Below, piece after piece: positions 1 through 64,000 of a DNA stretch of 64,000 nucleotides. Position 1 is the first letter of the stretch; each line of letters opens with the position of its first letter. Where the stretch lies: the IMG/VR virus record IMGVR_UViG_3300042310_000427, positions 1 to 64,000 of that record; one strand, written 5' to 3'. The notes beneath the pieces are model-generated. The model was not told the DNA's origin, made no database searches, and saw only the letters and a list, made by a program, of their open reading frames with translations. This DNA is from a virus. The translations under genes were made by a program, and so were the position numbers.

Positions 1-125
1 CACCGTGTATAAAAAATGGCGGTTTCTCGGTTAATTTAAAGTTTTGTAATTCTAATTAAGTTATTAGTTTGCTGAAAGTTTTGGAGTTCTAATCCACCAC
101 TTCTTATACACGCAAAACGTTATAT
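1..125. repeat. attC-like imperfect inverted repeat, site 1 (cut by window edge)
   Basis: The arm at 4-22 (CGTGTATAA then AAAATGGCGG) pairs with 94-112; 16 of 19 positions are Watson-Crick and the rest are G-U type. A CAAAA spacer and GTTATAT (119-125) follow. The site lies directly after the stop of the minus-strand methyltransferase gene at 198. Its outer left box would lie outside the window. The layout matches sites 2 and 3, which suggests a recombination site of integron-cassette type. No integrase is present, so function is inferred. Confidence 0.55.
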
Positions 126-185
126 GAAATGCCTTGATGACCGTTTCCAATTGAAGTTCCGTGAAGGAAAAACAAAAAGAAAAAA

Positions 186-195
186 GCCACCGCAC
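186..195. repeat. 10-bp direct repeat GCCACCGCAC, copy 1 (copy 2 at 989-998)
   Basis: GCCACCGCAC occurs just outside the stop of the first methyltransferase gene (186-195) and again just upstream of its start (989-998), in the same orientation. The pair brackets the gene inside the attC-like cassette. It could be a trace of an earlier insertion or a chance match. Confidence 0.35.
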
Positions 196-197
196 TT

Positions 198-959
198 TTA
201 ATTCGTGAATAATCTGTAAATATCATTTTTACTTAAACTTGGTGCTGATTGATGTTTTTTAAAACTACTCCAATCAAAATTTAGTATTTTATCTTTCACA
301 TATTCAACCTTGCTTTTATCATCTACTACTATTTTATAAGTTTGAGTATGTGTATCAGTAAATTTCTCTTTTCCTGCACTTACTCCTCGTCTAAAAATAC
401 ACAAATCAGCATTTATATTTTCATATCCATCTTGGTCATCCCTGTAAATTTTTATCCAATCAATCTTTAAATTTGGTTTTGTGTTCAATCCATTCTTTGG
501 TCGGGTGTAAATATTAAAACAACAATGTATTTTCATTCCACTGTATTCTAAAACTCCCAAATCAACGCTTTTAATCAAGTCAAACTCATAAAGACTATCA
601 GAATTATTTAATTGGCTTATTGGTAATATAAATGCTATTGCATCACCTAATTCAGTTGCCTTTTTATAAAAACTTCTTGCAAGGTTATTTCTATCTCCGA
701 AAGGTGGGTTTCCAATAATTAACCTACCGTATTTATAAGGCAAATCAAGTTTTAAAAAGTCCTGTTTTACAATGCTTTCGTGTTCGGGTTCTAAATCGTA
801 TGCAATACAATTTGGTATTTGTAAACTGAAATTACCGTTACCAGCACTTGGTTCAATAATTTCTGTTACATCAATGAACGTTTCAAAAAACAAATCAATA
901 CATTGTTTTGCCGTTTCTATTGGTGTGTAAAACTTGTCTAATTCTATATTCTTACTCAT
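198..959 (-). CDS. putative N6-adenine DNA methyltransferase (cassette gene A)
   Basis: A 253-aa class I SAM-dependent methyltransferase. EPSAGNGNF near residues 36-44 is the SAM-binding motif I (the F/GxG loop), and GNPPF near 82-86 is the catalytic NPPY/F motif IV of adenine-N6 methylases. No target-recognition domain or restriction partner is visible, so it is probably a solitary methylase of the kind phages use to shield DNA from host restriction. It is the only gene between attC-like sites 1 and 2 and points toward site 1, as a cassette gene does toward its attC. Family call is firm; the methylated sequence is unknown. Confidence 0.8.
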   Translation of the reverse strand: MSKNIELDKFYTPIETAKQCIDLFFETFIDVTEIIEPSAGNGNFSLQIPNCIAYDLEPEHESIVKQDFLKLDLPYKYGRLIIGNPPFGDRNNLARSFYKKATELGDAIAFILPISQLNNSDSLYEFDLIKSVDLGVLEYSGMKIHCCFNIYTRPKNGLNTKPNLKIDWIKIYRDDQDGYENINADLCIFRRGVSAGKEKFTDTHTQTYKIVVDDKSKVEYVKDKILNFDWSSFKKHQSAPSLSKNDIYRLFTN

Positions 960-1060
960 AATTATTTTAATTTTTCAAATTAATTTTTGCCACCGCACAA
1001 AAAAATAAATACTACTTCTGTGCTTCGATTTAAGTTTCTCGTTAATGAACCGCAACGAGA

Positions 1061-1154
1061 GCATAACAGCGTATATAAGAAATGGCACCATAAACATTCT
1101 GCTAAATTTCAACATTCTACAAGTGCCACTTCTCATATACGCAAACCGTTATGC
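1061..1154. repeat. attC-like imperfect inverted repeat, site 2
   Basis: The outer boxes GCATAAC (1061-1067) and GTTATGC (1148-1154) are perfectly complementary. The inner arms 1069-1088 and 1123-1142 pair at 18 of 20 positions, the other two being G-U pairs. The arms are separated from the outer boxes by 1 base on one side and 5 on the other. An outer AAC/GTT box, an unpaired spacer, an inner arm and a variable loop form the general plan of integron attC sites. The outer boxes do not fit the RYYYAAC/GTTRRRY consensus fully (A in position 3), so this is attC-like rather than proven. Confidence 0.6.
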
Positions 1155-1201
1155 GTAATGCCTTGCTGACGTGATTCGATTGACATTTTCGTTTGAAATT
1201 T

Positions 1202-1807
1202 TTAATTAAACCATTTGAGTTCTGTCGTTCCATTGAAGCCTTTTTGCCATACATACCAAGCATAAGCAACAGCACTTCCACCACCAGCAATCATTTTTTC
1301 AAATTCAGCGTTCTTTGCACAAAGCAGCCGAGAACTTGAAACATAAACGGTCTTTGGTGGTTGTGATAAGAATAGCTTTTTTCTCCCTTTGCCTTCCAAA
1401 AATTGTATCTTCAAAAACATTGCTACCTTGTTTCCTTCGGGGATAATCTGCAATGCTTTTTCAATAAATTCCTGTGCATACTTGTAAGGTGGGTTTGTAA
1501 TAATATCTCCGTTCCATTCCAAGTTGTCAATGCTCAAAAAATCTATTCCTGTTTCGCCAAATCCTCTATCCATTAAGTCTGTGCTTTTTACTGTGTGCCC
1601 AGCGTTTTCAAACACCTTACTCAAATGCCCCTCACCGCAAGCACACTCCCAAATGTTTGGCAAAAATTTTTCAAGTTCTAAAAGCAAATCGGCTGCTTTT
1701 GGGTCTGTTGCGTAATAATCCTCATTCTGCCTTTCTTTGTCAGTATGATTGCTTGCACCTAAAGTCTTATAGATGCTGTTGCTGTTTCCTGTCCAATCTT
1801 TTGTCAT
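1202..1807 (-). CDS. putative adenine-specific DNA methyltransferase (cassette gene B)
   Basis: 201 aa. WECACGEGHL near residues 53-62 is a SAM-binding motif I variant, STDLMDRGFG near 75-84 looks like the acidic strand-2 region, and TNPPYKYA near 104-111 is the catalytic NPPY motif IV. The family includes many small phage and prophage methylases without a restriction partner. It is the only gene between attC-like sites 2 and 3 and reads toward site 2. It shares only the general fold with gene A, so the two cassettes are not a recent duplication. The DNA target cannot be read from the sequence. Confidence 0.78.
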   Translation of the reverse strand: MTKDWTGNSNSIYKTLGASNHTDKERQNEDYYATDPKAADLLLELEKFLPNIWECACGEGHLSKVFENAGHTVKSTDLMDRGFGETGIDFLSIDNLEWNGDIITNPPYKYAQEFIEKALQIIPEGNKVAMFLKIQFLEGKGRKKLFLSQPPKTVYVSSSRLLCAKNAEFEKMIAGGGSAVAYAWYVWQKGFNGTTELKWFN

Positions 1808-1880
1808 TTCGTTTATGGTTTAATTAAAAATTTCTATTCGTGTTCCAAATGAAATTCCTGCTAAACAAGTCGGCACATAC

Positions 1881-1976
1881 GCATAACAGCGGTTTGCCAA
1901 AATGCCGCAAGAAAGTTCCTGCTCAAATCCGAAGTTTCTGCTATGCGGCACTTCGGCAAGCCGCAAAACGTTCAAC
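1881..1976. repeat. attC-like imperfect inverted repeat, site 3
   Basis: GCATAAC (1881-1887) is followed by GCGGTTTGCC (1889-1898), which pairs with GGCAAGCCGC (1955-1964), one pair being G-U. An inner stem TGCCGC (1903-1908) pairs perfectly with GCGGCA (1945-1950), leaving a symmetrical 4x4 internal loop. AAAAC and GTTCAAC (1970-1976) follow. The GTT box does not match the left box here. It marks the junction with the phage operon, whose last stop lies at 1993, as expected where a cassette abuts foreign sequence. Confidence 0.6.
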
Positions 1977-1992
1977 AAACATACGACCAAAA

Positions 1993-2283
1993 TTATTCTT
2001 CTCCAAATTTCTTATTTAAAAAATACATCACATCAACTGCTGATGCAGGGTAATTAAAAGAAACTGATTGCCCAAATTTAAGATCTTTATATTCTCTTAA
2101 CTGGATATTGCATGATTGTGATTTACTTTCAGGAATATCCTTTGTAGCTGCTTTTAATTCATTAAAGCAATTTCCAATAGATACATCTGTGAAGCAAATA
2201 TTGTGAACATGCTTAGTGTTCTTATCTTTAATGTAGCACTTTATAATAAGTGGTGGGGATGGCGGTGGATTATACAGTTTCAT
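1993..2283 (-). CDS. hypothetical protein, last gene of the left early operon
   Basis: 96 aa, not recognised. It begins with a proline-rich stretch (NPPPSPPLI) and has no membrane segment. Its start overlaps the end of the 49-aa gene upstream, so it belongs to the leftward phage operon. Its stop is 17 bases from attC-like site 3, so it is the last phage gene before the methyltransferase cassettes. Confidence 0.6.
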   Translation of the reverse strand: MKLYNPPPSPPLIIKCYIKDKNTKHVHNICFTDVSIGNCFNELKAATKDIPESKSQSCNIQLREYKDLKFGQSVSFNYPASAVDVMYFLNKKFGEE

Positions 2284-2419
2284 TTTCTATCTTTTTTTCT
2301 AAATTTACAATCATTTCAAGCACACTCTCAGGAGTGTAACATACTTCAATATCTGATTCAATATCCTTTTGGATGTCGTTTTTAATTGCTTGGATAAGGG
2401 TTTTAAGTTCTGGTGTCAT
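2270..2419 (-). CDS. small hypothetical protein (49 aa)
   Basis: Reads MTPELKTLIQ, then KNDIQKDIESD and ends KKIENETV; mostly helical and charged, not recognised. The 3' end overlaps the next gene by 14 bases and it starts 4 bases before the stop of the gene upstream. This tight packing is the main evidence that it is real. Confidence 0.5.
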   Translation of the reverse strand: MTPELKTLIQAIKNDIQKDIESDIEVCYTPESVLEMIVNLEKKIENETV

Positions 2420-2422
2420 AGG

Positions 2423-2740
2423 TTATTTATTAATAGTTAATTGACTTTGCATCCATAAGGCACCTCTTGCAAAACCATCTGTAAATGTGCATTCATTTGT
2501 TAAATCAAAATTATCTTTGTTATACAATTTCCATTCATCAAATCTTTTAATTGCTATTTCTTCTTTAGTTACCACTACAAATGGGTTAGAATGTGGTATT
2601 GATTTATTTCTTTCAATACTTTCGAGTGCTGACAACTGTTTTTCAAATGCTTCAATTTCAGCAATTAAAATCATTCTATCTTTCCTTAAGTTATCAATGT
2701 GTAACTTAGTATCTGCGATTGCTCTTTCTATTTTATTCAT
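2423..2740 (-). CDS. hypothetical coiled-coil protein
   Basis: 105 aa. Residues 1-45 (IERAIADTKLHIDNLRKDR onward) have heptad spacing of L/I with many charges, consistent with a short coiled coil. The C-terminal half (GFARGALWMQSQL) resembles endings common in small phage proteins of unknown role. It overlaps the upstream gene by ATGA, so the two are probably translationally coupled. Confidence 0.6.
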   Translation of the reverse strand: MNKIERAIADTKLHIDNLRKDRMILIAEIEAFEKQLSALESIERNKSIPHSNPFVVVTKEEIAIKRFDEWKLYNKDNFDLTNECTFTDGFARGALWMQSQLTINK

Positions 2741-2907
2741 AATTCACTTGCTAATCTAATTCTCAGTTTATTTTTCATTTGATGGTATCTTACCCACACT
2801 TCCAAAGGTTTTCTTTTGCAGGTTAATACTGTTCTAAGGTTTACTTTTGGGAGGTCAAGTCCTTGTGGTTTTATCATCTCGCCAAATATTTGTGTATCTT
2901 GTTGCAT
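2737..2907 (-). CDS. small basic hypothetical protein (56 aa)
   Basis: Begins MQQDTQIFGE and ends with a Lys/Arg-rich helix (RYHQMKNKLRIRLAS), which suggests nucleic-acid binding, though no family is recognised. ATG is preceded by AACC, a start context shared with other early genes here. The stop overlaps the next start as ATGA. Confidence 0.55.
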   Translation of the reverse strand: MQQDTQIFGEMIKPQGLDLPKVNLRTVLTCKRKPLEVWVRYHQMKNKLRIRLASEL

Positions 2908-2909
2908 GG

Positions 2910-3092
2910 TTATTCTTTAATTATAATTTGTATTCCCTTGTCTTGTTCTTGTTTCACTACAATGATATGCCAGTCAGGATTGTTCTTTTTGTGGCATTCA
3001 ATATCCTGCTCGTCTTGATCAATGTAGATTATTCTTACTTTCCCTAATGAGAGGTAAACTGAGTAAAGGGATTGTTTTATTTCTTGTTCCAT
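2910..3092 (-). CDS. hypothetical protein (60 aa)
   Basis: Not recognised. The pattern KVRIIYIDQDEQD and WHIIVVKQEQD gives two or three short beta strands in an acidic small protein. It overlaps the 3' end of a small membrane protein gene upstream and ends 3 bases before the next start, in the leftward operon. Confidence 0.55.
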   Translation of the reverse strand: MEQEIKQSLYSVYLSLGKVRIIYIDQDEQDIECHKKNNPDWHIIVVKQEQDKGIQIIIKE

Positions 3093-3166
3093 ATTCTTTT
3101 TAAAATAATTAATTTAATTCCTACTAACAAATTTAGTAAAATTACCAATACTGTCCAACTATCCAT
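3077..3166 (-). CDS. micro membrane protein (29 aa)
   Basis: MDSWTVLVILLNLLVGIKLI followed by LKRIWNKK is a single predicted membrane helix with a positively charged C-terminus. The start lies within the end of the DnaA-like gene (ATGGATAG) and the end overlaps the next gene's start. It was found by reading the overlap. With no sequence support beyond hydrophobicity and packing it remains tentative. Confidence 0.4.
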   Translation of the reverse strand: MDSWTVLVILLNLLVGIKLIILKRIWNKK

Positions 3167-3659
3167 TTTTAGCTTCTATGATTAATTTCATTCTTTCGTT
3201 ATACTCTGCAAGCACTATATCGTATTCCTCTTTAAAGATTTTCTCATAGATGTATCTATCTTCAAACTCTTTAAGTGAGTGTATAATTGTGCTGTGATGT
3301 GGCTTTCTAACCGGCTCCAATAAAGTTCCCAATGCTTTTAAAGTAGTTTCATTTGGGTAATTATCCTTTAGAATCTTATAAAAGTATGACCTTCCTCTAA
3401 CGATTTCAGCATTCCTTGCCCCTGCTTCAATAAAATCATCCTTAATGGTAGATCCATTGTAAGTAAGATTATCTTCATGCGCTTTTTTCACAATCGGGTT
3501 GATGACACTTTTAAGCACTTTTACTGCAATCTCTATCTCAATGGTGTTGCTCTTTTTTGGGTTTAACAATTCTCTCTTAGTTGCTATGGCGCTTACTAAT
3601 TCATTCAAATGATACTTAATCTTAGCATCAATCTCATTCATTACATCTGTATCAATCAT
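3159..3659 (-). CDS. protein with a DnaA domain IV-like DNA-binding region
   Basis: 166 aa. The segment from AEIVRGRSYFYKIL through TLKALGTLL to RKPHHSTIIHSLKEFEDR (about residues 84-138) matches the plan of the DnaA C-terminal domain: an (E)IV..R helix, a helix-turn-helix, and an H-S/T-T-V/I-x-H signature where DnaA has DHTTV. There is no AAA+ ATPase part. It may bind DnaA boxes or an origin as a replication or regulatory factor. The similarity is seen by eye; the role is inferred. It overlaps both neighbours. Confidence 0.55.
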   Translation of the reverse strand: MIDTDVMNEIDAKIKYHLNELVSAIATKRELLNPKKSNTIEIEIAVKVLKSVINPIVKKAHEDNLTYNGSTIKDDFIEAGARNAEIVRGRSYFYKILKDNYPNETTLKALGTLLEPVRKPHHSTIIHSLKEFEDRYIYEKIFKEEYDIVLAEYNERMKLIIEAKNG

Positions 3660-3828
3660 TTAAAAATGTATTTTTAATCTCGTTACTTCTAAGGTCATTT
3701 TCCATTTGTTTTGCTTTTTTGTAGATTGCCAAATTAAAGGGGCTTCTTACTTTAAGCATGCCACATTCCTGCAGCTCCTTAACTAAGTAATCTACTGGGG
3801 ATATTGTTTTTGGTTTAGGCTTGGTCAT
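3652..3828 (-). CDS. small hypothetical protein (58 aa)
   Basis: MTKPKPKTISPVDYLVKELQ with a helical, Lys-rich C-terminus; not recognised. The stop overlaps the start of the DnaA-like gene (ATGATTGA) and its start overlaps the end of the membrane protein gene upstream, so it sits inside a coupled run of four genes. Confidence 0.55.
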   Translation of the reverse strand: MTKPKPKTISPVDYLVKELQECGMLKVRSPFNLAIYKKAKQMENDLRSNEIKNTFLND

Positions 3829-4346
3829 TTTATTAACTCTCGGTCAAGTTGCTTTAACATGATGGCAATAAGTAGTGTAAAAATAATTAGGTTGGTAGGT
3901 TGGATGTTCCAAATAAAATAAGATAAAATAGATAAAGCCCAAACTGTAATCCAAGCCCAAAATTGAAATCTCACAATCTTATTCTTTTTAGATTTCATTT
4001 TTTCAAATTTTGCCTCTGCGCTTTCCATCTCCTTCATCATTTTCTCCATATCGTCTTTAATCTCTCTCAATCTCTCAATTTTATCATCAGTAATGGCTCT
4101 ATAATCTTGTCCGCTTACTTTAAGAAGGTTTTGCAGTCTTATGTTAAGCTCCTCTGCATTTTCTATTGAGTAATAGATTTTTCCATCATACATTATTGCA
4201 CTATAAATATTCTTAGCATTTAAAAACGCTTTTCCAATGGCACCTATTTCAACTGCACTTCCTGGGTTTAATTCTAAGGTAAAGGTCTTAAAATTATCAT
4301 AGATTTGCTCGTCTATGCCTATTAATTCAAATTCAAATTGTACCAT
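3825..4346 (-). CDS. hypothetical membrane-anchored coiled-coil protein
   Basis: 173 aa. Residues 1-75 form a mixed alpha/beta region (FELIGIDEQIYDNFKTF), 85-125 a charged coiled coil (IKDDMEKMMKEMESAEAKFEKMKSKK), and 127-165 two predicted membrane helices (FWAWITVWALSILSYF; LIIFTLLIAIMLK). The topology suggests a cytoplasmic domain tethered to the inner membrane. No family recognised. Membrane-bound early phage proteins often act in host takeover or superinfection exclusion, but nothing here proves that. Confidence 0.6.
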   Translation of the reverse strand: MVQFEFELIGIDEQIYDNFKTFTLELNPGSAVEIGAIGKAFLNAKNIYSAIMYDGKIYYSIENAEELNIRLQNLLKVSGQDYRAITDDKIERLREIKDDMEKMMKEMESAEAKFEKMKSKKNKIVRFQFWAWITVWALSILSYFIWNIQPTNLIIFTLLIAIMLKQLDRELIK

Positions 4347-4350
4347 AATC

Positions 4351-4650
4351 CTAAAATAACAATCCTCTTTGTTCTTTACTAAGTGAGTATTTAATCTCTC
4401 TCAACTCTCTATTAATAGATGCCAGTACACAAGATTTAGTCCAACTGTATCCTTTTATCATTTTCGCTTTTGCAAGTTTTATTTCAAGCAAACAAAGTTT
4501 CATAAAAGCTCTCCCTTGTTTGGATACTTTTTTATTGAAGTCCTTTAAATTTGCTTTTTCTATTGATTTGATCCAATCAATTCTTTTTTTGAAAAATTCC
4601 CCTGTTTTTAAATTCAGGTAGCCGATTGTTTTTAATTTGATTTTTTGCAT
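4351..4650 (-). CDS. basic hypothetical protein
   Basis: 99 aa, rich in Lys, all-helical in appearance, not recognised. The start follows ACACACC, a context also found before the starts at 54853, 56614 and 63006, which supports the chosen ATG. Confidence 0.55.
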   Translation of the reverse strand: MQKIKLKTIGYLNLKTGEFFKKRIDWIKSIEKANLKDFNKKVSKQGRAFMKLCLLEIKLAKAKMIKGYSWTKSCVLASINRELREIKYSLSKEQRGLLF

Positions 4651-4669
4651 GGTGTGTAATTTTTGATTT

Positions 4670-4948
4670 TTATCCTGCGTTAAATGATTTTAATATTATT
4701 CCCCTTTGTTGCCAATGGTGTGCAATCCCTATTGATGTTACTTTTACTTTGTCTATGTCTTTAAATTCAACCCAATCATTAAAATCGTGTTCATATTCCC
4801 CTGAATACCATTTCCCATCCTTATGGTGTGTAATATAGTCTGATGGGTGCATCTCTCGTGCCTCTTGTTCGCTTTCTGATACACAAACGAATGAATCATA
4901 GGTATCGTATCCTGTAACAATGTCTTGTTGTACTAAATAGATGTTCAT
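4670..4948 (-). CDS. conserved phage protein of unknown function
   Basis: 92 aa. The pattern MNIYLVQQD..TGYDTYDSFVCVSESEQEAREMHP resembles a small protein widely seen in phages and integrative elements, in which a Y-L-V strand is followed by GYDTYDS and an A-R-x-x-H-P helix. Function is unknown in that family. The call comes from memory of the pattern; no search was possible. Confidence 0.6.
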   Translation of the reverse strand: MNIYLVQQDIVTGYDTYDSFVCVSESEQEAREMHPSDYITHHKDGKWYSGEYEHDFNDWVEFKDIDKVKVTSIGIAHHWQQRGIILKSFNAG

Positions 4949-4959
4949 GTTATTGGTTG

Positions 4960-5136
4960 TTAATATTTTTCTAATTCTAATTTGTAATGATTAGCAATAT
5001 TAATAATTCTAATAATCAATTCCCTTTCGGTTTCTTTTGCTAATTCGATTAAGTCGCTTTTTGATTCAAATTCATCTCCAGATAATTCTAAAATTGAATT
5101 GATTAAAATTTCTCTTGTTGTTTGTCCTTCGTTCAT
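4960..5136 (-). CDS. small hypothetical protein (58 aa)
   Basis: Acidic, all-helical (TREILINSILELSGDEFESKSDLIEL). Not recognised. It ends 11 bases before the next gene and its ATG directly abuts the end of the gene upstream, which fits the leftward operon. Confidence 0.5.
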   Translation of the reverse strand: MNEGQTTREILINSILELSGDEFESKSDLIELAKETERELIIRIINIANHYKLELEKY

Positions 5137-5137
5137 A

Positions 5138-5425
5138 CTAATTAAATAAAGTTTGGTTTGTTGATTGTTTGGTTTGGTATCCTATTGTTTTAAAATCTCT
5201 TTTAAAAAGATTATATTTATAAAAAAACGCTTTTATGGGGTATGCTTCATTAAAATACTTTTGGTCCTCCATATCGTTGACTAACTTTTTAGCATAATTG
5301 ATAAAATCAATATCATCCATAAGTGCCAATTTGGTTAAAAAGCCTACTAATTGACTATGGTTATGCTTTTTTGAGCGAAAACATGCAATGACTATTTCTG
5401 TTAATTCTTTGCGGTTGTAGAACAT
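5138..5425 (-). CDS. hypothetical helical protein
   Basis: 95 aa, helical, with a basic C-terminal third (NLFKRDFKTIGYQTKQSTNQ). No motif or membrane segment recognised. It is 4 bases from the small membrane protein gene upstream. Confidence 0.55.
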   Translation of the reverse strand: MFYNRKELTEIVIACFRSKKHNHSQLVGFLTKLALMDDIDFINYAKKLVNDMEDQKYFNEAYPIKAFFYKYNLFKRDFKTIGYQTKQSTNQTLFN

Positions 5426-5429
5426 ATTT

Positions 5430-5597
5430 TTATTGATATAATAATTTTTTAATGAATGTATGGTTAATATGTATTGTTTTTCCTGCTTTTTCTGTCAATA
5501 CAGCCTCTATCTCCTTTTTTTGATACAATCTCCCTATAATGAATGAAAATATTGCTACAAACAAATAAAAGATATAATTTAATAATGCTTTTTTCAT
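5430..5597 (-). CDS. small single-span membrane protein (55 aa)
   Basis: MKKALLNYIFYLFVAIFSFI then IGRLYQKKEIEA: an N-terminal membrane helix or uncleaved signal followed by a short basic tail. The start overlaps the end of the 80-aa gene upstream by 4 bases. Function unknown. Confidence 0.5.
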   Translation of the reverse strand: MKKALLNYIFYLFVAIFSFIIGRLYQKKEIEAVLTEKAGKTIHINHTFIKKLLYQ

Positions 5598-5836
5598 GGA
5601 TGTTGATTTGGTTGTTTTAAAATTTCATACAATTCCCACTTTGTGCCTTTAAACAGTACCTCGTTATTTTTTACAATTGATATTTCAATTTGTTCGAGTG
5701 GTTTGTATTCCGGTCCTTCGGTGGATGATATTTGAATATAATCATATTCATGGTTTAATCTTGTTACGCTGGTAATAATTTCGGTATTTGACTGAATATC
5801 GCCAATTTTATTTTGGATGTGTGTTGTTAAGTGCAT
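5594..5836 (-). CDS. hypothetical protein (80 aa)
   Basis: A probable beta-rich small protein (TEIITSVTRLNHEYDYIQIS, ILFKGTKWELYEIL). Not recognised. The start context ACATCATGCA recurs before the genes starting at 6097 and 6339, in slightly altered form before 6471 and 6707, and supports this ATG. Confidence 0.55.
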   Translation of the reverse strand: MHLTTHIQNKIGDIQSNTEIITSVTRLNHEYDYIQISSTEGPEYKPLEQIEISIVKNNEVLFKGTKWELYEILKQPNQHP

Positions 5837-5857
5837 GATGTTAGTTAGTTAGTGTAA

Positions 5858-6097
5858 TTAAAATATTTTGATGTCTGAGTAATAAAAATCATTAAAATCC
5901 TTATCATTTGCAAACAAATTTTTAATAAAGTTAAATTGATTTTCGTAAGTTCTATTCATTAATTTTTTTCTTTCTGAATATGTTATTTTACCCGAATTTA
6001 ATAAGTTATTATATAATGATGGTAATGTAATCGTAACTTCATTTGTTACTATTTTAAAGCTTGTTCCCTTGTCTGTTTTGTAATTTACTAATTGCAT
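5858..6097 (-). CDS. hypothetical protein (79 aa)
   Basis: Starts MQLVNYKTDKGTSFKIVTNE. A longer frame to 6130 exists, but the internal ATG has the ACATCATGCA context of its neighbours, so I place the start here. No recognised family; mixed beta then helical. Confidence 0.5.
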   Translation of the reverse strand: MQLVNYKTDKGTSFKIVTNEVTITLPSLYNNLLNSGKITYSERKKLMNRTYENQFNFIKNLFANDKDFNDFYYSDIKIF

Positions 6098-6132
6098 GAT
6101 GTTATAATTTTTTGAAATTGTTGATGTCATAA

Positions 6133-6339
6133 TTACTTTACTATATAATAGTCATTAGATTGTTTTAAGAAATTCATCCAGTCATTGCCGGTCCAAAACC
6201 TTTGCGCCTCTGAAAATTCACTTTTTTCAAATTGTCCTGTTCGGTACTTACTCCCGTTTTTTCTTATTGTGAAGGTTCGAGTACTTTTATTGCTTGAGAT
6301 TTTTATCTCTGTTTGTGTAATGTCTTTTAAAGTTTGCAT
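6133..6339 (-). CDS. hypothetical protein (68 aa)
   Basis: MQTLKDITQTEIKISSNKST with TFTIRKNGSKYRTG and RFWTGNDWMNFLKQ. Small, basic, beta-rich N-terminal half. Not recognised. Start context ACATCATGCA. Confidence 0.5.
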   Translation of the reverse strand: MQTLKDITQTEIKISSNKSTRTFTIRKNGSKYRTGQFEKSEFSEAQRFWTGNDWMNFLKQSNDYYIVK

Positions 6340-6345
6340 GATGTT

Positions 6346-6471
6346 TTATTTGCTTTTTTTGGTTAATCTTTCTTTTTTTCGTCTTTCTATTCTTTGTTGA
6401 TGTCCGCTTTTTGGCGGTGTAATATTTTTTAGCTTTTCTGCTATATCTGTTTTTAATTCTCTTTGTTGCAT
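6346..6471 (-). CDS. very small Lys/Arg-rich protein (41 aa)
   Basis: MQQRELKTDIAEKLKNITPP followed by RIERRKKERLTKKSK. The C-terminus is strongly basic, suggesting RNA or DNA binding. The start context ACATTATGCA resembles its neighbours and it ends 6 bases before the next start. Too short for a family assignment. Confidence 0.45.
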   Translation of the reverse strand: MQQRELKTDIAEKLKNITPPKSGHQQRIERRKKERLTKKSK

Positions 6472-6494
6472 AATGTTTTATTTGCTTTTTTGGG

Positions 6495-6707
6495 TTAATA
6501 TGTAAATTCAGGGTAAAATTTGTTTAAATACTTTTGCAGTTGTTCGTGTTTTCTGAATTTCTTTATTGATTCTTTATTGCACCAGGCGTTTGCATATGTA
6601 TATTCCTTTACTATTGCAATAAAATTGCCTTTAAATACTTTACCTTCATCTGACAATAACAATTCATTGTCATTAAGGGCGCCTTCGTTTAAAATGTATG
6701 TTTGCAT
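6495..6707 (-). CDS. hypothetical protein (70 aa)
   Basis: MQTYILNEGALNDNELLLSD with YTYANAWCNKESIKKFRKH. Not recognised; a small soluble protein in the leftward early operon, start context ATATCATGCA. Confidence 0.5.
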   Translation of the reverse strand: MQTYILNEGALNDNELLLSDEGKVFKGNFIAIVKEYTYANAWCNKESIKKFRKHEQLQKYLNKFYPEFTY

Positions 6708-6714
6708 GATATTA

Positions 6715-6933
6715 TTATATTGTTTGTTGCCCTAATTCTGTTAAGCTGTACCAATTTAAAACCCTTTTTGCTTCTTTATAATCAGGCTTTAAAATACCTT
6801 TTTTAATTAGCCCTTTTACTTCGGTTGAATAACCTAAAAAAATCATAGGGGCTTTTTTATTACCGTTTTTAAATTCTGCAATTCTTCTTTTAATTTCATC
6901 AATTTGTATTGATTCTGTAATTGTTAATTTCAT
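6715..6933 (-). CDS. hypothetical protein (72 aa), possibly winged-helix
   Basis: The pattern ESIQIDEIKRRIAEF, FLGYSTEVKGLIKKGILKPD and VLNWYSLTELGQQ resembles a short winged-helix segment, in which a recognition helix is followed by a hairpin ending Y-x-L-T-x-x-G. No firm family. It could be a small transcription factor; the evidence is weak. Confidence 0.5.
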   Translation of the reverse strand: MKLTITESIQIDEIKRRIAEFKNGNKKAPMIFLGYSTEVKGLIKKGILKPDYKEAKRVLNWYSLTELGQQTI

Positions 6934-6984
6934 GATATTTTTTTTATTTTTTTTTAAATTGTTTTGGTTTGTGGTTTATTGTTT

Positions 6985-7011
6985 GCCCCCTTGTCACCAC
7001 AACTCAGGGGC
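6985..7011 (-). other. GC-rich hairpin in early leader
   Basis: GCCCC (6985-6989) pairs with GGGGC (7007-7011) around a 17-base loop, in the gap between the 72-aa and 397-aa genes. It resembles the hairpin at 8497-8524 in position and base content. No U-run follows on the minus strand. Confidence 0.3.
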
Positions 7012-7034
7012 TAAAACAACAAACGATGTCTTTT

Positions 7035-8228
7035 TTAGATGGATACTGTATTTAAAATATTATTTAAACTAAATTTGTGGCACCCTGCTTTAATAATAAA
7101 ATCGTTATTTACTTTTTTAGCATATTCTACAAAATAGTTGCCTACATTCTTTTTAATTGGTAAAATTGAATTTTCTTCTAATTGGGCACCTTTGATATTA
7201 GCCATTAATTCAATCAGGTTCGCTTTAAATTCACTTAGCAATACAGTTACTCCCTTACTGGTTAAAATCTTGTTATTATCAATCTGAATAGTCACATTTG
7301 ACAAAGTTTCTTCTTCTTCGTATTCTTCTAAAAAGCTATTAATTTCATGATTTAATTGACTAATTAAACAATCTTTAAAATATTTTTTACTTTCTTCTAT
7401 GTCATTAATAACGCTTTCAACTGCATTAAACTTAAATTCAATATCCTTTAAATTTTCTTTTAATCTACTTAAAAATTGCTTTTTGGATTCATTACAATTC
7501 AATAAGTCGTTTACAATTTCATTGAATGTATTATTGTCATTTTCGCTTAATAGGTCATGTGCTTGATAACTTATGTAATAATATAACCAGTCTTGTTCAT
7601 AATCTTCTTTTTTGCATATAGAAAACCATCCGCCTGACCTTCCAAACTGCCAACATTTGAAGTTTATTGAATCCCTATTAACAAAGTCGTTAAATTCGCT
7701 TTCGTTTTCTTTTTTAATTGCTTTTTTGTAGGCTTCAAAAGTTTTATACTTTTTTGCTTTATCGAAATAAGTTTTTATATACCAGTCATTTTCAATATTT
7801 TCTTCAATCGCTTTTTCCTTAGTTTCGTATCTTTTTGTATAATTATAAACATGAAAAACTTTTGTAAAATTTGTTAAGTCACAATTGCCTTCATACTTTT
7901 CTTTTAAATATGCTACTTTGCTTTCGCATACATGATGAAAAACATTATTTAATCTTTCATCGTTAAATTCTTCTAATATTGCAAATTTTGTTGATATTGC
8001 AAATTCATTTGATCCTATTATATTGGGATAGTCTTTTATAGTGTTTAAAATATCGCTTTCGCTTAAGTAGTCATACACTTTTATATTTGCTATTATGTAG
8101 CCTTCACGAGTATTAAAACGGTCGTTTATTTCGCTTTCTGTGTAGTCATTAATACTGTTTAATACTTTTTTAATCTCTAAATTGATTTTAGATAATTCTT
8201 TTTTTGTGGTGTGGTTTGTTGTATTCAT
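7035..8228 (-). CDS. hypothetical protein, largest of the left early block
   Basis: 397 aa, acidic and Asn/Glu/Lys-rich, not recognised. Residues about 155-200 contain YKTFEAYKKAIKKE and CWQFGRSGGWFSI, the latter looking like a short Trp/Gly-rich strand pair. The C-terminal third is helical (EEYEEEETLSNVTIQ, LIELMANIKGAQLEE). No catalytic motif or membrane segment. The upstream leader on the minus strand is a repeated CAAACCAAA-type sequence shared with neighbouring genes. Confidence 0.6.
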   Translation of the reverse strand: MNTTNHTTKKELSKINLEIKKVLNSINDYTESEINDRFNTREGYIIANIKVYDYLSESDILNTIKDYPNIIGSNEFAISTKFAILEEFNDERLNNVFHHVCESKVAYLKEKYEGNCDLTNFTKVFHVYNYTKRYETKEKAIEENIENDWYIKTYFDKAKKYKTFEAYKKAIKKENESEFNDFVNRDSINFKCWQFGRSGGWFSICKKEDYEQDWLYYYISYQAHDLLSENDNNTFNEIVNDLLNCNESKKQFLSRLKENLKDIEFKFNAVESVINDIEESKKYFKDCLISQLNHEINSFLEEYEEEETLSNVTIQIDNNKILTSKGVTVLLSEFKANLIELMANIKGAQLEENSILPIKKNVGNYFVEYAKKVNNDFIIKAGCHKFSLNNILNTVSI

Positions 8229-8268
8229 TTTATTTTTTTGGTTTGGTTTGATTTGTTTGTTTGTTTGG

Positions 8269-8463
8269 TTATTCGTTTATTAAATAGTTTTCAATCTCAA
8301 TTAGTGTATTGAGCTTTTTAGGTTTTGCGCTTTTTTGCATAAATAAACAAGTTTGCAAGGGGCTTGTATAAATAGAAATTGAATAAATAAAATCTAATGT
8401 TTTTTGAGCTTCTTTACTTAAGTCAATAAAACTGTTTTGCTTTGTGGTGGTTTCTGTGTACAT
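8269..8463 (-). CDS. hypothetical protein (64 aa)
   Basis: MYTETTTKQNSFIDLSKEAQ then KTLDFIYSISIYTSPLQ and KSAKPKKLNTLIEIENYLI. Not recognised. It shares the CAAACCAAA-type leader. A GC-rich hairpin (8497-8505 with 8515-8524) lies just upstream. Confidence 0.5.
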   Translation of the reverse strand: MYTETTTKQNSFIDLSKEAQKTLDFIYSISIYTSPLQTCLFMQKSAKPKKLNTLIEIENYLINE

Positions 8464-8496
8464 GATATTAATTTGGTTTGTCTGTTACTGCCTTAA

Positions 8497-8524
8497 CCCC
8501 TTGCCGTTTTTAGTGGCGAAGGGG
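8497..8524 (-). other. GC-rich hairpin in early leader
   Basis: CCCCTTGCC (8497-8505) pairs with GGCGAAGGGG (8515-8524) apart from one bulged base. It stands out in AT-rich DNA and lies between two early genes. No U-run follows on the transcribed strand, so it is more likely a processing or stability element than a terminator. Confidence 0.4.
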
Positions 8525-8546
8525 CAAAGGTTTGGGAGGGGGTTTG

Positions 8547-8930
8547 TTAGATTGCTTTTTTCATTTCTCGAAAAATCAAATAATGATACAAATGTTGCAT
8601 TTTTTCAAATTCGTATATTTTACCTTCTGGATTAATACCTAAACTATTTAAAAAATTCTCAATATCAAAATTTGAATAATGAAAGTGAAAAGGTAAACCG
8701 GTCAACCAGTAACTAAATTTTTCTTGTTCGCTTTTATTTCTTAAATATCCATCCCCTTCAGTACAGCGTTTAAATTCTTCGTATAAATGCTTTGCGGATT
8801 CTTCAAATGTGTTAAATTCTTTTTCCTCGTAATTGTACACACATTCAATAATATGCTTTTTAATTGCTTCTTTTACTTCTTTACTGTTAGTACTTAATTT
8901 TTTAGTTTGGTTTGTTGTTAAATTTGTCAT
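8547..8930 (-). CDS. hypothetical protein (127 aa)
   Basis: MTNLTTNQTKKLSTNSKEVK, then HIIECVYNYEEKEFNTFEES, then a conserved-looking core KFSYWLTGLPFHFHYSNFDIENFL. Not recognised. Its start motif M-T-N-L-T-T resembles that of the gene ending at 9602, and its leader nearly repeats that of the gene starting at 9426. Confidence 0.55.
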   Translation of the reverse strand: MTNLTTNQTKKLSTNSKEVKEAIKKHIIECVYNYEEKEFNTFEESAKHLYEEFKRCTEGDGYLRNKSEQEKFSYWLTGLPFHFHYSNFDIENFLNSLGINPEGKIYEFEKMQHLYHYLIFREMKKAI

Positions 8931-8989
8931 GGTAATTATTTTTTAAATTGGTTTGTTGTTTGGTTTGTTGGCTTAATGATTCGGTTTTG

Positions 8990-9184
8990 TTATGCTTTGT
9001 TTTTCCATTCTTTAGTTGATCTTGTGGATTTATACACGTTTTGCCCTGATATGTGGTACTCTCTTATCATTGCATTTATGTGCGCTTTAAATTCTTTCGG
9101 GTTTTGGGGTGAATCTTCGCCCCTTGTGAATTGGTCTATTGTTTCGACTCCTTCGCTTGTTCTTAAGTTTAAATAAATAGTCAT
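8990..9184 (-). CDS. hypothetical protein (64 aa)
   Basis: MTIYLNLRTSEGVETIDQFT followed by FKAHINAMIREYHISG. A short beta hairpin followed by one helix, with a basic tail. The pattern recalls small conserved proteins of Bacteroidota phages, but no function is known. Confidence 0.5.
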   Translation of the reverse strand: MTIYLNLRTSEGVETIDQFTRGEDSPQNPKEFKAHINAMIREYHISGQNVYKSTRSTKEWKNKA

Positions 9185-9213
9185 ATTGTTAAATTGATTT
9201 TTTTAAAGTTGTT

Positions 9214-9426
9214 TTATCTGTTTGTTATTCTGAAATAGCTTTTTGTTGCTTTTAAAATATACTCTTTTATTTCTGATTGATTAATATAATTATTTACTAA
9301 AAAAATATCATAATCAACTAAAAAATCATACATTGAGCAATAACTTTGCATTTGTTCAACTGCTTGTTTAATTTGTCCGTTTTCCATACTTTCGTGTATT
9401 TCTGTAATTTGCTGTAATTTTGTCAT
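9214..9426 (-). CDS. hypothetical protein (70 aa)
   Basis: Helical (MTKLQQITEIHESMENGQIK, AVEQMQSYCSMYDFLVDYDI). Not recognised. The 22-base stretch before its ATG nearly repeats the leader of the gene starting at 8930. Confidence 0.5.
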   Translation of the reverse strand: MTKLQQITEIHESMENGQIKQAVEQMQSYCSMYDFLVDYDIFLVNNYINQSEIKEYILKATKSYFRITNR

Positions 9427-9450
9427 AACTGTATTATTTTTTAAATTGGT

Positions 9451-9597
9451 TTATTTATATAGATTTTTTATTTGTCTAAGTTTGTGCCAAATTGCCCCCT
9501 TTTCGCTTGTTTTAAGGTCATTGCGTTGCATTGTGCGAATTATTAATACATTGCAATTAAAAACTATTTTTTGAGGGGTTAAAGGTCTTGTTTGCAT
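9451..9597 (-). CDS. small basic hypothetical protein (48 aa)
   Basis: MQTRPLTPQKIVFNCNVLII followed by a basic stretch to NLYK. The start has the ACACCATGCA context. Otherwise unsupported; it fills a gap between two operon genes. Confidence 0.4.
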   Translation of the reverse strand: MQTRPLTPQKIVFNCNVLIIRTMQRNDLKTSEKGAIWHKLRQIKNLYK

Positions 9598-9601
9598 GGT
9601 G

Positions 9602-9940
9602 TTAATTAATAAATTCTTTTAATAGTTTAGAATAAAAATTTATAGTTTCTGTTTCGTGTTCTCTTTCTTCTTCTGTTAATTCGCTGTCACTCAAATAAAT
9701 TTCAATAGCATCCAAAAATTCATTTGCAGGCACTATTTTAATATATTGCGCTGTATTACTTACACTAACAACCATCAAAACTGGTTCACAATTAAAATAA
9801 TTTTTGTAATAAGTATAAAGGGCTTTTTTATATGGATGTATTAATTCATATAAAATTGATGTACTGTAATTAAGATCATTAATATTAATAATGTCACTTA
9901 ATAAATAAGGTTTTTTTGTGGTGGTTAAATTTGTAGTCAT
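9602..9940 (-). CDS. hypothetical protein (112 aa)
   Basis: The start is placed at MTTNLTTTKKPYLLSDIINI rather than the longer frame to 9973, because the N-terminus then parallels MTNLTTNQ of the gene at 8930. The C-terminus is acidic (EIYLSDSELTEEEREHETET). Not recognised. Confidence 0.5.
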   Translation of the reverse strand: MTTNLTTTKKPYLLSDIININDLNYSTSILYELIHPYKKALYTYYKNYFNCEPVLMVVSVSNTAQYIKIVPANEFLDAIEIYLSDSELTEEEREHETETINFYSKLLKEFIN

Positions 9941-10129
9941 TTTGTTGTCATTAATTCGAGTACAAACTAACAATAAAGAATTAATATAAACAAATTAAAA
10001 TGAAAATATTTTCAAAATAAATTCTAATTACCTGAATATCAACTAAATAAATTTTAAAATATATTTAAAAAAGTTTCAAAAGTGGTATAAAATAGGGTAA
10101 AAATCGGGGCTTAAAACTGTCAAATAAGA

Positions 10130-10801
10130 TCAAAAATCTTCATCAAAACCACTTGTTTTTAATTTTTCTATATCATTTATATATATATTGCCTGTTATTT
10201 GCTCGTGTTTTTTGGTATATACCTTAATGAAATTTTTTATTTCGGCTCTGCCTTTGGCGGTCAATCTATAGAATTTTATCTCTCTGGGTGTGTTTAAATT
10301 TTTGGGCAGTTTACCAGTTTTATTATAGATAGCTTTTTGGGGGGCTTGTTCAATAAGATTCAATTTTAACAATTCGGCAAAATAGCCCCTTATTGTAGTG
10401 GGTGTTATTTGCTTATCATATTTTAATAAATTACTTTGTGAAAAAAAGCCGTCATTTAATATACTGCATGTATAACAAGATAAAAAAACATTGATTAACG
10501 GTTTATTCATTTTTAAGAATAGTTTATTAATTTTTTTATCTCTGACAATTGAATCTATTATATTGTTAAACACAAGGGCGTGAAGGAGTCCGGCGCCTAC
10601 ATTAAATTTAATATCTATATTATTAATATATCTCTGTGCCTGTAAGTCAATCTTTTTTTCAATATGTTTGCTTAGTGCCTTATTTACATATATAAGCGTA
10701 TAAGGGCTTAATTTATTTATTATATCTCTATCCTTATCAGTTAATAAAGGTAATTGATTATTTATTATATCTATCCTTTTAGTTTCCCTTAAATTAGTCA
10801 T
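10130..10801 (-). CDS. putative winged-helix DNA-binding protein
   Basis: 223 aa. The segment ITPTTIRGYFAELLKLNLIE (about residues 131-150) followed by a wing-like stretch ending in KFYRLTAKGRAEI (about 176-188) is a typical winged helix-turn-helix: recognition helix, hairpin, then Y-x-L-T-x-x-G. The N-terminal 120 residues are helical and unknown. It lies near the head of the left leftward block with its own -7 box, so it may be an early regulator or replication initiator. Function is inferred. Confidence 0.6.
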   Translation of the reverse strand: MTNLRETKRIDIINNQLPLLTDKDRDIINKLSPYTLIYVNKALSKHIEKKIDLQAQRYINNIDIKFNVGAGLLHALVFNNIIDSIVRDKKINKLFLKMNKPLINVFLSCYTCSILNDGFFSQSNLLKYDKQITPTTIRGYFAELLKLNLIEQAPQKAIYNKTGKLPKNLNTPREIKFYRLTAKGRAEIKNFIKVYTKKHEQITGNIYINDIEKLKTSGFDEDF

Positions 10802-10823
10802 GCAATATTATTATTTTTCTTTG

Positions 10824-10831
10824 CAAATATA
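10824..10831 (-). promoter_or_regulatory. promoter -7 box (minus strand) for the 223-aa winged-helix gene
   Basis: CAAATATA on the plus strand is TATATTTG on the minus strand, an exact match to the Bacteroidota -7 box TAnnTTTG, 23 bases before the ATG at 10801. No clear -33 TTTG was found at 19-20 bases, so activity is less sure. Confidence 0.5.
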
Positions 10832-10981
10832 TATAAATACTCTCAATCCCTTATATATATAGAATCATAGTACATATATTTATACCTTTTGTTTTTGAAT
10901 TTTCGCCAATTTGTAGGCGTGTTAGAAGATATTTTTTGAAGGTGTCCAACTGTTTAAGGTTAAAAAGGGCTTAAAAGGTCA

Positions 10982-11161
10982 TTAAATACCATTAAATTGA
11001 TTAAAAGGGGCTTTTGTGAAGGTGATCCCCTTATATATAAAAGGGTATTTTTTATTCTTTAGGTAATTATAACTAAATTTCTTTATTCTGCAACATGCTT
11101 TTAAGCTTCCGTATGCTTCAAAGTTGTTATTTTGGTGCAATATTATAATATTTTCATTCAT
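10982..11161 (-). CDS. small hypothetical protein (59 aa)
   Basis: MNENIIILHQNNNFEAYGSL followed by KACCRIKKFSYNYLKNKKYP. The frame runs open to 11212, but the ATG at 11161 lies 12 bases after a good -7 box, which would make the upstream ATG untranscribed. The pattern of a short strand, F-x-A-Y-G-S-L and K..C recalls small HTH-like 'sequence context' proteins of Bacteroidota elements, but it is not recognised with confidence. Confidence 0.5.
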   Translation of the reverse strand: MNENIIILHQNNNFEAYGSLKACCRIKKFSYNYLKNKKYPFIYKGITFTKAPFNQFNGI

Positions 11162-11172
11162 AAAATTACCTA

Positions 11173-11180
11173 CAAAGGTA
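11173..11180 (-). promoter_or_regulatory. promoter -7 box (minus strand) for the 59-aa gene
   Basis: CAAAGGTA on plus is TACCTTTG on minus, matching TAnnTTTG, 12 bases before the ATG at 11161. It marks the right end of the leftward early block. Confidence 0.5.
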
Positions 11181-11569
11181 TAACTATTTGACAAATGTTT
11201 CCATAAAAACACAAATTAAATTTATTTGCCTTCGCTTCCTGTCGTTTAATGGTGGGAGGGGGGTTTTACTGTTCTTTTATAGTGGTTTAATTTGTCCTAT
11301 ATTTAATATTATGTTAACTAACTTATTTTTGTGCCTATCCTTACGACGCTGCCCTATTGAAAACGCTTAGTATTTACGCCACATTTTCACACATATAAAA
11401 CCAAAAAAGAATCAATCAGGGGGGTGCCTCAGTATATTTGCGTTTCGTTTCGTGTGCGTGCATAGGGGATCATATATAATCACCTTACGAAAATACTTAA
11501 ATAAAGAAAACTGCTAAAAGTTACCACATCTACAGAATGTACTTAGATAAAACTTTTGTTAAAACGAGT

Positions 11570-11626
11570 ACTCCTAATAAATATTCCTTTTAAACACTAC
11601 CACTCCTAAGAAACAATCCTTTTACA
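11570..11626. repeat. two iteron-like direct repeats, 32-base period
   Basis: ACTCCTAA starts at 11570 and again at 11602, and each copy continues with AAA and TCCTTTTA at the same offsets; most of the first 22 positions agree. A 32-base period is three helical turns, so a protein bound to both copies would sit on the same face. This fits an operator or replication iterons, but two copies is few. Confidence 0.45.
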
Positions 11627-11755
11627 GTGTTATCTCCCACAATCAATCCCCAGAGGGGGTGGCTTAAGTAAAGTCATCTAAAGTAATAATATCTTGCATG
11701 GTATATGTATTATATAGTACTGGTGCTTGTCCAAGAAAAAAAGATTAAAAAAGAT

Positions 11756-11786
11756 TTTGTCGTATGGAATTAATACATTAGTTTTG
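11756..11786 (+). promoter_or_regulatory. consensus promoter TTTG-N19-TAGTTTTG
   Basis: TTTG (11756-11759), 19 bases, TAGTTTTG (11779-11786): an exact match to the Bacteroidota sigma promoter. Both boxes lie within repeats of TTTTGTCGTATGGAA. The ATG of the gene at 11791 begins 5 bases after the last G, so the transcript should be leaderless. Confidence 0.7.
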
Positions 11787-11790
11787 TCGT

Positions 11791-12201
11791 ATGGAAAAAG
11801 GGAAAATAGGCAAACATGGTAAGTATGGTGGTGATTATATTACGCCTTGTGGTGTATTTAGTAATTTATGGGATGCAGCGAGGGAGATGGGTACTTATGA
11901 TAATAAGGTATTGAGGGCTTGTATTGGAGGTAGAGATGGATATGGGTTTAAAGCATCTGTAGGTAGAGAGCCTGAGTGGTATAAGGAGATTGTATGTGAT
12001 AGTAATAAGAGTTTGAAGGGAAGTGTTCTTTTGAGTGGGAGAGATAGTAGAGGTAAGAAGTGGAGGACTTATTGGCTTACACCTGGTGGATTGTTTGGGG
12101 ATTTAGATACTGCATGTAAGTGGAATGAGGGATTTAGTGAAATTGAGATTAAAAGAAGATGTATTTTAGGTAAGAAAGGTTGGGGGGTATTTGTTAAGTA
12201 A
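11791..12201 (+). CDS. protein with two tandem NUMOD-like DNA-binding repeats
   Basis: 136 aa. Residues 11-53 (KYGGDYITPCGVFSNLWDAA to GYGFKA) and 90-136 (WRTYWLTPGGLFGDLDTACK to GWGVFVK) are copies of one unit: Y-I/L-T-P-x-G-x-F, then an A-containing helix, then R-x-C/I-x-G-x-x-G-W/Y-G. The unit resembles the NUMOD-type helix-turn-helix modules found in phage HNH endonucleases and free-standing phage proteins. No nuclease part is present. It is probably a DNA-binding regulator. It is the first gene of the rightward block, with a leaderless consensus promoter. Confidence 0.6.
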   Translation: MEKGKIGKHGKYGGDYITPCGVFSNLWDAAREMGTYDNKVLRACIGGRDGYGFKASVGREPEWYKEIVCDSNKSLKGSVLLSGRDSRGKKWRTYWLTPGGLFGDLDTACKWNEGFSEIEIKRRCILGKKGWGVFVK

Positions 12202-12205
12202 GAAT

Positions 12206-12565
12206 ATGGGCATAATAAAAATAACAGAAACAAAATTTAACTTTGGTACAGTGTATTATCCTTTTGAAGGGTATTATAAAATAAAGTATGCGCCAAGTAA
12301 TAGAGAGCAAAAAAGAAAGTTCATAAGAGAAACCGATAAGATCATTAAAGAATTATTTACCATAGAGAATGAATTTCTATGGTATATGTTCGGGCCGGAA
12401 GATGATGAGATGAACATGCAATATTATGGACTTGAACACATGGAAGTCTATGAACATTTTTGTAAAAGGTATGAGGCTATGTGTGATTGGCTTAATAGAA
12501 CACAGAAGTTTGTTTACATTGAGATTAAAAGAGATTACTTTAGAGAAGAATATAGAAAGATTTAA
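12206..12565 (+). CDS. hypothetical protein (119 aa)
   Basis: MGIIKITETKFNFGTVYYPF begins at the ATG; the frame could extend to a TTG at 12191 inside the previous gene, which is less likely. Helical, aromatic-rich C-terminal half (YYGLEHMEVYEHFCKRYEAM). Not recognised. It lies 4 bases after the NUMOD-like gene and 4 bases before the next. Confidence 0.55.
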   Translation: MGIIKITETKFNFGTVYYPFEGYYKIKYAPSNREQKRKFIRETDKIIKELFTIENEFLWYMFGPEDDEMNMQYYGLEHMEVYEHFCKRYEAMCDWLNRTQKFVYIEIKRDYFREEYRKI

Positions 12566-12569
12566 GATT

Positions 12570-13403
12570 ATGCAATTAGAAAAAATAAAACCATTAAACA
12601 ACTATGTCTTACTAAAGGCAAAGTTAGATCCAAGCAAAGTTAAACTTGGGGATACAGGAGTAATCTTGTTTGTAGATACTGATTTTGAAAAAGAAAAAAA
12701 CTCAGTAGTAGTATGTGAGGTTGTTGCCATTCCAGATAGATTAGTGTTTGGTTGGAGTACAGACATGAATAAGTTTGGAGGGTATGTTCCCAAAGAAAAT
12801 AGCATGGATTGGAAAACAAACATGGAACTAAGAGTTGGCGATGAAGTGATTATTCACTTTAATGTATTCCTCCATACAGATAATATAAAATTAAATATTG
12901 AAGGACAGGAATATTTCTTTTGTAAGTATAGCGATATTTTTGTTGCAAAAAGAAGATGGAAAGATTCTGAGATTAAAGAATTTTATCAGCTCAATGGTGG
13001 AGATGTAAATGTAAGTGAAGATTTCTGTGAAGAAAATAATATTAGTGTTAATAAAGATACCAAAGAGATTTTTAATGTTATTATGCTTAATGGGTATTGC
13101 CTTGTGGAGCCAATCGAAAAGGAAATTAAAAGTGATTTTTTAATATTGCCAGACAATTACAATCAGCAAAATACAGACAAGATTAAAGTAAGAGTTTGTT
13201 TTAATGGTAGTGATAACCAAGAGTATTTGTATGAGCATTACCAAGATGCAGAAGGATTGAAGTGTGGAGATGTTATTATGATAGAGAAAAATTGTGACAT
13301 ACCACTTGAGTACAATGAAACATTAAATGGTAAAAAGAAGTATTGGAGAGTGCAAAAGAATTTAGTCCAAGCGGTAGAGAGAAAGGAGGGAGTTGTAGCA
13401 TGA
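12570..13403 (+). CDS. putative tandem GroES/Cpn10-like co-chaperonin
   Basis: 277 aa starting MQLEKIKPLNNYVLLKAKLD. Two Cpn10-like halves are visible. Residues 1-128: KPLNNYVLLKA, VVCEVVAI, LRVGDEVIIHF, IEGQEYFFCKYSDIFVAKR. Residues about 168-277: MLNGYCLVEPIEKE, SDFLILPDNY, GLKCGDVIMIEK, NGKKKYWRVQKNLVQAV. Each half has the GroES order: a first strand ending V-x-V-x-P, an I-L-P-D turn in the second half, G-D-x-V, and a final Y-x-x-V-x-x-x-x-I-x-A-V strand. Phage co-chaperonins (T4 gp31 type) help host GroEL fold the capsid protein. Two fused domains is unusual. The open frame upstream to 12426 overlaps the previous gene and was not used. Confidence 0.55.
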   Translation: MQLEKIKPLNNYVLLKAKLDPSKVKLGDTGVILFVDTDFEKEKNSVVVCEVVAIPDRLVFGWSTDMNKFGGYVPKENSMDWKTNMELRVGDEVIIHFNVFLHTDNIKLNIEGQEYFFCKYSDIFVAKRRWKDSEIKEFYQLNGGDVNVSEDFCEENNISVNKDTKEIFNVIMLNGYCLVEPIEKEIKSDFLILPDNYNQQNTDKIKVRVCFNGSDNQEYLYEHYQDAEGLKCGDVIMIEKNCDIPLEYNETLNGKKKYWRVQKNLVQAVERKEGVVA

Positions 13404-13546
13404 TACAAAGAATAAGCGGAATAGACACAACCATCTCAAGTAAAATAAGAGAATTTGAATCGCAAGGTTATAAAGTTGAGATATTGTCAACACATATAGA
13501 CCCTCAAAACACAAATATCATTACAATGATCCTTAAATTAAGTTAA
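13400..13546 (+). CDS. small hypothetical protein (48 aa)
   Basis: MIQRISGIDTTISSKIREFE followed by GYKVEILSTHIDPQNTN. The start overlaps the stop of the GroES-like gene (ATGA) and is preceded by AAAGGAGGG, a real Shine-Dalgarno sequence, rare in this genome. Not recognised. Confidence 0.55.
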   Translation: MIQRISGIDTTISSKIREFESQGYKVEILSTHIDPQNTNIITMILKLS

Positions 13547-13548
13547 AT

Positions 13549-13707
13549 ATGCCAGAATTTAAAATAAACCCACAAAGAGAATACCTCGAAAGAAAACTAT
13601 TCAAGCAACATAAAAATAAAACACGATTTTATTTAATGGGCAAGGATATTTATAAGAAGTACATTGATTTTCAAGAATATTTAACCAATGCCAAACACAA
13701 CAAATAA
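13549..13707 (+). CDS. small basic hypothetical protein (52 aa)
   Basis: MPEFKINPQREYLERKLFKQ then HKNKTRFYLMGKDIYKKYID. Strongly basic and helical. It begins 2 bases after the previous stop and overlaps the nuclease gene by 20 bases. Function unknown; possibly a partner of the nuclease. Confidence 0.5.
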   Translation: MPEFKINPQREYLERKLFKQHKNKTRFYLMGKDIYKKYIDFQEYLTNAKHNK

Positions 13708-14125
13708 AGAATATTCATTGCAAGTAGCAGTATGTAGGTATTTAAACTTAAAGTACCCTCAGTTGTTATTTATGTCTGATACAGTTGCAAGTGTAAAGCT
13801 CACACCGGCACAAGGAGGTAGAAATGCAGCAATCCAAAAAAGAGATTTTAGTTGCCCGGACTTAATTATCTTCCACCCTAATGAAAAATACAATGGCTTG
13901 TTTATGGAACTTAAAATAAGCTCACCATACAATAGAGATGGGAGTTTAAGAAAACAAAAAGTAACCGTTAAAAAAGGCGGTATTGTAGTAGATGAGTATG
14001 ACCACCTTGAAGAACAAGCAAGGGCAATGAGAATGCTAAGAGATAGAGGATATTGGGCAGACTTTGTATGGTCGCTTGATGATGCAATGAGGATAATTGA
14101 TAAGTATATGGAGGGTAAATTATGA
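13688..14125 (+). CDS. VRR-NUC domain nuclease
   Basis: 145 aa. The order LQVAVCRYLNLKYP, SCPDLIIFHP (about residues 54-63), GLFMELKISS (68-77), EEQARAMRMLRDRGYWADFV (107-126) and SLDDAMRIIDKYM (128-140) is that of VRR-NUC domains, a PD-(D/E)xK branch: the PD and the ExK (MELK) are the metal-binding residues. Stand-alone VRR-NUC proteins of phages are thought to cleave branched DNA, clearing it before packaging. It lies in the run of genes leading to the terminase. Confidence 0.8.
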   Translation: MPNTTNKEYSLQVAVCRYLNLKYPQLLFMSDTVASVKLTPAQGGRNAAIQKRDFSCPDLIIFHPNEKYNGLFMELKISSPYNRDGSLRKQKVTVKKGGIVVDEYDHLEEQARAMRMLRDRGYWADFVWSLDDAMRIIDKYMEGKL

Positions 14126-14685
14126 TTTACACAGACATGAAATTTATTGCCACCGATAATCCCGAAAATGACTACCAACAGTTAAGGGATTATATGGCAA
14201 AGTTCCCTATTAGAAGAAAAAGAATATACTATAGGGCAGATGGCGTATTATATACTAAGGTAAGGGCATCAATGAGATTGCAATTAAGGCTTGATGGTAT
14301 TTACATCGTTAAGTCAAGGGCGTTTGATAAGTATCTAAATCAACAGGCAGATACCTTAGAACGTGCCATTGTAAACTTTAGGAGATTAGGCAAAGGACCA
14401 TTACTTAAGCATGTATTCTACCATATTTGTAAGCCACATAAAATGGATTTAAAAAGAAGGTACAATCTAATAGATGTGAGAATAAATAAGGACCAAGTAG
14501 TATTATCATACCAAACTACAGATATTAAAAAAAGTAGAACGGCAGTATTAACACTTACCCAAGATGAGCCTTTAGGAATGTTTTATATTAAAAATAATCT
14601 CACCGAAGAAATAAGGTATTTTGATATTCCAGAAGAAGAAAAGCGAAAAATCAAAGAAAAAATCACATATTTGCACAAAAGATAA
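14122..14685 (+). CDS. hypothetical protein (187 aa)
   Basis: Begins with ATGA overlap of the nuclease gene. The first 80 residues are strongly basic (FPIRRKRIYYRADGVLYTKV, RASMRLQLRLDGIYIVKSRA), the last 40 charged and helical. No motif recognised. Overlap with the methyltransferase start by one base suggests a coupled unit. A nucleic-acid-binding role is possible. Confidence 0.55.
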   Translation: MIYTDMKFIATDNPENDYQQLRDYMAKFPIRRKRIYYRADGVLYTKVRASMRLQLRLDGIYIVKSRAFDKYLNQQADTLERAIVNFRRLGKGPLLKHVFYHICKPHKMDLKRRYNLIDVRINKDQVVLSYQTTDIKKSRTAVLTLTQDEPLGMFYIKNNLTEEIRYFDIPEEEKRKIKEKITYLHKR

Positions 14686-15422
14686 TGGAAATAAATAAGA
14701 TATACAACGAGAATTGTTTAGATACTATGGCAAAGATGCCCGATAAGTTTGTGGACTTAGTGGTTACATCTCCACCTTATAATATGAGAACAAGGATTCG
14801 TAATGGCAAATACACTTCAAGAGAAAAATCAGAACACTTTAGTAAAAAATATGAACATTTTAGTGATGATATGCAGATTGATGATTTTTATGATTTTCAT
14901 AGCAAGGCATTAACTGAATTGCTAAGAGTTTCAAAAATTGTATGCTATAATTTTCAAATAGTAACAGGATCGAAAGAGGCTTTTTTTAGAATAATGGGAA
15001 CATTTAGCAAACACATAAAAGATGTAATTGTTTGGGATAAAGGAAACGGACAGCCTGCAATGCACGAAAATGTATTAAACAGTTCTTATGAAATAATACT
15101 GATTTTAGAAGATGACGAAAAATGTGGGAGAATGATACAAAATGCTAATTTTAAAAGAGGTGAAATGGATAACATACTAAGAGTAGGTAGAGGCAAAAAA
15201 GTAGTAGAAGGGCATAGTGCAGTATTCCCTGAAATATTAGCAGGGTCATTAATTAAAGCATTTAGTAAAGAAGGCCATTTGGTTTACGACCCATTTATGG
15301 GTAGCGGAACAACTGCAATAGTTTCAAAAAAAATAAACAGAAAATACATTGGCAGCGAAATAACAAAACAATATTTTGATATTTCTAACCAAAGATTACA
15401 ATTAGAAGCAACACTATTTTAA
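14685..15422 (+). CDS. DNA (cytosine-N4 or adenine-N6) methyltransferase, beta class
   Basis: 245 aa. The motif order is permuted: the catalytic TSPPY (about residues 29-33) comes first and the SAM-binding DPFMGSGTT (about 205-213) near the C-terminus, the beta-class arrangement. TSPPY allows N4-cytosine or N6-adenine methylation. No restriction enzyme is adjacent, so a protective or regulatory solitary methylase is likely. It is part of the phage block itself, unlike the two cassette methylases at the left end. Confidence 0.88.
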   Translation: MEINKIYNENCLDTMAKMPDKFVDLVVTSPPYNMRTRIRNGKYTSREKSEHFSKKYEHFSDDMQIDDFYDFHSKALTELLRVSKIVCYNFQIVTGSKEAFFRIMGTFSKHIKDVIVWDKGNGQPAMHENVLNSSYEIILILEDDEKCGRMIQNANFKRGEMDNILRVGRGKKVVEGHSAVFPEILAGSLIKAFSKEGHLVYDPFMGSGTTAIVSKKINRKYIGSEITKQYFDISNQRLQLEATLF

Positions 15423-15424
15423 CA

Positions 15425-16084
15425 ATGGAATTTGCACCAAGCGACTTTAACCGATTAATGATTGATGTTACAAAAGCAGACATGAGTGTGCCTTTTGTAA
15501 AACAATTCCATCAACTACAGTTATATACCGAGTTCAGTAAACTCCCAACTAAAAGCCTTGAAGTAAACAGAATCATCAAATGGATAGTGTATGTTTATGA
15601 CAAAGGCTCCCCTTACAGAGATAAATATAAAAATCTCACACAAAGGAAAGTGCAGGCAATGATGGATGTAGGGTATGATTTGCAAGAAGATAGCCAAAGG
15701 TTCAATGGCGATGTAGAAGATGTCCTTATGGGTCATAACTCCTATGTCAATGCAATGATTATAGCATACATTAAACTACATTGCGATGCCGAGTATTCGC
15801 ACTTACTACTCCTTGAATCAATGTACTTTACAATCTATGCACAAGTGCTAAGCGGTATTACGCAAAAGATTGTTGAGCTTGAAAAAACCAAAGAGGCATA
15901 TTCCCAGGCAATTGACATTGTACTAATGAATGACAAAAATAAAGGACTTGTAACAGAACTTTATAAAAGCATTAATAATGACAAGATTAAATTAAGACCA
16001 GAGGATATGGCAAAAGCAATTAAAGAAAAAGGCGCACAATCCGCAGCCATAGAAATATCAGAAGCATTTAATGTCAAAATTTAG
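15425..16084 (+). CDS. hypothetical protein at the small-terminase position
   Basis: 219 aa, mostly helical, no HTH recognised by eye. It overlaps the large terminase gene by 14 bases, the usual place of the small terminase subunit, and has a long middle helix region (LVTELYKSINNDKIKLRPED). Calling it TerS rests on position and size only. Confidence 0.4.
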   Translation: MEFAPSDFNRLMIDVTKADMSVPFVKQFHQLQLYTEFSKLPTKSLEVNRIIKWIVYVYDKGSPYRDKYKNLTQRKVQAMMDVGYDLQEDSQRFNGDVEDVLMGHNSYVNAMIIAYIKLHCDAEYSHLLLLESMYFTIYAQVLSGITQKIVELEKTKEAYSQAIDIVLMNDKNKGLVTELYKSINNDKIKLRPEDMAKAIKEKGAQSAAIEISEAFNVKI

Positions 16085-18248
16085 TCAGTATAAAAAATAT
16101 GGTATTAAGGATTCTATATTAGAACAATATAGTAATGAGGATGAGTACATAGACTACAATAAGGATGATGCCGATTTAGATACCATAAGAGTTCCACTTC
16201 CACCAACACCAAGTTGGGATAAGATAGATGGATTTGGATTACCTGCCAAAGAACAAAAATTTAAAAGACAAACCTTGCCATACAAACTAATGGCATTGCA
16301 AGAGGAACAAGACGATGATGGTGAGTTTCTAACCCAAGATGAAATATGGGCAAAAATAGAACTTGATGTCGAACATTATCAAGATGAAATAGAATGGATA
16401 GCAACCCAATGGGTAAGAGTGTTAAATGGATACTGGTTTTTTAATAATGGTAAAGCAACCTACCTTGATGGGTGGAATTATTTTTACCTAAACTTTTACC
16501 ACTTAGACCAATCACTACCTGAATACAGGGATAGAGATAGAAGGTTCTTTTTATTTGCAAGATTTTGTTACAATGACAAAGATTGCTACGGATTTGTATA
16601 TCCTAAACACAGAAGGGAAGGGGCAACATACAAAACAAGCTGCATACATTATTTAATAATCTCTTTACTTGGTAATGCAAGGGGAGGTATTCAATCAATG
16701 ACAGATAGCTCAGGGGCAGACGTATTTTTAAAACACATCATTGACCCTTGGAGAAAAATGCCATTCTTTTTTAAGCCTAACCACAATGGTGGTGATGACC
16801 CTAAAAAGATACTTGCATTTAGAGCATCAGCATCAAGAGGTAAAAAAGGTATTAAAGCCAAAAGCGGTAAAAGTTTAGATAGTGAAATTTCTTATAGAGC
16901 ATCAGTTCAAACTGCATACGATGGAACAAAACTATTTTTCTACCACCATGAGGAGATAGGAAAATTTGTGGAAGGCAATGTTGTGGATAGATGGAACATT
17001 GTAAAATTAACATTGTCAACAGGTGCCGGTAAAAAGATTCATGGATTTACAATACAAACATCTACGGTAGGGGAAATGGAAGTAGGTGGTGGTGAACCAT
17101 TCAGACAATTATGCGAAAGTTCAATGTATGGTCAAAGAAATAAAAATAACCAAACCGATAGTGGATTGTATATTTTATTCATGCCGGCATACGATGGCTT
17201 AGAAGATTTTATTGATGAGTATGGTATGTCTGTAATAGATACGCCAACCGAACAACAAGCAAAGTTTATAAAGAATAACATTGGTGCAAGACAATACATA
17301 GAAAATCAAATAGAAAGTCTGTCTAAAAAATCAGACAAAACAGATTTACTTGCATTCCAAAGGCAAACACCAACAACTTATAGAGGTTGTTTTAGGACCA
17401 ATAGCAAAAACCCGTTCTTTGATTTGAACTTAATCGAAACAAGGATTGATGAACTAAGGGAAAATAAAACAATGACAGTCAAGGGTAACTTTGAGTGGTT
17501 AGGTCAGCCATATAAATCAGGAGTAAAATTTGTAGAAGATCCTGATGGAAGATTTACTTTGAGTAAATTAATGGCAGCAAACGAGGCTAACAATTTTTAT
17601 TGGAATGCCGAGGCTGAAAGTTTTGAGCCTTTAAATTTACATTTTTGTGCAGGGGCCGATACATTTAAGTCGAATAAAGTAAAAAGTAAAAAGAAATCCG
17701 ATGGTGGTGGTGCTGTATTCTGGGGCCACGATATTATGAAAGACCCATATGATAAGCCAATGGAACAATGGATAACACACAGATTTGTATGTAGTTATTC
17801 TAATCGTAGGCCAACCAAAGAAGATTATGGTGATGATATGATTATGATGTGCTTGTATTATGGTTGCCCAATGTTTGCAGAAAGGAACGTGCCTTTTGTA
17901 ATTGAGTATTTTGAGGCAATGGGATTTGAGAATTTCTTAGTCCACTACCAACAATATGGCAAATATGATACAGTAGCAGGTAAAGATACCGATGTAAAAA
18001 TTAAACAAAAAATCTTCAATGAGTACCGGACTTATATAAAAAGGCATGGGATGAGAGAAAGGCATACCGACCTATTAATAGAGATTCGAGATATAAAAGA
18101 CATAGACGATATGACTAATTGGGATTTATTTACAGCAGGTGGATACGCACTAATAGGTAATTTAAACTATTGGCCCGATATTCAAAAAGAACAAATGCAA
18201 CAAGGTAACGAAAATAATGATATTTTTGTAGAGGAAATTTTATATTAA
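16071..18248 (+). CDS. terL: terminase large subunit
   Basis: 725 aa. The packaging ATPase part shows a Walker A-like loop FVYPKHRREGATYKT (about 175-188) and a Walker B LFFYHHEE (about 288-295). The nuclease part has its first acidic strand at FCAGADTF (D530), followed by an RNase H-like region with NVPFVIEYFEAMG. The Walker A is degenerate (R-R-E-G-A-T-Y-K-T), as in some phages of Bacteroidota. It cuts and pumps concatemeric DNA into the prohead through the portal encoded next; stop and start overlap by one base. Confidence 0.88.
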   Translation: MSKFSQYKKYGIKDSILEQYSNEDEYIDYNKDDADLDTIRVPLPPTPSWDKIDGFGLPAKEQKFKRQTLPYKLMALQEEQDDDGEFLTQDEIWAKIELDVEHYQDEIEWIATQWVRVLNGYWFFNNGKATYLDGWNYFYLNFYHLDQSLPEYRDRDRRFFLFARFCYNDKDCYGFVYPKHRREGATYKTSCIHYLIISLLGNARGGIQSMTDSSGADVFLKHIIDPWRKMPFFFKPNHNGGDDPKKILAFRASASRGKKGIKAKSGKSLDSEISYRASVQTAYDGTKLFFYHHEEIGKFVEGNVVDRWNIVKLTLSTGAGKKIHGFTIQTSTVGEMEVGGGEPFRQLCESSMYGQRNKNNQTDSGLYILFMPAYDGLEDFIDEYGMSVIDTPTEQQAKFIKNNIGARQYIENQIESLSKKSDKTDLLAFQRQTPTTYRGCFRTNSKNPFFDLNLIETRIDELRENKTMTVKGNFEWLGQPYKSGVKFVEDPDGRFTLSKLMAANEANNFYWNAEAESFEPLNLHFCAGADTFKSNKVKSKKKSDGGGAVFWGHDIMKDPYDKPMEQWITHRFVCSYSNRRPTKEDYGDDMIMMCLYYGCPMFAERNVPFVIEYFEAMGFENFLVHYQQYGKYDTVAGKDTDVKIKQKIFNEYRTYIKRHGMRERHTDLLIEIRDIKDIDDMTNWDLFTAGGYALIGNLNYWPDIQKEQMQQGNENNDIFVEEILY

Positions 18249-20629
18249 TGGCAACAAACAATAATAGTCAGACACAAGGGTTAATTGGATTCCCTTCACA
18301 CGATGTTAGTCCACAAATAAAAGTAGGTAAAGAATGGTGTATGACTTTTTGTAAAGCCATAGATTCATTGTACCGCAACAACATGACTGGACTTAACTAT
18401 TCAGATGTTGATTTATTTAATCTTTGGAGGGCATACGGAAATGGAAACCAAAGCGTATCTCAATACATGGATTTACTTGGCATTAAAAAAAATGCAGTAT
18501 CCCCAGTTACTCAAACAGTAAGTGATGTAAACCCACCTGCAAGAGATAATAAAGAGTTTATGCGCAAAGGCTACATGAATGTCAAATGGGATATTGTACC
18601 TATTGCGCCCAACTTTAAAAACATTATTTTAGGCATTGGTGAAGATATGGACTATGATGTTTTTGCCGATGGCCTTGATGAAGCATCTTCTGCAGAAAGA
18701 CAACAAATGAAATATCTTTTGTGGGTAGAAAGAGAACTTAAAGGATACTTTGATAAATTAGAACAAGCAGCCAATGTAGAATTTCCAAAACCAGACTATG
18801 TTCCACAAAGTAATCAAGAGTTAGAATTATTTGCCCAACTTGGTGGCTTTAAATTAAAATCAGAAATGTCAATCGAGCAAGGAATAAATTATACCTTAGA
18901 CATCTCTGAATGGAAAGAGGTTAGAAGAAAGTTGCTTGAAGATGCCTTTGAACTTGGAGTGGTAGGTGTAAAAGATTATGTTGACCCGTTTACCCAAAAA
19001 GCAAAAGTAAGATATTGCGACCCTGCATTGTGTGTAATACCATACAATCACCAACAAGATTTTAATAATATGCCATTTGCAGGGGAATACATTTATTACT
19101 CAATCGCAGAACTAAGGTCATTAACAAATCTTGATGGAAGTAGAGTGTTTACAGAACAAGAATTATCTCAAATTGCAGCTTATGCCGTAACCCAATGGGG
19201 CAATCCTTCCATGGTTAATAATTTCCAACCAGATAACATGGGAAGATATGAGTATGACAACTTTAAAATCTGTGTTATGGATGCTGAGTTTAAATCAGAC
19301 GACAGAGAATACATGACCGAAAGAACCACAGGGGATGGTAAAAAAGTAGTCCACAAAGATACTTATGGTAAGGTAAGAAACTCACCAACTAAGAAAACAC
19401 ACATCACTACAAGACAAATGGTTTACAGATGCAAATGGATTGTAGGTTCAGAATATGCTTGGGACTATGGACATCAATTTGATATTCCAAGACCAACACC
19501 AAGCCAAGCTAATTTAAGTTTCCACTTTTATAAAATGAAAGCCGGTTCTTACATTAAAAGAATGATACCTCACTTAGATGGTATGCAACTTGCTTGGTTA
19601 AAACTACAAAACGCAGTAGCCAAAGCAAGACCAAAAGGACTTGCCATTGATTACAATACTATTACTAACATCACTATGGCCAATAATAAATTGCAGCCAC
19701 TTGATGTTTTAAAGATAGCAAATCAGCAAGGGGATATGTTATTCCAATCAACCTCTACAAAAAGCCATTTGCCATCACAAACAAACTACAGACCAATTCA
19801 AGAACTTGAAGGTGGATTAGGTAATCAACTAAACGAATACTTAGGTTTAATAAACTCTCACCTTGAAAGCATCAGACAAGTAATAGGTATTAATAGAGTA
19901 GCAGATGCAAGTTCCCCTGGGGCGCAACAATTGGTAGGTGTATCAGAGATAAGTATGCAAGCAACAGTAACATCATTAAGGCCAATGTTCAGTTCAATAC
20001 TAAATGTAAAAGAACGTGCATGTAGAAATATTGCTTTAAGGATACAAATGCTTATCAAGTTTAATAAAGTGTATGAGCTTGGATACCATAAAGTATTTGG
20101 TAAATCTGTTACCGAGGTTTTAAAGATTGGCTCAGAAGTAGAGAACTCTATGTTTGGAATAAGAATAGAGGCAAGACCAAACCAACAAGAGAAAGACCAA
20201 ATAATGCAAGCAGCACTTGAAAGCATGAGAGTAGGCAGACAAGGACAACCGTTACTTGGATATGCAGATTACTTAATGGTCCAAAACTTTGTTAATTTAG
20301 GGATGACTAAAATGGCAAGGGCATACATAGGCCAAAAAGAAAGAGAAGCAATCACAAGAATGGATGAAGAAAAAGCAGCAGCAATCGAGCAACAAGGACA
20401 ACAAAATGCACAACTTCAACAAATGAAAGGTGAGCAAGAAGCAGCCTTAATGAAAAAAGAAATGGAAATGATTGTTTTAAAAGCTGATGAAGAAAGAAAA
20501 ACATTAGTATTAAAATACCAAAAAGAAATGGAACTAAGATTTGGTATTGAAAAGATAAAAGGCGAGCAAAAAGAAAATGAAATGATTGTAAATTCTGTAG
20601 CCGAACAAGAAAAAGAAATCACCAAGTAA
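18248..20629 (+). CDS. portal protein
   Basis: 793 aa, directly after the terminase and before the scaffold and capsid genes. The core GVVGVKDYVDPFTQKAKVRY with CVIPYNHQQDF, and later NEYLGLINSHLESIRQVIGI then QQLVGVSEISMQA, matches the long-helix and crown regions of large portal proteins of crAss-like and Cellulophaga podoviruses, as I recall them. The last 110 residues are Gln/Glu/Lys-rich coiled coil. It forms the dodecameric channel at the capsid vertex. Identification rests on size, position and pattern. Confidence 0.75.
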   Translation: MATNNNSQTQGLIGFPSHDVSPQIKVGKEWCMTFCKAIDSLYRNNMTGLNYSDVDLFNLWRAYGNGNQSVSQYMDLLGIKKNAVSPVTQTVSDVNPPARDNKEFMRKGYMNVKWDIVPIAPNFKNIILGIGEDMDYDVFADGLDEASSAERQQMKYLLWVERELKGYFDKLEQAANVEFPKPDYVPQSNQELELFAQLGGFKLKSEMSIEQGINYTLDISEWKEVRRKLLEDAFELGVVGVKDYVDPFTQKAKVRYCDPALCVIPYNHQQDFNNMPFAGEYIYYSIAELRSLTNLDGSRVFTEQELSQIAAYAVTQWGNPSMVNNFQPDNMGRYEYDNFKICVMDAEFKSDDREYMTERTTGDGKKVVHKDTYGKVRNSPTKKTHITTRQMVYRCKWIVGSEYAWDYGHQFDIPRPTPSQANLSFHFYKMKAGSYIKRMIPHLDGMQLAWLKLQNAVAKARPKGLAIDYNTITNITMANNKLQPLDVLKIANQQGDMLFQSTSTKSHLPSQTNYRPIQELEGGLGNQLNEYLGLINSHLESIRQVIGINRVADASSPGAQQLVGVSEISMQATVTSLRPMFSSILNVKERACRNIALRIQMLIKFNKVYELGYHKVFGKSVTEVLKIGSEVENSMFGIRIEARPNQQEKDQIMQAALESMRVGRQGQPLLGYADYLMVQNFVNLGMTKMARAYIGQKEREAITRMDEEKAAAIEQQGQQNAQLQQMKGEQEAALMKKEMEMIVLKADEERKTLVLKYQKEMELRFGIEKIKGEQKENEMIVNSVAEQEKEITK

Positions 20630-20641
20630 TGATTTTTGCAT

Positions 20642-20728
20642 TATATTTGCAGACATCTTAATTCTTTAGGTTGTTTTTCATTATTTTTTTTCATGGGAAC
20701 CCCAAGGTAAAATCTTGGGGTTTTACTT
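20642..20728 (+). ncRNA. short promoter-to-terminator unit after the portal gene
   Basis: TATATTTG (20642-20649) is a -7 box. About 50 bases later AACCCCAAG (20698-20706) pairs with CTTGGGGTT (20714-20722), followed by TTACTTTT: a strong intrinsic terminator. A transcript of roughly 70 bases would result. The same DNA also terminates readthrough from the portal gene. No -33 box of either type is clear, so the RNA is uncertain; the terminator is firm. Confidence 0.5.
20698..20728 (+). terminator. intrinsic terminator after portal gene
   Basis: Nine-pair stem AACCCCAAG / CTTGGGGTT with a 7-base loop and a T-rich tail. It separates the terminase-portal transcript from the capsid operon. Confidence 0.8.
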
Positions 20729-20758
20729 TTATTTTCCATTATTTTAGACACAAAAGAA

Positions 20759-20787
20759 ACAACCTATTATAATAATGTGTTAATTTG
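20759..20787 (+). promoter_or_regulatory. ACAACC-type late promoter for scaffold and capsid
   Basis: ACAACCTATT starts at 20759 and the -7 box TTAATTTG ends at 20787. The same ACAACCTATT lies at the identical 28-base offset before 27282 and 54971. The ATG of the scaffold gene follows at 20806. It lies directly after a strong terminator, as a new late promoter would. Confidence 0.7.
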
Positions 20788-20805
20788 CACTTAAATTACA
20801 TACAC

Positions 20806-21990
20806 ATGACCGAGTTAAATGATCAAAAAGCACAATTCTTGCAATCCATAGGAGTAGAACCCAAGGTCACTCCACCTGCAAGTGAACCAATTGAGCCTAC
20901 AGAACCACAAGGGCAAGTAGTGCCAAATGAGCCAATTGTTACGAAAACAACTACAGAACCAACTCCACCTGCACCAACTCAGCCAATAGGGTTGACAGAG
21001 GACATTAAATTACAAGCAATCAATGAGGTGCTTGGAACTAACTACTCAAAATTAGAAGATGCAGTAGAGGCAAAAAACAGAATGATGGGTTATAATGAAC
21101 TTAAAGAGTACAAAGAAAAGTATGATGAGTTAAATTCTAAACCACTTGCAAGTTTTCACTCTAAAACAATTGAGGAGTTAAATAACTTTGCAAAAGTAAC
21201 AGGCATAGATGACCCTACTATTATAAGGTCAGTAAAAGCATTTTCTGAAAAACAAGAAAAAGACCCGATTGAAGCATTAGTATTGGCAGAAATTTTAAAT
21301 GACCCAACACTTGCTGAAAAAAGAGATTTATTGAAAAAACAAATTTCAAGAAAATATAAAATAGAAATTGACGAAGATTTGTATGGTGAAGAATTGGAAA
21401 AAGCGAGAGAGGAATCAGACTTAAGCAAATTCCAATTGGAACGTGATGCAAGCAAGGCAATAAAAAGTATAAGTGAAACTTTGGAAAAGGTGAATACCGA
21501 GAGCAAAGACAATCCTTATAGCAAAACTCAAGAGCAAAAACAAAATCTCAAAGCGCAATGGGATAATGTTATTGTTAGCAACTATGACAAAATTTTTGGT
21601 AAAGTTCCTGTTCAAGTACCGAAGGGAAAGGATGAGAGTGGCAATACCATTTACGAAACCATAGACACAATTGAGTTATCTCCAACCGAGGCTAAACAGT
21701 ATGCTGAACAAGCGGTTAAATCATTGGTTAATTCTGGAACGGAAATAACTGAGGCCAATCTTGTTGATGCGGTTTATCAGCAGCATTTAATGATTCAAGC
21801 GAAACACCTTGAAAAAGTTAAAGACAAAATGTATGCGAAAATCCAAGCAGAGGTTAGATTAAACTTGGAGAAAGAAATCCACAACCCTTCATCCTTAAAG
21901 GGCGGTAACACACCACCACCACAAGCACCTGTTAAAGAGTTTGGAGATAAGATTCTCGAAAAACTTGAAAGCATGAATAGATTGAGCTAA
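20806..21990 (+). CDS. putative capsid scaffold protein
   Basis: 394 aa, between portal and capsid genes. The N-terminal 60 residues are Pro/Thr/Glu-rich and disordered, the middle is charged coiled coil (LDEDLYGEELEKAREESDL region near 180-215), and the end is basic. This is the composition of podovirus scaffold proteins, which guide capsid assembly and leave before packaging. The frame could begin at a TTG at 20785, but that codon lies in the -7 box, so the ATG was chosen. Confidence 0.65.
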   Translation: MTELNDQKAQFLQSIGVEPKVTPPASEPIEPTEPQGQVVPNEPIVTKTTTEPTPPAPTQPIGLTEDIKLQAINEVLGTNYSKLEDAVEAKNRMMGYNELKEYKEKYDELNSKPLASFHSKTIEELNNFAKVTGIDDPTIIRSVKAFSEKQEKDPIEALVLAEILNDPTLAEKRDLLKKQISRKYKIEIDEDLYGEELEKAREESDLSKFQLERDASKAIKSISETLEKVNTESKDNPYSKTQEQKQNLKAQWDNVIVSNYDKIFGKVPVQVPKGKDESGNTIYETIDTIELSPTEAKQYAEQAVKSLVNSGTEITEANLVDAVYQQHLMIQAKHLEKVKDKMYAKIQAEVRLNLEKEIHNPSSLKGGNTPPPQAPVKEFGDKILEKLESMNRLS

Positions 21991-22097
21991 TGGCGTGTCA
22001 ATTGAGGAAATGAAAAAAAAGAAAAAAAGAAAAACAATTTAATTGAAAAGAAAACAAAAAATCAAAATTAACAATAACAATTAAATTAAATTAAAAA

Positions 22098-23489
22098 ATG
22101 GCAGTACCTTCAATAGCCGGAAATTTTCAAACGAATATCGTTTCCGCATTCGACGTTTTAAAACCTGATGTATTATCTAAATTATTCAAACAATATGGTG
22201 ATCAAGGTTTAAATTGGTTTTTAACATTAAACCAATTAGGGTTCGTAAACCCAGTAGCAAATCAAATCTTCAATCACTATGAAGATGATTTGAAAAATCC
22301 AACATTTACTGCAAGAGCATTGGTTGCACAACCAGCAGCAGGAGCAGCTTTATTGGTAACATTAGCAGCAGTTGATGTTGACACTAACAACAATTTCTAC
22401 CCAAGAGTAGGTGACCAAGTTTACTTTAAAGGTGGACAAACAGGTATCATCACTTCAATTAACGTAAGTACACCAGCACAACCGGTATTAACTATCAGTC
22501 CTGTGTCTGCAACTTACCAATTGCCAGGTGTTGCTTTAGGTGAAGAAATGAGTATTATATCTGGTGCATTCTCTGAGGGTTCTAACCAACCTAAAGGTGC
22601 TGTAACAGGTGCAGTAAAAAGAACATTCTACACTCAAATCATTAAAGAAACTATGACAGTTACAGGTAGCCAATTGACTACTCAAACTTGGTTTGATGGT
22701 TGGATTAGCTCTGAGGACATGGTAGGTTCAGGTCAAGTATCAAGCGGTAATAGCTGGTATAACTTGCACATGAGAGATGCTGAGTTCCGTATGGCATTAA
22801 AAACATCAGGTGCATTGTTGTTTGGTGAAGAAGGTGATGGCTCATTAATTGATGCAACAACTGGATTACCAATCTACACTACTCAAGGTTTAATTCCACA
22901 AATTAAAAAATTGGGTATGGAAGAAAACTATACTCCTGGTTCTACTTCATTAGCAGACGTTGATTCTTACAACAGATTGTTAGACAAACAATATGCTGGT
23001 GACTTTGTAATGGGATTATTCTCTCGTCAGTACACAACTGAATTTGAAAACGCCCTATCTACTTTCTTAGCAAACACTAACATCAATTATGTTGAAAGCC
23101 AAGTCGCTTCAAGATATGGTGAAAGTGCTAAATCTATCTGTACTGATTTCAGTTCTGTAAAAAGAGGAGGAAGAACATTTATGTATCAAACATTTATGGA
23201 GTTCTCTAACAGACAAACTGTAGGTATTGCAGGTTCAGTAGCAGAATCTTATGGTGTGTTCTTACCAATGATGACCAAAACAGATACTAAAACCAAACAA
23301 GTTGTAAATAACGTAGGTGCAAGATACAAAGCACTTGATGGTTACAGCAGAAAAATGGAAGTATGGTCAGTTAATGGTGCAGGTCCTGGTTTAAAAGTAT
23401 CTCAATCAGACTTGAACAACACTTACTTAAGAAGTGAAATTGGCGCACACCAATTAGGTGTAAACCAAATGTTATTAGTATCAGCGTAA
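22098..23489 (+). CDS. major capsid protein
   Basis: 463 aa, following the scaffold gene. It begins MAVPSIAGNFQTNIVSAFDV and contains a long beta-rich N-terminal half (VGDQVYFKGGQTGIITSINV) and a C-terminal half with RQTVGIAGSVAESYGVFLPM. Size, place and the absence of signal peptide fit an HK97-fold capsid protein of the crAss-like or Cellulophaga podovirus kind. Synonymous codon use is T/A-ending as in its neighbours. A strong terminator follows, consistent with high separate expression. The fold is inferred. Confidence 0.8.
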   Translation: MAVPSIAGNFQTNIVSAFDVLKPDVLSKLFKQYGDQGLNWFLTLNQLGFVNPVANQIFNHYEDDLKNPTFTARALVAQPAAGAALLVTLAAVDVDTNNNFYPRVGDQVYFKGGQTGIITSINVSTPAQPVLTISPVSATYQLPGVALGEEMSIISGAFSEGSNQPKGAVTGAVKRTFYTQIIKETMTVTGSQLTTQTWFDGWISSEDMVGSGQVSSGNSWYNLHMRDAEFRMALKTSGALLFGEEGDGSLIDATTGLPIYTTQGLIPQIKKLGMEENYTPGSTSLADVDSYNRLLDKQYAGDFVMGLFSRQYTTEFENALSTFLANTNINYVESQVASRYGESAKSICTDFSSVKRGGRTFMYQTFMEFSNRQTVGIAGSVAESYGVFLPMMTKTDTKTKQVVNNVGARYKALDGYSRKMEVWSVNGAGPGLKVSQSDLNNTYLRSEIGAHQLGVNQMLLVSA

Positions 23490-23509
23490 GCATAGACAAA
23501 CTAAATATT

Positions 23510-23539
23510 GTGAGGGATGAAATACTCCCTCACTTTTTT
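23510..23539 (+). terminator. intrinsic terminator after the capsid gene
   Basis: GTGAGGGA (23510-23517) pairs perfectly with TCCCTCAC (23526-23533), followed by six T. The next gene starts 28 bases later with no visible promoter, so it is probably served by readthrough, giving it less transcript than the capsid gene. Confidence 0.85.
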
Positions 23540-23566
23540 AAATTTTAAAAAAACCAATTACACAAC

Positions 23567-24553
23567 ATGATATACGTTAATAATGAATTAGTAAAATTCG
23601 ACAAACCAAATCCATACACAAAGTTATGGGCAGAGTTCCACAAAGAGTTTGCACCTTACCTTGATGAAACAGGGAAGTTAGTAAAACCAATCACAATCAA
23701 ATACAGAGATGGCTTAACAAGGCCCGACCCTGATAACCCAGGCAAATACTTAACGCCTGCATCAAAAGGGTTGAAATTGGTATGTAATACCTATGTAGAT
23801 GGATTGAGTGTTGAGATTAGATACACTAAAACTCCACCAAGAACAAATCAAAAAACAGGGGAACCTGAATTTACAACGCAAAGTATTCCGGTAACAGGCG
23901 GTAGATTTGTAATTATGGATGACAAAGATTTAGCATTTTTCTTTTGGGCATTCAGTCCACAGAACTATGGTAAATCATCAAACATGGGTAACACAAGTGC
24001 ATGGTTTATTATTGAGAACATTAGTTACGAAAATAAAGAACTTGCAGACAAAAAACGTATCAAAGCTCAAATACAAGTTAAATTGTATGCTGATGTAGAG
24101 AACAATGGATTGTCTGATGAATCTTTGGTAGAAGTGGCTAAGTCATTAATGATACCAAATGCAGAAAGTTACTTAAAGGATCACGATATGGATGGATTAA
24201 GGCTATTGCTTGAGAAAATGTGTGAGAACAGAGATAGAGCAGAAGAATTTTTACATGCAGCATCAAGAACAAATGTAACAGGCAAACGCAAATCTGAAAG
24301 AGCTTATGTAATTAGAGAGGCGCTTGATATGAGAATTATCAATCAAGACTTTAAGAAAAGGTCATTCTTCCTTGCAGCCGAAGATGGTAAAAACGAAGGA
24401 CAAGCACTTTACATTTGGAAACAAACAGATAAAGACCCATTAGGAGGGTTCTATACCTACTTGTATGAAACCAATCAAGAAATGCTTAACAGCTTAGAAG
24501 AAAGGGTAGCATACCGCAAAGAAATAGCAGATGCCGAGCCGGCAGAAGCATAA
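23567..24553 (+). CDS. hypothetical virion-region protein (328 aa)
   Basis: It lies between capsid and lysis genes. Middle: NTYVDGLSVEIRYTKTPPRT, then FVIMDDKDLAFFFWAFSPQN, then helical segments (DGLRLLLEKMCENRDRAEEF). Not recognised. Position suggests a minor head or connector protein, or a protein made at lower level behind the capsid terminator. No catalytic motif seen. Confidence 0.55.
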   Translation: MIYVNNELVKFDKPNPYTKLWAEFHKEFAPYLDETGKLVKPITIKYRDGLTRPDPDNPGKYLTPASKGLKLVCNTYVDGLSVEIRYTKTPPRTNQKTGEPEFTTQSIPVTGGRFVIMDDKDLAFFFWAFSPQNYGKSSNMGNTSAWFIIENISYENKELADKKRIKAQIQVKLYADVENNGLSDESLVEVAKSLMIPNAESYLKDHDMDGLRLLLEKMCENRDRAEEFLHAASRTNVTGKRKSERAYVIREALDMRIINQDFKKRSFFLAAEDGKNEGQALYIWKQTDKDPLGGFYTYLYETNQEMLNSLEERVAYRKEIADAEPAEA

Positions 24554-24580
24554 AGATACCAGTCATGGTGTGTAGCAATT

Positions 24581-24609
24581 AAGCCAAGCAGAAATGTTTG
24601 GCTTTTTTG
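24581..24609 (+). terminator. intrinsic terminator with CAGAAATG loop
   Basis: AAGCCAA (24581-24587) pairs with TTTGGCTT (24597-24604) around GCAGAAATG, with an inner C-A/T-G closing a GAAA tetraloop, then TTTTT. The TTTG of its right arm is also the -33 box of the promoter that follows. Confidence 0.8.
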
Positions 24610-24690
24610 TTTTTTATGTTATCTTTGTAGAAATATTTACGGTTTCGTTTTTCATAGTCCGGAAAGCCCTTACAGAAATGTAGGGGTTTT
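24597..24690 (+). ncRNA. short autonomous RNA with consensus promoter and terminator
   Basis: TTTG (24597-24600), 19 bases, TATCTTTG (24620-24627) is a consensus promoter. The transcript would start near 24633 and end at the hairpin CCCTTACA-GAAA-TGTAGGGG (about 24667-24686) followed by a T-run: about 60 bases. No reading frame of useful length lies inside. A small regulatory RNA or a terminated leader are the two readings. Confidence 0.55.
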
Positions 24691-24718
24691 TTGGTTTAAA
24701 GAAAATGTATTATATTTG
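24690..24718 (+). promoter_or_regulatory. promoter for the 157-aa gene
   Basis: TTTG (24690-24693) then 17 bases and TATATTTG (24711-24718), an exact -7 box with a slightly short spacer. The ATG at 24735 follows 17 bases later. Confidence 0.5.
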
Positions 24719-24734
24719 CACAAACAATCTCACC

Positions 24735-25208
24735 ATGTTAAATTCAAATACTCAAATGTATGTTGATTTATTAGATAAATACAACTACAAACCAATCCAC
24801 TCAGACGACAACACAATTCTTTTTATGTATGAAAAACATACAATGAAAGTGTACCCAAAATTAAACACATTCTTTTATCAAGGCAAAACCTATAAAGGAA
24901 TTGATAAGTTGGAACAAATGTTAAACCCAAGCAAAATTGAGTTGCCAAAAAATGAAAAATTATATAGAAAAATCATATACATACATCAGGGCAAAAAAAT
25001 AGTACCTAAGAAAGTATCAAGATTAATGGCTTTGTATTATGAGGTATTGGTTACAAATGGATTTGTATGTGAGGTGTTAAAAAGCGAGATACGAATACAA
25101 TTTAAAGGATCAACTATTAAAATATTCCCAAATAAACAATGGCATACAGGCAAAACAATAAAAGATTGTAGGGGTATTGATAATTTATTAAGTCAATTAG
25201 GTATATAA
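24735..25208 (+). CDS. hypothetical protein with two diverged repeats
   Basis: 157 aa starting MLNSNTQMYVDLLDKYNYKP. Residues about 33-65 (HTMKVYPKLNTFFYQGKTYK and GIDKLEQML) and 122-154 (GSTIKIFPNKQWHTGKTIKD and GIDNLLSQL) are two copies of one unit: T-x-K-x-x-P-x-x-x-x-x-x-G-K-T-x-K-G-I-D-x-L. Function unknown. The frame is open further upstream to 24705, but that start lies in the promoter -7 box. It is surrounded by short RNA units. Confidence 0.55.
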   Translation: MLNSNTQMYVDLLDKYNYKPIHSDDNTILFMYEKHTMKVYPKLNTFFYQGKTYKGIDKLEQMLNPSKIELPKNEKLYRKIIYIHQGKKIVPKKVSRLMALYYEVLVTNGFVCEVLKSEIRIQFKGSTIKIFPNKQWHTGKTIKDCRGIDNLLSQLGI

Positions 25209-25220
25209 ACACCAACATTG

Positions 25221-25298
25221 TATATTTGCAATGTCTTTTATTCGGCAAAAGACATTTCGGACTTAATCCTTGTGAGATTGTGATTAAGTCCGATTTTT
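25221..25298 (+). ncRNA. short RNA with two hairpins
   Basis: After the -7 box TATATTTG (25221-25228) comes AATGTCTTTT...AAAAGACATT, a ten-pair hairpin (about 25230-25255), then a long terminator stem CGGACTTAATC / GATTAAGTCCG (about 25257-25292) and a run of seven T. The transcript, about 65 bases, would be almost entirely paired. No clear -33 box. A terminator-only reading is possible, but the first hairpin is then unexplained. Confidence 0.55.
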
Positions 25299-25301
25299 TT
25301 A

Positions 25302-25456
25302 TTTGGAAATATGAAAAATAATATTATCTTTGTACCTGAAACAATAGTTTCACCTTTTGTGTGATAAAAGGACTAAGATATTTAAGATATACAATTTAAC
25401 GATTGTACCATAAAAGTAACCTAATTCTTATCACACAGGAGTTAGGTTCTTTTTTT
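25302..25456 (+). ncRNA. structured RNA with predicted loop-loop interaction
   Basis: A consensus promoter TTTG (25302-25305)-N19-TATCTTTG (25325-25332) starts a transcript of about 115 bases. Four hairpins follow: TGAAAC/GTTTCA (25337-25352), CCTTTT/AAAAGG (25353-25371), TACAAT/ATTGTA (25390-25407) and the terminator AACCTAA/TTAGGTT (25418-25448) before a T-run. The loop of hairpin 2 (GTGTGATAA, 25359-25367, running into the stem) is complementary over 9 bases to TTATCACAC (25428-25436) in the terminator loop. This would form a kissing loop or an alternative fold that could control termination. No reading frame is present. Confidence 0.65.
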
Positions 25457-25795
25457 TATAATCGGTTCATATCTGAATACCTTACCAAAAATTCGTAGAT
25501 TATAATTAAAAGTAAAAATAGTTATTATAAACGGTACACACATAAGTCCAGCAATGTCCTAACCTGACAACTGGCGACTCAAACAGAAATGTTCGTGTGT
25601 GCTGACGTAAAGACCCAATGTAATAAGGTTAAAATCTTATTGCAGAAATCAGTAAGAATTGGGGAGGGAACGAATTGTTATTTTGGCTATATTCTAAGAT
25701 TCCTGTTAGATAATTAATCTCTTGGGGGCTCAATAGTACCTTTGAGGGATAAAGGACTTGGTGCGCACCGACCACACTTATTTTTGTCATTTTAA
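25457..25795 (+). ncRNA. candidate structured non-coding RNA (about 340 bases) upstream of lysis genes
   Basis: No reading frame of note. Local helices include AACA-GAAA-TGTT (about 25582-25593) inside a longer pairing of CACACA (near 25537) with TGTGTG (near 25595); AATAAG/CTTATT (25622-25641); TCTAA/TTAGA (near 25693-25710); CCTTT/AAAGG (25739-25755), competing with CTCAA/TTGAG; and the palindrome GGTGCGCACC (25760-25769). GC content is higher than in flanking intergenic DNA. No known family (group I intron, tmRNA, RNase P, riboswitch) could be recognised by eye. It is called from base-pairing potential only. Confidence 0.45.
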
Positions 25796-25824
25796 ACAAT
25801 CAATCACAAATTTTCCTACATTTG
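25796..25824 (+). promoter_or_regulatory. ACAACC-type late promoter for the lysis cassette
   Basis: ACAATC (25796-25801) differs from ACAACC by one base and lies exactly 28 bases before the last G of TACATTTG (25817-25824). The holin ATG begins 5 bases later, so its mRNA should be leaderless. Confidence 0.65.
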
Positions 25825-25828
25825 CAAC

Positions 25829-26071
25829 ATGAATGATTTTTTAAATACCGCAATAGGCAGTTGGTTAAAAGTTTACATAACTGGCGTTTTAATGTTTGTT
25901 GTTGCCAATGGTGGAATACGAAGCATTGATTGGGTAACTGCATTAGAGGCAACCTTAGTCAGTTCATTGCCTGTTTTAATTAATTACCTTAATCCAAAAG
26001 ATACAAGGTATGGTAGTAAGAAAAAAATAGAAGATTTTAAACCTGAAAAAACAGATAAAATAACAGAATGA
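25829..26071 (+). CDS. putative holin
   Basis: 80 aa with two membrane helices, about residues 12-30 (WLKVYITGVLMFVVANGGI) and 36-53 (WVTALEATLVSSLPVLIN), separated by the turn RSIDW, then a charged tail. The arrangement resembles r1t-type phage holins. It would form the inner-membrane lesion that triggers lysis and frees the amidase. It is first in the lysis cassette, overlapping the amidase gene by 4 bases, with a leaderless late promoter. Confidence 0.75.
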   Translation: MNDFLNTAIGSWLKVYITGVLMFVVANGGIRSIDWVTALEATLVSSLPVLINYLNPKDTRYGSKKKIEDFKPEKTDKITE

Positions 26072-26637
26072 GAAGATTATTTATTTCGGCCGGGCATTCG
26101 GCAAATGGAGGAATTGATAAAGGAGTTCCACCAACACCATTTAGTAAAGGCAAAACAGAAGGCGAATTAACACTTGCTTTAAGAAATTCACTTGCAGATA
26201 CATTAAAGGGCATGGGAATCGAGGTGCATAAAGATAAAGATACCAATGCACTAAAAGAAACTTTGGCACACATTAAAAATATCTTTACCTCAAAACCGAA
26301 TGATATTTTAATTGACATACATTTCAACGCCTTTAATGGCAAGGCAAATGGAGTAGAAGTAATTATACCAACGGCAGCATCTATAAAAGAAGTAACCATA
26401 GCACAAAGAGTGTGTGAGTTATTTAGCAACTTTGGATTTAAAAACAGAGGTGTGAAGGATGAAAAAAGAACTGCAAGGGGAACACTTGGTTGGATGCGCC
26501 CATCAGGGGAGAATATTTTAATAGAAGTATGTTTTATGGATAACGAAGGTGATATGAAGATCTACTTTGAGAAATTCCAAGAGATACAATACACATTGGC
26601 ATTATTACTAAGAGATGAATTTTTAAAGAACAGTTAA
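26068..26637 (+). CDS. N-acetylmuramoyl-L-alanine amidase (endolysin)
   Basis: 189 aa, Amidase_3 family, a zinc hydrolase cutting the bond between MurNAc and the stem peptide. SAGH (H10), the E of KTEGELT (E31 or E33) and DIHFNA (H85) supply the zinc ligands, and E153 of IEVCFMDNE the catalytic glutamate. The family length is complete and there is no signal peptide, so export depends on the holin encoded just before. Confidence 0.9.
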   Translation: MRRLFISAGHSANGGIDKGVPPTPFSKGKTEGELTLALRNSLADTLKGMGIEVHKDKDTNALKETLAHIKNIFTSKPNDILIDIHFNAFNGKANGVEVIIPTAASIKEVTIAQRVCELFSNFGFKNRGVKDEKRTARGTLGWMRPSGENILIEVCFMDNEGDMKIYFEKFQEIQYTLALLLRDEFLKNS

Positions 26638-26653
26638 AAAAATGTAAAACACC

Positions 26654-26731
26654 ATGGCGTACAGACCTAAAAAAACTCAGACAAAAGCAGTAAGGGTTAC
26701 GGACAATGCGCCAGAACAAAACGAAAAATGA
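26654..26731 (+). CDS. micro-ORF between amidase and spanin (25 aa)
   Basis: MAYRPKKTQTKAVRVTDNAP followed by EQNEK; basic, no membrane helix. The stop overlaps the next start (ATGA), and ATG is preceded by ACACC. It may be a real coupled leader peptide. Confidence 0.4.
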   Translation: MAYRPKKTQTKAVRVTDNAPEQNEK

Positions 26732-27246
26732 ATCAGTATTTAAAGACCATACTAAAAGCAGCAATACTAATTGGAGTAATTGCTATGTTACTTTCAAGTT
26801 GCACCACGCAACAAAAAGCCAATAGAAAAATTAAATGGCTCAAAGACCACAATTATCTGACCACAAAAAAGGACACTATAAGAGATACAATCCCTGAATA
26901 CAAAGATACAGGCAGTATTAAGTTGCTTGTAGAGTATGATAGTATTGATAAGTGGAACCTTAAAGATACTTGCTACACTAAAGGCAGGGCAAATAGAATA
27001 TTGTCTGTAGTAAAAATTGATTCAGTAAAAGTAGATAACGATAGAATAAAGCTCACCATTTGGATGGGCAAGGATGGTAAAATAATGTATGACTATAATG
27101 TAAAAGAGGTTATTGTAGAAAAACCAATAGAAGTTCCAATCCTAAAAGATTGCCCCAAAGAGAAATGGTGGGAAAAGTTTTGGATAGGATTTGTGGTGGC
27201 AGTTGTGGTGGGAGTTATATTGGGATTTTTGTTTCGGAGAAAATAA
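26728..27246 (+). CDS. putative unimolecular spanin (lipoprotein with C-terminal membrane anchor)
   Basis: 172 aa. The N-terminus is a lipoprotein signal ending in LLSSC, so Cys25 would be lipidated and the protein sorted to the outer membrane. The last 25 residues are a membrane helix (WIGFVVAVVVGVILGFLF) with a basic tail RRK for the inner membrane. A lipid-anchored N-terminus plus a C-terminal inner-membrane helix, next to holin and endolysin, is the plan of u-spanins such as T1 gp11, which fuse inner and outer membranes in the last step of lysis. The middle is beta-rich. No sequence family recognised. Confidence 0.65.
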   Translation: MNQYLKTILKAAILIGVIAMLLSSCTTQQKANRKIKWLKDHNYLTTKKDTIRDTIPEYKDTGSIKLLVEYDSIDKWNLKDTCYTKGRANRILSVVKIDSVKVDNDRIKLTIWMGKDGKIMYDYNVKEVIVEKPIEVPILKDCPKEKWWEKFWIGFVVAVVVGVILGFLFRRK

Positions 27247-27253
27247 AAACAAA

Positions 27254-27282
27254 ACAACCTATTTTATAAATGCTTAAATTTG
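27254..27282 (+). promoter_or_regulatory. ACAACC-type late promoter for the tail operon
   Basis: ACAACCTATT from 27254; TAAATTTG ends at 27282, the same 28-base offset as at 20759 and 54943. It lies 7 bases after the spanin stop and 20 bases before the tail fibre gene. Confidence 0.75.
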
Positions 27283-27301
27283 CTACCAATAAACAAATAC
27301 A

Positions 27302-29506
27302 ATGGCATTTTCAGCATCAAACCTCAATATTGAATTAGTCTATGATTTATCAAATAGCCCAAAAGATTTTAAATTAATAGATAATACAGACTACACCGCA
27401 GAAACATATTCTAATGTTTTAGGATTATTAAGGGCGGTTGATCCAAGTGGTTTACAATTTTACAATAATGTAAATTATGGCTCACCAGATATTGATTATG
27501 GTGTGTCTGATGAATCTTCTTTCTTAGGAAGTTTACCATTAGAAAACTCATTAGTTAAAAATGGCATCTATAATTTTACTTACACAGTAAAGATTGAAGA
27601 TATGTTACAATCACATCTTGTGGTATCAAGTAACATAGCAGCCAAAACCTTTACAGTATTAGGCAATATTGCAAGTCAAATTACAGATGCAACAGCAGCA
27701 GGGTGGGAGATAATTGATGCAGGAACAACCGCATTAACAATTGTATCGGCAACTTATTCAGCAACAACCGGACTAACAACCGTAACCGTTAATGAAACAT
27801 TACCAAGTTTATCAACACTTGCAGAGTTCCAATTCACAGTAGATGTGATTTACTCAAAAGCATTTTCACAAAATTATACTTACCAATCTCCAGAAGTTTG
27901 TATCAATTGGACATCTGAGGAATGTTCCTCAAGCATGACCATTACAGATATAACTGCATACCCAAGTGGTGCATCAATCACAAGGCTACATACAGTTAAA
28001 TATCCAGAAGGAATGTTAGTTCCTGAATCAGATGTAGTAAGTCCATTACAAACATTTAGCATTAGTCCAATTTGGACAGGCACATGGGTGAATGTATTTA
28101 CCGCAGATGTGGATACTGCCAATGGGATTATAACAATCATTGACGAGCTTAGAAGCGTAAAAAGATTTACCGTAAGTGCATCACAAACATTATGTGAGGT
28201 GTCAAGTTGCTTGTCAAATATGGCAACCAAATATGCTCAGTATTTAGTGTCAGCACCAAACAAAGCATTGGAAATGGCTAAGTTTATTAACCAGGCAAGT
28301 GCAGCGTTTATGGCATACACCGCAGCAAAACAATGTGGCCAAGATGATTGTGATATTTACTTAGATATAATACTTGCAACTGCAACCCAATGTGGATGTG
28401 GATGTAACGATTGTGGTCCATGTGATGACCAAACACCAACACAAATAGTAGGGTGTTGCCAAAATGTAGGTGGAAGTGGAAATACAATATTAATAATCTC
28501 AACAGATGGTAGTATTACAATCTCATCCAATACAGTAGGAACAACAACCACATTTGATATTGAAATAAATGGCGCATTTGTAACCAACCTTGCCGAGCAA
28601 GCAATAGCAGCAGCAAGTATTAATGATTTGCTTGATGTAAACACAGGCAATATAGCAGCAGCCAATGGACAAGCATTAATATGGAGTGCAGGCACAAGCA
28701 GATGGGTAAGAGGTTCAGTAATCGGTTCACTTGTAACATTAACCGATGTTGACGATACAGGACTTGCAAACGGAATGGTTCTTTATTGGGATAACGCAAC
28801 CTCAACCTTTAAGTTTAGATTAGAAACAGTACCTAATTTGAATGATTTGGGAGATGTAACAATTACAAGTGTTGCAAACGGACAAATTATAAAATGGAAT
28901 GGAAGTGCATGGGTAAACACAGCCAACACTTATAGATTATTAGGCGATGTAAACGATAGTGGACTTGCCAATGGAAACTCATTTAAGTGGGATAGCGGAA
29001 CAAGTAGATTTATACCATTTGCACCTAAATTAACTCTTGCAGCATTAGATGATGTTGCAGCAAGTTTAGTAGGTGTAGGAAACAGAATACAATATAATTC
29101 AGGAACAGCTCTTTGGGATGGAATAGGAATACCAAGTGTAAGTTCACTATTAAGTTACCAAGCAGGGTTTGCAGCAGGAACAACAGCAGGTTTTAGTAAT
29201 GCAGGTGCATTCTTTGACCCTGTTACTGGCATTGTAACACTAATCGGAGTTATTACAAACTCAGGTGGTGCAGCATTAATACCTACATGGGTGGCAAGTG
29301 TACCAACCGCAATGATACCGGCAGTAGAAGTTCCTATTACAATACATGTTGGAATAGGCGCAACATCATACATTGCCATGGGTTCAATAGCAGCAGGTAC
29401 AGGAAACATTGTAATATCTAAACACTACACAGGTGCAGCCATTGTAAATGGTATTCCGGCAGGTGGATTATGCTTAGAAGGAATCTCTTACAGATTAAAT
29501 AGATAA
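27302..29506 (+). CDS. putative tail fibre / receptor-binding protein with repeats
   Basis: 734 aa. Residues 1-330 are beta-rich with Cys-paired sections; about 350-395 is a Cys-rich stretch (TQCGCGCNDCGPCDDQTPTQ). From about 440 to 625 come five copies of a roughly 30-residue fibre repeat of the form L-x-D-V-x-x-x-G-x-A-N-G-x-x-L-x-W-x-x-x-T-S-x-x-x. The final 120 residues are a compact Ala/Gly-rich domain likely to bind the receptor. The repeat type is common in phage fibres, in which each unit adds a turn of beta structure. First gene of the tail operon. Confidence 0.65.
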   Translation: MAFSASNLNIELVYDLSNSPKDFKLIDNTDYTAETYSNVLGLLRAVDPSGLQFYNNVNYGSPDIDYGVSDESSFLGSLPLENSLVKNGIYNFTYTVKIEDMLQSHLVVSSNIAAKTFTVLGNIASQITDATAAGWEIIDAGTTALTIVSATYSATTGLTTVTVNETLPSLSTLAEFQFTVDVIYSKAFSQNYTYQSPEVCINWTSEECSSSMTITDITAYPSGASITRLHTVKYPEGMLVPESDVVSPLQTFSISPIWTGTWVNVFTADVDTANGIITIIDELRSVKRFTVSASQTLCEVSSCLSNMATKYAQYLVSAPNKALEMAKFINQASAAFMAYTAAKQCGQDDCDIYLDIILATATQCGCGCNDCGPCDDQTPTQIVGCCQNVGGSGNTILIISTDGSITISSNTVGTTTTFDIEINGAFVTNLAEQAIAAASINDLLDVNTGNIAAANGQALIWSAGTSRWVRGSVIGSLVTLTDVDDTGLANGMVLYWDNATSTFKFRLETVPNLNDLGDVTITSVANGQIIKWNGSAWVNTANTYRLLGDVNDSGLANGNSFKWDSGTSRFIPFAPKLTLAALDDVAASLVGVGNRIQYNSGTALWDGIGIPSVSSLLSYQAGFAAGTTAGFSNAGAFFDPVTGIVTLIGVITNSGGAALIPTWVASVPTAMIPAVEVPITIHVGIGATSYIAMGSIAAGTGNIVISKHYTGAAIVNGIPAGGLCLEGISYRLNR

Positions 29507-29512
29507 TAAAAC

Positions 29513-30196
29513 ATGACAGTTGAAGATATAAGAAATTGGGTTAATTACGAGCTTAACAAACATCAAACAGGGGATACTCTTTCAAAAGACGAGTATAACC
29601 TTTGTTTGAAGTGGGCCAATCAAGAGTATTTTAAGATTAAATACTCATTGCCTGAGCAGTATCAACCTGGACAACCACTTGCAGGGCAAGCATGGGCAGT
29701 TACTCAAGAAAGCATTGATGCTTTAAGTCCATTCCTTATTGGAAAGGGCGGAAAAGACTATCCTGAATTAAAGGTAGATGCCAATGGTTTTGCAAGTTAC
29801 CCAAGTGATTATGTCCATGTATCTTCAATTAGGTATGGTAAAAAACCAGTAGAGGTTGTAAGCAATGATGTGTTAGGAGATAGATTAGATAGTCCAATAG
29901 TAAATCCTACCAAGCAATACCCAATCTGTTGTTTTTATTCTAACTACATTCAGTTTTACCCAGAGGATTTAGCCTTTGTAAAATTTGATTACTTAAGGAT
30001 GCCACAAACACCGGTATGGGCAGCAACAATAGTAAATGACGAATATGTTTACAATCCAAATGCAAGTATCCAATTAGAGTGGCCCGAGTTCACTCATATA
30101 GATATTGCAAACTTAATTGTAAATTACGCAGCAAAAAATCTTAGAGATTTTGATATGGTCCAAATAAGCCAACAAAGAAAATTACAAGGAGAATAA
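29513..30196 (+). CDS. putative tail ring / head-tail connector protein 1
   Basis: 227 aa. MTVEDIRNWVNYELNKHQTG begins a helical N-terminus; SYPSDYVHVSSIRYGKKPVE and YIQFYPEDLAFVKFDYLRMP form a beta sandwich with the P-x-D-Y-x-H turn typical of tail-tubular or ring proteins of podoviruses. The last helix, FTHIDIANLIVNYAAKNLRD, fits the stack under the portal. First of three adjacent genes of similar plan. The call is from pattern and order. Confidence 0.5.
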   Translation: MTVEDIRNWVNYELNKHQTGDTLSKDEYNLCLKWANQEYFKIKYSLPEQYQPGQPLAGQAWAVTQESIDALSPFLIGKGGKDYPELKVDANGFASYPSDYVHVSSIRYGKKPVEVVSNDVLGDRLDSPIVNPTKQYPICCFYSNYIQFYPEDLAFVKFDYLRMPQTPVWAATIVNDEYVYNPNASIQLEWPEFTHIDIANLIVNYAAKNLRDFDMVQISQQRKLQGE

Positions 30197-30200
30197 TTAA

Positions 30201-30845
30201 ATGACAAAAGCACAATTCATAGAGCTTGTAAAAAGAAACCTTCAAGGGGGTGATGGTAATGCCGAACTTAGAGGTAGATACCACCAAAGAGAAATAGAGC
30301 TTTATATAAGTATGGCATTTGATGCCTCCTTAAATTCAAGGCTTAACGAAAAACAAGAGTACAGAGAAGATTTAGGAATAAACAATTGGAAGTACGATGC
30401 CTTAACAAAATCTTTTGTAGTGCCTATTTTAGAGGACACAGTTAGGCAAAGAAGATACTCAGAGTTACCAGAAAACATCTTATCTATCGCCAATAATGGC
30501 GGTATAAGAATGATTTGCCCGGTACATGAAGAATCAACTCAGTTTTTCCCAAGAGCATTAACCGATACTTTCTTAATGGATGGATTGGATGTTGGTCAAC
30601 TAAGTGGACTAATTTATTTTAGTCTTGAAAAGAAAAGAGTTTATTACTCAGGTGATATGGATTGCACTTGGAAAGATGTCTTAATGAAACTTGCAGTTAA
30701 GTTTGAAGAACTTGAAGATGATGATGATTTTGACATCCCTGATGGAAAAGATTTGGAGATATTCCAAGCAGTAATTCAATTAATGAACGCTAAGAACCCG
30801 ATGGATATTGTTTCGGATAGCACAGCACAACAAACAACAAAATAA
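30201..30845 (+). CDS. putative tail ring / connector protein 2
   Basis: 214 aa. MTKAQFIELVKRNLQGGDGN and YHQREIELYISMAFDASLNS form a helical start; YSELPENILSIANNGGIRMI is a turn-and-strand segment also seen, in altered form, in its neighbours. The acidic tail runs near FEELEDDDDFDIPDGKDLEI. It lies 4 bases after the first ring gene and 3 before the third. Confidence 0.5.
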   Translation: MTKAQFIELVKRNLQGGDGNAELRGRYHQREIELYISMAFDASLNSRLNEKQEYREDLGINNWKYDALTKSFVVPILEDTVRQRRYSELPENILSIANNGGIRMICPVHEESTQFFPRALTDTFLMDGLDVGQLSGLIYFSLEKKRVYYSGDMDCTWKDVLMKLAVKFEELEDDDDFDIPDGKDLEIFQAVIQLMNAKNPMDIVSDSTAQQTTK

Positions 30846-30848
30846 AAA

Positions 30849-31604
30849 ATGGCAGAAAAAGTAAACTCTTGGCTCTCACTTATGCAGGTTGTTCGTTCTT
30901 TTATGAATGAGAGGAAAGAAAAATCATTAGCAGGCATTGAAGGCTATTTACAAATGGCAATAGAGGGATATTCTGATATGCAAATCTTTGAAATGAATAG
31001 CATTGATGTGGCATACTTAGAGGTAAACCCTGATACTAATACAGCATTACTGCCACCTGATTTTATCACCATGACTAAAATTGGCGTAAACATTAATGGT
31101 AGATTATGGACACTTACCTTAAATAATGAGATACTACTTCCACCTCCAGAAACAATCTGTAGTGAGCCAATAACTGCGGTACAAACCGTAAATCCTGTTG
31201 GGGTTTATAACTTTGCGCCACATTACAGAAATGGCAGATATGTAGAGGCATTATATGGATTAGGTGGAGGATTTAATGTGGCTTATTATAGAATAGATAT
31301 GAATACAAGAACAATCTATTTTGATGGTAAAGTTCCCAATGATCAGATTATAATGGAATACAAAAGCTCAGGTGTAAAAGCCGGTGGTGCGATGATACCA
31401 AGACAAGCCGTTCCTGCATTAAAAGCATACTTACATTGGAAATCAATTGAGTATGATACCAGAATGCCAATGAATGAAAAGGTAAGGAAAGAACAATTGT
31501 ATGGCATAGAATTAAAGAAATTAACATTGCTTGAGTGTTCATTCACAGTAGATGAATACTTAGACAATTCTTACGCAAGTTACTCACAAGGACCAAAACG
31601 ATAA
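30849..31604 (+). CDS. putative tail ring / tubular protein 3
   Basis: 251 aa. ALLPPDFITMTKIGVNINGR with LWTLTLNNEILLPPPETICS, then YYRIDMNTRTIYFDGKVPND, is a beta-barrel pattern of tail-tubular proteins (P-x-D-F near the first strand, NGR-x-x-x-L-T-x-N). The C-terminal helix pair (AVPALKAYLHWKSIEYDTRM) is the usual packing element. It would join the portal stack to the nozzle encoded next. Confidence 0.55.
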   Translation: MAEKVNSWLSLMQVVRSFMNERKEKSLAGIEGYLQMAIEGYSDMQIFEMNSIDVAYLEVNPDTNTALLPPDFITMTKIGVNINGRLWTLTLNNEILLPPPETICSEPITAVQTVNPVGVYNFAPHYRNGRYVEALYGLGGGFNVAYYRIDMNTRTIYFDGKVPNDQIIMEYKSSGVKAGGAMIPRQAVPALKAYLHWKSIEYDTRMPMNEKVRKEQLYGIELKKLTLLECSFTVDEYLDNSYASYSQGPKR

Positions 31605-34600
31605 ATGATTAAAGATATAAGAAATTTTAGTGGGGGATTAGATTTTGATAGTGACCCAAGGAATGTTGCGCCATCAGATTACATAGATGGATTATGTTTG
31701 GCAAGCGGTGTATCCGAAAAGGGTGCAGTTACCAATATGCTTGGGAGTGTAAAAATAGATTATACATTGCCCGATGGCAACAATACCTGCATAGGTACAC
31801 TAAGAAACATCAAGCAAAACACTATTATTTATTTTGTCTTTAATGACCTTGGTAATCACTCTATTTTAGAGTATGATTGCTTAAATAAAATTGTAGAGCC
31901 AATCCTTGAGCCAAAAGCATCAATAGGATTTACAACAGATTTCTTAGGATTTACAATAGAAAATAAAATCCACTCATGTAGCATCTTAGATGATATTCTA
32001 ACATGGACAGACAATAACGTAAGCCCAAAAAAGATTAACAAAAAAAGAGCAAAGGATTTCTTAAACCAATTAACACCAAGTGCAGTAAATATTCCTTATG
32101 ATAATTTACTTGCAACAGGAACATTAGAGCAAAAACTACAGTTTGTTGAGTTTATAAAATATAAGCCATTACCATTAGGATTTATAGAAACAGGTTATGA
32201 CCCTACAAGGAATACAAACTACATTGTAAATCAAATGCTTCAAATGAGGTATCGTTACATTTATGATGACTACGAAACAACAAGATGGAGTGATGCTACA
32301 ACAGTATCATTGCCTGTTGGCCAAGAAAACGCAAATGGAACAATCTCTTTAAAGACTGCCAATAACTTTGTAAGATGTTTTGTAAATACAGGACACCCAA
32401 CAGTAAGGGCAATAGATGTGGCATTTAGATTTGGTGACAGAGGTATATGGGGAAGATTAGATGAGCCAATTAAAAAGTACAACAATCAAAACCAAAGATT
32501 AATCAATGACTACGAAAGTTATGAAATTAAATTTTATAATGATGGTGTATTGGTTGAGATGGCCGATCAGATTGATAACTATGATGCCATACCGCTTGTA
32601 AGTAAGACACAATCTATTATAGATGGCAATAGACAAGTGTTTGTAAACAATGTTGAAGGATATGAAAACCCAGATATTGATGTAAGTGTGGAGCCTATTT
32701 TAACAAGCATACCATTGGATACAATTCAAATGTATGCAGGGGATAAAACACCAAGTGCAACTCAGTTTACTATTGCACCGGTATTTACTTCAATATTACC
32801 TCCAACTACATTTCAAGCGCAAGGTGGTCCAGTACAAAACCCAAACACAGAACCTTACAGACAAATTATATGTATCCCATATAGTTCATCAGGAATACTT
32901 ATCAATAGTGTAATTTCTTTTAAATTAAGACTATCAACTGTACCAAACTTTGCTACAAGTAATGATTTTTTAATTAACTACACAATTACACAAGATGATT
33001 TAGTAAATTGGCCAATCAAGTTTTCAAACAACCTTGCTGTAACAATAAGAAATATTGCTAATCCAAATTTAGTAATAGAATTTAATGGTACAGCAGCAAC
33101 TTTAGGGCAGATTAACAATCAGTTTGAAAAAATACAATATGGTGGAATATCAATGAGATATATTACCACTCAAGATTTTAACAACATTATTACTCTTGCA
33201 CAATATACAACCATTGAGGATTTTGCAATTACAACACCAACGGAGAGAACAAAATCATTAAAAACAGGTTCTTATCACCCATTTGGAATTGTTTACAGAG
33301 ATATACAAGGTAGAGATGGGGGAGTTGTTACTAATGGGGATATGGTCATGTATTTACCTTATCTAACGGAAAGTGTATTTAAGGGTGCAGCAGTTCCGAA
33401 TAACCTAAAAAAATACAGACCTCAATTTGTAATCAACCATAGACCACCTCTTTGGGCATACTCATACCAAATTGTTTATGCAGGCAATAACCTTAAGAAA
33501 TTTACTCAGTTTGTTATAAAAGGCACAACCTTTACAAGATTACCTAATGGTAACTATTCTTTAGATTGTACTTACATTGTAGATTATATCTCAAAGGATA
33601 GAGTACAAACATCAGTTGACTTTCAATTTGAAAAAGGGGATAGATTGAGATTTATTCAAAATGCACAAAACTACGCATCAGAGTACATCGAATGTCAAGT
33701 GTTAGACTTTGATGAAGCGACAAACGCACTAACAGTTACGCCATTTGATATTTCATTAATCACCAATACAATGTCACCGACAACTCTTGAAGGTACATTG
33801 GTAGAATTATTCTCGTACAATGAAAATACAGCACCGGAAAACAGACCATACTTTGCTATTGGAGAATATGAAGATATTATAAACCCAGGAACATTCGATA
33901 GATTCCATAGCGGTAATACCCAAAACCAAAACGCAACAAGACCTGCAATATTAAGAGCAGACTTTGGTGATTGTTATGTTTATAGAAGGTATTTTAACAA
34001 CAACTCTATAACAAGAATTGTTGAATCAGATAATTTCTCTGATTTTTACCCAAGCAAAAACATAGGAATATCAACTGTGTATGCAGTAATACCAAACGGT
34101 ACTCAAAAAAGATACGAGCAAATGGTAAGGCATGGTGGTAGATACTTCCAAGGTACAAACACAAACAATCTATGCCAATTCAATGGTAGTGACTTTGTGG
34201 TGCTTAATGCAATGTATGGACCAATCAACAAGGTTGTAACAATGGGTTATACTTTAAAATGCCTACAAACTAAAAAAAATACCTCAATCTATATCAATAG
34301 AAGCATGGTGTTTAACGCAAATGGTGCAAGCCAACTATCCTTAACAGACACAGTATTGAGTGACTTAAATGTAAGCGAACTTGATTACGGATGCGCACAC
34401 CCAGAAAGCGTGTGTGTAGATGATAGACAAATTTATTTTTTTGATGTCAATACAGGAACAATTATACAAGACAGCGCAAATGGGATGTTCCCAATCTCAG
34501 ACTACAAAGCGCAAACTTATTGGAGAAACATTGCCGAAAATATTAAAAACAGGCCCGATGTATATGTGTATAGTGGAGTGGACAATTTTAACCATTATGT

Positions 34601-35186
34601 TCATTTTACAATAGAGGATACTGCCGAAACCCCATTAATAGAACCACAAACAATTACCTACCACGAAATAGAGAACAGATGGAAAAGTTTTATGCCATAC
34701 CACCCGGAATACTACGGTGCTAATGCACTTGTATTCTTAGCATTTAAGGATGGTGAACTATGGGAACATAATTCTAATTTAGTGCCAAGAAATAACTTCT
34801 TTGGGGTGCAATACAATACAGAAATCACACCGGTAAGTAATGTTGATTACCCAATAGTGAAAGTATTTAACTCAATTGCAATTTATGCCAATAAAGTATT
34901 TTCATCACCAGAAATAGGAGATATTACAATCCCTGCAAACGGGAATTACCCTAATGGTATGTCATCAAGATTAATTGCAAGTAAATTTAGACCAAAGGAA
35001 GGTGTATGGTATGCCGACTACATGAGAGATGGTAATACACCAAACATGGTATTGCAGGACGCATTAATGGCAGGAAGAAAACTAAGAGGTGAAGTTCTTA
35101 TACAAAAACTAATAAATACCGATATAGATAAGGTGATATTATATTCTGTAATTGTAAGTTCAGAGAAATCTGATAAGAGTGGTTAA
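31605..35186 (+). CDS. putative tail nozzle / muzzle protein (beta-propeller-like)
   Basis: 1193 aa. The N-terminal pattern IRNFSGGLDFDSDPRNVAPS, then DYIDGLCLASG and GAVTNMLGSVKIDY, is the opening of large nozzle proteins I know from crAss-like and related Bacteroidota podoviruses: S/N-G-G, D-x-D-x-x-x-R, P-x-D-Y-x-x-A/G-x-N/L. The rest is beta-rich with no membrane segment. The start is 1 base after the ring gene. It would build the lower tail through which DNA leaves. Confidence is moderate since no search was possible. Confidence 0.6.
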   Translation: MIKDIRNFSGGLDFDSDPRNVAPSDYIDGLCLASGVSEKGAVTNMLGSVKIDYTLPDGNNTCIGTLRNIKQNTIIYFVFNDLGNHSILEYDCLNKIVEPILEPKASIGFTTDFLGFTIENKIHSCSILDDILTWTDNNVSPKKINKKRAKDFLNQLTPSAVNIPYDNLLATGTLEQKLQFVEFIKYKPLPLGFIETGYDPTRNTNYIVNQMLQMRYRYIYDDYETTRWSDATTVSLPVGQENANGTISLKTANNFVRCFVNTGHPTVRAIDVAFRFGDRGIWGRLDEPIKKYNNQNQRLINDYESYEIKFYNDGVLVEMADQIDNYDAIPLVSKTQSIIDGNRQVFVNNVEGYENPDIDVSVEPILTSIPLDTIQMYAGDKTPSATQFTIAPVFTSILPPTTFQAQGGPVQNPNTEPYRQIICIPYSSSGILINSVISFKLRLSTVPNFATSNDFLINYTITQDDLVNWPIKFSNNLAVTIRNIANPNLVIEFNGTAATLGQINNQFEKIQYGGISMRYITTQDFNNIITLAQYTTIEDFAITTPTERTKSLKTGSYHPFGIVYRDIQGRDGGVVTNGDMVMYLPYLTESVFKGAAVPNNLKKYRPQFVINHRPPLWAYSYQIVYAGNNLKKFTQFVIKGTTFTRLPNGNYSLDCTYIVDYISKDRVQTSVDFQFEKGDRLRFIQNAQNYASEYIECQVLDFDEATNALTVTPFDISLITNTMSPTTLEGTLVELFSYNENTAPENRPYFAIGEYEDIINPGTFDRFHSGNTQNQNATRPAILRADFGDCYVYRRYFNNNSITRIVESDNFSDFYPSKNIGISTVYAVIPNGTQKRYEQMVRHGGRYFQGTNTNNLCQFNGSDFVVLNAMYGPINKVVTMGYTLKCLQTKKNTSIYINRSMVFNANGASQLSLTDTVLSDLNVSELDYGCAHPESVCVDDRQIYFFDVNTGTIIQDSANGMFPISDYKAQTYWRNIAENIKNRPDVYVYSGVDNFNHYVHFTIEDTAETPLIEPQTITYHEIENRWKSFMPYHPEYYGANALVFLAFKDGELWEHNSNLVPRNNFFGVQYNTEITPVSNVDYPIVKVFNSIAIYANKVFSSPEIGDITIPANGNYPNGMSSRLIASKFRPKEGVWYADYMRDGNTPNMVLQDALMAGRKLRGEVLIQKLINTDIDKVILYSVIVSSEKSDKSG

Positions 35187-35395
35187 TTACTCGCAATAAT
35201 ACTTAAATCTTTAAGGATAGTAATAACCTCGTGGCAAAACTCTATGTCACGATAGATTGACTTAATAGTATCTTCCATGTGATTTGATTTTTTACCTATC
35301 TTTGATAAGGCATTTATTGCAAGTTTGTTGTTTTCAATGCGTTCATTATAGGCAGCAATTTCATCGTTAATCTTTTTTCTTAGCTCGTTTATCAT
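35183..35395 (-). CDS. lone minus-strand coiled-coil protein within the late region
   Basis: 70 aa: MINELRKKINDEIAAYNERI, then a helical pattern to the end. It is convergent with the nozzle gene, whose stop overlaps its own stop by 4 bases. Its promoter (35400-35430) is a perfect consensus and the ATG lies 5 bases after the -7 box, so it should be a leaderless early-type transcript antisense to the late operon. Function unknown. Confidence 0.6.
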   Translation of the reverse strand: MINELRKKINDEIAAYNERIENNKLAINALSKIGKKSNHMEDTIKSIYRDIEFCHEVITILKDLSIIASN

Positions 35396-35399
35396 ACGA

Positions 35400-35430
35400 C
35401 AAAACTACTATATTATTTCATAAATGCAAA
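35400..35430 (-). promoter_or_regulatory. consensus minus-strand promoter TTTG-N19-TAGTTTTG
   Basis: CAAAACTA (35400-35407) and CAAA (35427-35430) on plus read TTTG, 19 bases, TAGTTTTG on minus. The 15 bases TAGTTTTGTCGTATG, through the start codon, are identical to those at 11779-11793. This promoter would be active in the opposite direction from the late genes. Confidence 0.7.
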
Positions 35431-35438
35431 AAAAATCA

Positions 35439-35467
35439 ACAAACAAATAAAGAATTGGTTATTTTTG
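35439..35467 (+). promoter_or_regulatory. candidate ACAACC-type promoter for internal virion genes
   Basis: ACAAAC (35439-35444) matches ACAACC at five of six positions and sits exactly 28 bases before the last G of TATTTTTG (35460-35467). The gene at 35490 follows. Confidence 0.55.
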
Positions 35468-35489
35468 TAACTGTAATTACAATAAATAT

Positions 35490-36278
35490 ATGGATCCATT
35501 AACTATAGCGATGTTAGCAAAACTTGTACCTATGGGTATAAACGCCATAAAAAGCGGTGTTCAAGCAAGCCAAGCTAAAAAACTTGCACAAACCGAGAGA
35601 CCTGACTATCAGATTCCAGAGGAAGCATTGCAAGCATTAAACCAAGCAAAGTATTTATCGGGCATGACAGAATTGCCAGGTCAAAACTTAATGGAGGCAA
35701 AGGTTGGACAGAATTTGTCTAAAGGTGTTTCTGAGCTTGAAAGGGTATCAACAAACCCATCCGACTTAGCATCCAATGTTGCCAAAATGTATATGAGTGG
35801 CAATGAATCTATAAATGATATTGGATTACAAGCAGGGCAACAATACTTAAGAAATCAAGGAATGTTGACCGATGCCTTGGGAACAATGGCCGGTTATAGA
35901 GATAAGCAATTTGAAATAAACGAAATGCAACCTTATGAAAACAACATGGCAGCAGCAGCAGCTTTAAGAGAAGGTTCTTTTAGAAATGCAAGTGCAGCAG
36001 GCCAAGATTTGTCATCAGGCTTATCGGGGTATGCCAATATGGAATACTATCAAAATATGCTTAATGATTTGAATAAAGGAGAACCCAATCCATATTTGCC
36101 TGAAAACAAAACATACAAAGACGATTTCAAGACTATTAAAACAGTTGATGAAAAAGGTGCAGGTGTTTATAAGCCAAAAAGCACGAATAGAAAAACATAC
36201 AATGCTTCATCAAACGATGATGACTATGTAACAACAAGAATACCAAGATCAACAAATCAAAATGTTCCCGGAAGATAA
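35490..36278 (+). CDS. putative internal virion / tail protein (262 aa)
   Basis: It begins MDPLTIAMLAKLVPMGINAI, a hydrophobic N-terminus. The middle is Ala/Gln/Asn-rich helix (LQAGQQYLRNQGMLTDALGT, NNMAAAAALREGSFRNASAA), the end Lys/Asn/Asp-rich and disordered. Ala-rich helices with a hydrophobic start occur in podovirus proteins ejected with the genome. First of three genes under one promoter. Confidence 0.5.
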   Translation: MDPLTIAMLAKLVPMGINAIKSGVQASQAKKLAQTERPDYQIPEEALQALNQAKYLSGMTELPGQNLMEAKVGQNLSKGVSELERVSTNPSDLASNVAKMYMSGNESINDIGLQAGQQYLRNQGMLTDALGTMAGYRDKQFEINEMQPYENNMAAAAALREGSFRNASAAGQDLSSGLSGYANMEYYQNMLNDLNKGEPNPYLPENKTYKDDFKTIKTVDEKGAGVYKPKSTNRKTYNASSNDDDYVTTRIPRSTNQNVPGR

Positions 36279-36291
36279 TCAATTATAAATT

Positions 36292-37767
36292 ATGTTAGAT
36301 GGATTAGGATTAGTATATGAAAAAAGAGGGAATACAGGTGCAGCAGCTTATAATCAGCCAAGCAATGATAATCCATTTGCGGTAATCACCGAAGATTTAC
36401 AAGGTAGAGTAGAGGGAATACGCAAAGAGGAACAACGCAAAAAAGACAACATTGATAAAGCTAATGAATTAATTATTCAAGATATAGACCCTAAAGGTTG
36501 GGATATTGATAATAGAAAAATATTTTATCAAAAAGGGTTGGATTTAAAAAAAGAAGCAGCCATACTAAGAACAAAAGGCAAGAACCTAAGTGACCCAACA
36601 GACCCCGAAGTAATGGCGTTTCAAAGAAAGCAACAAGAGGTTCTTAACCAAGCTAATTCATCCGCAGAACAAGGTAAGTTGTTTGACCCTGTTTATAAAG
36701 AGTTCATTGCAAAACCTGATAGATACGACCAAGCAAAAACATTAGAGAATATTGAAAAATTCAAGGCATTACCGTTTGAAGAAAGAATAAATGTTGACCC
36801 AAGAACATTGTTATCTAAAAAGTTTGATAAGTTTGCAGCCGTAAAACCGGTTAAAAATTTTAGTGACTTTACAGATGTTAGTCCATTAAAAGGAACAATA
36901 ATTAGACCTGAAAGAATCAATGCTTACTTAGAAGAACAAATACAAAGTCCTGATGTGCAAGAATCAATACAAATGGGTATTGAACAAGGTGCATGGAAAG
37001 ATGTTGAAGGTTGGAGGCAAGCAATGACTAATCACATTAAAAGTTTGATTCCATTAAAAGCTAATGAGTATAGAGAACCTAAAGGTGGTGGCCCCGATGA
37101 TGAAAATATAAGTATTTCATTAAATCTTGACGAGGTTGCAAATTTACCTTTTATGAATTTAGACCAAAAAGGTAGGCCAAAAGGGGAGTACACAGATGCT
37201 ACAATGAGGGCGCCAACTACATTAGGTACAGGTAATTTTACTATTGCATCAGGAGATGTTATTACAACCGAAAGTGGGAAATCAAGCAGTACCGTTCCTT
37301 ATTTAATGCCAACAGGCACACTTGCTATTGGCTTAAAACACCAAGGCACAGGAAAGTATATGAAAGAAGATGCAGGGGTAAATGTTGTTAGAGATGGCAA
37401 GGTAGTAACAATATCAATGCAAGAAGCATTACAAAAAGGTATTGTAAAATACGAACCAGTTGTGTACGGTATGGCAAAAACACAAGTTAAAGGCGTATCG
37501 GGTAGAGAAGATGATGAAAAAGAAGTGTCAATAACAGTTCCAGCACGAAAATTGAAAAATACCATAACAGGAGTAGAACCTAAAGAAGCTAAAAATATAA
37601 TCCTACAAATTGAAGCGGCAGAAAAAGCAGCAGAGGAGTTAAATAGAAAAGCAGGTGTAGGAACAACCAGACTAAAAAGCGGAGGTACAAGTGGAGGCAC
37701 AACAAGCGGTGCAACTAAACAAGGGGGAACAAATCAAAAAAGTTGGACAGCAGATAGCCCAATATAA
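36292..37767 (+). CDS. putative internal virion protein (491 aa)
   Basis: Charged helical N-terminal half (EDLQGRVEGIRKEEQRKKDN), a beta-rich middle (GKVVTISMQEALQKGIVKYE) and a low-complexity tail (GGTSGGTTSGATKQGGTNQK) near the end. It is 2 bases before the giant gene. Not recognised; likely packaged or ejected with the giant protein. Confidence 0.5.
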   Translation: MLDGLGLVYEKRGNTGAAAYNQPSNDNPFAVITEDLQGRVEGIRKEEQRKKDNIDKANELIIQDIDPKGWDIDNRKIFYQKGLDLKKEAAILRTKGKNLSDPTDPEVMAFQRKQQEVLNQANSSAEQGKLFDPVYKEFIAKPDRYDQAKTLENIEKFKALPFEERINVDPRTLLSKKFDKFAAVKPVKNFSDFTDVSPLKGTIIRPERINAYLEEQIQSPDVQESIQMGIEQGAWKDVEGWRQAMTNHIKSLIPLKANEYREPKGGGPDDENISISLNLDEVANLPFMNLDQKGRPKGEYTDATMRAPTTLGTGNFTIASGDVITTESGKSSSTVPYLMPTGTLAIGLKHQGTGKYMKEDAGVNVVRDGKVVTISMQEALQKGIVKYEPVVYGMAKTQVKGVSGREDDEKEVSITVPARKLKNTITGVEPKEAKNIILQIEAAEKAAEELNRKAGVGTTRLKSGGTSGGTTSGATKQGGTNQKSWTADSPI

Positions 37768-37769
37768 TT

Positions 37770-40700
37770 ATGCCAGATAGAAAGAAATTACTACAAGATT
37801 TTTACGCAAAATATGCGCCCGACCAAGAATTATCAGACGAAAGATTAAGTGCTATTGATAAAAAGTATGGTAACAATAATGAACAATTATTGCGTGATTT
37901 TTACGCAAAATATGCACCCGACCAAGAGGTAACTCCCGAAAGGATTGATGCTATAAATAAGAAGTATCAATTAAATACCACTCCACCAACCGAACCTCCA
38001 ATACAAAAAACAGGCACTTACGAACCACGCAACAAGGTGGCAGAAATGCTTAACCAACCAACCTCTCAAGATATTCAAAGAGAGAAAAGGGGGATAGGTA
38101 CACAAAAGGAAGTTGTATCAGGAACTAAGGCTCCTGAAATAAAAGTAAAAACAGAAGATGTAGAAAAGTTTATAGAAAACAAAGCTACAGAATCGGCTTA
38201 CATTGGAACAAAGCAAGAAGCGGAAGGAAAGGGTTTAAAAAACACACTTGACTTATTCCCTGAAAAATCAGACAACATTGCCAACTACCTAAATGAAGAA
38301 TCTAAGGTAGAATATAATTTCTTAAAAGCATTAGAGAATTATGGTAGAGAGGTTAATGAACTAACCGCAAGAACAGGGGCAACAGGCAATCCTCAAACAC
38401 AAGCTGACCTACAAAAAGCTAAGTTCAACAAATATAAAACACAAGTAGAGTTAGAAAAGTTTACCAAACAAAGAAATGCTAAAATTGATGAGGCTATTAC
38501 CTTAAACGAAAATCTAATAAACTATTTGACCGCACAAGGTGATAGTGAAGAAAAAATTGCCGATGCACAAAAAGAAATTGTAAGACTACAATCTCAAAAA
38601 GAAAACTACCTTCAAAATCCTGACCAAAAAATAATGTCTGTATTTTCTGCAAACAAGCAGGAGATGGATGAGTTTAAAGTTCCGGGCAATACACCAAGAG
38701 AAAGAGTAAAAAACTATGCCTTAATTGTTAATAGACAAATTGAGGAAATTGATGAGAAAATAAAAACAAAGTTCCCGGGTGAACCATTGGAAAAACCATC
38801 ATGGACAGGTGGCTATAAAATGGCAACAAGAAGCCCTGAGCTTGAAGTTTTGTGGGAAAGAAAAATGAAATTAACTCCTAAGATGCAAGCCTTAGCGCAA
38901 GTTGCATTGGTGGATAGAATGCCTACAAAAACAACAGGCGGATTTATAGGTTCTATGTTTGATGCAATAAGTAAAGAGTTATTACCTGATAAAATGACCC
39001 AAACAAACTTGAAAGATTTGTCTATACAAGATGTCGGTAAAATTATTGAGAAAAACCAAATTGCAATGGGATTGACTGATGAAATGGTAAAAGAAAGTGC
39101 AGTAAAACAAACAAAAGAATTGCAAACACCAACTGAGTTTTTCTCAGCAGAAGGTATGGGTAATTTGTTTGGAACATCTTTATCAATGATACCTGCATTC
39201 ACATTAGGTAACAAAGCTACGGCAGCAATGAAGATACCTCAAATGATAAGAATGGCAAGGATGGCATCTACAACTACTAAGTATGGTAAGTATTTAGTAC
39301 CAACCTTAAAAGCATCTCAGCAAGGTATTGAATATGCTATGGCAAAACCATTTTTACAACAAGAAGAACTTAAAGACGAGGCTAATTTCCTATCAGGGTT
39401 CTTAGGTGCGGTACTATCAAAACCAGTTGAAAAAGCATTATCTGCAAAAAATATTCAATCAATGATTGGAAGTTTGTTTGGCGAAAAAGCACCAATAGTC
39501 GTTAATCAATTGACTGTATTGGGGAATAAAGTAGCAAATGGATTTGGGGAATATGGTTCAGAGGTGGGTGAAACTGTAGGTAGTATTGCACAAACATATT
39601 TAGAAACTAAAAACTTTGCAGAACTTAAAAAATCTTTAAACGAGCAATTTGGATCATTAGAGCCAAACATGGAATTATTTGTAGGTTCTGTAGTAATGGG
39701 TTTCTTTATGGGTAGCGGCACAGGAATTGGTGATGCAGCAATAAATAAATCAAAAGAGGTTTATGCAGCAATGACCCCTGAACAAAAGAAAACCGCAGAT
39801 GAAATCTTAAAGCAATTTAAAGATGATTTAGAAGTATCAGAAGTAAATGCTAAAAGACAAGAAATTGCAGAAGGCGATGCACCACCAAAAGTAGAGGAAG
39901 TAACAGAAGTTGACCTTCAAAATAAACAAGCAGCCATAGAGGTAATACAATCTCCAACTACAAGTATAAAAGAAAAAGCAGAGGCAGCAAAGATTGTAAG
40001 AGATATTGAAGCCAAAGAAAGAGAAGTAAAAATTACTGAAAAAGCATTAGAGCAAGGACCATTAGCAGAAGGTGAAGTTGTAAAAGAGGAAGTGGTAGAA
40101 ACGCCTAAAGAGGAAGTTGTAAAAGAAACTCCAATGGCAGAGGAAACTAAAGTAGGTGAATTGGTTGTTACTGATGAAGTAAAGGACATAAAAGACGAAG
40201 TTACCGATGAAAAAATAGGAGAAAAAAAATATCAAAGCTTTAGTATTGATTTTGAAGATGGTGCAAGAGCAATCGGTACTATTGAAAACGGAGTTGCAAG
40301 TATATCGGGAATCAATGCACCTAAAGCAGAAGGTAGTGCAATTGAGCCAAAAAGAGGAACTAAAACATACGAAAGAGTAATTTCCAAGTTAAAAGAAAGT
40401 GGCGTAAAAACTATTTCAGTTAAACTGCAATCAACCGATAGCGAAAAAGCTATTGACAAATTAGTTGAAAAGGGAATACTTACCAATCCAAGAGATATTA
40501 GAGGAGGTAGTTTTAATCAAAGGCCAACAACATTTGATATATCCGAACAACCTACCACACCCAAAGAAGTAACTCCTATAACACCCAAAGCAGGTAGTGT
40601 TGGTGTAGGGGGAGATGTTACCGAAGCCGAAAAAATGCAATTTGGTGCAGGGTATAAAGATTATAATTTTAAAAAAGAAAATGTACCTATTTCAAAAATT

Positions 40701-43700
40701 AGAATAACTGAACAACCATCTTTATCAGAAAGAAAAGATTTGGTAGAAGATATTAAAAAGAATGGGATAAAAGAACCTATTGTAGTTGAGTACGATAAAG
40801 AAAGCGATACATACTATGTAAAAAATGGTAACAATAGGGCTGCAATAGCCAAAGAATTAGGCATTACAGAAGTACCAACTATTATTGCTGAATACAAAAA
40901 ACAATCCCTCAAAGAAACACCCAAAGAAGTAACTCCTACAACTCCTATCTTAAAAGAAGAAGGTAAGATAGAGGATAAGATAGAGGAAGCGCCTAAAGAG
41001 GTGGTTGAAGCAAAAGTGGAGGGAGTGAAGATTGCTAAAACAAACAATATAAACGGATATGAATTTACAGACACGCCATCACTAAAAGATGTTATCGTAA
41101 AAACAGTTCCTAAAGAAAACTTAGTTACAGTAGAATCTGATATTTTTTTAACAGAAAATAAAAATTCATTAGCAGAAGGTGTAAAGAATGAAGGCGGTGG
41201 ATGGTATAGCATGAAACAAAATGCAGGAGCAGAAGTGTTTTTGTATAACGATATAACCAAAGAGGGAGTGGTTTTAACCGAAAAAAAGGGAGGAACAATG
41301 GGCGTTGTTGTGCAAGATTTTATCAAAAACAATAGCAGAGAAGCTGCCACCACAACCCAAAACAAACCTTCTCAAACCCCCTTATCTGAACAAAAAGGCC
41401 AAAACAAGGTAGAAACTCCTAAAAAAGAATCCTTAAAAGAACAAAAGCCGAAAGCTAAAGCTGAGATAAAAGCAGAGAAGGAAGCAGAAATAAAAGATAG
41501 ACTATTAGATAGATTAGCAGCGTACAATAGCCTATCAACATATCAGCAAAACACTCAAAAAAATAGAGATGAAATAGTAGATATTTTTGGTGTTGCAAGT
41601 AAATACAAATTTACCATAGCAGATGCCAATGTTAAAAGCACCAAGCAATCAAAAAAATACGAACTATTTAAAGATGGCAAAAAGCAAACAAGAACAAAGG
41701 TTGCAACAGAAACTACTAAAGCAACACCTGAACAAGTAAAAGTTGCAGAGAGATTAATAGACAAAGATATGGTAACTATGTGGGATGGTAGTCCATACAC
41801 GCCTCACTTAGATGCAGTATCTTATGGAATAACATGGCAACAGATAAGAAAAGGTGAGCAAGATATTAAAAATGGCAAAGTTGATTCTGTGCCTGCAAGA
41901 AAGTTAATAGAAGTATTAAATCAAATAGAAGCAGATGGCATGGTAAATTTAGTATCAGGCTCAGGTTCTATGATGCAAAGAGATGGATATAAACTAAGCG
42001 AAGCAAGACAAGCAAACAGAGAAATACCAGAACTAACAGATGAGGACATTGCAGAAATAAATGCCAATGAAGATGCACTTGCAAAAGAATATGACGAGTG
42101 GTTTGAATCACTATCAGAAGAAGAACAAATAAATATATTAGAAGAAAATGAAAACAGAAATCAAAACGAGATTGAACAATCTCCCGAAAGCAGAGAAGGC
42201 AAAAAGGATGTTTCTAATGAAAAAGATGGAACAAGAGAAAGCCTCCAAGAAAAAGTAGCCGAAGCAGAGAAAGACCTAAAATCAGCACAAAACAAACTAT
42301 CTAAGGCAAGACAATCTCAAGATGAGATAGGCAAAGAACAGCAAGTAAATATTTTTGGCAATAAACCTGCCGATAATAAATTGTTTGGTGCAGATGTATC
42401 AATTGCAGAAAAACAAATTAAAAAACTACAAGATGAGGTAGATGCTGCAAAAGAAAACTTAGATAAAGCAAAGGCTGAATTAGATAATGTTGTTCCTGCT
42501 AATCAAATGCAAATGGGATTGGAGGGGGAAAGCGAAACAGCAGACCCATTAAAAAATGTAGAAAACACAGCAAAGGCGTTAGAGGGTATAGATAATTTTA
42601 AGGAAAGATTTTTAGAGTTTTTTGCACCAATTGTAAATAACATAAAAAAAGAACTTCCCAAATTTGCAGGCAAGGATAAATCAGCAAAAATTGTTGTTAT
42701 AAATAAAGGTGGATTTATTGGCGACCCTATAACATTTTACAGAAATGGCAAATTATACAAAGGGCAAACTAAAGAAGTAAAGCAAACTATAAAATCAAGG
42801 GCAGATGGTAAGCCAACACAACAAGAAATAAATGAAGCGTTATCTAAAATTGATGATAAAAACCTATTCAATGTTGTTGTGTCAAATGAATTTGGTGATG
42901 TAGTTTTAAGAGGCGACTTGGTAGTAAGTCCAAAAGAAGTAAGCATAGAGGATGCACAAGCGGAATTAGATATTCTAAACGAATCAAAAGCCTTTGCATC
43001 CGAAAAAATATTAAACACACCTCAAGGTATTTCCGAAGCATACCATAAAGCAAAGGCAGATGGAAGTAACCCAAAACTTGTTCAAGCAGTAGAGGATGCG
43101 GTATCTCAATCCACCGAACAAGCCCTAAAAGACACCATTGCCAAAGAATTAAATAAATCAGCAAATGAATTGGGTTCCTTTAATATTGGTTCTACAAAAC
43201 TATGGCTTAGTATGGCTAAACTTATGGGATTGTATTCTAAAAAAGGAGTTACTAAGTTTGGTGATTTTATTAAAGCAACAGGATATAAAGCTACATCAGC
43301 ACTTAAAAGCCTATGGGATGCCATTAGAAATAGAAAACAAACTACAATAAGTAAATCAGTTAAGAATGCTAAGTTAAGAACTCTTAATGCAAGGGTACTG
43401 TTCTATGAGGCACTAATTGGTGTTGACCCTCTTGCAGATGGACAAACACAATTAGATGACATTAAAAATACCATAGCAACCTATAAAACACTTGCCATAC
43501 ATGCAAATAAGAATGAAGTACAAGATGTAATCAATGCAGTAGATGCACTAAGTGATTTGTATATTGAATTGTCAGCAGACTTAAATACAGTTAAAGATAA
43601 GATTGCAAGTCAAGCAGCTAATGGACAGCAAGCAATTGAACTTAAAGAAGATTTAACTACAGTAGGTAAACTGATTGAATCCTTTGCAGATGATTTTAAG

Positions 43701-46358
43701 TGGCAAGAAAAAGTACAAAACGAGATTGAAAAAGTAAAAGGCACATTGCCGGATGACATGAATCCTTATATGCAAAAGGATATAAGCATAGGTAGAGTAG
43801 AGAATACTATATCCGAAATGATGCAAAAGATTTTTGGCAAAAGATATGGTCAACTTAAAACAAACAAGAAGGGTGAAAAATCATTGTTTGAAAGAGCAGC
43901 CCAAGATAAAATAAGCCAAGAAGATTTAGATTTCTTTATGTATGTCCAACACGCAAAAGAGAGAAATGCAAGGGTTGAGGCAGCTAAAATAATAGAAAAA
44001 ACACAAGCAATACAAGAGGCTCAAGATAGATTAGCAGACCTTGTAACTCAAGACCAAACAAATCCATCAGTAAAAGCTCAGACTACTATGGCCAAACAAG
44101 CATTATCAGAGGCTCAATCAATGGCGATTGTTACAGATGGTAGTGGTATGAGTAACGAGGAAGCAGACAGGTTTATGCAAGAGTTTGAAAAGTCAGGTAA
44201 AGTGCCAAAACTTGAGGAGTACGCCAAAGAGTACAGAGAAACGGTAATTAAGCCAATGATTGACATGATGGAGGAAGGCAACTTATTAGATGCCGACCAA
44301 GCAGAAATGTTAAGAACTGGTATGGATAAAAAGACAGGTGTTAAATTTGATTACTATGTTCCATTAAAAGTAGAAAAAGAAGCATTAGAACAATCTCAAG
44401 GAACGGTTGCATCAGCAAGTCCAACATTACTTAATCCAATTAAATCTATAAAAGGAACATCAAAGTATGATTATGTAAAAAGGATTAGTCCAATAGCGCA
44501 ATCAATATCAGATTTCCAAGCAGCAGCAAAATCGGTAGAGGATAATAAAACCGCACAATCTTTATACAAATTAGTAAAAGAAAATCCTAATAAAGATATT
44601 TGGGAAATAGTATCACCAACCTTTATGCCTAATGCTGATGGTATTCCAATAAACCAAACAGCACAAGATGTAAAAGACAGTTCTATTCCGGTTAAAATTG
44701 ATGGCAAACTAAAATACATTAAATTAAACCATAAAGGATTAAGGGAAGCATGGATGAGAAAGCAATCAAATCCGGAATACATTTGGAGATTATTACTTAA
44801 TGTATTTAGAACATACAATAACTTTAAAAGAAAAGTATTGACACAATTCTCTCCTGAGTTTGCATTAGTGAATTTAATTAGGGATGTGCAAGATGCGGTG
44901 TTTAATAGCTCAGGTGTTGATATTCCATTCTTAGGGAAACAAATTATAGGTAACTTACCGAAAGCCAATGCAACAGCAGCAAAAGCGATATATGGTAACT
45001 TAGACCCTGATTCCGACATGGGCAAAACACTTGACCTATACCTTGCAAGTGGTGGTAAAATATCTTGGGCTAATTACAATGCAATAGAGGATGTTCAAAA
45101 AGAAATAGACCAAATGACTGCCAAGTTTAGTGATGACAAATCATTAGGGTATTATGGCAAGAATGTGTTTAACAAAGTGGTTGCTACAATAGGTTCATTT
45201 AACGAAACGGTTGAAACAGGAACAAGGCTTGCAACATTTAAAGCGTTAATAGATAATGGCATTACCCCTGAAAAGGCAGCATCAATATCCAAGAACATGA
45301 CTGTAAACTTTAATAAAAGAGGAACAGCCACACCATTATTAAACGCAGCTTATTTGTTTAGTAATGCAGGGATTCAATCAATATATGTAGGCGCAAAAGG
45401 ATTGGTAAAATCTAAAAAAACACAAAGATATGCAGCTTATATGATGCTAACAGGTGCAGCAATTCCATTTATACAACAAATGATGATAGCAGCAGTATCG
45501 GAAAGTGATGAGGAAGAAAAAGAATACAAGCAATTATTAACAGATGAGGATAATACTAACTTCATTGTTATACCAACTGGTAAAAAACAATTTTTAAGAA
45601 TATCCAAATCTTATGGTATGATAAAAGTGTTCTTAAATTCAGGACAAGAATTAGGTAGTGCAATGATTGATGGTAAGATTTCTGAACATTCAGCTAATAT
45701 TGTTTCAACAATACTAAGTGTAATTGACCCAATAGCAGGTAGCTCACAAAACACATTATCAGCAGTTGCACCTACCACATTAAGACCATTTGTAGAGGTA
45801 TTGATGTTAAATAGAAATTACCAAAATGCGCCTATTTATCCGGAAGATAGATTTGGGCCTGAATCAGCAGACTATTTAAAATTCTACCCTAAAACAGCAG
45901 ACTTTTATAAAAACTTTGCAGAAAACATGTATTTTAAATCAGGTAGCAACATTGATGTATCTCCCGAAACATTAGAATACATTGTAAATGATTTCTTTAG
46001 TGGTATATTCAGAACAGGGGAAAACTTTATAGTAGCAGGCTCACAACTTGCCCAAGGCAAAGAGGTTGACCCTAACAAAATACCATTCAAATCTAAATTT
46101 ATAGTAGATATGTCCGAGCAAGATTGGAGATACACTAAAGATTTCTGGACAATTTATAATAATTCTGAAAAGGTGTTATACCAAAAAGAAGAAATTGAGG
46201 AAGTGATTAAATTGGTAATGAAGCTTGATGCCAAAAGAATAAAAGAGAATGGTCCAGAGGCGGTTAAGGACATGCAAAAGAAAGTAGATTTAATCTACGA
46301 AGGCCAAGAAAAACTAAAAGAAAGAAAAGAAGCATTTGAAAAGAAACAACAAAACTAA
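37770..46358 (+). CDS. giant polyvalent protein (2862 aa) with ParB-like and LPD38-like domains
   Basis: Domains in order: two copies of a 33-residue repeat (LLQDFYAKYAPDQELSDERL and LLRDFYAKYAPDQEVTPERI) at the N-terminus; helical regions; Glu/Lys-rich linkers near 740-800; a ParB/sulfiredoxin-like segment about 970-1045 (VPISKIRITEQ, DLVEDIKKNGIKEPIVVEYD, YYVKNGNNRAAIAKELGITE); long coiled coil about 1490-1600; and at about 2360-2620 a block (FSPEFALVNLIRD, ETVETGTRLATFKALIDNGI, TVNFNKRGTATPLLNAAYLF, SNAGIQSIYVGAKGL) matching LPD38 of phage polyvalent proteins, with a hydrophobic stretch (YAAYMMLTGAAIPFIQQMMI). Such proteins are carried in the virion and enter the cell with the DNA. Roles of the domains are inferred. 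Confidence 0.75.
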   Translation: MPDRKKLLQDFYAKYAPDQELSDERLSAIDKKYGNNNEQLLRDFYAKYAPDQEVTPERIDAINKKYQLNTTPPTEPPIQKTGTYEPRNKVAEMLNQPTSQDIQREKRGIGTQKEVVSGTKAPEIKVKTEDVEKFIENKATESAYIGTKQEAEGKGLKNTLDLFPEKSDNIANYLNEESKVEYNFLKALENYGREVNELTARTGATGNPQTQADLQKAKFNKYKTQVELEKFTKQRNAKIDEAITLNENLINYLTAQGDSEEKIADAQKEIVRLQSQKENYLQNPDQKIMSVFSANKQEMDEFKVPGNTPRERVKNYALIVNRQIEEIDEKIKTKFPGEPLEKPSWTGGYKMATRSPELEVLWERKMKLTPKMQALAQVALVDRMPTKTTGGFIGSMFDAISKELLPDKMTQTNLKDLSIQDVGKIIEKNQIAMGLTDEMVKESAVKQTKELQTPTEFFSAEGMGNLFGTSLSMIPAFTLGNKATAAMKIPQMIRMARMASTTTKYGKYLVPTLKASQQGIEYAMAKPFLQQEELKDEANFLSGFLGAVLSKPVEKALSAKNIQSMIGSLFGEKAPIVVNQLTVLGNKVANGFGEYGSEVGETVGSIAQTYLETKNFAELKKSLNEQFGSLEPNMELFVGSVVMGFFMGSGTGIGDAAINKSKEVYAAMTPEQKKTADEILKQFKDDLEVSEVNAKRQEIAEGDAPPKVEEVTEVDLQNKQAAIEVIQSPTTSIKEKAEAAKIVRDIEAKEREVKITEKALEQGPLAEGEVVKEEVVETPKEEVVKETPMAEETKVGELVVTDEVKDIKDEVTDEKIGEKKYQSFSIDFEDGARAIGTIENGVASISGINAPKAEGSAIEPKRGTKTYERVISKLKESGVKTISVKLQSTDSEKAIDKLVEKGILTNPRDIRGGSFNQRPTTFDISEQPTTPKEVTPITPKAGSVGVGGDVTEAEKMQFGAGYKDYNFKKENVPISKIRITEQPSLSERKDLVEDIKKNGIKEPIVVEYDKESDTYYVKNGNNRAAIAKELGITEVPTIIAEYKKQSLKETPKEVTPTTPILKEEGKIEDKIEEAPKEVVEAKVEGVKIAKTNNINGYEFTDTPSLKDVIVKTVPKENLVTVESDIFLTENKNSLAEGVKNEGGGWYSMKQNAGAEVFLYNDITKEGVVLTEKKGGTMGVVVQDFIKNNSREAATTTQNKPSQTPLSEQKGQNKVETPKKESLKEQKPKAKAEIKAEKEAEIKDRLLDRLAAYNSLSTYQQNTQKNRDEIVDIFGVASKYKFTIADANVKSTKQSKKYELFKDGKKQTRTKVATETTKATPEQVKVAERLIDKDMVTMWDGSPYTPHLDAVSYGITWQQIRKGEQDIKNGKVDSVPARKLIEVLNQIEADGMVNLVSGSGSMMQRDGYKLSEARQANREIPELTDEDIAEINANEDALAKEYDEWFESLSEEEQINILEENENRNQNEIEQSPESREGKKDVSNEKDGTRESLQEKVAEAEKDLKSAQNKLSKARQSQDEIGKEQQVNIFGNKPADNKLFGADVSIAEKQIKKLQDEVDAAKENLDKAKAELDNVVPANQMQMGLEGESETADPLKNVENTAKALEGIDNFKERFLEFFAPIVNNIKKELPKFAGKDKSAKIVVINKGGFIGDPITFYRNGKLYKGQTKEVKQTIKSRADGKPTQQEINEALSKIDDKNLFNVVVSNEFGDVVLRGDLVVSPKEVSIEDAQAELDILNESKAFASEKILNTPQGISEAYHKAKADGSNPKLVQAVEDAVSQSTEQALKDTIAKELNKSANELGSFNIGSTKLWLSMAKLMGLYSKKGVTKFGDFIKATGYKATSALKSLWDAIRNRKQTTISKSVKNAKLRTLNARVLFYEALIGVDPLADGQTQLDDIKNTIATYKTLAIHANKNEVQDVINAVDALSDLYIELSADLNTVKDKIASQAANGQQAIELKEDLTTVGKLIESFADDFKWQEKVQNEIEKVKGTLPDDMNPYMQKDISIGRVENTISEMMQKIFGKRYGQLKTNKKGEKSLFERAAQDKISQEDLDFFMYVQHAKERNARVEAAKIIEKTQAIQEAQDRLADLVTQDQTNPSVKAQTTMAKQALSEAQSMAIVTDGSGMSNEEADRFMQEFEKSGKVPKLEEYAKEYRETVIKPMIDMMEEGNLLDADQAEMLRTGMDKKTGVKFDYYVPLKVEKEALEQSQGTVASASPTLLNPIKSIKGTSKYDYVKRISPIAQSISDFQAAAKSVEDNKTAQSLYKLVKENPNKDIWEIVSPTFMPNADGIPINQTAQDVKDSSIPVKIDGKLKYIKLNHKGLREAWMRKQSNPEYIWRLLLNVFRTYNNFKRKVLTQFSPEFALVNLIRDVQDAVFNSSGVDIPFLGKQIIGNLPKANATAAKAIYGNLDPDSDMGKTLDLYLASGGKISWANYNAIEDVQKEIDQMTAKFSDDKSLGYYGKNVFNKVVATIGSFNETVETGTRLATFKALIDNGITPEKAASISKNMTVNFNKRGTATPLLNAAYLFSNAGIQSIYVGAKGLVKSKKTQRYAAYMMLTGAAIPFIQQMMIAAVSESDEEEKEYKQLLTDEDNTNFIVIPTGKKQFLRISKSYGMIKVFLNSGQELGSAMIDGKISEHSANIVSTILSVIDPIAGSSQNTLSAVAPTTLRPFVEVLMLNRNYQNAPIYPEDRFGPESADYLKFYPKTADFYKNFAENMYFKSGSNIDVSPETLEYIVNDFFSGIFRTGENFIVAGSQLAQGKEVDPNKIPFKSKFIVDMSEQDWRYTKDFWTIYNNSEKVLYQKEEIEEVIKLVMKLDAKRIKENGPEAVKDMQKKVDLIYEGQEKLKERKEAFEKKQQN

Positions 46359-46374
46359 CTAAACATTATATTTG
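46346..46374 (+). promoter_or_regulatory. candidate ACAACC-type promoter for the second fibre cluster
   Basis: ACAACA (46346-46351) lies exactly 28 bases before the last G of TATATTTG (46367-46374), five of six matching ACAACC. The gene at 46385 follows by 11 bases, so its leader is very short. Confidence 0.55.
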
Positions 46375-46384
46375 CGAGTAACAA

Positions 46385-47785
46385 ATGATAAGACTTAACA
46401 CCCCTATAGAATCTATTGTAATTAATCTCCAATCAGCAGGGGAAATTAACTATAACATACAATATGTATTTGTAAGGAATGGTGTTACATTAAATAAATC
46501 AGTTGAAGGAATACTTACCACAAGCGGACAACACCAAGTTTTAATCAATGATTACTCAAGTGGATATTTTGATATTACCTATCTGAATATTACTAACATT
46601 GACCCGGCACAGAATTACATAAGTGTCCTTAAAAAAACAAATGTCAATGAAACTAATCTTACCTCAGAGGCAATAGGACTTAAAAACAGAGAGTGTATTG
46701 AGTTTACCTCAGAAAGTGGATTTAAGACATTAGATCAAAACGGTAGTTTTAAAACAATTACTTCAAGTGTAGCAGCAGATGGTGATGTTCAAAATAGCGA
46801 TATGTCTTACATGGCAACCGTTCCAAGTGCTGGAAGCTTAACATTGCCAGATAGCCAAATAAATGTAAATGGTATTGATGAAGGAGATGTTGTAAGTGTT
46901 AAAACTATTGATGTCAATTTAACAGATGGTGTAAATCCGGTAGTTCCAAGTGCAATAAGCTTAGTGGGAAATACTCTTGAATTGACAGTATTATCATCAG
47001 GAGGGGGCGATGTTGATGTTGAAATAAATGGCGTTCCTTATGATACTATAACAGCCCCTGCAACAGTGGATGTTCCTGTAATAAATAGTGCATCAACACC
47101 TGTTGGTACAATTGTAGGAATAAATGTTGAAATAGGAAATAGTACAGCAGTAATTAAAAATAGCGCAGGAACAACAATTAAAACAGAGGCAATACCGGCA
47201 GCAACTTCCGAAAATATAACTATAATCAATAGTACAGTCAATGTTAGAAAAAGTGATGCTACATTGATAAGTGCAGTTACTGTACTTGCAGAAGGTTCAG
47301 CAAACTATAATGTTGCAGACAGTACCGCAGTTATTAAGAATAGCGCAGGAACGACTCTTAAATCTGAGGGAATACTTGCAGCTACATCAGAAAACATTAC
47401 TATTAATGATTCAACGGCAGTTATAAAAGACTCCGCAGGAACGACATTAAAATCCGAAAACATACTTGCAGAGGCATCGGAAAATATCACAATAAATGAT
47501 AGTGTAGCGGTATTAAAAGATACTGCAATGGTAACTCTTGATACAGTAAATATTTTAGCAGAAGATACTGAAAACATTGTATTAGATGATTTCAATGTGG
47601 AGGTAGAGGACCCTTTAGGGAGTGTTATTTTAACTGATAGTTATTTAGCATACTCTATGAATACTCTTAATTTAACTGCCCTTTCAAATGCCAATGTAGT
47701 AATTGGAAGTGCAACATCAATAACAATAAGCGCAACTGCACCATTAACACCTACACTAGGCGATATATGGTTTCAACCTAATTAA
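46385..47785 (+). CDS. repeat-rich tail fibre or adhesin protein
   Basis: 466 aa. N-terminal 120 residues beta-rich; about 155-215 a module (TLPDSQINVNGIDEGDVVSV, TIDVNLTDGVNPVVPSAISL) almost matching one in the gene at 50773; then from about 250 to 405 some five copies of a roughly 29-residue unit of the form D-S-T-A-V-I-K-N-S-A-G-T-T-L-K-S-E-x-I-L-A-x-x-S-E-N-I-T-I. Repeats of this type make long beta fibres. The nearest-neighbour copies differ by few residues, consistent with recent expansion. Confidence 0.6.
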   Translation: MIRLNTPIESIVINLQSAGEINYNIQYVFVRNGVTLNKSVEGILTTSGQHQVLINDYSSGYFDITYLNITNIDPAQNYISVLKKTNVNETNLTSEAIGLKNRECIEFTSESGFKTLDQNGSFKTITSSVAADGDVQNSDMSYMATVPSAGSLTLPDSQINVNGIDEGDVVSVKTIDVNLTDGVNPVVPSAISLVGNTLELTVLSSGGGDVDVEINGVPYDTITAPATVDVPVINSASTPVGTIVGINVEIGNSTAVIKNSAGTTIKTEAIPAATSENITIINSTVNVRKSDATLISAVTVLAEGSANYNVADSTAVIKNSAGTTLKSEGILAATSENITINDSTAVIKDSAGTTLKSENILAEASENITINDSVAVLKDTAMVTLDTVNILAEDTENIVLDDFNVEVEDPLGSVILTDSYLAYSMNTLNLTALSNANVVIGSATSITISATAPLTPTLGDIWFQPN

Positions 47786-47802
47786 AATAAATAAAATAAT
47801 AT

Positions 47803-48219
47803 ATGGCAACTTTCAACAAATTCAACGCCTTTGTGGCAGACTTAGCAAATGGGGTTCATAATCTCGGAACAAATCAATTAGTAGTAGCATTATCAAATAG
47901 CGCACCAAGCGCAACAGATGCAACACTAACTGCAATCACACAAATATCTTACACAGGTTTAAGTACAAGAAACATCACAACAACTTCAAGCACACAGACT
48001 TCGGGTTTGTATTCTTTGGTGTTAGTAGATTTAGTTCTTACTGCATCGGGTGCAATTCCTACTTTTAGATATGTGGTTATTTACAATGATACTCCAACAT
48101 CACCTGCCGACCCATTGATAGGATGGTATGACTATGGTGTAGGTGGTGTAACTATGGCTAATGGAGATACATTTACAATCGACTTTACAGACGCTCAAAA
48201 ATTAATAGAAATTTCTTAA
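47803..48219 (+). CDS. conserved phage structural protein (138 aa)
   Basis: MATFNKFNAFVADLANGVHN then LGTNQLVVALSNSAPSATDA; this opening (F-N-x-F-x-x-D-L-A-x-G-V-H-N-L) is frequent in phages with repeat-rich tails, whose function is not settled. Beta-rich, no signal. It may be a small fibre-associated or decoration protein. Confidence 0.6.
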   Translation: MATFNKFNAFVADLANGVHNLGTNQLVVALSNSAPSATDATLTAITQISYTGLSTRNITTTSSTQTSGLYSLVLVDLVLTASGAIPTFRYVVIYNDTPTSPADPLIGWYDYGVGGVTMANGDTFTIDFTDAQKLIEIS

Positions 48220-48229
48220 TTAAATATTT

Positions 48230-48661
48230 ATGGCAGACAATATAGGATATACCCCAGGAACAGGCGCAACGATTGCAGCCGATGAAATAGGAGGCGTACT
48301 TCATCAACGAGTAAAAATAGGAGTAGGTGCAGATGGTACTGCAACAGATGTAAGCAGTAACAACCCAATGCCTATAATGGCTTATGGTGAATTAGTTGAA
48401 GCGATTGAAGCTATGCGAATGGCAATTCAATCACTCAATAGAACAATAGGATTAGCACAAGTCAACCCACTTACAGGTCGTATGTTGGTAGATGGTTCGG
48501 GTGTTACTCAACCAATATCGGGTTCGGTAACTGCCAATCAGGGCGGTACTTGGAACATCACCAACCTTGCAACTATTGGAGGCCAGAATGCCAACTCACA
48601 AATACAATCATTCGAAAGAATGACGGCAGACAATTTAAGAAGAAATATAATCGTAACATAA
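48230..48661 (+). CDS. conserved phage protein (143 aa), fibre cluster
   Basis: MADNIGYTPGTGATIAADEI then GGVLHQRVKIGVGADGTATD; a segment VSGSVTANQGGTWNI-like (ISGSVTANQGGTWNITNLAT) near 100-120. This pattern recurs in virion proteins of many phages of environmental bacteria, usually beside a kelch-like or fibre gene as here. Function unknown. Confidence 0.6.
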   Translation: MADNIGYTPGTGATIAADEIGGVLHQRVKIGVGADGTATDVSSNNPMPIMAYGELVEAIEAMRMAIQSLNRTIGLAQVNPLTGRMLVDGSGVTQPISGSVTANQGGTWNITNLATIGGQNANSQIQSFERMTADNLRRNIIVT

Positions 48662-48672
48662 TAAAAAAAATC

Positions 48673-50106
48673 ATGGCAACTACAAACGGCAACAGAAAAT
48701 TATTAGATTTAAAAAGATGGGAGCAAGTCACTCCCGCTCCCGCTGCAACAACCGCAGGTTCATTCATTGCATCTTCACGTCATTTCAAACAACAACAATT
48801 GTATGTGAGAGGAACAACCGAAGCGTATCTTTACAACCCAACCGAAGATGGATGGGTGCAAATACCATCCCCTGCTCTTGCGGGGACTTTGGTAGCAGGT
48901 TCGTCAGGCGTAGCAGGGGCATGGTCAACAGGTACAACGGTTGGTGCTGCATCGCTAACTGCAACGGGTGGCACAACATCTACAATTGTAACCAACCAAA
49001 CATTGGCACGTTCAATAGCTGGTTACAAAATACATATCCTTTCAGGGCCAAACGCAGGAGTTACTCTTGACATTGTTTCTAACACAATAGGAGCAACAGC
49101 CACTATTACCGTAGCTGCACAGGCATCTGCATTTACTGCATCAACCGTATATCGTTTATGTACGCCTGTTTGGTATGTTCTAGGGTCAGGTACACTTGCA
49201 TCGGGTTCTTTCAAAAAATACGATTTTGCAACGAACACTTGGACAACTCTTGTAAACACAGGATTGCCTGCAACCATTGGAACAGATGGCAAAATGATTA
49301 GCACTCCTTCATTTTTGAACAATGATTATGAAGTTTTTGCAACAGGAACAGCAACAAGTGCAACTGGTACTACGTTGGTCAATTCAGCGAAAGGATGGGC
49401 AACTAACCAATGGGCGAATTATCAAGTAAGAATTGTATCAGGTACAGGTGCAGGTCAAATTAGGTCAATTACTTCTAACACAGGAACTACCTTAACCGTT
49501 CCTACTTGGACAACCACACCCGATGCAACTTCGGTTTATAACATAGAGGGTAATGATGACTTCCTTTACTACATGGGTAACAACGCAGTAACTCTTTATC
49601 GTTATTCAATTTCGGCAAACACTTGGAGTACGCTATCACCAACGGCTGCAAGAGCAGCAGCACCTACAACTGGTATGTCTGGTCATTGGATATATGGTGA
49701 AACGAATACAGATTGGATAGCTGAAAATGCAATTATAAACGGGCGTAGGATTTATTCATTTCGAGGTGCAGCAGGTGCAGTTTTGGATTACTATGATATA
49801 GCTGCTAACACTTGGGTATCAGGTGTTTTATATTCTCCTGCAACTGAAACATTTTCAACAGGCACAAAATACACTTATATCAACGATAAGATATACATTC
49901 AAAAAGATGCAAGTAACAGGTGGTTTGAATATGACATTGCAGACCAAAACATGATGGGATGGACTACAATGCCTGTTGTGCAAGGTACTGCAATTGTTGG
50001 TGATACTTGTTTTGATGCAACATATTACGATGGTGCAACAGAGATACATTATGTGTATATGCTTGTAAATTCATCCACTCTTATGTACAGACAAATGGTA
50101 ATCTAA
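48673..50106 (+). CDS. kelch-like / beta-propeller receptor-binding candidate
   Basis: 477 aa starting MATTNGNRKLLDLKRWEQVT; the frame is open upstream to 48550 within the previous gene. Repeated Y-x-x-x-x-N-T-W units (KYDFATNTWTTL, RYSISANTWSTL, YYDIAANTWVSG, WFEYDIADQNM) are kelch-type blade motifs. Two inserted units around 130-180 and 250-300 share S-G-x-x-A-G-x-x-x-x-I-x-S-N-T. The fold suggests a surface-exposed binding protein. Confidence 0.6.
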   Translation: MATTNGNRKLLDLKRWEQVTPAPAATTAGSFIASSRHFKQQQLYVRGTTEAYLYNPTEDGWVQIPSPALAGTLVAGSSGVAGAWSTGTTVGAASLTATGGTTSTIVTNQTLARSIAGYKIHILSGPNAGVTLDIVSNTIGATATITVAAQASAFTASTVYRLCTPVWYVLGSGTLASGSFKKYDFATNTWTTLVNTGLPATIGTDGKMISTPSFLNNDYEVFATGTATSATGTTLVNSAKGWATNQWANYQVRIVSGTGAGQIRSITSNTGTTLTVPTWTTTPDATSVYNIEGNDDFLYYMGNNAVTLYRYSISANTWSTLSPTAARAAAPTTGMSGHWIYGETNTDWIAENAIINGRRIYSFRGAAGAVLDYYDIAANTWVSGVLYSPATETFSTGTKYTYINDKIYIQKDASNRWFEYDIADQNMMGWTTMPVVQGTAIVGDTCFDATYYDGATEIHYVYMLVNSSTLMYRQMVI

Positions 50107-50120
50107 AATAATAATATACA

Positions 50121-50789
50121 ATGTTACTAACCTTACTGCAAAATAGTGGAACATCTCCAACTGCATACACCATTTCATGCAGTAAGGTTACTTATGCCTT
50201 AACGGGAAAAGATGCTACATTAACATTTTCGGCAGGTTCAATTAGTTATTCAATAACTGCAAGTAAAGGCACTTATACTCTAAGTGGTAAAGACGCAGAA
50301 TTTAGGGTAGGTAGAACAATATCATCCGAAAAAGGAGTTTATAGTTTAACAGGCAAAGATGCAGACTTTAAAGTAGGTAGAAGTATTGCCTCCGAAAAAG
50401 GAACATTTACTTTAAGTGGTAAAGTTGCAGAGTTTAAAGTAGGAAGAACTATATCAAGTGAGAAAGGTGTTTATACTTTAAGTGGAAAAGTTGCTGATTT
50501 CAAAGTAGGTCGCACTATTGGATTAACTAAAGGTGTATTTTCTTTAACAGGCAAAGATGCTAATTTAATTTACGGAGGAACAAGTGTAAGTTATAATATT
50601 TCAGCAAATAAAACTACATACGATTTAATTGGAAATTATGTATCTTTGAAATTAAATTTTACCCAAGCAATAACTTATGTAAGTCCAAATTTTGTTTTAG
50701 GTAGAATAAGAGTTTACAATGGCACTATATGGCAAGATGTGATAACATATCAATATAAAAATAATAAATGGAATGGCTTTACCAAATAA
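50121..50789 (+). CDS. short-repeat fibre protein
   Basis: 222 aa. About seven copies of a 22-23-residue unit (G-T/V-Y-T/S-L-S/T-G-K-D/V-A-E/D-F-K-V-G-R-T-I-S-S-E-K) fill residues 20-160. The final 50 residues (VLGRIRVYNGTIWQDVITYQ) form a non-repeated tip. Repeat units this similar suggest recent duplication. A structural fibre extender is likely. Confidence 0.55.
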   Translation: MLLTLLQNSGTSPTAYTISCSKVTYALTGKDATLTFSAGSISYSITASKGTYTLSGKDAEFRVGRTISSEKGVYSLTGKDADFKVGRSIASEKGTFTLSGKVAEFKVGRTISSEKGVYTLSGKVADFKVGRTIGLTKGVFSLTGKDANLIYGGTSVSYNISANKTTYDLIGNYVSLKLNFTQAITYVSPNFVLGRIRVYNGTIWQDVITYQYKNNKWNGFTK

Positions 50790-51921
50790 CAAATTAACGA
50801 TAATAACGGATAATCCAATTTGCGCAAATGCTTCAGTAGAAAATAGCAATGCTAGTTATTCTACAATAGTTGCAAGTGGTGGATTACTTACATTGCCGGA
50901 CCAACAAATAAACATAAACTCAGTAGATGAGGGAGATATACCAAGTGTAGGTACTATAGATATTGATTTGTCAGATGGTGTTAATCCTGTTACTCCTACA
51001 AGTGTTACAATTACAGGTAGAACTATTGATATAGTTGTGCCAACAGGTGCAGGTTCTTTTGATGTAAATTTAGTTGATAGATTTGGCAACAATTTAGGAA
51101 CTAAAGCAGTAACTGCAAATGCTAATTGGGATTTAAGAACATTAACACCTTTTGATTGGGCTGATATATTTTTAACAAATGCAACAGGAAGTTATACAAG
51201 TGGAGAGCAACAAGCTATTATCGATGCAGTTGATGATTGGTTTACTTCAGGAGTTTGGGAAAGAAGGAGAGCTATTTATTTATTTACAGGTAAAAATGCT
51301 TTTGATAATTCTTTAAATTTAAAATACCCTTTTAATAGCAATAATACAGATAATTTAGTATTTGCAGGAAGTCCTACACATAACTCAAACGGGGTTACAT
51401 TTTCTGCTACAAGTGCAGCATTAATTAATATAAATAGTATTATGTTAAATGTACAAAATACAAATTTCTTTATTTATTCAAGAACTAATAGTCTGCCGAC
51501 AGGATTGGCATTTGATTTAGTAACTGCTAATGTTAGTTCAAATCAAACTTATATAGGACTAAGAGATAACAATACAAATAGATGTTTTTTTGCTTTTAAT
51601 GGGAATATAAATGTAAGTGGTACAAATACAGATAGCAGAGGTGGTTATCATACTAATGCAATTGCAGGAACAAATGCAAGTAAATTTGTTAAGAACGGAA
51701 ACACAGGAAGTCCATTATTAACATTAACTGCGGGAACAGGAATTAGTGCATCAACATTTGGATTAGGTGGTGCAGTTAATGAGATATTTACAGTAACTTC
51801 CCCTACTTCAAGAAATTATGCAGGATTAGCAGTTGGGTTGAGTCTAACAGACACGCAAATGCAAGATGATTATACAATTTGGCAACAATTCCAAACAGAT
51901 TTTAATGGTAGACAAGTATGA
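50773..51921 (+). CDS. putative adhesin / receptor-binding fibre protein
   Basis: 382 aa. Starts within the end of the previous gene. Residues 30-90 (TLPDQQININSVDEGDIPSV, TIDIDLSDGVNPVTPTSVTI) nearly copy a module of the gene at 46385, probably a shared attachment segment. About 165-380 is a compact beta domain (NLVFAGSPTHNSNGVTFSAT, YIGLRDNNTNRCFFAFNGNI, NEIFTVTSPTSRNYAGLAVG) of a lectin-like (LamG-like) kind. A carbohydrate-binding tip is plausible. Confidence 0.6.
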   Translation: MALPNNKLTIITDNPICANASVENSNASYSTIVASGGLLTLPDQQININSVDEGDIPSVGTIDIDLSDGVNPVTPTSVTITGRTIDIVVPTGAGSFDVNLVDRFGNNLGTKAVTANANWDLRTLTPFDWADIFLTNATGSYTSGEQQAIIDAVDDWFTSGVWERRRAIYLFTGKNAFDNSLNLKYPFNSNNTDNLVFAGSPTHNSNGVTFSATSAALININSIMLNVQNTNFFIYSRTNSLPTGLAFDLVTANVSSNQTYIGLRDNNTNRCFFAFNGNINVSGTNTDSRGGYHTNAIAGTNASKFVKNGNTGSPLLTLTAGTGISASTFGLGGAVNEIFTVTSPTSRNYAGLAVGLSLTDTQMQDDYTIWQQFQTDFNGRQV

Positions 51922-52424
51922 TAATAATTAATACAAACCAATATAATGGCACACAAATAGGAGTTAATGCCTTTTTTGCTGCACCTATTTTAAGTGGTCA
52001 ATACATAGGTAAATTCGCAACAAGTGAAAACGCTTTAAATGAATTTCCTGAGATATTTAAAAACTTAACTTATGAAATTGTAGATTTAGATGCAAGTGCT
52101 TTTCAAGTAGATTATACACCACCTACATTAACACCTTATGCAGTCGTTATTCCTGAGATTTATCAATGGGCATTTCCTGAAAATAAGTTTGTTTTAGGAG
52201 GATTTGAAATCCCTTTAGACACTCACAACACAGATAAGGTTGTTAATATAGCTTACTTTATGTGGGAGGAATTTAGGGCAGAGTTAGACTCAGGGAAATA
52301 TGAAGATTTGAAACGCAGTTTGATGCCTATTTGGGATTATGTTCAAGTACAAGTAGATACTATCGGTCCATGGTTGCAAGACCCTGAAAATAATCAATTA
52401 TCAGACAAAGTGGTGATATTATAA
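51918..52424 (+). CDS. hypothetical protein (168 aa), fibre cluster
   Basis: MIIINTNQYNGTQIGVNAFF begins with a 4-base overlap of the previous stop. The middle has YAVVIPEIYQWAFPENKFVL, and the end is acidic helix. Not recognised; coupling to the adhesin gene suggests a chaperone or fibre partner. Confidence 0.5.
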   Translation: MIIINTNQYNGTQIGVNAFFAAPILSGQYIGKFATSENALNEFPEIFKNLTYEIVDLDASAFQVDYTPPTLTPYAVVIPEIYQWAFPENKFVLGGFEIPLDTHNTDKVVNIAYFMWEEFRAELDSGKYEDLKRSLMPIWDYVQVQVDTIGPWLQDPENNQLSDKVVIL

Positions 52425-52453
52425 ACAACCTAAGATATTTTTAATTATTTTTG
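52425..52453 (+). promoter_or_regulatory. ACAACC-type late promoter
   Basis: ACAACCTA from 52425 and TATTTTTG ending at 52453 keep the 28-base offset. The ATG at 52458 lies 5 bases after the -7 box, so this mRNA should be leaderless. Confidence 0.7.
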
Positions 52454-52457
52454 CCTT

Positions 52458-52982
52458 ATGCAAATAGTATTAGTCCACAGCCCATTCAGTTTTAAAAGAC
52501 CACTTTCATTAATTGGTTGGGCTATAAGGAAAGTTACCAGAACTTATTGGAATCATGCTTCACTATTAGTTAATATTCATGGCACTAAAATGATTTTAGA
52601 ATCTGATATTAAAGGTGTGGTTGCTATACCATTTAAAGAATGGGCAAAGGAGCAAGAAATTGCAATCTATGATTTTGACTATGGCCAAAAGGAAATATCT
52701 AAGGCATGGAGTAAGGTAGGCCACACAAAATATGACTTTGCGTCATTATTGTGGTTTGGATTAGTAAGAAGTGTAACCGGCAAGTATTACGGTTATACGG
52801 TTGAAAGAAAAGCAGCAAAAAGATTTTATTGCTATGAGTATTTGGCATGGGTAATGGGTATGGATAACTACTATAACATATTACCACACGAGTTCATTAA
52901 GCACTTGGAGAATGAGGGGTTAGTGCCATTACATGTTGAACCTATTAAAGCCAAAGACTTAATTGATGAAAAGATGGATTAG
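52458..52982 (+). CDS. permuted NlpC/P60 (papain-fold) hydrolase-like protein
   Basis: 174 aa. WNHASLLV (about residues 32-39) holds the catalytic histidine and FYCYEYLAWVMG (about 129-140) the catalytic cysteine, in the His-then-Cys order of circularly permuted NlpC/P60 (YiiX-like) proteins; the usual C-S-E is C-Y-E here. Members cut peptide or amide bonds in peptidoglycan or act on lipids. Having its own late, leaderless promoter, it could act in lysis or in DNA entry. The target is not known. Confidence 0.6.
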   Translation: MQIVLVHSPFSFKRPLSLIGWAIRKVTRTYWNHASLLVNIHGTKMILESDIKGVVAIPFKEWAKEQEIAIYDFDYGQKEISKAWSKVGHTKYDFASLLWFGLVRSVTGKYYGYTVERKAAKRFYCYEYLAWVMGMDNYYNILPHEFIKHLENEGLVPLHVEPIKAKDLIDEKMD

Positions 52983-53076
52983 AAAAATCAGGATAAAACT
53001 AAAAAAGACAACGCAAGTGATATTATTAATTATGAAGCTCGACCCTAAATATAACCCTAACGATGATACCGATTGA
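52966..53076 (+). CDS. micro basic protein (36 aa)
   Basis: MKRWIRKIRIKLKKTTQVIL, then LIMKLDPKYNPNDDTD. The start overlaps the hydrolase gene and the stop overlaps the next start. Very basic N-terminus; function unknown. Accepted because it bridges an otherwise odd 80-base gap. Confidence 0.4.
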   Translation: MKRWIRKIRIKLKKTTQVILLIMKLDPKYNPNDDTD

Positions 53077-53359
53077 TTATGGAAGTATTATTGATGGGCT
53101 TAAGCGTAAGGGTATGCTTCCAATGTTGCTTGGACTTATTACAATATTCCAATATAACTACATTCAAAGGAAAGACGAAGAATTTAACGCCAAACAATTA
53201 AAGCAAGAGGAAAAATTCACACAACAACAAGAGGAGATGAAAAAATTACTACAAATGCAAATACAATCTTTGGAGATTAAGCTATTAAATTGCGAAACAG
53301 AACGCAATAACACTATAATTAGACAATTAGAGGCAAATAGGAGGTTAAAAGATGAGTAA
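53063..53359 (+). CDS. membrane-anchored coiled-coil protein (98 aa)
   Basis: A hydrophobic segment near residues 17-33 (GMLPMLLGLITIFQYNY) is followed by a charged, heptad-like stretch (RKDEEFNAKQLKQEEKFTQQ onward). The plan resembles inner-membrane spanin subunits (Rz type), but the lipoprotein spanin at 26728 already fits that job. Function uncertain. Confidence 0.5.
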   Translation: MIPIDYGSIIDGLKRKGMLPMLLGLITIFQYNYIQRKDEEFNAKQLKQEEKFTQQQEEMKKLLQMQIQSLEIKLLNCETERNNTIIRQLEANRRLKDE

Positions 53360-53528
53360 TTGGAAACTACCAGAAAAAGTATCAGAAGAAATCGTAGATT
53401 TTTTAGCCAATTTTAGCTTTAATTTTGGTATAATGGCACTAACATTTGTAATAGGCGTGTTCTTTTTAGAGCAATTCTTAGTTTTATTACTTGCATACTT
53501 TCTTAGACAATATATTAAAAATCATTAA
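53352..53528 (+). CDS. small membrane protein (58 aa)
   Basis: MSNWKLPEKVSEEIVDFLAN then NFGIMALTFVIGVFFLEQFL and VLLLAYFLRQ: one or two membrane helices. It overlaps the upstream gene by 8 bases and would be co-transcribed. It could be an accessory holin; unproven. Confidence 0.55.
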   Translation: MSNWKLPEKVSEEIVDFLANFSFNFGIMALTFVIGVFFLEQFLVLLLAYFLRQYIKNH

Positions 53529-53541
53529 ACAAATAAATATC

Positions 53542-53823
53542 ATGGCATCAATCACATTAACAGACAAAAACTTAACAATAGTATCAGACAGAACTACAAG
53601 ACCTGTAGTAATGCACATAAAATCAAACATATCAATAGCTTACTCAGGCACTAATAATGCTAATGGTACAGTAAAGCTAATGATAAACGGACATCCATTT
53701 GTGTTTGGTGCATGGGAACGCTCTTACCTTGGTCAACTTGATACAGTAGGAGCAACCGATGTATCTGCATTTACTCCGGCAAATAAAGCAGCACAATTAG
53801 CAGCATTAGTTAAAAACATTTAA
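53542..53823 (+). CDS. small structural-type protein (93 aa)
   Basis: MASITLTDKNLTIVSDRTTR then PVVMHIKSNISIAYSGTNNA and GHPFVFGAWERSYLGQLDTV. Beta-rich with Thr/Asn; resembles head-decoration or fibre-base proteins by composition only. The longer frame to 53491 runs into the previous gene and was not used. Confidence 0.5.
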   Translation: MASITLTDKNLTIVSDRTTRPVVMHIKSNISIAYSGTNNANGTVKLMINGHPFVFGAWERSYLGQLDTVGATDVSAFTPANKAAQLAALVKNI

Positions 53824-53829
53824 TAACTT

Positions 53830-54261
53830 ATGCCAAAAGTTTGTTTGGTTGAGGATTGTAGTAATTACATCTTTGGTAAAGGATATTGCCGTAACCACCA
53901 ATATTTGCGTACTGATAGTAAAAAGCCTAAACCTATTAGTGCGATTTCCAAGAAGAAACAACAATTAAAAGCAGATCCATTATCTAAATCTGAGATTGAT
54001 ATTTTTAATGAGATATGGAATGAAAGGCCACATATAAGTGAACTATCTGGTAATCCACTGCCTTACGATAAGAACAATATGTCAATGTGGGTATGTCAAT
54101 TCTTGCATGTAATACCTAAAGGGATGTCGCCTAAACTGAGATTAGATAAAAGAAATATAATGCTCGGAACACCTGATGAACATAATCACCAAGATAGGTA
54201 TAACAACTTTAAGGTTAGAAAATTTGAATTACTTAGACAGATGTATGGGAAGGATGATTAG
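53830..54261 (+). CDS. NinG/HNH-like endonuclease candidate
   Basis: 143 aa. An N-terminal zinc-finger-like cluster CLVEDC...GYCRNH (Cys5, Cys10, Cys20, His23) is followed by a basic linker and a region SELSGNPLPYD, CQFLHVIPKG, RNIMLGTPDEHNHQDR. The order of a C-x-G-x-x-L turn, H-x-x-P-K-G and N-x-x-x-x-x-x-x-H-x-x-x-D resembles phage NinG/Rap and HNH recombination nucleases. Such enzymes resolve branched DNA. Convergent with the gene at 54258, sharing 4 bases. Confidence 0.55.
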   Translation: MPKVCLVEDCSNYIFGKGYCRNHQYLRTDSKKPKPISAISKKKQQLKADPLSKSEIDIFNEIWNERPHISELSGNPLPYDKNNMSMWVCQFLHVIPKGMSPKLRLDKRNIMLGTPDEHNHQDRYNNFKVRKFELLRQMYGKDD

Positions 54262-54500
54262 GATATTTCATCAGGCTTATTAAGCTCGGCAATCCTATCT
54301 ACTATAATTTGCTTAAAATCATAGTTCTTTTGGTAAAGCTGATTTTCTTTTAAAATATCATCTATTGTAGTTTTCCCTTCTTTAATATCTACAAGGTCAA
54401 CCATTGCTAAAATAGAAATGTAAGTTTCGTCTTTCTCGAAACTAATATTAAGGGTCGCTAATGCAGCCTTAAAATAACTTAATCTTTCTGTGTTTTTCAT
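54258..54500 (-). CDS. hypothetical protein (80 aa)
   Basis: Helical, acidic: MKNTERLSYFKAALATLNIS. It overlaps the upstream HTH gene by ATGA. Not recognised. End of the leftward operon. Confidence 0.5.
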   Translation of the reverse strand: MKNTERLSYFKAALATLNISFEKDETYISILAMVDLVDIKEGKTTIDDILKENQLYQKNYDFKQIIVDRIAELNKPDEIS

Positions 54501-54853
54501 TTTATCTTACTTAGTATATAATTCCTTGCAATATCATCCACCAAAATAAATGTTCTACCATTAGTATCGGTAGATTCTGGGAATGGCACAACAGTGGTTA
54601 ATCTTAAATTAAGGGAACCATCTCTTTTAGCGTAAGGGGAGATTGCATTTCTAATGCGTGATTCACCTACCTTACATAATAAAGCCATTTGTTGAACAGT
54701 TATAATATCCCACTTTAAAACCAACTTTACTTCTTCAAAAGATAGCCCTGAATACTCAGATAGGCTTTTTATCTCATCATCGTGCCACCTTCCAGGCTCC
54801 AAGTGATGATACTTTTCAAGATTTAAAGTTGGCTTTTCCAAAGCGGTATTCAT
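54497..54853 (-). CDS. putative HTH regulator
   Basis: 118 aa. TVQQMALLCKVGESRIRNAI (about residues 53-72) has helix-turn-helix spacing, with a hydrophobic helix, a G turn and a recognition helix. The start at MNTALEK follows ACACACC and a -7 box; a longer frame to 54919 is open but lies upstream of the promoter. It divides a rightward structural-type gene from the leftward block and has palindromic half-sites in its upstream region, so it could be autoregulated. Confidence 0.55.
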   Translation of the reverse strand: MNTALEKPTLNLEKYHHLEPGRWHDDEIKSLSEYSGLSFEEVKLVLKWDIITVQQMALLCKVGESRIRNAISPYAKRDGSLNLRLTTVVPFPESTDTNGRTFILVDDIARNYILSKIK

Positions 54854-54864
54854 GGTGTGTGGTG

Positions 54865-54922
54865 CAAATATAACACTTATTTCAATAAAGTGATAAAAAA
54901 AATTAATTATTTTCATCACTTT
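54865..54922 (-). promoter_or_regulatory. promoter with candidate operator half-sites
   Basis: CAAATATA (54865-54872) on plus is TATATTTG on minus, 12 bases from the ATG at 54853. Upstream, AAAGTGAT (about 54889-54896) and ATCACTTT (about 54915-54922) form an inverted repeat, with a further CACTT near 54875. A dimeric HTH protein could bind these and block the promoter. Confidence 0.5.
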
Positions 54923-54942
54923 TAGGTTTTAAAATAAAAATA

Positions 54943-54971
54943 ACAACCTATTATTTTTGTTCTTAAATTTG
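54943..54971 (+). promoter_or_regulatory. ACAACC-type late promoter
   Basis: ACAACCTATT from 54943; TAAATTTG ends at 54971, identical in box and spacing to the tail promoter at 27254. It drives a single gene ending in a strong terminator. Confidence 0.75.
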
Positions 54972-55003
54972 TACTCAACTAATTAAATAAATAAATAAAC
55001 AGT

Positions 55004-55627
55004 ATGGCACAAGCATTTAAAGTAACAGTAGTAGGGGTTAATGGGTTTGCCCAAACTTCTAACGAGCAAGTATTCCCAACAACAGCAGGTGTAAGAGTAA
55101 TCGAAAACACATGGAATGTAGCAACAGCAAATTGCACAGTAATCGTTCCTCAATCACAAGTTGGTGGTGGATTTACTAATTTCCAAGTAACTGAAACATT
55201 AGATACAGTATTGGCGTTAATCAATGGCACTACTTCAAGTACAGGTCAAGCAGTTTTCTCTCAAGGTATCTTGATTGAACACGCTAACACAGCAGCAGTA
55301 AACGCAACTGCAACAATTGCAGCAGCAGAACTTGCTAAAGGGTATGTAACTTCTACATCAGCAGCAGCTACAACTATCACTTTACCAACTGCAACTCAAC
55401 TTGCAACTGAATTAGGTGCAACAAGAGGTACAGTGTTTTCATTTTATGTAGATAATACAGCCGGTGCAAGCACAGTGACAGTAGCGGTAGGTTCAGGGAT
55501 TGTAGCAGCATCAGCATTAACTGGTGGTACTACTTTAACAGTATCAGCATCAGCAACAGTTGGTATTGCTTCTTTCCAAATTGTATTCTCATCTGCAACA
55601 GCAGGAGTTTTAAGTAGATTGGCTTAA
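55004..55627 (+). CDS. abundant structural-type protein (monocistronic)
   Basis: 207 aa, Ala/Thr/Val-rich: MAQAFKVTVVGVNGFAQTSN, then TWNVATANCTVIVPQSQVGG, later TAGASTVTVAVGSGIVAASA. Beta-rich with no signal or membrane helix, like head-decoration or tail proteins. It is inserted, on the opposite strand, into the leftward replication block and is fully insulated by its own late promoter and a bidirectional terminator. Strong expression is therefore likely. Confidence 0.6.
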   Translation: MAQAFKVTVVGVNGFAQTSNEQVFPTTAGVRVIENTWNVATANCTVIVPQSQVGGGFTNFQVTETLDTVLALINGTTSSTGQAVFSQGILIEHANTAAVNATATIAAAELAKGYVTSTSAAATTITLPTATQLATELGATRGTVFSFYVDNTAGASTVTVAVGSGIVAASALTGGTTLTVSASATVGIASFQIVFSSATAGVLSRLA

Positions 55628-55660
55628 TCTAAGACAGTTCTTTTTGTAAATTTAAATCAA

Positions 55661-55692
55661 AAAAACCTCTCAAGAAATTGGGAGGTTTTTTT
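55661..55692. terminator. bidirectional intrinsic terminator
   Basis: ACCTCTCAA (55665-55673) and TTGGGAGGT (55678-55686) pair around a GAAA tetraloop, with A-run and T-run on the two sides. It can end both the rightward structural gene and the leftward operon coming from 63 kb. Confidence 0.85.
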
Positions 55693-55695
55693 ATT

Positions 55696-55848
55696 TTAAA
55701 GGACAATCCAATTAAAGAATTTTTCTAAGTATGGGTATGCGCCTGACCATATTACAAGCTCAAACAATCCCCTTGCAAGCAATTTCCCAAGATTAAGACC
55801 TATAATTACAATGGCAATATAATATAGGATGTTAAATATTATTTTCAT
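55696..55848 (-). CDS. small membrane protein (50 aa)
   Basis: MKIIFNILYYIAIVIIGLNL then GKLLARGLFELVIWSGAYPY: a membrane helix with a short amphipathic tail. It is the last gene of the leftward operon, 4 bases from the next gene. Unknown function. Confidence 0.5.
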   Translation of the reverse strand: MKIIFNILYYIAIVIIGLNLGKLLARGLFELVIWSGAYPYLEKFFNWIVL

Positions 55849-55852
55849 TTTT

Positions 55853-56170
55853 TCACTCAAATGGATTCCATACATTCATATCTCCTTCTGTAAACCTAAA
55901 CCCCTTGGTGTATGAATAGTAGTTGCATCTTTTTTCAGGATTGTCTAATCCTTGATATAGCCAATCAATAATTTTTTGTGGAGGCTGATTTGTATTTATA
56001 TCGTAAACAATATCTGTAAAGCTAAAAAAGTAGCAATCGCCAAAACACGCCATTTCACCAATTAGACCTGCAACCCAAAACTCAAATTCTAAATCTTGTT
56101 TTTTACAAAAGGCTTTTATGTAATCACTACATACTTTTTCGTATTGTTTTTTCAATTTTTCTATATTCAT
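55853..56170 (-). CDS. hypothetical protein (105 aa)
   Basis: Helical N-terminus (MNIEKLKKQYEKVCSDYIKA) then FWVAGLIGEMACFGDCYFFS, FTDIVYDINTNQPPQKIIDW and LYQGLDNPEKRCNYYSYTKG. The pattern recalls small phage proteins found with replication genes. No function. Confidence 0.55.
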   Translation of the reverse strand: MNIEKLKKQYEKVCSDYIKAFCKKQDLEFEFWVAGLIGEMACFGDCYFFSFTDIVYDINTNQPPQKIIDWLYQGLDNPEKRCNYYSYTKGFRFTEGDMNVWNPFE

Positions 56171-56370
56171 TTTATTATTTTCTTAAATTCTCTCCACATC
56201 CCTTTATCAAAATCTCTCCAAACATTTTTAGGGTGTCCGATGTTGTCAATGTACTTTAAATCACCTTTCTTGAATAAAAGGTATTGGACATTACCGAATA
56301 GCTTATTTCTTCTTGCAGGATACTTGTAGCAAGATCCATACTCCCAAAATATATCTTTAAATTTACTCAT
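56167..56370 (-). CDS. hypothetical protein (67 aa)
   Basis: MSKFKDIFWEYGSCYKYPAR followed by a basic region (RNKLFGNVQYLLFKKGDLKY). It overlaps both neighbours by 4-8 bases. Not recognised. Confidence 0.5.
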   Translation of the reverse strand: MSKFKDIFWEYGSCYKYPARRNKLFGNVQYLLFKKGDLKYIDNIGHPKNVWRDFDKGMWREFKKIIK

Positions 56371-56614
56371 TATTTATATCTTCAAACACCAATGCTTCGG
56401 GTGCCACTTGTTCAACTCTACCATCTATTCTTGCAATAACTGCAGTTGTTTGAGATTGCATAAGGACTGTATGTCCATTATCGTGCAATACTGAACTTGA
56501 TTGACTTCCCCAATGCAAAAAATAAACTGTTTCATACATGGGAGGTATGTAAGCTCCTTCTTCATCGTGATACTCTGGGCGTAATACTTGGCATTTTATT
56601 TTTTTTATTCCCAT
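56363..56614 (-). CDS. hypothetical protein (83 aa)
   Basis: MGIKKIKCQVLRPEYHDEEG, VYFLHWGSQSSSVLHDNGHT then VIARIDGRVEQVAPEALVFE. Beta-rich. Start context ACACACC supports the ATG. Not recognised. Confidence 0.5.
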   Translation of the reverse strand: MGIKKIKCQVLRPEYHDEEGAYIPPMYETVYFLHWGSQSSSVLHDNGHTVLMQSQTTAVIARIDGRVEQVAPEALVFEDINNE

Positions 56615-56633
56615 GGTGTGTGGTTAAACCTTT

Positions 56634-56960
56634 TTAGTCTAAAAGTTTTTCCCAATAATAATCAATATGGCTATCAACAACAGAACCTCCACCGCAACAA
56701 TGTATATTATGTACTTGACAACCATTAGGCTTTAATTGTTCTTCACAAACAGTACTTACAACAAAAACTTTATCTTCATCAAACCAATCTTTTTGGGAAT
56801 AATTATTATTTTTTGCCGACAAATGCCCTTGTAGTAAAACCTGATTTTCTGTAATACCAACAACTTTTAATGGTTCTTGTCCATTACAAACATCTTCGGC
56901 ATAAACAGGATACATGTTTAAGGATTTGTACTGTTTAATAGGTATTTTTTTGTACTTCAT
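56634..56960 (-). CDS. hypothetical protein (108 aa)
   Basis: MKYKKIPIKQYKSLNMYPVY, then EDVCNGQEPLKVVGITENQV and a Cys/His-containing end (CQVHNIHCCGGGSVVDSHID). The Cys/His cluster could bind zinc. Otherwise unknown. Confidence 0.5.
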   Translation of the reverse strand: MKYKKIPIKQYKSLNMYPVYAEDVCNGQEPLKVVGITENQVLLQGHLSAKNNNYSQKDWFDEDKVFVVSTVCEEQLKPNGCQVHNIHCCGGGSVVDSHIDYYWEKLLD

Positions 56961-56961
56961 C

Positions 56962-57396
56962 TCAATTCACTCTCCTTGTTTCAATGTGTGATTCAAAATC
57001 AGGATAATAATCACCAATAATCTTAGTGGCATCGGATGCTGATTCTGCGCCTACTGTTGTTTCTTTTGTTTCCTTACTTTTGTTAATCCATTTCACTACA
57101 TACTTATAGTGTGTAGGAAGGGTTGGGTCGTGTTCTCCTGGTTGAACATCGTCTGATGGTGGTCTTTGATTTGTCATTTCTTTTAAAATTTTAAATATTA
57201 TGTTAAATGGAAGTTTTGCTTGAATGTTACTCTTTAGAAGTTTATATTTTTTGAGGTTCTTAATGTCATCACCATAAAAGAATGTCACTACTGAGTGGCT
57301 CCTATTCCTAAAAGCATACTTATGTGACTGTCCTAAATAATCTACAAGTCCATTAATGAATATGTCTTGCATGGATGGTGATGGGTGTGTTTTCAT
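56962..57396 (-). CDS. hypothetical protein (144 aa)
   Basis: Two parts: 1-70 basic and helical (YAFRNRSHSVVTFFYGDDIK), 71-144 acidic with PSDDVQPGEHDPTLPTHYKY and VVKWINKSKETKETTVGAES. The last part (ASDATKIIGDYYPDFESHIE) recalls small phage proteins with a WINxSKE-ATK helix. Function unknown; its ATG directly abuts the stop of the gene upstream at 57397. Confidence 0.5.
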   Translation of the reverse strand: MKTHPSPSMQDIFINGLVDYLGQSHKYAFRNRSHSVVTFFYGDDIKNLKKYKLLKSNIQAKLPFNIIFKILKEMTNQRPPSDDVQPGEHDPTLPTHYKYVVKWINKSKETKETTVGAESASDATKIIGDYYPDFESHIETRRVN

Positions 57397-57651
57397 TTAT
57401 TTAATCTCCTCCCAAACTTTATCTACAATTGCTTCTCCTATAAGCTCAACTGATTGTATTTCTTCTTTAGTAAGTTTTTTCTTAATGATTGACCTAAGAT
57501 GGTTGTTCTTTGCTTTACTTTCATTTACGAGCTTTGTGTAGTCTTTGTCAAGATATGGCTTTAACCATTCCTGCTGGACATCAAGGGCCGTTAGTAAGTA
57601 ATACATCCTTTGAATGTTTAAGATTAAATCTTTTTCTTTTAGTTCTGGCAT
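57397..57651 (-). CDS. hypothetical helical protein (84 aa)
   Basis: MPELKEKDLILNIQRMYYLL, then YLDKDYTKLVNESKAKNNHL and a final amphipathic helix. Not recognised. Confidence 0.5.
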   Translation of the reverse strand: MPELKEKDLILNIQRMYYLLTALDVQQEWLKPYLDKDYTKLVNESKAKNNHLRSIIKKKLTKEEIQSVELIGEAIVDKVWEEIK

Positions 57652-57659
57652 TTCTTTCT

Positions 57660-57842
57660 TTATTTTCTTATTTTTATATCCATTTCAAATCTTATAACCT
57701 CACTATGTATGCCCTTAAGATTTGTTTTTATTTTGTATTGCCTCTCTCTACCCTTAATAACCATCGAAGTTATCACTCCATCATACCACCTATCGTGTAT
57801 CTTATAAGAACGAAATATGATGGTTTGACCCTCTTTAAACAT
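57660..57842 (-). CDS. small basic beta-rich protein (60 aa)
   Basis: MFKEGQTIIFRSYKIHDRWY followed by GVITSMVIKGRERQYKIKTN. An SH3-like or Sm-like small barrel is possible (G-x-x-V/I-x-F-R ... D-G-x-I); not proven. It starts just downstream of a promoter. Confidence 0.5.
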   Translation of the reverse strand: MFKEGQTIIFRSYKIHDRWYDGVITSMVIKGRERQYKIKTNLKGIHSEVIRFEMDIKIRK

Positions 57843-57851
57843 CTATGAGTG

Positions 57852-57882
57852 CAAGATTAATCACTTTTGTTCAATTAAACAA
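57852..57882 (-). promoter_or_regulatory. minus-strand promoter TTG-N20-TAATCTTG
   Basis: CAAGATTA (57852-57859) and CAA (57880-57882) read as TTG, 20 bases, TAATCTTG on minus, one base off the -7 consensus. AAGTGAT, the half-site seen near 54.9 kb, lies between the boxes. The ATG at 57842 follows by 9 bases. Confidence 0.45.
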
Positions 57883-57900
57883 GGTAAATTTGAGATATTT

Positions 57901-58086
57901 TCATTTTGTATTCTTAAGTATTGTTTCCTCTAAGTATTTACCTAACTCATTTATTGATGATAAGTATTCAAGATAGTTTACATCGTGGTGGGTGGTGTTG
58001 CTGCCTATTGTAACAAATATTAAGGAACCCTGCCTTTGTACAACGCAATTAGGGTATTTATTTTTTATTATTGCTTCTATATTCAT
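57901..58086 (-). CDS. hypothetical protein (61 aa)
   Basis: MNIEAIIKNKYPNCVVQRQG then SLIFVTIGSNTTHHDVNYLE. Overlaps the DnaB stop by 4 bases, so it is translated from the helicase operon. Not recognised. Confidence 0.5.
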   Translation of the reverse strand: MNIEAIIKNKYPNCVVQRQGSLIFVTIGSNTTHHDVNYLEYLSSINELGKYLEETILKNTK

Positions 58087-59435
58087 AATTGTAAATCCTC
58101 GCTGCTAAATCTTTCAACAAATCTTTGATATATTTTAAAAAAATCATACTGTATAATACCTACTTGCCCTGCCCTATGTTTTGCTATTAACAATGCAATG
58201 GTGAGCATACTTTCCATTGGGTCTGTAATTGAATGTAAGAACATCACAATATCTGCATCTTGTTCAATACTCCCAGATTCTCTCAAATCGCTCAATACTG
58301 GCAATCTATTTGACTTTTCCACTTCACGACTTAACTGAGCTAATGCAATAATCGGAATATTTAATTCTTTGGCAGTAGCTTTCAAGCCTCTTGAAATTAC
58401 GCCTAATTGCTGTTCACGATTACCATTTTCGTAAGTAGTCATAAGCTGTAAATAATCCACAACAATAAACTTAACACCAAACTCTTTTACAAATCTCCTT
58501 GCCCTTGCTTTAAAGTCTAAAATATTCAATCCTGCGGTATCATCAATGTATAATGGGTAGGTCCAGTTATCTTTATGTAACTTCATCCAATCATTTTCGT
58601 CTAAATTAGCCGTTTTTAGCTTGTGTGCTTCAATATCTGTGACATTGCTTATCAATCTATCAACCAACTGCTTTGAACTCATCTCAAGCGAAAAAATAGC
58701 ACATGGCTCATTTCGTTTAACGATATTGGTAACTAAATTTAAACAAAAAGCGGTTTTACCTGTTCCGGGCCTTGCGCCAATGATTACTAAATCTGAATTT
58801 TGCCATCCACTTAAAGTTTTATTTAACCTTGCGTAACCAGTATCAATCCCTAAAACACCACCACCTTCTTGTATTTTTTCTAAAATATCCATGGTACTAA
58901 AAACCACTTCATTTAATTTTTGGAAGTTTTTGGCTTTAGTTCCACTTAGGTTTTCAAGCTCATTAATAATTAAATCTTTTTCCTTAAACGGATCAATACC
59001 ATCATTATACAATTTTTGGATTGCCGACATGCAGACTTGTAGTGTTGCACGTTGTATGTATTTTTGAATTAATATTGATTTATGGTATTCAATATTAGCA
59101 GAAGATTGTATCCTTGATGTTATTTGCGATAGCTTATGGAAACCACCTACTAATTCAAAGTTACCAGATTCTTGTAAGTTATGAGATACCGAAAGTAAGT
59201 CAATTGGTTGGTTTTTGCTTAATAAATCTAATATTGATTGATAAATAAACCTGTGTTGTTCCATATAGAACATATCAGGCGTTAAATCTGTGCATTTATC
59301 AATACAATGCTTATCTAACATTAACGCCCCTAAAATCGCTTCTTCAAATTCTACCGCTTGGGGTGGCATTCTACCTGCATTTTCAAAAGGTGATAAATCC
59401 GCCTCGGCGCGCCTTTTTGTTTTTTTATTTTCCAT
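58083..59435 (-). CDS. dnaB: replicative DNA helicase, DnaB family
   Basis: 450 aa. An N-terminal DnaB domain (PPQAVEFEEAILGALMLDKH, about residues 24-43) leads into the RecA-like motor with Walker A GARPGTGKTAF (about 218-228), Walker B VDYLQLM, DnaB motif AQLSREVEKS and SDLRESGSIEQDADIVMFL. It unwinds DNA ahead of the fork and is loaded by the product of the gene upstream. Length and motifs are complete. It lies 2 bases after the replication organiser. Confidence 0.92.
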   Translation of the reverse strand: MENKKTKRRAEADLSPFENAGRMPPQAVEFEEAILGALMLDKHCIDKCTDLTPDMFYMEQHRFIYQSILDLLSKNQPIDLLSVSHNLQESGNFELVGGFHKLSQITSRIQSSANIEYHKSILIQKYIQRATLQVCMSAIQKLYNDGIDPFKEKDLIINELENLSGTKAKNFQKLNEVVFSTMDILEKIQEGGGVLGIDTGYARLNKTLSGWQNSDLVIIGARPGTGKTAFCLNLVTNIVKRNEPCAIFSLEMSSKQLVDRLISNVTDIEAHKLKTANLDENDWMKLHKDNWTYPLYIDDTAGLNILDFKARARRFVKEFGVKFIVVDYLQLMTTYENGNREQQLGVISRGLKATAKELNIPIIALAQLSREVEKSNRLPVLSDLRESGSIEQDADIVMFLHSITDPMESMLTIALLIAKHRAGQVGIIQYDFFKIYQRFVERFSSEDLQL

Positions 59436-59437
59436 GT

Positions 59438-60097
59438 TTATAGTGGTTTGTAATTATTGGTTATTGGGGATTGGGTGGTTTTGTTAAATTGCTTGTCGTT
59501 TTTAGCCCATGTTTCTAATCTTCTTTCAAGCGACCACGTTGTTTCTAACTCCATTTTGAATTTAGAGTTTGATTTATTAGGCTCTGTCCAATACTTATAG
59601 AACTCGTTAAGGAACTCCTTACCGTATTTGGGTAGATAAGGTTTGAGTGTGTCAGCAAATTTTAATTTGCGTTGCTCTATCTTATCTACTTTAAGTTCTT
59701 TATCTTCTTCTAATTCTTTAGTTGTTGCCCTTGGTTTGCCCTTGCCTTGCCCTTTGTTTGCCTCTTGTTTGTCCGTTGGCTTGCCCATTGATTGGTACAA
59801 ATCGTAGTTAAGCATTGTGAGAGTAGTGTTTGCGCTTGACGATTGTTTGCCCACCTCTTTTGTTTTTTCCAACTTACTTAAAGCTGTTCTTACTTCTTTT
59901 TCTGTTAACCCTGTTTCATGGCTAAGGTTTTTAAGTGATGTAATTAATTGACCTCTATTAATAGTTAAGCCTTGCCATTTTTTAGTTTCGACATTAGCTT
60001 TTAAAAGTAAGTGAAGGAATAGTTTAAATGTATTTACATCTTTATACCATTCCCAGTCAATCAGCTTTCTATGTATTTTTATCCAACCTAATTCCAT
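59438..60097 (-). CDS. putative replication initiation / replisome organiser protein
   Basis: 219 aa. W(I)KIHRKLIDWEWYKDVNTF at the N-terminus, then INRGQLITSLKNLSHETGLT and EKEVRTALSKLEKTKEVGKQ, is the winged-helix pattern of phage replisome organisers that open DNA at the origin. A charged linker (about 100-140) and a C-terminal region with FLNEFYKYWTEPNKSNSKFK and WSLERRLETWAKN resemble helicase-loader segments. It precedes dnaB directly. Confidence 0.7.
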   Translation of the reverse strand: MELGWIKIHRKLIDWEWYKDVNTFKLFLHLLLKANVETKKWQGLTINRGQLITSLKNLSHETGLTEKEVRTALSKLEKTKEVGKQSSSANTTLTMLNYDLYQSMGKPTDKQEANKGQGKGKPRATTKELEEDKELKVDKIEQRKLKFADTLKPYLPKYGKEFLNEFYKYWTEPNKSNSKFKMELETTWSLERRLETWAKNDKQFNKTTQSPITNNYKPL

Positions 60098-60438
60098 ATA
60101 ATATCCAATTCTAATACATCTCCTAATGCTTCTTTTAGTTGCTCATCTGTAAGTAGATAATCTTCTTTAATAAACAATCCAGACCAAAACCAAAAAAGAT
60201 TATCATTTTTAACCATTGTGCTTTTGTTGCATAACTTACAATAAACACTTTTTATTTTACTTACTTCTTTAGAATATATCCCAATATCTACAACTATATA
60301 ATTACAACCATGTTGGCATTCACCTTTTTTTAATCCAAGGCAAGTAAATGTTTGTCCTTTTTTAACTAAACCTAATGAGTGGTCTTGAATACATACTATT
60401 TTATCGCCAATAGTATAATTAATATCTTGATTATCCAT
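60088..60438 (-). CDS. hypothetical protein with Cys/His cluster (116 aa)
   Basis: Beta-rich: GDKIVCIQDHSLGLVKKGQT, GECQHGCNYIVVDIG and VYCKLCNKSTMV. The pairs C-x-x-x-C and C-x-x-C could bind zinc. It starts MDNQ, as does the small gene upstream. Overlaps the replication gene by 10 bases. Confidence 0.5.
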   Translation of the reverse strand: MDNQDINYTIGDKIVCIQDHSLGLVKKGQTFTCLGLKKGECQHGCNYIVVDIGIYSKEVSKIKSVYCKLCNKSTMVKNDNLFWFWSGLFIKEDYLLTDEQLKEALGDVLELDIIWN

Positions 60439-60442
60439 AAAA

Positions 60443-60556
60443 TTAAAAATATAAAACCCCTACTAAGTGAACAATGGCTGAAACAGGCTGGATAAAACCT
60501 ACATTGAACTCTTTAGTAAGGGTATAATTTTTTAATATTATTATTTGATTATCCAT
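60443..60556 (-). CDS. small protein (37 aa), possible duplicated start region
   Basis: MDNQIIILKNYTLTKEFNVG then FIQPVSAIVHLVGVLYF. Its leader and first four codons repeat those of the next gene (TTTTATGGATAATCAA), so it may be a leader peptide or a remnant of a duplication of the 116-aa gene. Confidence 0.4.
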   Translation of the reverse strand: MDNQIIILKNYTLTKEFNVGFIQPVSAIVHLVGVLYF

Positions 60557-60603
60557 AAAATAAAAATTAGAGATATATTTTCAGCTTATCATCTAATCAG
60601 CCA

Positions 60604-60611
60604 CAAACATA
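60604..60611 (-). promoter_or_regulatory. minus-strand -7 box
   Basis: CAAACATA on plus is TATGTTTG on minus, matching TAnnTTTG, 48 bases before the ATG at 60556 in a gap between operons. No clear -33 TTTG. It likely starts the replication transcript. Confidence 0.45.
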
Positions 60612-60646
60612 ATACAAAAAAATAACATCTTGTTAAAAAACTTTTC

Positions 60647-60928
60647 TCAATTACTCCCCAACTCCATTTCCATCTCCTGAATAACCTCCTTCAAGGCATT
60701 AACTCTTTGGAGCCTACCATTTTCAATCCTTCCAGAACCATCATAGTGATAGTGTCCAATTTTTTGAACATCACCTTTGGCGTATAATTCAGGAAAATCA
60801 TGGTGGTAGGAAAAGTATCCTTTGTATTCAAAGTATTGGCAGAAACCAAATTGGGTGTCATCGTTGACTGGATTGGACCAATCTTTTAGTGCTTGTTTGT
60901 AGGTTTTAAGGCGTATTGCTCGGCTCAT
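60647..60928 (-). CDS. hypothetical protein (93 aa)
   Basis: MSRAIRLKTYKQALKDWSNP with YFSYHHDFPELYAKGDVQKI and GHYHYDGSGRIENGRL. Overlaps the upstream gene by 4 bases. Not recognised. Confidence 0.5.
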   Translation of the reverse strand: MSRAIRLKTYKQALKDWSNPVNDDTQFGFCQYFEYKGYFSYHHDFPELYAKGDVQKIGHYHYDGSGRIENGRLQRVNALKEVIQEMEMELGSN

Positions 60929-61317
60929 TTAATGGACTGCAATTTATTAAAAATTTCTGTTTCCAACAAGGCTTCAAATTTTTTTGATTTACTTACCCAA
61001 ATTTTAAAATCGTGCATAAGGACATTGTGTTTAACGAACTCAATTTGGTAGTAAGATGTAAGTTTAAATTTAGAATATCTTGTTTTGTTAGCCTTAATAT
61101 CCACTCCAATAGGGTGAATAAGTCCTTCACGATAAAGCTCAGATAACCGGCATGAAACATGCACTCGATTAAGTTTGTAGGTAGTGGCAATATCCTGGGC
61201 AGTAAAATTAGCATCAGGATACTGTTTAAAGACACTTAAGATAAATTCTTTGTTTGCCTTTACTTGTTCACCAAATAATGTGTGAACGATTTTTGATACG
61301 GTGGTTGTTATTGACAT
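60925..61317 (-). CDS. putative winged-helix DNA-binding protein (130 aa)
   Basis: NFTAQDIATTYKLNRVHVSC, RLSELYREGLIHPIGVDI (about residues 37-75) is a winged-helix segment: a positioning helix, an H-V-S-x-R-L recognition helix and a hairpin wing. The C-terminal half is helical. A transcription regulator is likely. Confidence 0.6.
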   Translation of the reverse strand: MSITTTVSKIVHTLFGEQVKANKEFILSVFKQYPDANFTAQDIATTYKLNRVHVSCRLSELYREGLIHPIGVDIKANKTRYSKFKLTSYYQIEFVKHNVLMHDFKIWVSKSKKFEALLETEIFNKLQSIK

Positions 61318-61324
61318 AATAATT

Positions 61325-61576
61325 TTAATTAAATAATCTCGGTAATTTTGCCCAATGCGTAACTTTTATATCATCTAAGATACAATCTCCTACAATGGTA
61401 TTCCCTTCAACTTCAAGCGGTCCATCAAGCTCTGCCCAATACCAATTTCTAAATTCTTCTTCGTCTTTTAAAATTCTGCATCCAATCATAATAGTATTGT
61501 CATCTTTATTAAGGAGCCATACCAATTCATCAAATGGTGGGAGTTCATCGTTTGTGTTTATCCAAGTTGTTGCCAT
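61325..61576 (-). CDS. DUF551-like protein
   Basis: 83 aa: TWINTNDELPPFDELVWLLN at the start and DIKVTHWAKLPRLF at the end match the DUF551 pattern (W-x-x-x-x-x-x-x-P, then V-T-H-W-x-x-L-P). The family is common in phages and prophages; function unknown. Confidence 0.75.
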   Translation of the reverse strand: MATTWINTNDELPPFDELVWLLNKDDNTIMIGCRILKDEEEFRNWYWAELDGPLEVEGNTIVGDCILDDIKVTHWAKLPRLFN

Positions 61577-61580
61577 AAGT

Positions 61581-61763
61581 TTATTTTTTTAATCTATCTA
61601 CAATTTTACCTTTTTTTTCTAATCTTTTGTATGCGTAGTAAACAGATGTTCTATCTCTGCCATACATATCAGCAATCATTTGAGGGTGCTTGTGTCTGTT
61701 CTTCCATACAAAGTCATCAAACTTGCTTACTTCTTGTTCGGTTGATCCTTTAGTTCTTGGCAT
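61581..61763 (-). CDS. small HTH protein (60 aa)
   Basis: MPRTKGSTEQEVSKFDDFVW followed by MIADMYGRDRTSVYYAYKRL, an HTH with the recognition helix RTSVYYAYKRLEKKG. A longer frame to 61787 is less likely, as the ATG at 61763 overlaps the end of the ATPase gene. A small regulator is plausible. Confidence 0.55.
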   Translation of the reverse strand: MPRTKGSTEQEVSKFDDFVWKNRHKHPQMIADMYGRDRTSVYYAYKRLEKKGKIVDRLKK

Positions 61764-63006
61764 TAATAACTTCCTCCATAATTTCAATTTGAAGTTTATC
61801 TACACCTCGCTGTACTTGTTCCATAATAATTTGCAGGTCAAGTTCTTTGGCAAGTTTTTGAATAACCTTTAATCTATCAACTCCAAGAGATTCGCCTCTT
61901 TGGATAAATAACATTCCAAGGGAAGGATTTTCAGCAATTTTCATTCTTACGCCAAGTTCCATAATCTCTGATGATGATAGATTGCTTGTGGATACAGGAA
62001 CACCTCTCCAAATTAAGCCTTCCTCATTAAACAATAAATCATCTACAGATAAGGCACATTCTTTAATTGTATGGGCAATTTCTTCTCTGGCACTTTCAAT
62101 CATAATGGTAAGGTTTTGGGATTTCTCAGTAAGTTCCTTAAGGACATCTTTACCTATTAAATAATCTAATTTAGTAGCATAATTAGCATTTAGTTCCATT
62201 GCATTGTCTTTTTGGGCCATAAGCTCAGATACATCCACCGGTTTGTTTGTTTTAAGGTATTCCTCTGCCTTTAAAACTTTATCAAGCACTTCTAATTTCT
62301 TGGCCTTTAATCTTTCAATTTCTTGGTCTATGGATTCGATTTCTTTTTTGTTAGATTCAAGCCTTTGGGATACACCTTCAATGTCATTATTAGATTTGAT
62401 AGACATTGCAAGTTTTTCAGACAGTTCTTTAATATCAATCTTCTTTTCAGGGATTTTATTTAAGTCAATCTTATGGTAATTATGATTTGCAAGGATATTC
62501 TCATTGGCTTTAATTTGAGAGTTTATCTCAGTTCTGGTTCTGAAATAATCATCAACTCTATTCTCACATTCAATGACTACTTGTTTAACTTCATCATCTA
62601 AAAATGATTTGTAAATCTCTACTTGTTGTTTGCGCCCTGCCTTAGTTTCTGATAGTCTTACAAACTCATCAATATCAAAATCTACTGCACCTACTACATT
62701 AGCAAGGACTGATTTGCGTGTATCTACAATACCCTCTGGGGATGTAACTGTTACTACAGGTTTGCCATGTTTAAATCTGACTAAAAACTTCCATTCATTG
62801 CCATCTTTATCTACAATGATATAACCTTCACCATCTGCCTTCTCAGGGATGGATGTCTGCCTACCAAGTGCAATTTCTATGAATTGGATTACTGAGGACT
62901 TCCCTCTGCCATTATCTCCTAAGAGAATGATGTTGTGTCCGTTAATTTCCTTTTCAAGGTTTCTGACTACCTTAAAGTCTTTAATGTTTATTTTTACGAG
63001 TTTCAT
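61750..63006 (-). CDS. Rad50/SbcC-like ATPase
   Basis: 418 aa. P-loop LLGDNGRGKSSVI (about residues 28-40), a long coiled coil about 155-310, then the signature LSSSEIMELGVRMKIAENPS (about 344-363) and Walker B MLFIQRGESL, the ABC-type arrangement of Rad50/SbcC and T4 gp46. It is shorter than bacterial SbcC but near the size of truncated phage versions. A role with a nuclease in DNA end-processing or recombination is likely; the partner is not clear. Start context ACACACC. Confidence 0.8.
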   Translation of the reverse strand: MKLVKINIKDFKVVRNLEKEINGHNIILLGDNGRGKSSVIQFIEIALGRQTSIPEKADGEGYIIVDKDGNEWKFLVRFKHGKPVVTVTSPEGIVDTRKSVLANVVGAVDFDIDEFVRLSETKAGRKQQVEIYKSFLDDEVKQVVIECENRVDDYFRTRTEINSQIKANENILANHNYHKIDLNKIPEKKIDIKELSEKLAMSIKSNNDIEGVSQRLESNKKEIESIDQEIERLKAKKLEVLDKVLKAEEYLKTNKPVDVSELMAQKDNAMELNANYATKLDYLIGKDVLKELTEKSQNLTIMIESAREEIAHTIKECALSVDDLLFNEEGLIWRGVPVSTSNLSSSEIMELGVRMKIAENPSLGMLFIQRGESLGVDRLKVIQKLAKELDLQIIMEQVQRGVDKLQIEIMEEVINAKN

Positions 63007-63012
63007 GGTGTG

Positions 63013-63696
63013 TTATTTTTTTAAATAGTTTATTAAATCTTCTTCGTTTTTAATCCAACCCATATCTATTGCAGATATTACAGTTTTTTCAATATCGGTA
63101 ATTGCTCTTAATTCTTTGGCACTTGCAAGGTTTCTCATTCCAGAAATGTGTTGACCAAAAACCTTAACATTTATAAGCGTTGCGTATTCAGCGTAATTTG
63201 GCGATTGAATTATTGATTTTATTTTGACATTCATTGGTAAATACTCTGAACCTGCTTCAATTCTATCGAAAATCAAAGTATCAGCAACCCAAGCAATAAC
63301 TTTACCATATAAAATGTAGTTTAATTCAAGTGCAATCGAAATCCATATATAAGGATGAGCTACAACTTGTTTGTTATCTCCCCTACCAGATGTCTTATAA
63401 ACTCCAATTCCTTTCAAAACGCTTATAAGTTTCTCTTTTTTAACCATTCCCATAAACTTCGACATGTCGCATTTTATGAGATTAAGTTCTAAAAGCACTC
63501 CATAGCACTTTTTAGCCATGTCGTCTGTAAGCATAAGTTGGTTTACTGTTTGACCCGTCCATCCAAATTGCCATCTACCTTTTTCGTACGCTTTCTGCAA
63601 ATCGGTTACACTTAAAAATTGGTCTTTTGTGTTTTGTCTAATAATTGTGCCAAATAAATTTCTATCTGAGCTTTTTAAAATTACATTACTTTTCAT
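63013..63696 (-). CDS. putative KilA-N-like DNA-binding protein
   Basis: 227 aa. GRWQFGWTGQTVNQLMLTDD near residue 42, KTSGRGDNKQVVAHPYIWIS near 100-119 and GKVIAWVADTLIFDRIEAGS near 131-150 recall KilA-N domains of phage regulators (H-P-x-x-x-x-x-x-A ... V-x-x-W-V-x-D-x-L). The C-terminal part is a possible helical partner domain (LRAITDIEKTVISAIDMGWI). A regulatory function is inferred. Promoter at 63716-63747. Confidence 0.6.
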   Translation of the reverse strand: MKSNVILKSSDRNLFGTIIRQNTKDQFLSVTDLQKAYEKGRWQFGWTGQTVNQLMLTDDMAKKCYGVLLELNLIKCDMSKFMGMVKKEKLISVLKGIGVYKTSGRGDNKQVVAHPYIWISIALELNYILYGKVIAWVADTLIFDRIEAGSEYLPMNVKIKSIIQSPNYAEYATLINVKVFGQHISGMRNLASAKELRAITDIEKTVISAIDMGWIKNEEDLINYLKK

Positions 63697-63715
63697 ATTG
63701 ATTATAAATATTTGA

Positions 63716-63747
63716 CAAAATTAAAAACAAAAATTCATATAAACAAA
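63716..63747 (-). promoter_or_regulatory. consensus minus-strand promoter TTTG-N20-TAATTTTG
   Basis: CAAAATTA (63716-63723) and CAAA (63744-63747) give TTTG, 20 bases, TAATTTTG on minus. The ATG at 63696 is 20 bases after the box. It drives the KilA-N-like gene and probably the Rad50-like operon. Confidence 0.65.
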
Positions 63748-63762
63748 TTTATAATTATTATT

Positions 63763-63996
63763 TTACTTATAAATTGTTTTTAAAAAATCTCTTGCATCAA
63801 TTACTCTCTCTTTAATGAATCCTTCTTGCTTTTCATCTCTTTTGTATGATTTGATGTGTATTCTATATTCAAGTGGAATGTGAACAAAGTTTTCAATAAT
63901 TGCTTTGCATCTGCTATCAGATTTAACCTCAGAAATATTAAGTCCAAAATTAGCTTGTTCCAACCACTCCTCAAAAAGCTCACCTTCAAAAATCAT
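63763..63996 (-). CDS. hypothetical protein (77 aa)
   Basis: MIFEGELFEEWLEQANFGLN then SRCKAIIENFVHIPLEYRIH and IKERVIDARDFLKTIYK. Mostly helical, not recognised. The start is 5 bases from the window edge, so more upstream context cannot be checked. Confidence 0.5.
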   Translation of the reverse strand: MIFEGELFEEWLEQANFGLNISEVKSDSRCKAIIENFVHIPLEYRIHIKSYKRDEKQEGFIKERVIDARDFLKTIYK

Positions 63997-64000
63997 ATTG

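Follow-up and report, generated by a model that had tools for sequence, protein, structure and literature searches.

The locus that we consider here, at the start of a phage genome record, holds three imperfect inverted repeats and two DNA methyltransferase genes, and it raises the question of whether the repeats are integron attC sites and whether the cassettes that they delimit move among phages. The window (the whole stretch of DNA that was analysed, 64,000 nucleotides) covers positions 1-64000 of a virus record that is 66,370 bases long. The record encodes phage proteins of the head and of replication (terminase large subunit, portal, and DnaB helicase), and a tRNA scan found no tRNA genes. 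Because the relatives of its terminase belong to phages of Flavobacterium, Cellulophaga, Tenacibaculum, and Maribacter, this is probably a phage of Bacteroidota with a flavobacterium as its host, as judged solely from these terminase relatives.

A preliminary description, made from the sequence, had located the three repeats 15-75 bases past the stops of minus-strand genes and had read them as attC sites. We recovered the same positions (Table 1), and the distance from the upstream stop codon to the hairpin is 72, 47, and 16 bases for sites 1, 2, and 3. All three have the architecture of attC, with outer AAC...GTT boxes, an inner stem, and a loop in an imperfect inverted repeat, and when they are compared with the model of chromosomal attC sites, both the outer boxes and the asymmetry of the spacers (1 nt and 5 nt) are conserved. 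Sites 2 and 3 emerged as the strong sites in a hairpin scan of the 64 kb; simulated sequence with matched dinucleotide content gave 0-1 matches. To avoid circularity, we trained a covariance model (CM R1) on chromosomal Bacteroidota attC sites only (43 sites from chromosomal arrays, 26 pairs). In the 43-site alignment, 86% of the cells are paired, and the covariation is 0.60, versus 0.17 if shuffled and at most 0.11 if slid. A covariance search had been named in the preliminary description as a test that could refute it. With this model, the search gave three hits in the window and no more, each of them on the + strand, and the next best score was 13 bits. A scan of Rfam gave no family match, so no curated family in it covers these hairpins. 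Overall, the assignment of the hairpins as integron attC sites that delimit cassettes is well supported by the sequence comparisons.

Table 1. Features of the array and its surroundings (window coordinates unless stated otherwise)
Feature	Position	Strand	Details
attC site 1	1..125	+	CM R1 75.5 bits, E 1.7e-15; crossover in R' box, between 119 (G) and 120 (TT); arms 4-25/91-112
attC site 2	1061..1154	+	CM R1 61.2 bits, E 3.7e-12; belongs to cassette A; crossover between 1148 and 1149; arms 1069-1088/1123-1142; single-strand DNA fold z -6.7 (bottom strand)
attC site 3	1881..1976	+	CM R1 50.7 bits, E 1.1e-9; belongs to cassette B; crossover between 1970 and 1971; arms 1889-1909/1944-1964; fold z -4.2
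Cassette A	120..1148		1029 bp, from TTATATG to the G of the R' box of site 2; borders from G|TT positions
Gene A	198..959	-	253 aa, putative N6-adenine DNA methyltransferase, EPSAGNG ... NPPF
Cassette B	1149..1970		822 bp; borders from G|TT positions
Gene B	1202..1807	-	201 aa, putative DNA methyltransferase, ECACGEG / NPPY
Two-cassette block	120..1970		1851 bp, absent from the second copy of the locus at the record end
Third probable cassette	record 65818-66252		435 bp; outside the window, left of site 1; ends with site 1
Phage DNA right of array, with gene C (1993-2283, 96 aa)	1971..2283	-	Right border of the insertion site

As had been described, each interval between the sites holds one ORF with NPPF or NPPY. 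Both products have the pair of motifs expected of a DNA adenine methyltransferase, namely a SAM motif and (D/N)PP(Y/F). Gene A matches phrog_5172 (E 1.9e-32), the DNA methyltransferase family phrog_799 (E 2.6e-14), and a type II methyltransferase in PADLOC (E 1e-19), and gene B also matches phrog_799 (E 6.8e-67); neither gene has a Pfam match or a solved relative. The methylases most likely shield the phage DNA from host restriction, and the array would let phages swap this protection.

The left R'' box of site 1 is missing since the record begins there, and an intact copy of the site is present near the other end of the record (66128-66258, which is L003 4129-4259; 75.3 bits). Thus, the placement of the cassettes at the edge of the phage genome, as first described, reflects an assembly breakpoint. 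To the left of the intact site lies a third probable cassette, with an ORF of 85 aa on the minus strand. Its initial bases are complementary to the R'' box of site 1 (CACTAAC), as a cassette's should be. No attC precedes its left border, AAATAAGTGAG|TTAGTGGC, which is similar to host attI cores such as ATATAAGTGAG|TTAGCGG. On the other side of the array, gene C has no close relatives among viral contigs and has a distant homologue (31%) in phage contig L209. Among relatives, this contig is the closest to carry a homologue of gene C. The corresponding spot (4890-5435) is occupied by another methylase and lacks attC sites, so that it marks a place for methylases but does not offer a clean empty attI.

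The final 237 bases of the record repeat its start but without cassettes A and B: record positions 66134-66254 are identical (100%) to 1-121, and 66244-66370 are identical (100%) to 1962-2088. In this tail, site 1 runs straight into the right flank of site 3 (1972 onward), so that the phage DNA right of the array directly abuts site 1. The two sites have only 11 bases in common at the join (CGCAAAACGTT), and the join falls inside CGCAAAACG|TT, which by sequence is the crossover point of an integron, between the G and the TT of the R' box; the Polaribacter phage isolates discussed below agree with this crossover. It therefore appears, on the basis of one assembled record, that occupied and empty forms coexisted in the sequenced population. 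Furthermore, the tail is 100% identical over 121 + 127 bases, and therefore the two states should be close in time. The match of the tail to 1962-2088 is exactly 127 nt long, which is also the length of the terminal repeats in the related contigs G013 and G016, and the simplest reading is a branch in the assembly graph, with one path that includes cassettes A and B and one that does not. (At the start of the record, site 1 matches the tail over 121 bases, versus the 127 that a simple k-mer branch would give.) Integron recombination is expected to remove 120-1970 in just this way, precisely at G|TT, and two co-existing strains would give the same picture as active excision. An exact search of other viral contigs for the empty junction, ACACGCAAAACG|TTCAACAAAC, gave no match. 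When we checked other array-bearing contigs for overlapping ends, the end of G017 held a cassette that is found in its start array as well; we dropped this case because 12 additional bases lie at the join and the overlap reaches 98.9%, so that it may be chimeric.

The cassettes had been taken for classical units, with a gene and then its attC on the minus strand. We rejected this reading because of the crossover side, the strand found by the covariance model, and the asymmetry of folding. (We assigned the attC strand from the covariance model and the crossover side.) The attC sites are on the + strand, pointing right, with the crossover at their right ends, and genes A and B point left; therefore, each gene opposes its own attC (site 2 for gene A), and the classical order of an ORF followed by an attC in the same direction is absent from the window. 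The bottom strand folds better in sites 1 and 2; site 3 is the opposite, with the top strand 1.1 kcal/mol more stable. More broadly, the bottom strand is the more stable one in 33 of 43 chromosomal sites and 72 of 86 phage sites, and a conserved A.C mismatch on the top strand is a G.T pair on the bottom strand.

This inversion is consistent across the phage arrays that were scored. In chromosomal arrays, the ORF runs with its own attC in 40 of 43 cassettes and against it in 3, whereas in phage arrays, none of the 57 scored ORFs runs with its attC and all 57 run against it. Twenty-five ORFs of the phage arrays begin inside the attC. In many phage cassette ORFs that start there (for example at L004 2875, L006 4661, L017 5929, L122 8663, and L244 5053), an arm of the attC encodes an N-terminal leader, such as ..TDVSGS.. 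or ..ANVLL... Fetching loci via methylase genes could have produced the pattern as an artefact. We rejected this explanation after drawing a second phage sample via an SSB-like core gene (L003:2631-3458; attC matches in 12 of 45 loci), in which 0 ORFs ran with the attC and 19 ran against it (3 of these units are from a contig that was already counted, leaving about 16 independent ones). We suggest that the cassette genes are antisense to their attC sites because phage operons read towards attI, rather than away from it as in classical integrons, so that cassettes in the sense of the operon would have to be inverted. The inversion would also make the bottom strand of attC, which is presumably the recombinogenic one, the coding strand; this would serve as the template of the lagging strand if replication proceeds in the direction of the genes. 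In E. coli, placement on the lagging-strand template increases excision (Loot et al., 2017, PMC5371416).

Close relatives of these cassettes occur in other phages. Phage contig L004 also carries cassette B, at 94% and bounded at the same points (window 1148-1972) but between unrelated flanks, and this finding, together with the precise absence of the block from the tail, bears out the proposal that methylase cassettes are mobile in phages. L004 and L025 are related phages with a 94% identical flank. Their common flank ends in ...CAAGTCGAGTAG|TT (bar a few upstream substitutions, both read ...GTACGCAAGTCGAGTAG|TT) and is followed by different cassettes: cassette B in L004 versus a cytosine-methylase cassette in L025. 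In L004, L007, and L026, the first cassette abuts phage DNA at G|TT without an attC. Across the phage cassettes, the cargo includes N6/N4, Dcm, Dam, MT-A70, and D12 methylases, a Mom protein, a TET-associated glycosyltransferase, and RNA ligases. Much of this cargo, by its predicted functions, is consistent with DNA modification against restriction.

The proposal had also been that the cassettes moved between phage and host. A genome scan with gene B gave mostly distant relatives of Firmicutes type, and the sole informative match (L112/L137) is in a Bacteroidota MAG. There (L137 1-1371), the relative of gene B is the attI-nearest cassette of a chromosomal integron and has the inverted orientation of the phage cassettes, possibly owing to a recent phage-to-host transfer. 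This one chromosomal integron aside, movement between phage and host does not explain the data best, as close relatives of the cassettes are found in other phages and complete phage integrons exist.

The relative of gene B in this MAG adjoins a gene for a 345-aa tyrosine recombinase, which has homologues in 120 of 396 Bacteroidota genomes (E 1e-40); many of the closest homologues have hairpins 3' of the recombinase gene, and the 43 sites of the covariance model were drawn from these. In phages, L257, L258, and L259 encode a 277-aa recombinase with 92-97% mutual identity and 40% identity to the chromosomal enzyme. Its 5' end faces a common sequence that ends in ...TTTACATATAATAG|TT; beyond this point, the first cassette differs from phage to phage. 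A search with the phage recombinase found 30 viral loci, and the 29 that were scanned contained 84 attC matches, all on one strand, opposite the genes. About 20 related phage contigs, some of them near-duplicates, have both a full-length XerA-like recombinase and attC sites. Truncated tyrosine recombinases lie beside the long arrays of two other phage contigs (L129 7826-8143 and L131 8664-8764), and in L129, the truncated gene is followed by an HNH endonuclease gene. The chromosomal and phage recombinases belong to the XerA-like group (NF040815). These relatives' enzymes score below the 265-bit cut-off of TIGR02249 (206 for the chromosomal enzyme, 164 for the phage enzyme, and 96 for that of the Freya phages), and the IntI-specific insert is absent from the chromosomal recombinase (residues 184-242 of IntI4 are unaligned). 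The window's record itself has no match to PF00589 across all of its 66,370 bases and thus encodes no recombinase. With three attC sites, it is a CALIN (at least two attC sites and no integrase gene) and not a complete integron with a recombinase and attI beside the array, as found in L257, L258, L259, and the Freya phages.

The Polaribacter phages Freya_1 to Freya_10 (L291-L298; MT732463-MT732472) were isolated on one host (PMC8776804), and they differ in just this way. Freya_1 and Freya_9 are identical over the 43,850 bp outside the array. In the seven isolates that we compared, the array is 0, 842, 1744, 2216, 4040, 4635, or 4942 bp long, and every array is inserted at a single AA|C (= G|TT) position, which lies on the 5' side of the integrase gene. 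The arrays of Freya_2, 5, and 9 are nested prefixes of that of Freya_10, the Freya_8 array is without an internal 902-bp segment, and the Freya_6 array has a different last segment (472 bp). The internal junctions carry attC-like hairpins, and the covariance model detects two sites (39.5 and 29.1 bits). The words "integron" and "insertion" are absent from the main text of the paper that describes these phages (PMC8776804). Another group of Polaribacter phages, Danklef_1 to Danklef_5 (MT732458-MT732462), has a related integrase, which seems to be split into two annotated genes, and record lengths that range from 47,186 to 48,177; this variation may be the same kind of array change.

To explain these observations, we propose, with high confidence, that bases 1-1976 of the window are part of a small CALIN in a Bacteroidota phage, which is mobilised at G|TT by a XerA-like recombinase acting in trans and whose methylases serve in counter-restriction. 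As the sequence shows, each cassette consists of a putative methylase gene and an attC, and recombination at the G|TT of two attC sites removes or adds cassettes A and B as one block. The XerA-like tyrosine recombinase would be supplied by the host or by a co-infecting phage. The host is a plausible source, given that chromosomal integrons there use attC sites of the same family, and a co-infecting phage could be one too, as complete integrons of this type occur in related phages.

A second possibility is that these are true attC cassettes but are old fossils of host integrons, immobile in phages now, and that the two states of the locus come from long-separated strains. The absence of a recombinase from the record would fit, as would the truncated recombinases beside the arrays of L129 and L131 and the attI-nearest position of a gene B relative in a chromosomal integron. 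Nevertheless, this seems unlikely because of the perfect identity of the tail copy, because other phages hold close relatives of cassette B, and because the uniform ORF orientation of the phage arrays is absent from chromosomal arrays. Also, the Freya isolates are identical over 43.8 kb and differ only in the array.

Third, the cassettes could be exchanged between phages by homologous or microhomology recombination, with no integron recombinase. Phage genomes are mosaic, the join in the tail has 11 bases of microhomology, and Qi et al. (PMC9892861) invoke off-target or illegitimate recombination as a possible explanation of some of their cases. But the breakpoints are at G|TT in the window's record, in L004/L025, in L257/L258/L259, and in the six Freya isolates that bear cassettes, and as homologous recombination would not choose the same base every time, we consider this explanation very improbable. 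Finally, the hairpins lie just 3' of gene stops, where terminators are located, and assemblers can misjoin repeats, but we give almost no weight to the idea that terminators or operon hairpins merely resemble attC and that the length difference at the record end is an assembly artefact, since the hairpins fit a model built from integrase-linked chromosomal attC sites (boxes and 1-nt/5-nt spacers included), the 11 shared bases at the join are far fewer than the 127-nt word size suggested by related contigs, and cassette B has the same end points in another phage.

Mobilisation of the window's CALIN by a recombinase acting in trans also fits a broader proposal, which we consider likely: that Bacteroidota phages own active integrons, with a phage-specific XerA-like recombinase, an attI, and arrays of inverted cassettes that are rich in DNA-modification genes, and that these make up a pool of counter-defence genes that is dedicated to phages and shared among them. 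As a client of this pool, the window's phage would borrow the recombinase. The phage integrons appear to be active now because the arrays are all that distinguishes isolates of one phage, and the relatives' integrons probably swap methylase-type genes to escape bacterial restriction enzymes. If so, then phages run their own integrons to exchange protection genes singly, beyond picking up fragments of bacterial integrons, and there is a concrete mechanism for the rapid turnover of anti-restriction genes in phages. As the Freya phages are cultured with their host, the proposal is directly testable. The strict inversion of the ORFs and the non-canonical recombinase also bear on the definition of an integron.

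How does this compare to known systems? Phage CALINs with methylases were already known, including two methylase cassettes in Polaribacter phage P12002L (Qi et al., 2023, PMC9892861), so the methylase cassettes of the window are less unusual than was first supposed. The same study found three complete integrons and one In0, each of them carried by a temperate phage (Vibrio, P1, Shewanella); showed that a class 1 integrase recombined 5 of 6 tested phage attC sites; interpreted divergent attC directions as mosaicism; and did not report phage-specific integrons, consistently inverted cassettes, or in/out polymorphism. The window alone adds to these CALINs; what is new is phage-owned and apparently active integrons with inverted cassettes. 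In the open-access literature, we found no earlier report of the ORF inversion, of a phage-specific recombinase and attI, or of array polymorphism.

P12002L (L139) resembles the window in having attC-flanked cassettes in a phage of Bacteroidota, two DNA methylase cassettes, and an array without a recombinase, but its sites are undetected by our covariance model at E 0.1. Short hairpins that resemble attC, likewise undetected by the model, also adjoin other genes of this phage (29.9-31.3 kb and 38.0-39.2 kb), among them a Mom-like gene and an additional methylase (37.3-38.8 kb); as judged by eye, the ORFs there are against the sites as well. The chromosomal integrons of Bacteroidota (XerA-like, NF040815) share with the phage integrons the attC family, a similar attI core, and the recombinase family. 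In the chromosomal integrons, however, the recombinase points towards the array and most ORFs run with their attC, while in the phage integrons, all scored ORFs are against attC and, in three phages, the 5' end of the recombinase gene faces attI. Class 1 and Vibrio integrons, with canonical IntI, have the same attC folding, G|TT crossover, attI beside an array, and single-gene cassettes; they differ in that the recombinases described here fall below the IntI cut-off and that the chromosomal one is without the IntI-specific insert. Last, secondary sites of attC recombination have been termed attG (PMC12901181). The places in L004, L007, and L026 where the first cassette meets phage DNA are attG-like, but in L257-L259 and the Freya phages, the site is better called attI because it lies just 5' of the phage recombinase gene.

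Follow-up and report, generated by a model that had tools for sequence, protein, structure and literature searches.

The sequence of a 64-kb stretch of phage DNA, here called the window, strongly supports a late-gene promoter class in which the -33 element is substituted and the -7 element is kept. The element lies at one fixed spacing and on one strand before late genes; it is conserved among related phages and restricted to their clade. The late class is supported because of its spacing, its strand, its placement before orthologous genes, its absence from outgroup phages and the lack of any excess in host-order genomes. Together these features suggest that, in this group of uncultured phages of Bacteroidota-type hosts, the host RNA polymerase is steered to the virion genes by a protein of the phage, and from them we infer promoter function, the use of host sigma-A and a phage-encoded factor, for which there is a candidate.

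The window belongs to an IMG/VR virus record of 66,370 bp, whose phage is designated G000. Its genes form a structural module like that of short-tailed phages (terminase phrog_6681, portal phrog_6547, virion structural proteins and an endolysin), and no tRNA genes were found. In terminase or portal, identity is only 20-30% to the nearest isolates, all of them on Flavobacteriia: Elemovirus, Pervagoviridae (phi38:1), phi18:3-type Cellulophaga phages, Tenacibaculum Gundel and Maribacter Panino. The -7 box and these distant isolate relatives point to a host within the Flavobacteriia.

Sites and anatomy of the element

The seven sites reported by the first-pass annotation are all present on the plus strand, and in each the final G of the -7 box lies 28 bases after the start of the ACAACC-like box. 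These putative late promoters precede a 394-aa capsid-associated gene at 20806 (20759-20787; ACAACC with TTAATTTG), the lysis genes, comprising an 80-aa ORF at 25829 and the endolysin at 26068 (25796-25824; ACAATC with TACATTTG), a 734-aa gene at 27302 with ring and tail genes (27254-27282; ACAACC with TAAATTTG), a 262-aa gene at 35490 with genes of 491 and 2862 aa (35439-35467; ACAAAC with TATTTTTG), a 466-aa gene at 46385 (46346-46374; ACAACA with TATATTTG), a 174-aa gene at 52458 (52425-52453; ACAACC with TATTTTTG) and a 207-aa gene at 55004 (54943-54971; ACAACC with TAAATTTG). As that annotation had it, the match to ACAACC is exact at 20759, 27254, 52425 and 54943 and one base off at 25796, 35439 and 46346. 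Its list was incomplete, missing an eighth site at 18200-18228 (+; ACAAGG at 18200-18205, TATTTTTG at 18221-18228). This site reads AACAAGG...TATTTTTG and lies within the end of the terminase gene, with the portal gene 19 bases further on; orthologous sites are found in G001, G002, G012, G013, G016, G017 and G020.

Among the seven reported sites, that at 20759 is the sole one whose -7 box, TTAATTTG, deviates from TAnnTTTG. None of the seven has TTG or TTTG at about -33, a position taken by AACAAC. Terminator-like hairpins lie directly upstream of the 20759 promoter (20696-20724) and upstream of the 25796 promoter (25418-25448), an arrangement consistent with separate transcription units. Within the late region, an accessory 167-aa gene with no relative in the clade (24705-25208, +) lies behind TAnnTTTG boxes that have TTG upstream but lack AACAAC; at the matching place in G013 (31319) stands another gene, whose promoter has TTTG.

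The flavobacterial sigma-A box, as mapped in Flavobacterium psychrophilum, is TAnnTTTG at -12 to -5 (PMC9723704), and the numbering of the -7 box used here follows that start-site map. On this scale AACAAC-N-(T/A)-A occupies -34 to -26, and its ACAAC starts exactly 21 bp before TAnnTTTG. A logo of 38 sites reads (T/A)AACAAC(C/A)(T/A)A at -35 to -26 and TAnnTTTG(C/T) at -12 to -4; the box part is asymmetric, with no palindrome. TAnnTTTG is present at -12 to -5 in 35 of the 38, the remaining three having T at -11. The A at -34 occurs in all 38, though it lay outside the criterion by which sites were selected, and the A at -26 in 33. Between orthologous sites, identity is 34% over the upstream 25 bases and 45% in the spacer, and it reaches 97-100% at the selected box positions, a value inflated by the picking of sites by motif.

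Leftward genes had been described as carrying TTTG at -33. This holds for three of the seven gene-proximal TAnnTTTG sites on the G000 minus strand (63723, 35407 and 3135), where TTG or TTTG stands at -33, and not for the other four; ACAAC occurs at none of the seven. Further repeated elements accompany -7 boxes in these phages. The sequence TTTTGTCGTAT recurs at 11760-11800 (+) and 35407 (-) in the window, at G012:9061 and at G013:18927; it sits at -33 and again overlapping and following the -7 box (TAGTTTTGTCGTATG), and is perhaps an early promoter or operator class. Leftward promoters at G000:65512 (-), G012:2414 (-) and G013:9994 (-), in oriented coordinates, have in common TTTTTAATTG(A/C), placed 24-13 bases upstream of TAAATTTG/TAATTTTGTCG(C/T)A, which differs from both the late class and the plain TTTG -33 type. 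In G001 (L077-L080; for example oriented 24649, 33702 and 48908) a repeated TTTGCATAGTA occupies the -33 position ahead of a TAnnTTTG box; it may mark an early class or a constitutive one.

Enrichment and distribution among phages

With up to one mismatch allowed in ACAACC and none in TAnnTTTG, the window held six sites, all of them on the plus strand; 400 dinucleotide shuffles averaged 0.28 sites and never exceeded 2. The neighbouring spacings of 20 and 22 gave no sites in the window, and a scan for sigma-70 promoters of the E. coli type did not rise above shuffles. A position-weight matrix trained solely on three related phages (G001, G002 and G017) gave its eight highest scores in the 66-kb genome, 19.4 to 28.0, to the seven reported sites and that at 18200; the ninth site scored 13.6, and ten simulated genomes gave at most 16.8. 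The pattern described by the first-pass annotation is borne out, and more strongly than stated there.

A search of viral contigs with the terminase, portal and nuclease yielded a clade of nine further records, with terminases 61-77% and portals 53-75% identical to those of G000; a scan of a genome collection with the portal alignment returned no relatives. Since G001 and G016, and likewise G017 and G020, are closely related, the independent lineages number about four. Across five distinct full genomes, ACAAC at spacing 21 occurs 25 times on the late strand and never on the other strand, and other spacings average 0.39 occurrences each. The enrichment holds in every full-length clade genome taken separately (best k-mer corrected P <= 2.4e-7). 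The motif is kept upstream of orthologous late genes in G001, G002, G012 and G013. Five further relatives, retrieved by portal or nuclease sequence with the motif left unused, contain 18 sites at no more than one mismatch, on a single strand per record, against three in a reversed control. Absence of the box from the late genes of related phages, which by that annotation would have spoken against the class, is not what was found: the box is present there.

The comparison took in ten outgroup phages whose terminases do not exceed about 45% identity. While each full-length clade genome has six to eight copies of AACAA-N17-TAnnTTTG on the late strand, each outgroup phage has none or one. The stricter AACAAC-N16-TAnnTTTG matches 25 times in 345 kb of clade phages and not at all in the ten outgroup phages. 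The isolates phi38:1 and elemoE are without ACAAC at spacing 21. The late-gene TAnnTTTG boxes of outgroup phages seem to be preceded by elements of each lineage's own: TATG-N8-CATA-like in G010 (L113-L116), (T/G)ATAAATnnTAA-like in G009 (L109-L112) and TTGACA in G008 (L105-L108), the last alone among the three being statistically supported.

Proposed mechanism and candidate factors

We consider it likely that late units are switched on by host sigma-A acting at the -7 box together with a phage factor acting at the -33 box. Under this model, host RNA polymerase with its primary sigma would use sigma region 2 to read TAnnTTTG (-12 to -5), just as it does at the host's own promoters. At -33, a sequence-specific DNA-binding protein encoded by the phage would stand in for sigma region 4, reading AACAAC-N-(T/A)-A (-34 to -26) and contacting the polymerase at one rigid spacing. 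The units for capsid, lysis, tail, internal proteins and fibres would be switched on in this way. For the role of binder, the leading candidate is a winged-helix protein exclusive to the clade, encoded by the leftward gene 10130-10801.

An improbable alternative is that host sigma-A alone suffices, AACAAC being just a strong variant contact, whether a bent A-tract or a site for region 4. In favour of this, nothing is missing from the -7 box, and AACAAC overlaps the region 4 position. However, the element is absent from outgroup phages and shows no excess in host-order genomes, and other -7 boxes of the same phages have TTG or TTTG 2-3 bases further upstream. The sharp restriction to late genes also argues for temporal control.

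There is likewise a small chance that the phage exploits a factor of the host, either a transcription factor or an alternative sigma, that recognises the box; flavobacterial sigma factors do have boxes near TAnnTTTG, such as motif SM5 (PMC9723704). Against this, the composite element showed no excess in 8 Bacteroidota genomes, and in 80 genomes from the same order as a Flavobacteriales member, which may not be the host's order, AACAAC-N16-TAnnTTTG occurred 81 times versus 148 for the reversed control, so that the element is not a general host class. The host genomes were reached with a Bacteroidota sigma-A sequence that served as a probe only; a host-type positive control, CTTTG...TAnnTTTGC, was overly specific and uninformative.

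Equally doubtful is a highly divergent phage sigma factor that reads both boxes and replaces sigma-A entirely. Two boxes at one rigid spacing would fit a single protein, and phage sigma factors for late genes exist elsewhere, for example in phiEco32-like phages. Yet searches of eight clade genomes with sigma-70 domain profiles gave no match to Sigma70_r2 (PF04542) at E <= 1 and none to Sigma70_r4_2 (PF08281) above cut-off. Such a factor would also need to have copied the consensus of host sigma-A, since that is what the -7 box shows.

Chance, or functionless inheritance of homologous sequence, is very improbable: although the orthologous sites are of common ancestry and the G001/G016 and G017/G020 pairs are close, the element is common to eight non-homologous sites in one genome, its boxes were kept while spacer and flanks diverged, and shuffles and simulations stayed below the observed counts and scores.

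The preferred reading, a phage factor at -33 combined with host sigma-A at -7, had originally been proposed as resembling MotA/AsiA. The substituted -33 and the kept -7 bear this resemblance out; its protein side fares less well, as neither the MotA C-domain (PF09158) nor AsiA (PF09010) had a match at E <= 1 in eight clade genomes, where no sigma domain was detected either. Three non-structural G000 families are shared by the eight assembled clade genomes and missing from all ten outgroup phages. The first is a winged-helix protein of 223 aa, MarR-like in its predicted fold (10130-10801, -), which is the best candidate for a late activator reading the box, if a tentative one. Its C-terminal half is winged-helix by alignment. 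The AlphaFold model is of low confidence (mean pLDDT 68.8); Foldseek placed MarR-family regulators best (E 3e-3, TM 0.5-0.6 on target length), the matches in BFVD are helix-turn-helix proteins, and there was no significant Pfam match. A profile of this protein run against viral contigs retrieved clade members only, but such restriction is weak evidence because it represents a single phylogenetic event. MarR proteins usually bind palindromes as dimers; the box does not provide the palindromic operator expected of the family, and the asymmetry of its logo is an argument against its being bound simply by a MarR dimer.

The second family, a 187-aa protein (14122-14685, +) with no convincing fold match, is a weaker candidate, either as an alternative or as a partner. 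The third, a 145-aa protein (13688-14125, +), is nuclease-like or Holliday-junction-resolvase-like; it was dropped as lead regulator on that ground and is probably not the factor. A second helix-turn-helix protein (59438-60097) was set aside as a DnaD-like helicase loader. A virion RNA polymerase was sought in the 2862-aa protein (37770-46358, +), which occupies the usual place of giant internal proteins. The Pfam matches of this ORF are LPD38 and a sub-cut-off ParB_N only, a regular expression for an RNAP-like D.D.D motif gave one stray match at residue 2412, and no PDB sequence matched; given the lack of a match to a solved structure, a virion RNA polymerase is not recognised there.

Comparison with known promoter systems

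Relative to Bacteroidota sigma-A promoters, which carry TTG (TTTG) at -33, the -7 box is identical and its position is as described for F. psychrophilum (PMC9723704). The -33 TTG is replaced here by a new box that lies 2-3 bp closer to -7, at invariant spacing. The host-polymerase part of the proposal resembles what is thought of crAss-like phages, whose structural genes are believed to be transcribed by the host polymerase (PMC10136315); the text of that review does not mention promoters.

The closest parallel in architecture is offered by the middle promoters of T4. There too the host -10 element is kept and a phage box, the MotA box centred near -30/-31 (PMC6755090), replaces the -35 element; both that box and the late-class box are asymmetric and stand at a near-fixed distance (PMC6755090, PMC2988021). 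The T4 box is (a/t)3TGCTTtA, whereas here the box is AACAAC-N-(T/A)-A and the -7 element is of the Bacteroidota type. MotA/AsiA serve middle genes, the class here late genes, and no homologue of either protein was detected. A limited search of an incomplete literature set found no description of this promoter class.

Phage Mu C also governs activator-dependent late promoters that use host polymerase, as proposed here; its regulator family and box architecture are different. Late-gene activation in Bacteroidota phages appears to be largely undescribed. With a promoter class defined by sequence and a few candidate activators named, it is open to direct experimental test. The class would also yield an orthogonal promoter/activator pair for Bacteroidota. 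That the winged-helix protein founds a new activator family, unrelated to MotA, that appropriates Bacteroidota sigma-A, and that related lineages have evolved -33 boxes of their own, making -33 recognition a swappable module while the -7 box is kept, is a bolder and rather unlikely extension. The class suggests that an exchange of -35-type recognition, with the -10-type contact retained, evolved here independently of T4. T4 provides the precedent for the logic; the box, the phages, the host group and the candidate factor differ.
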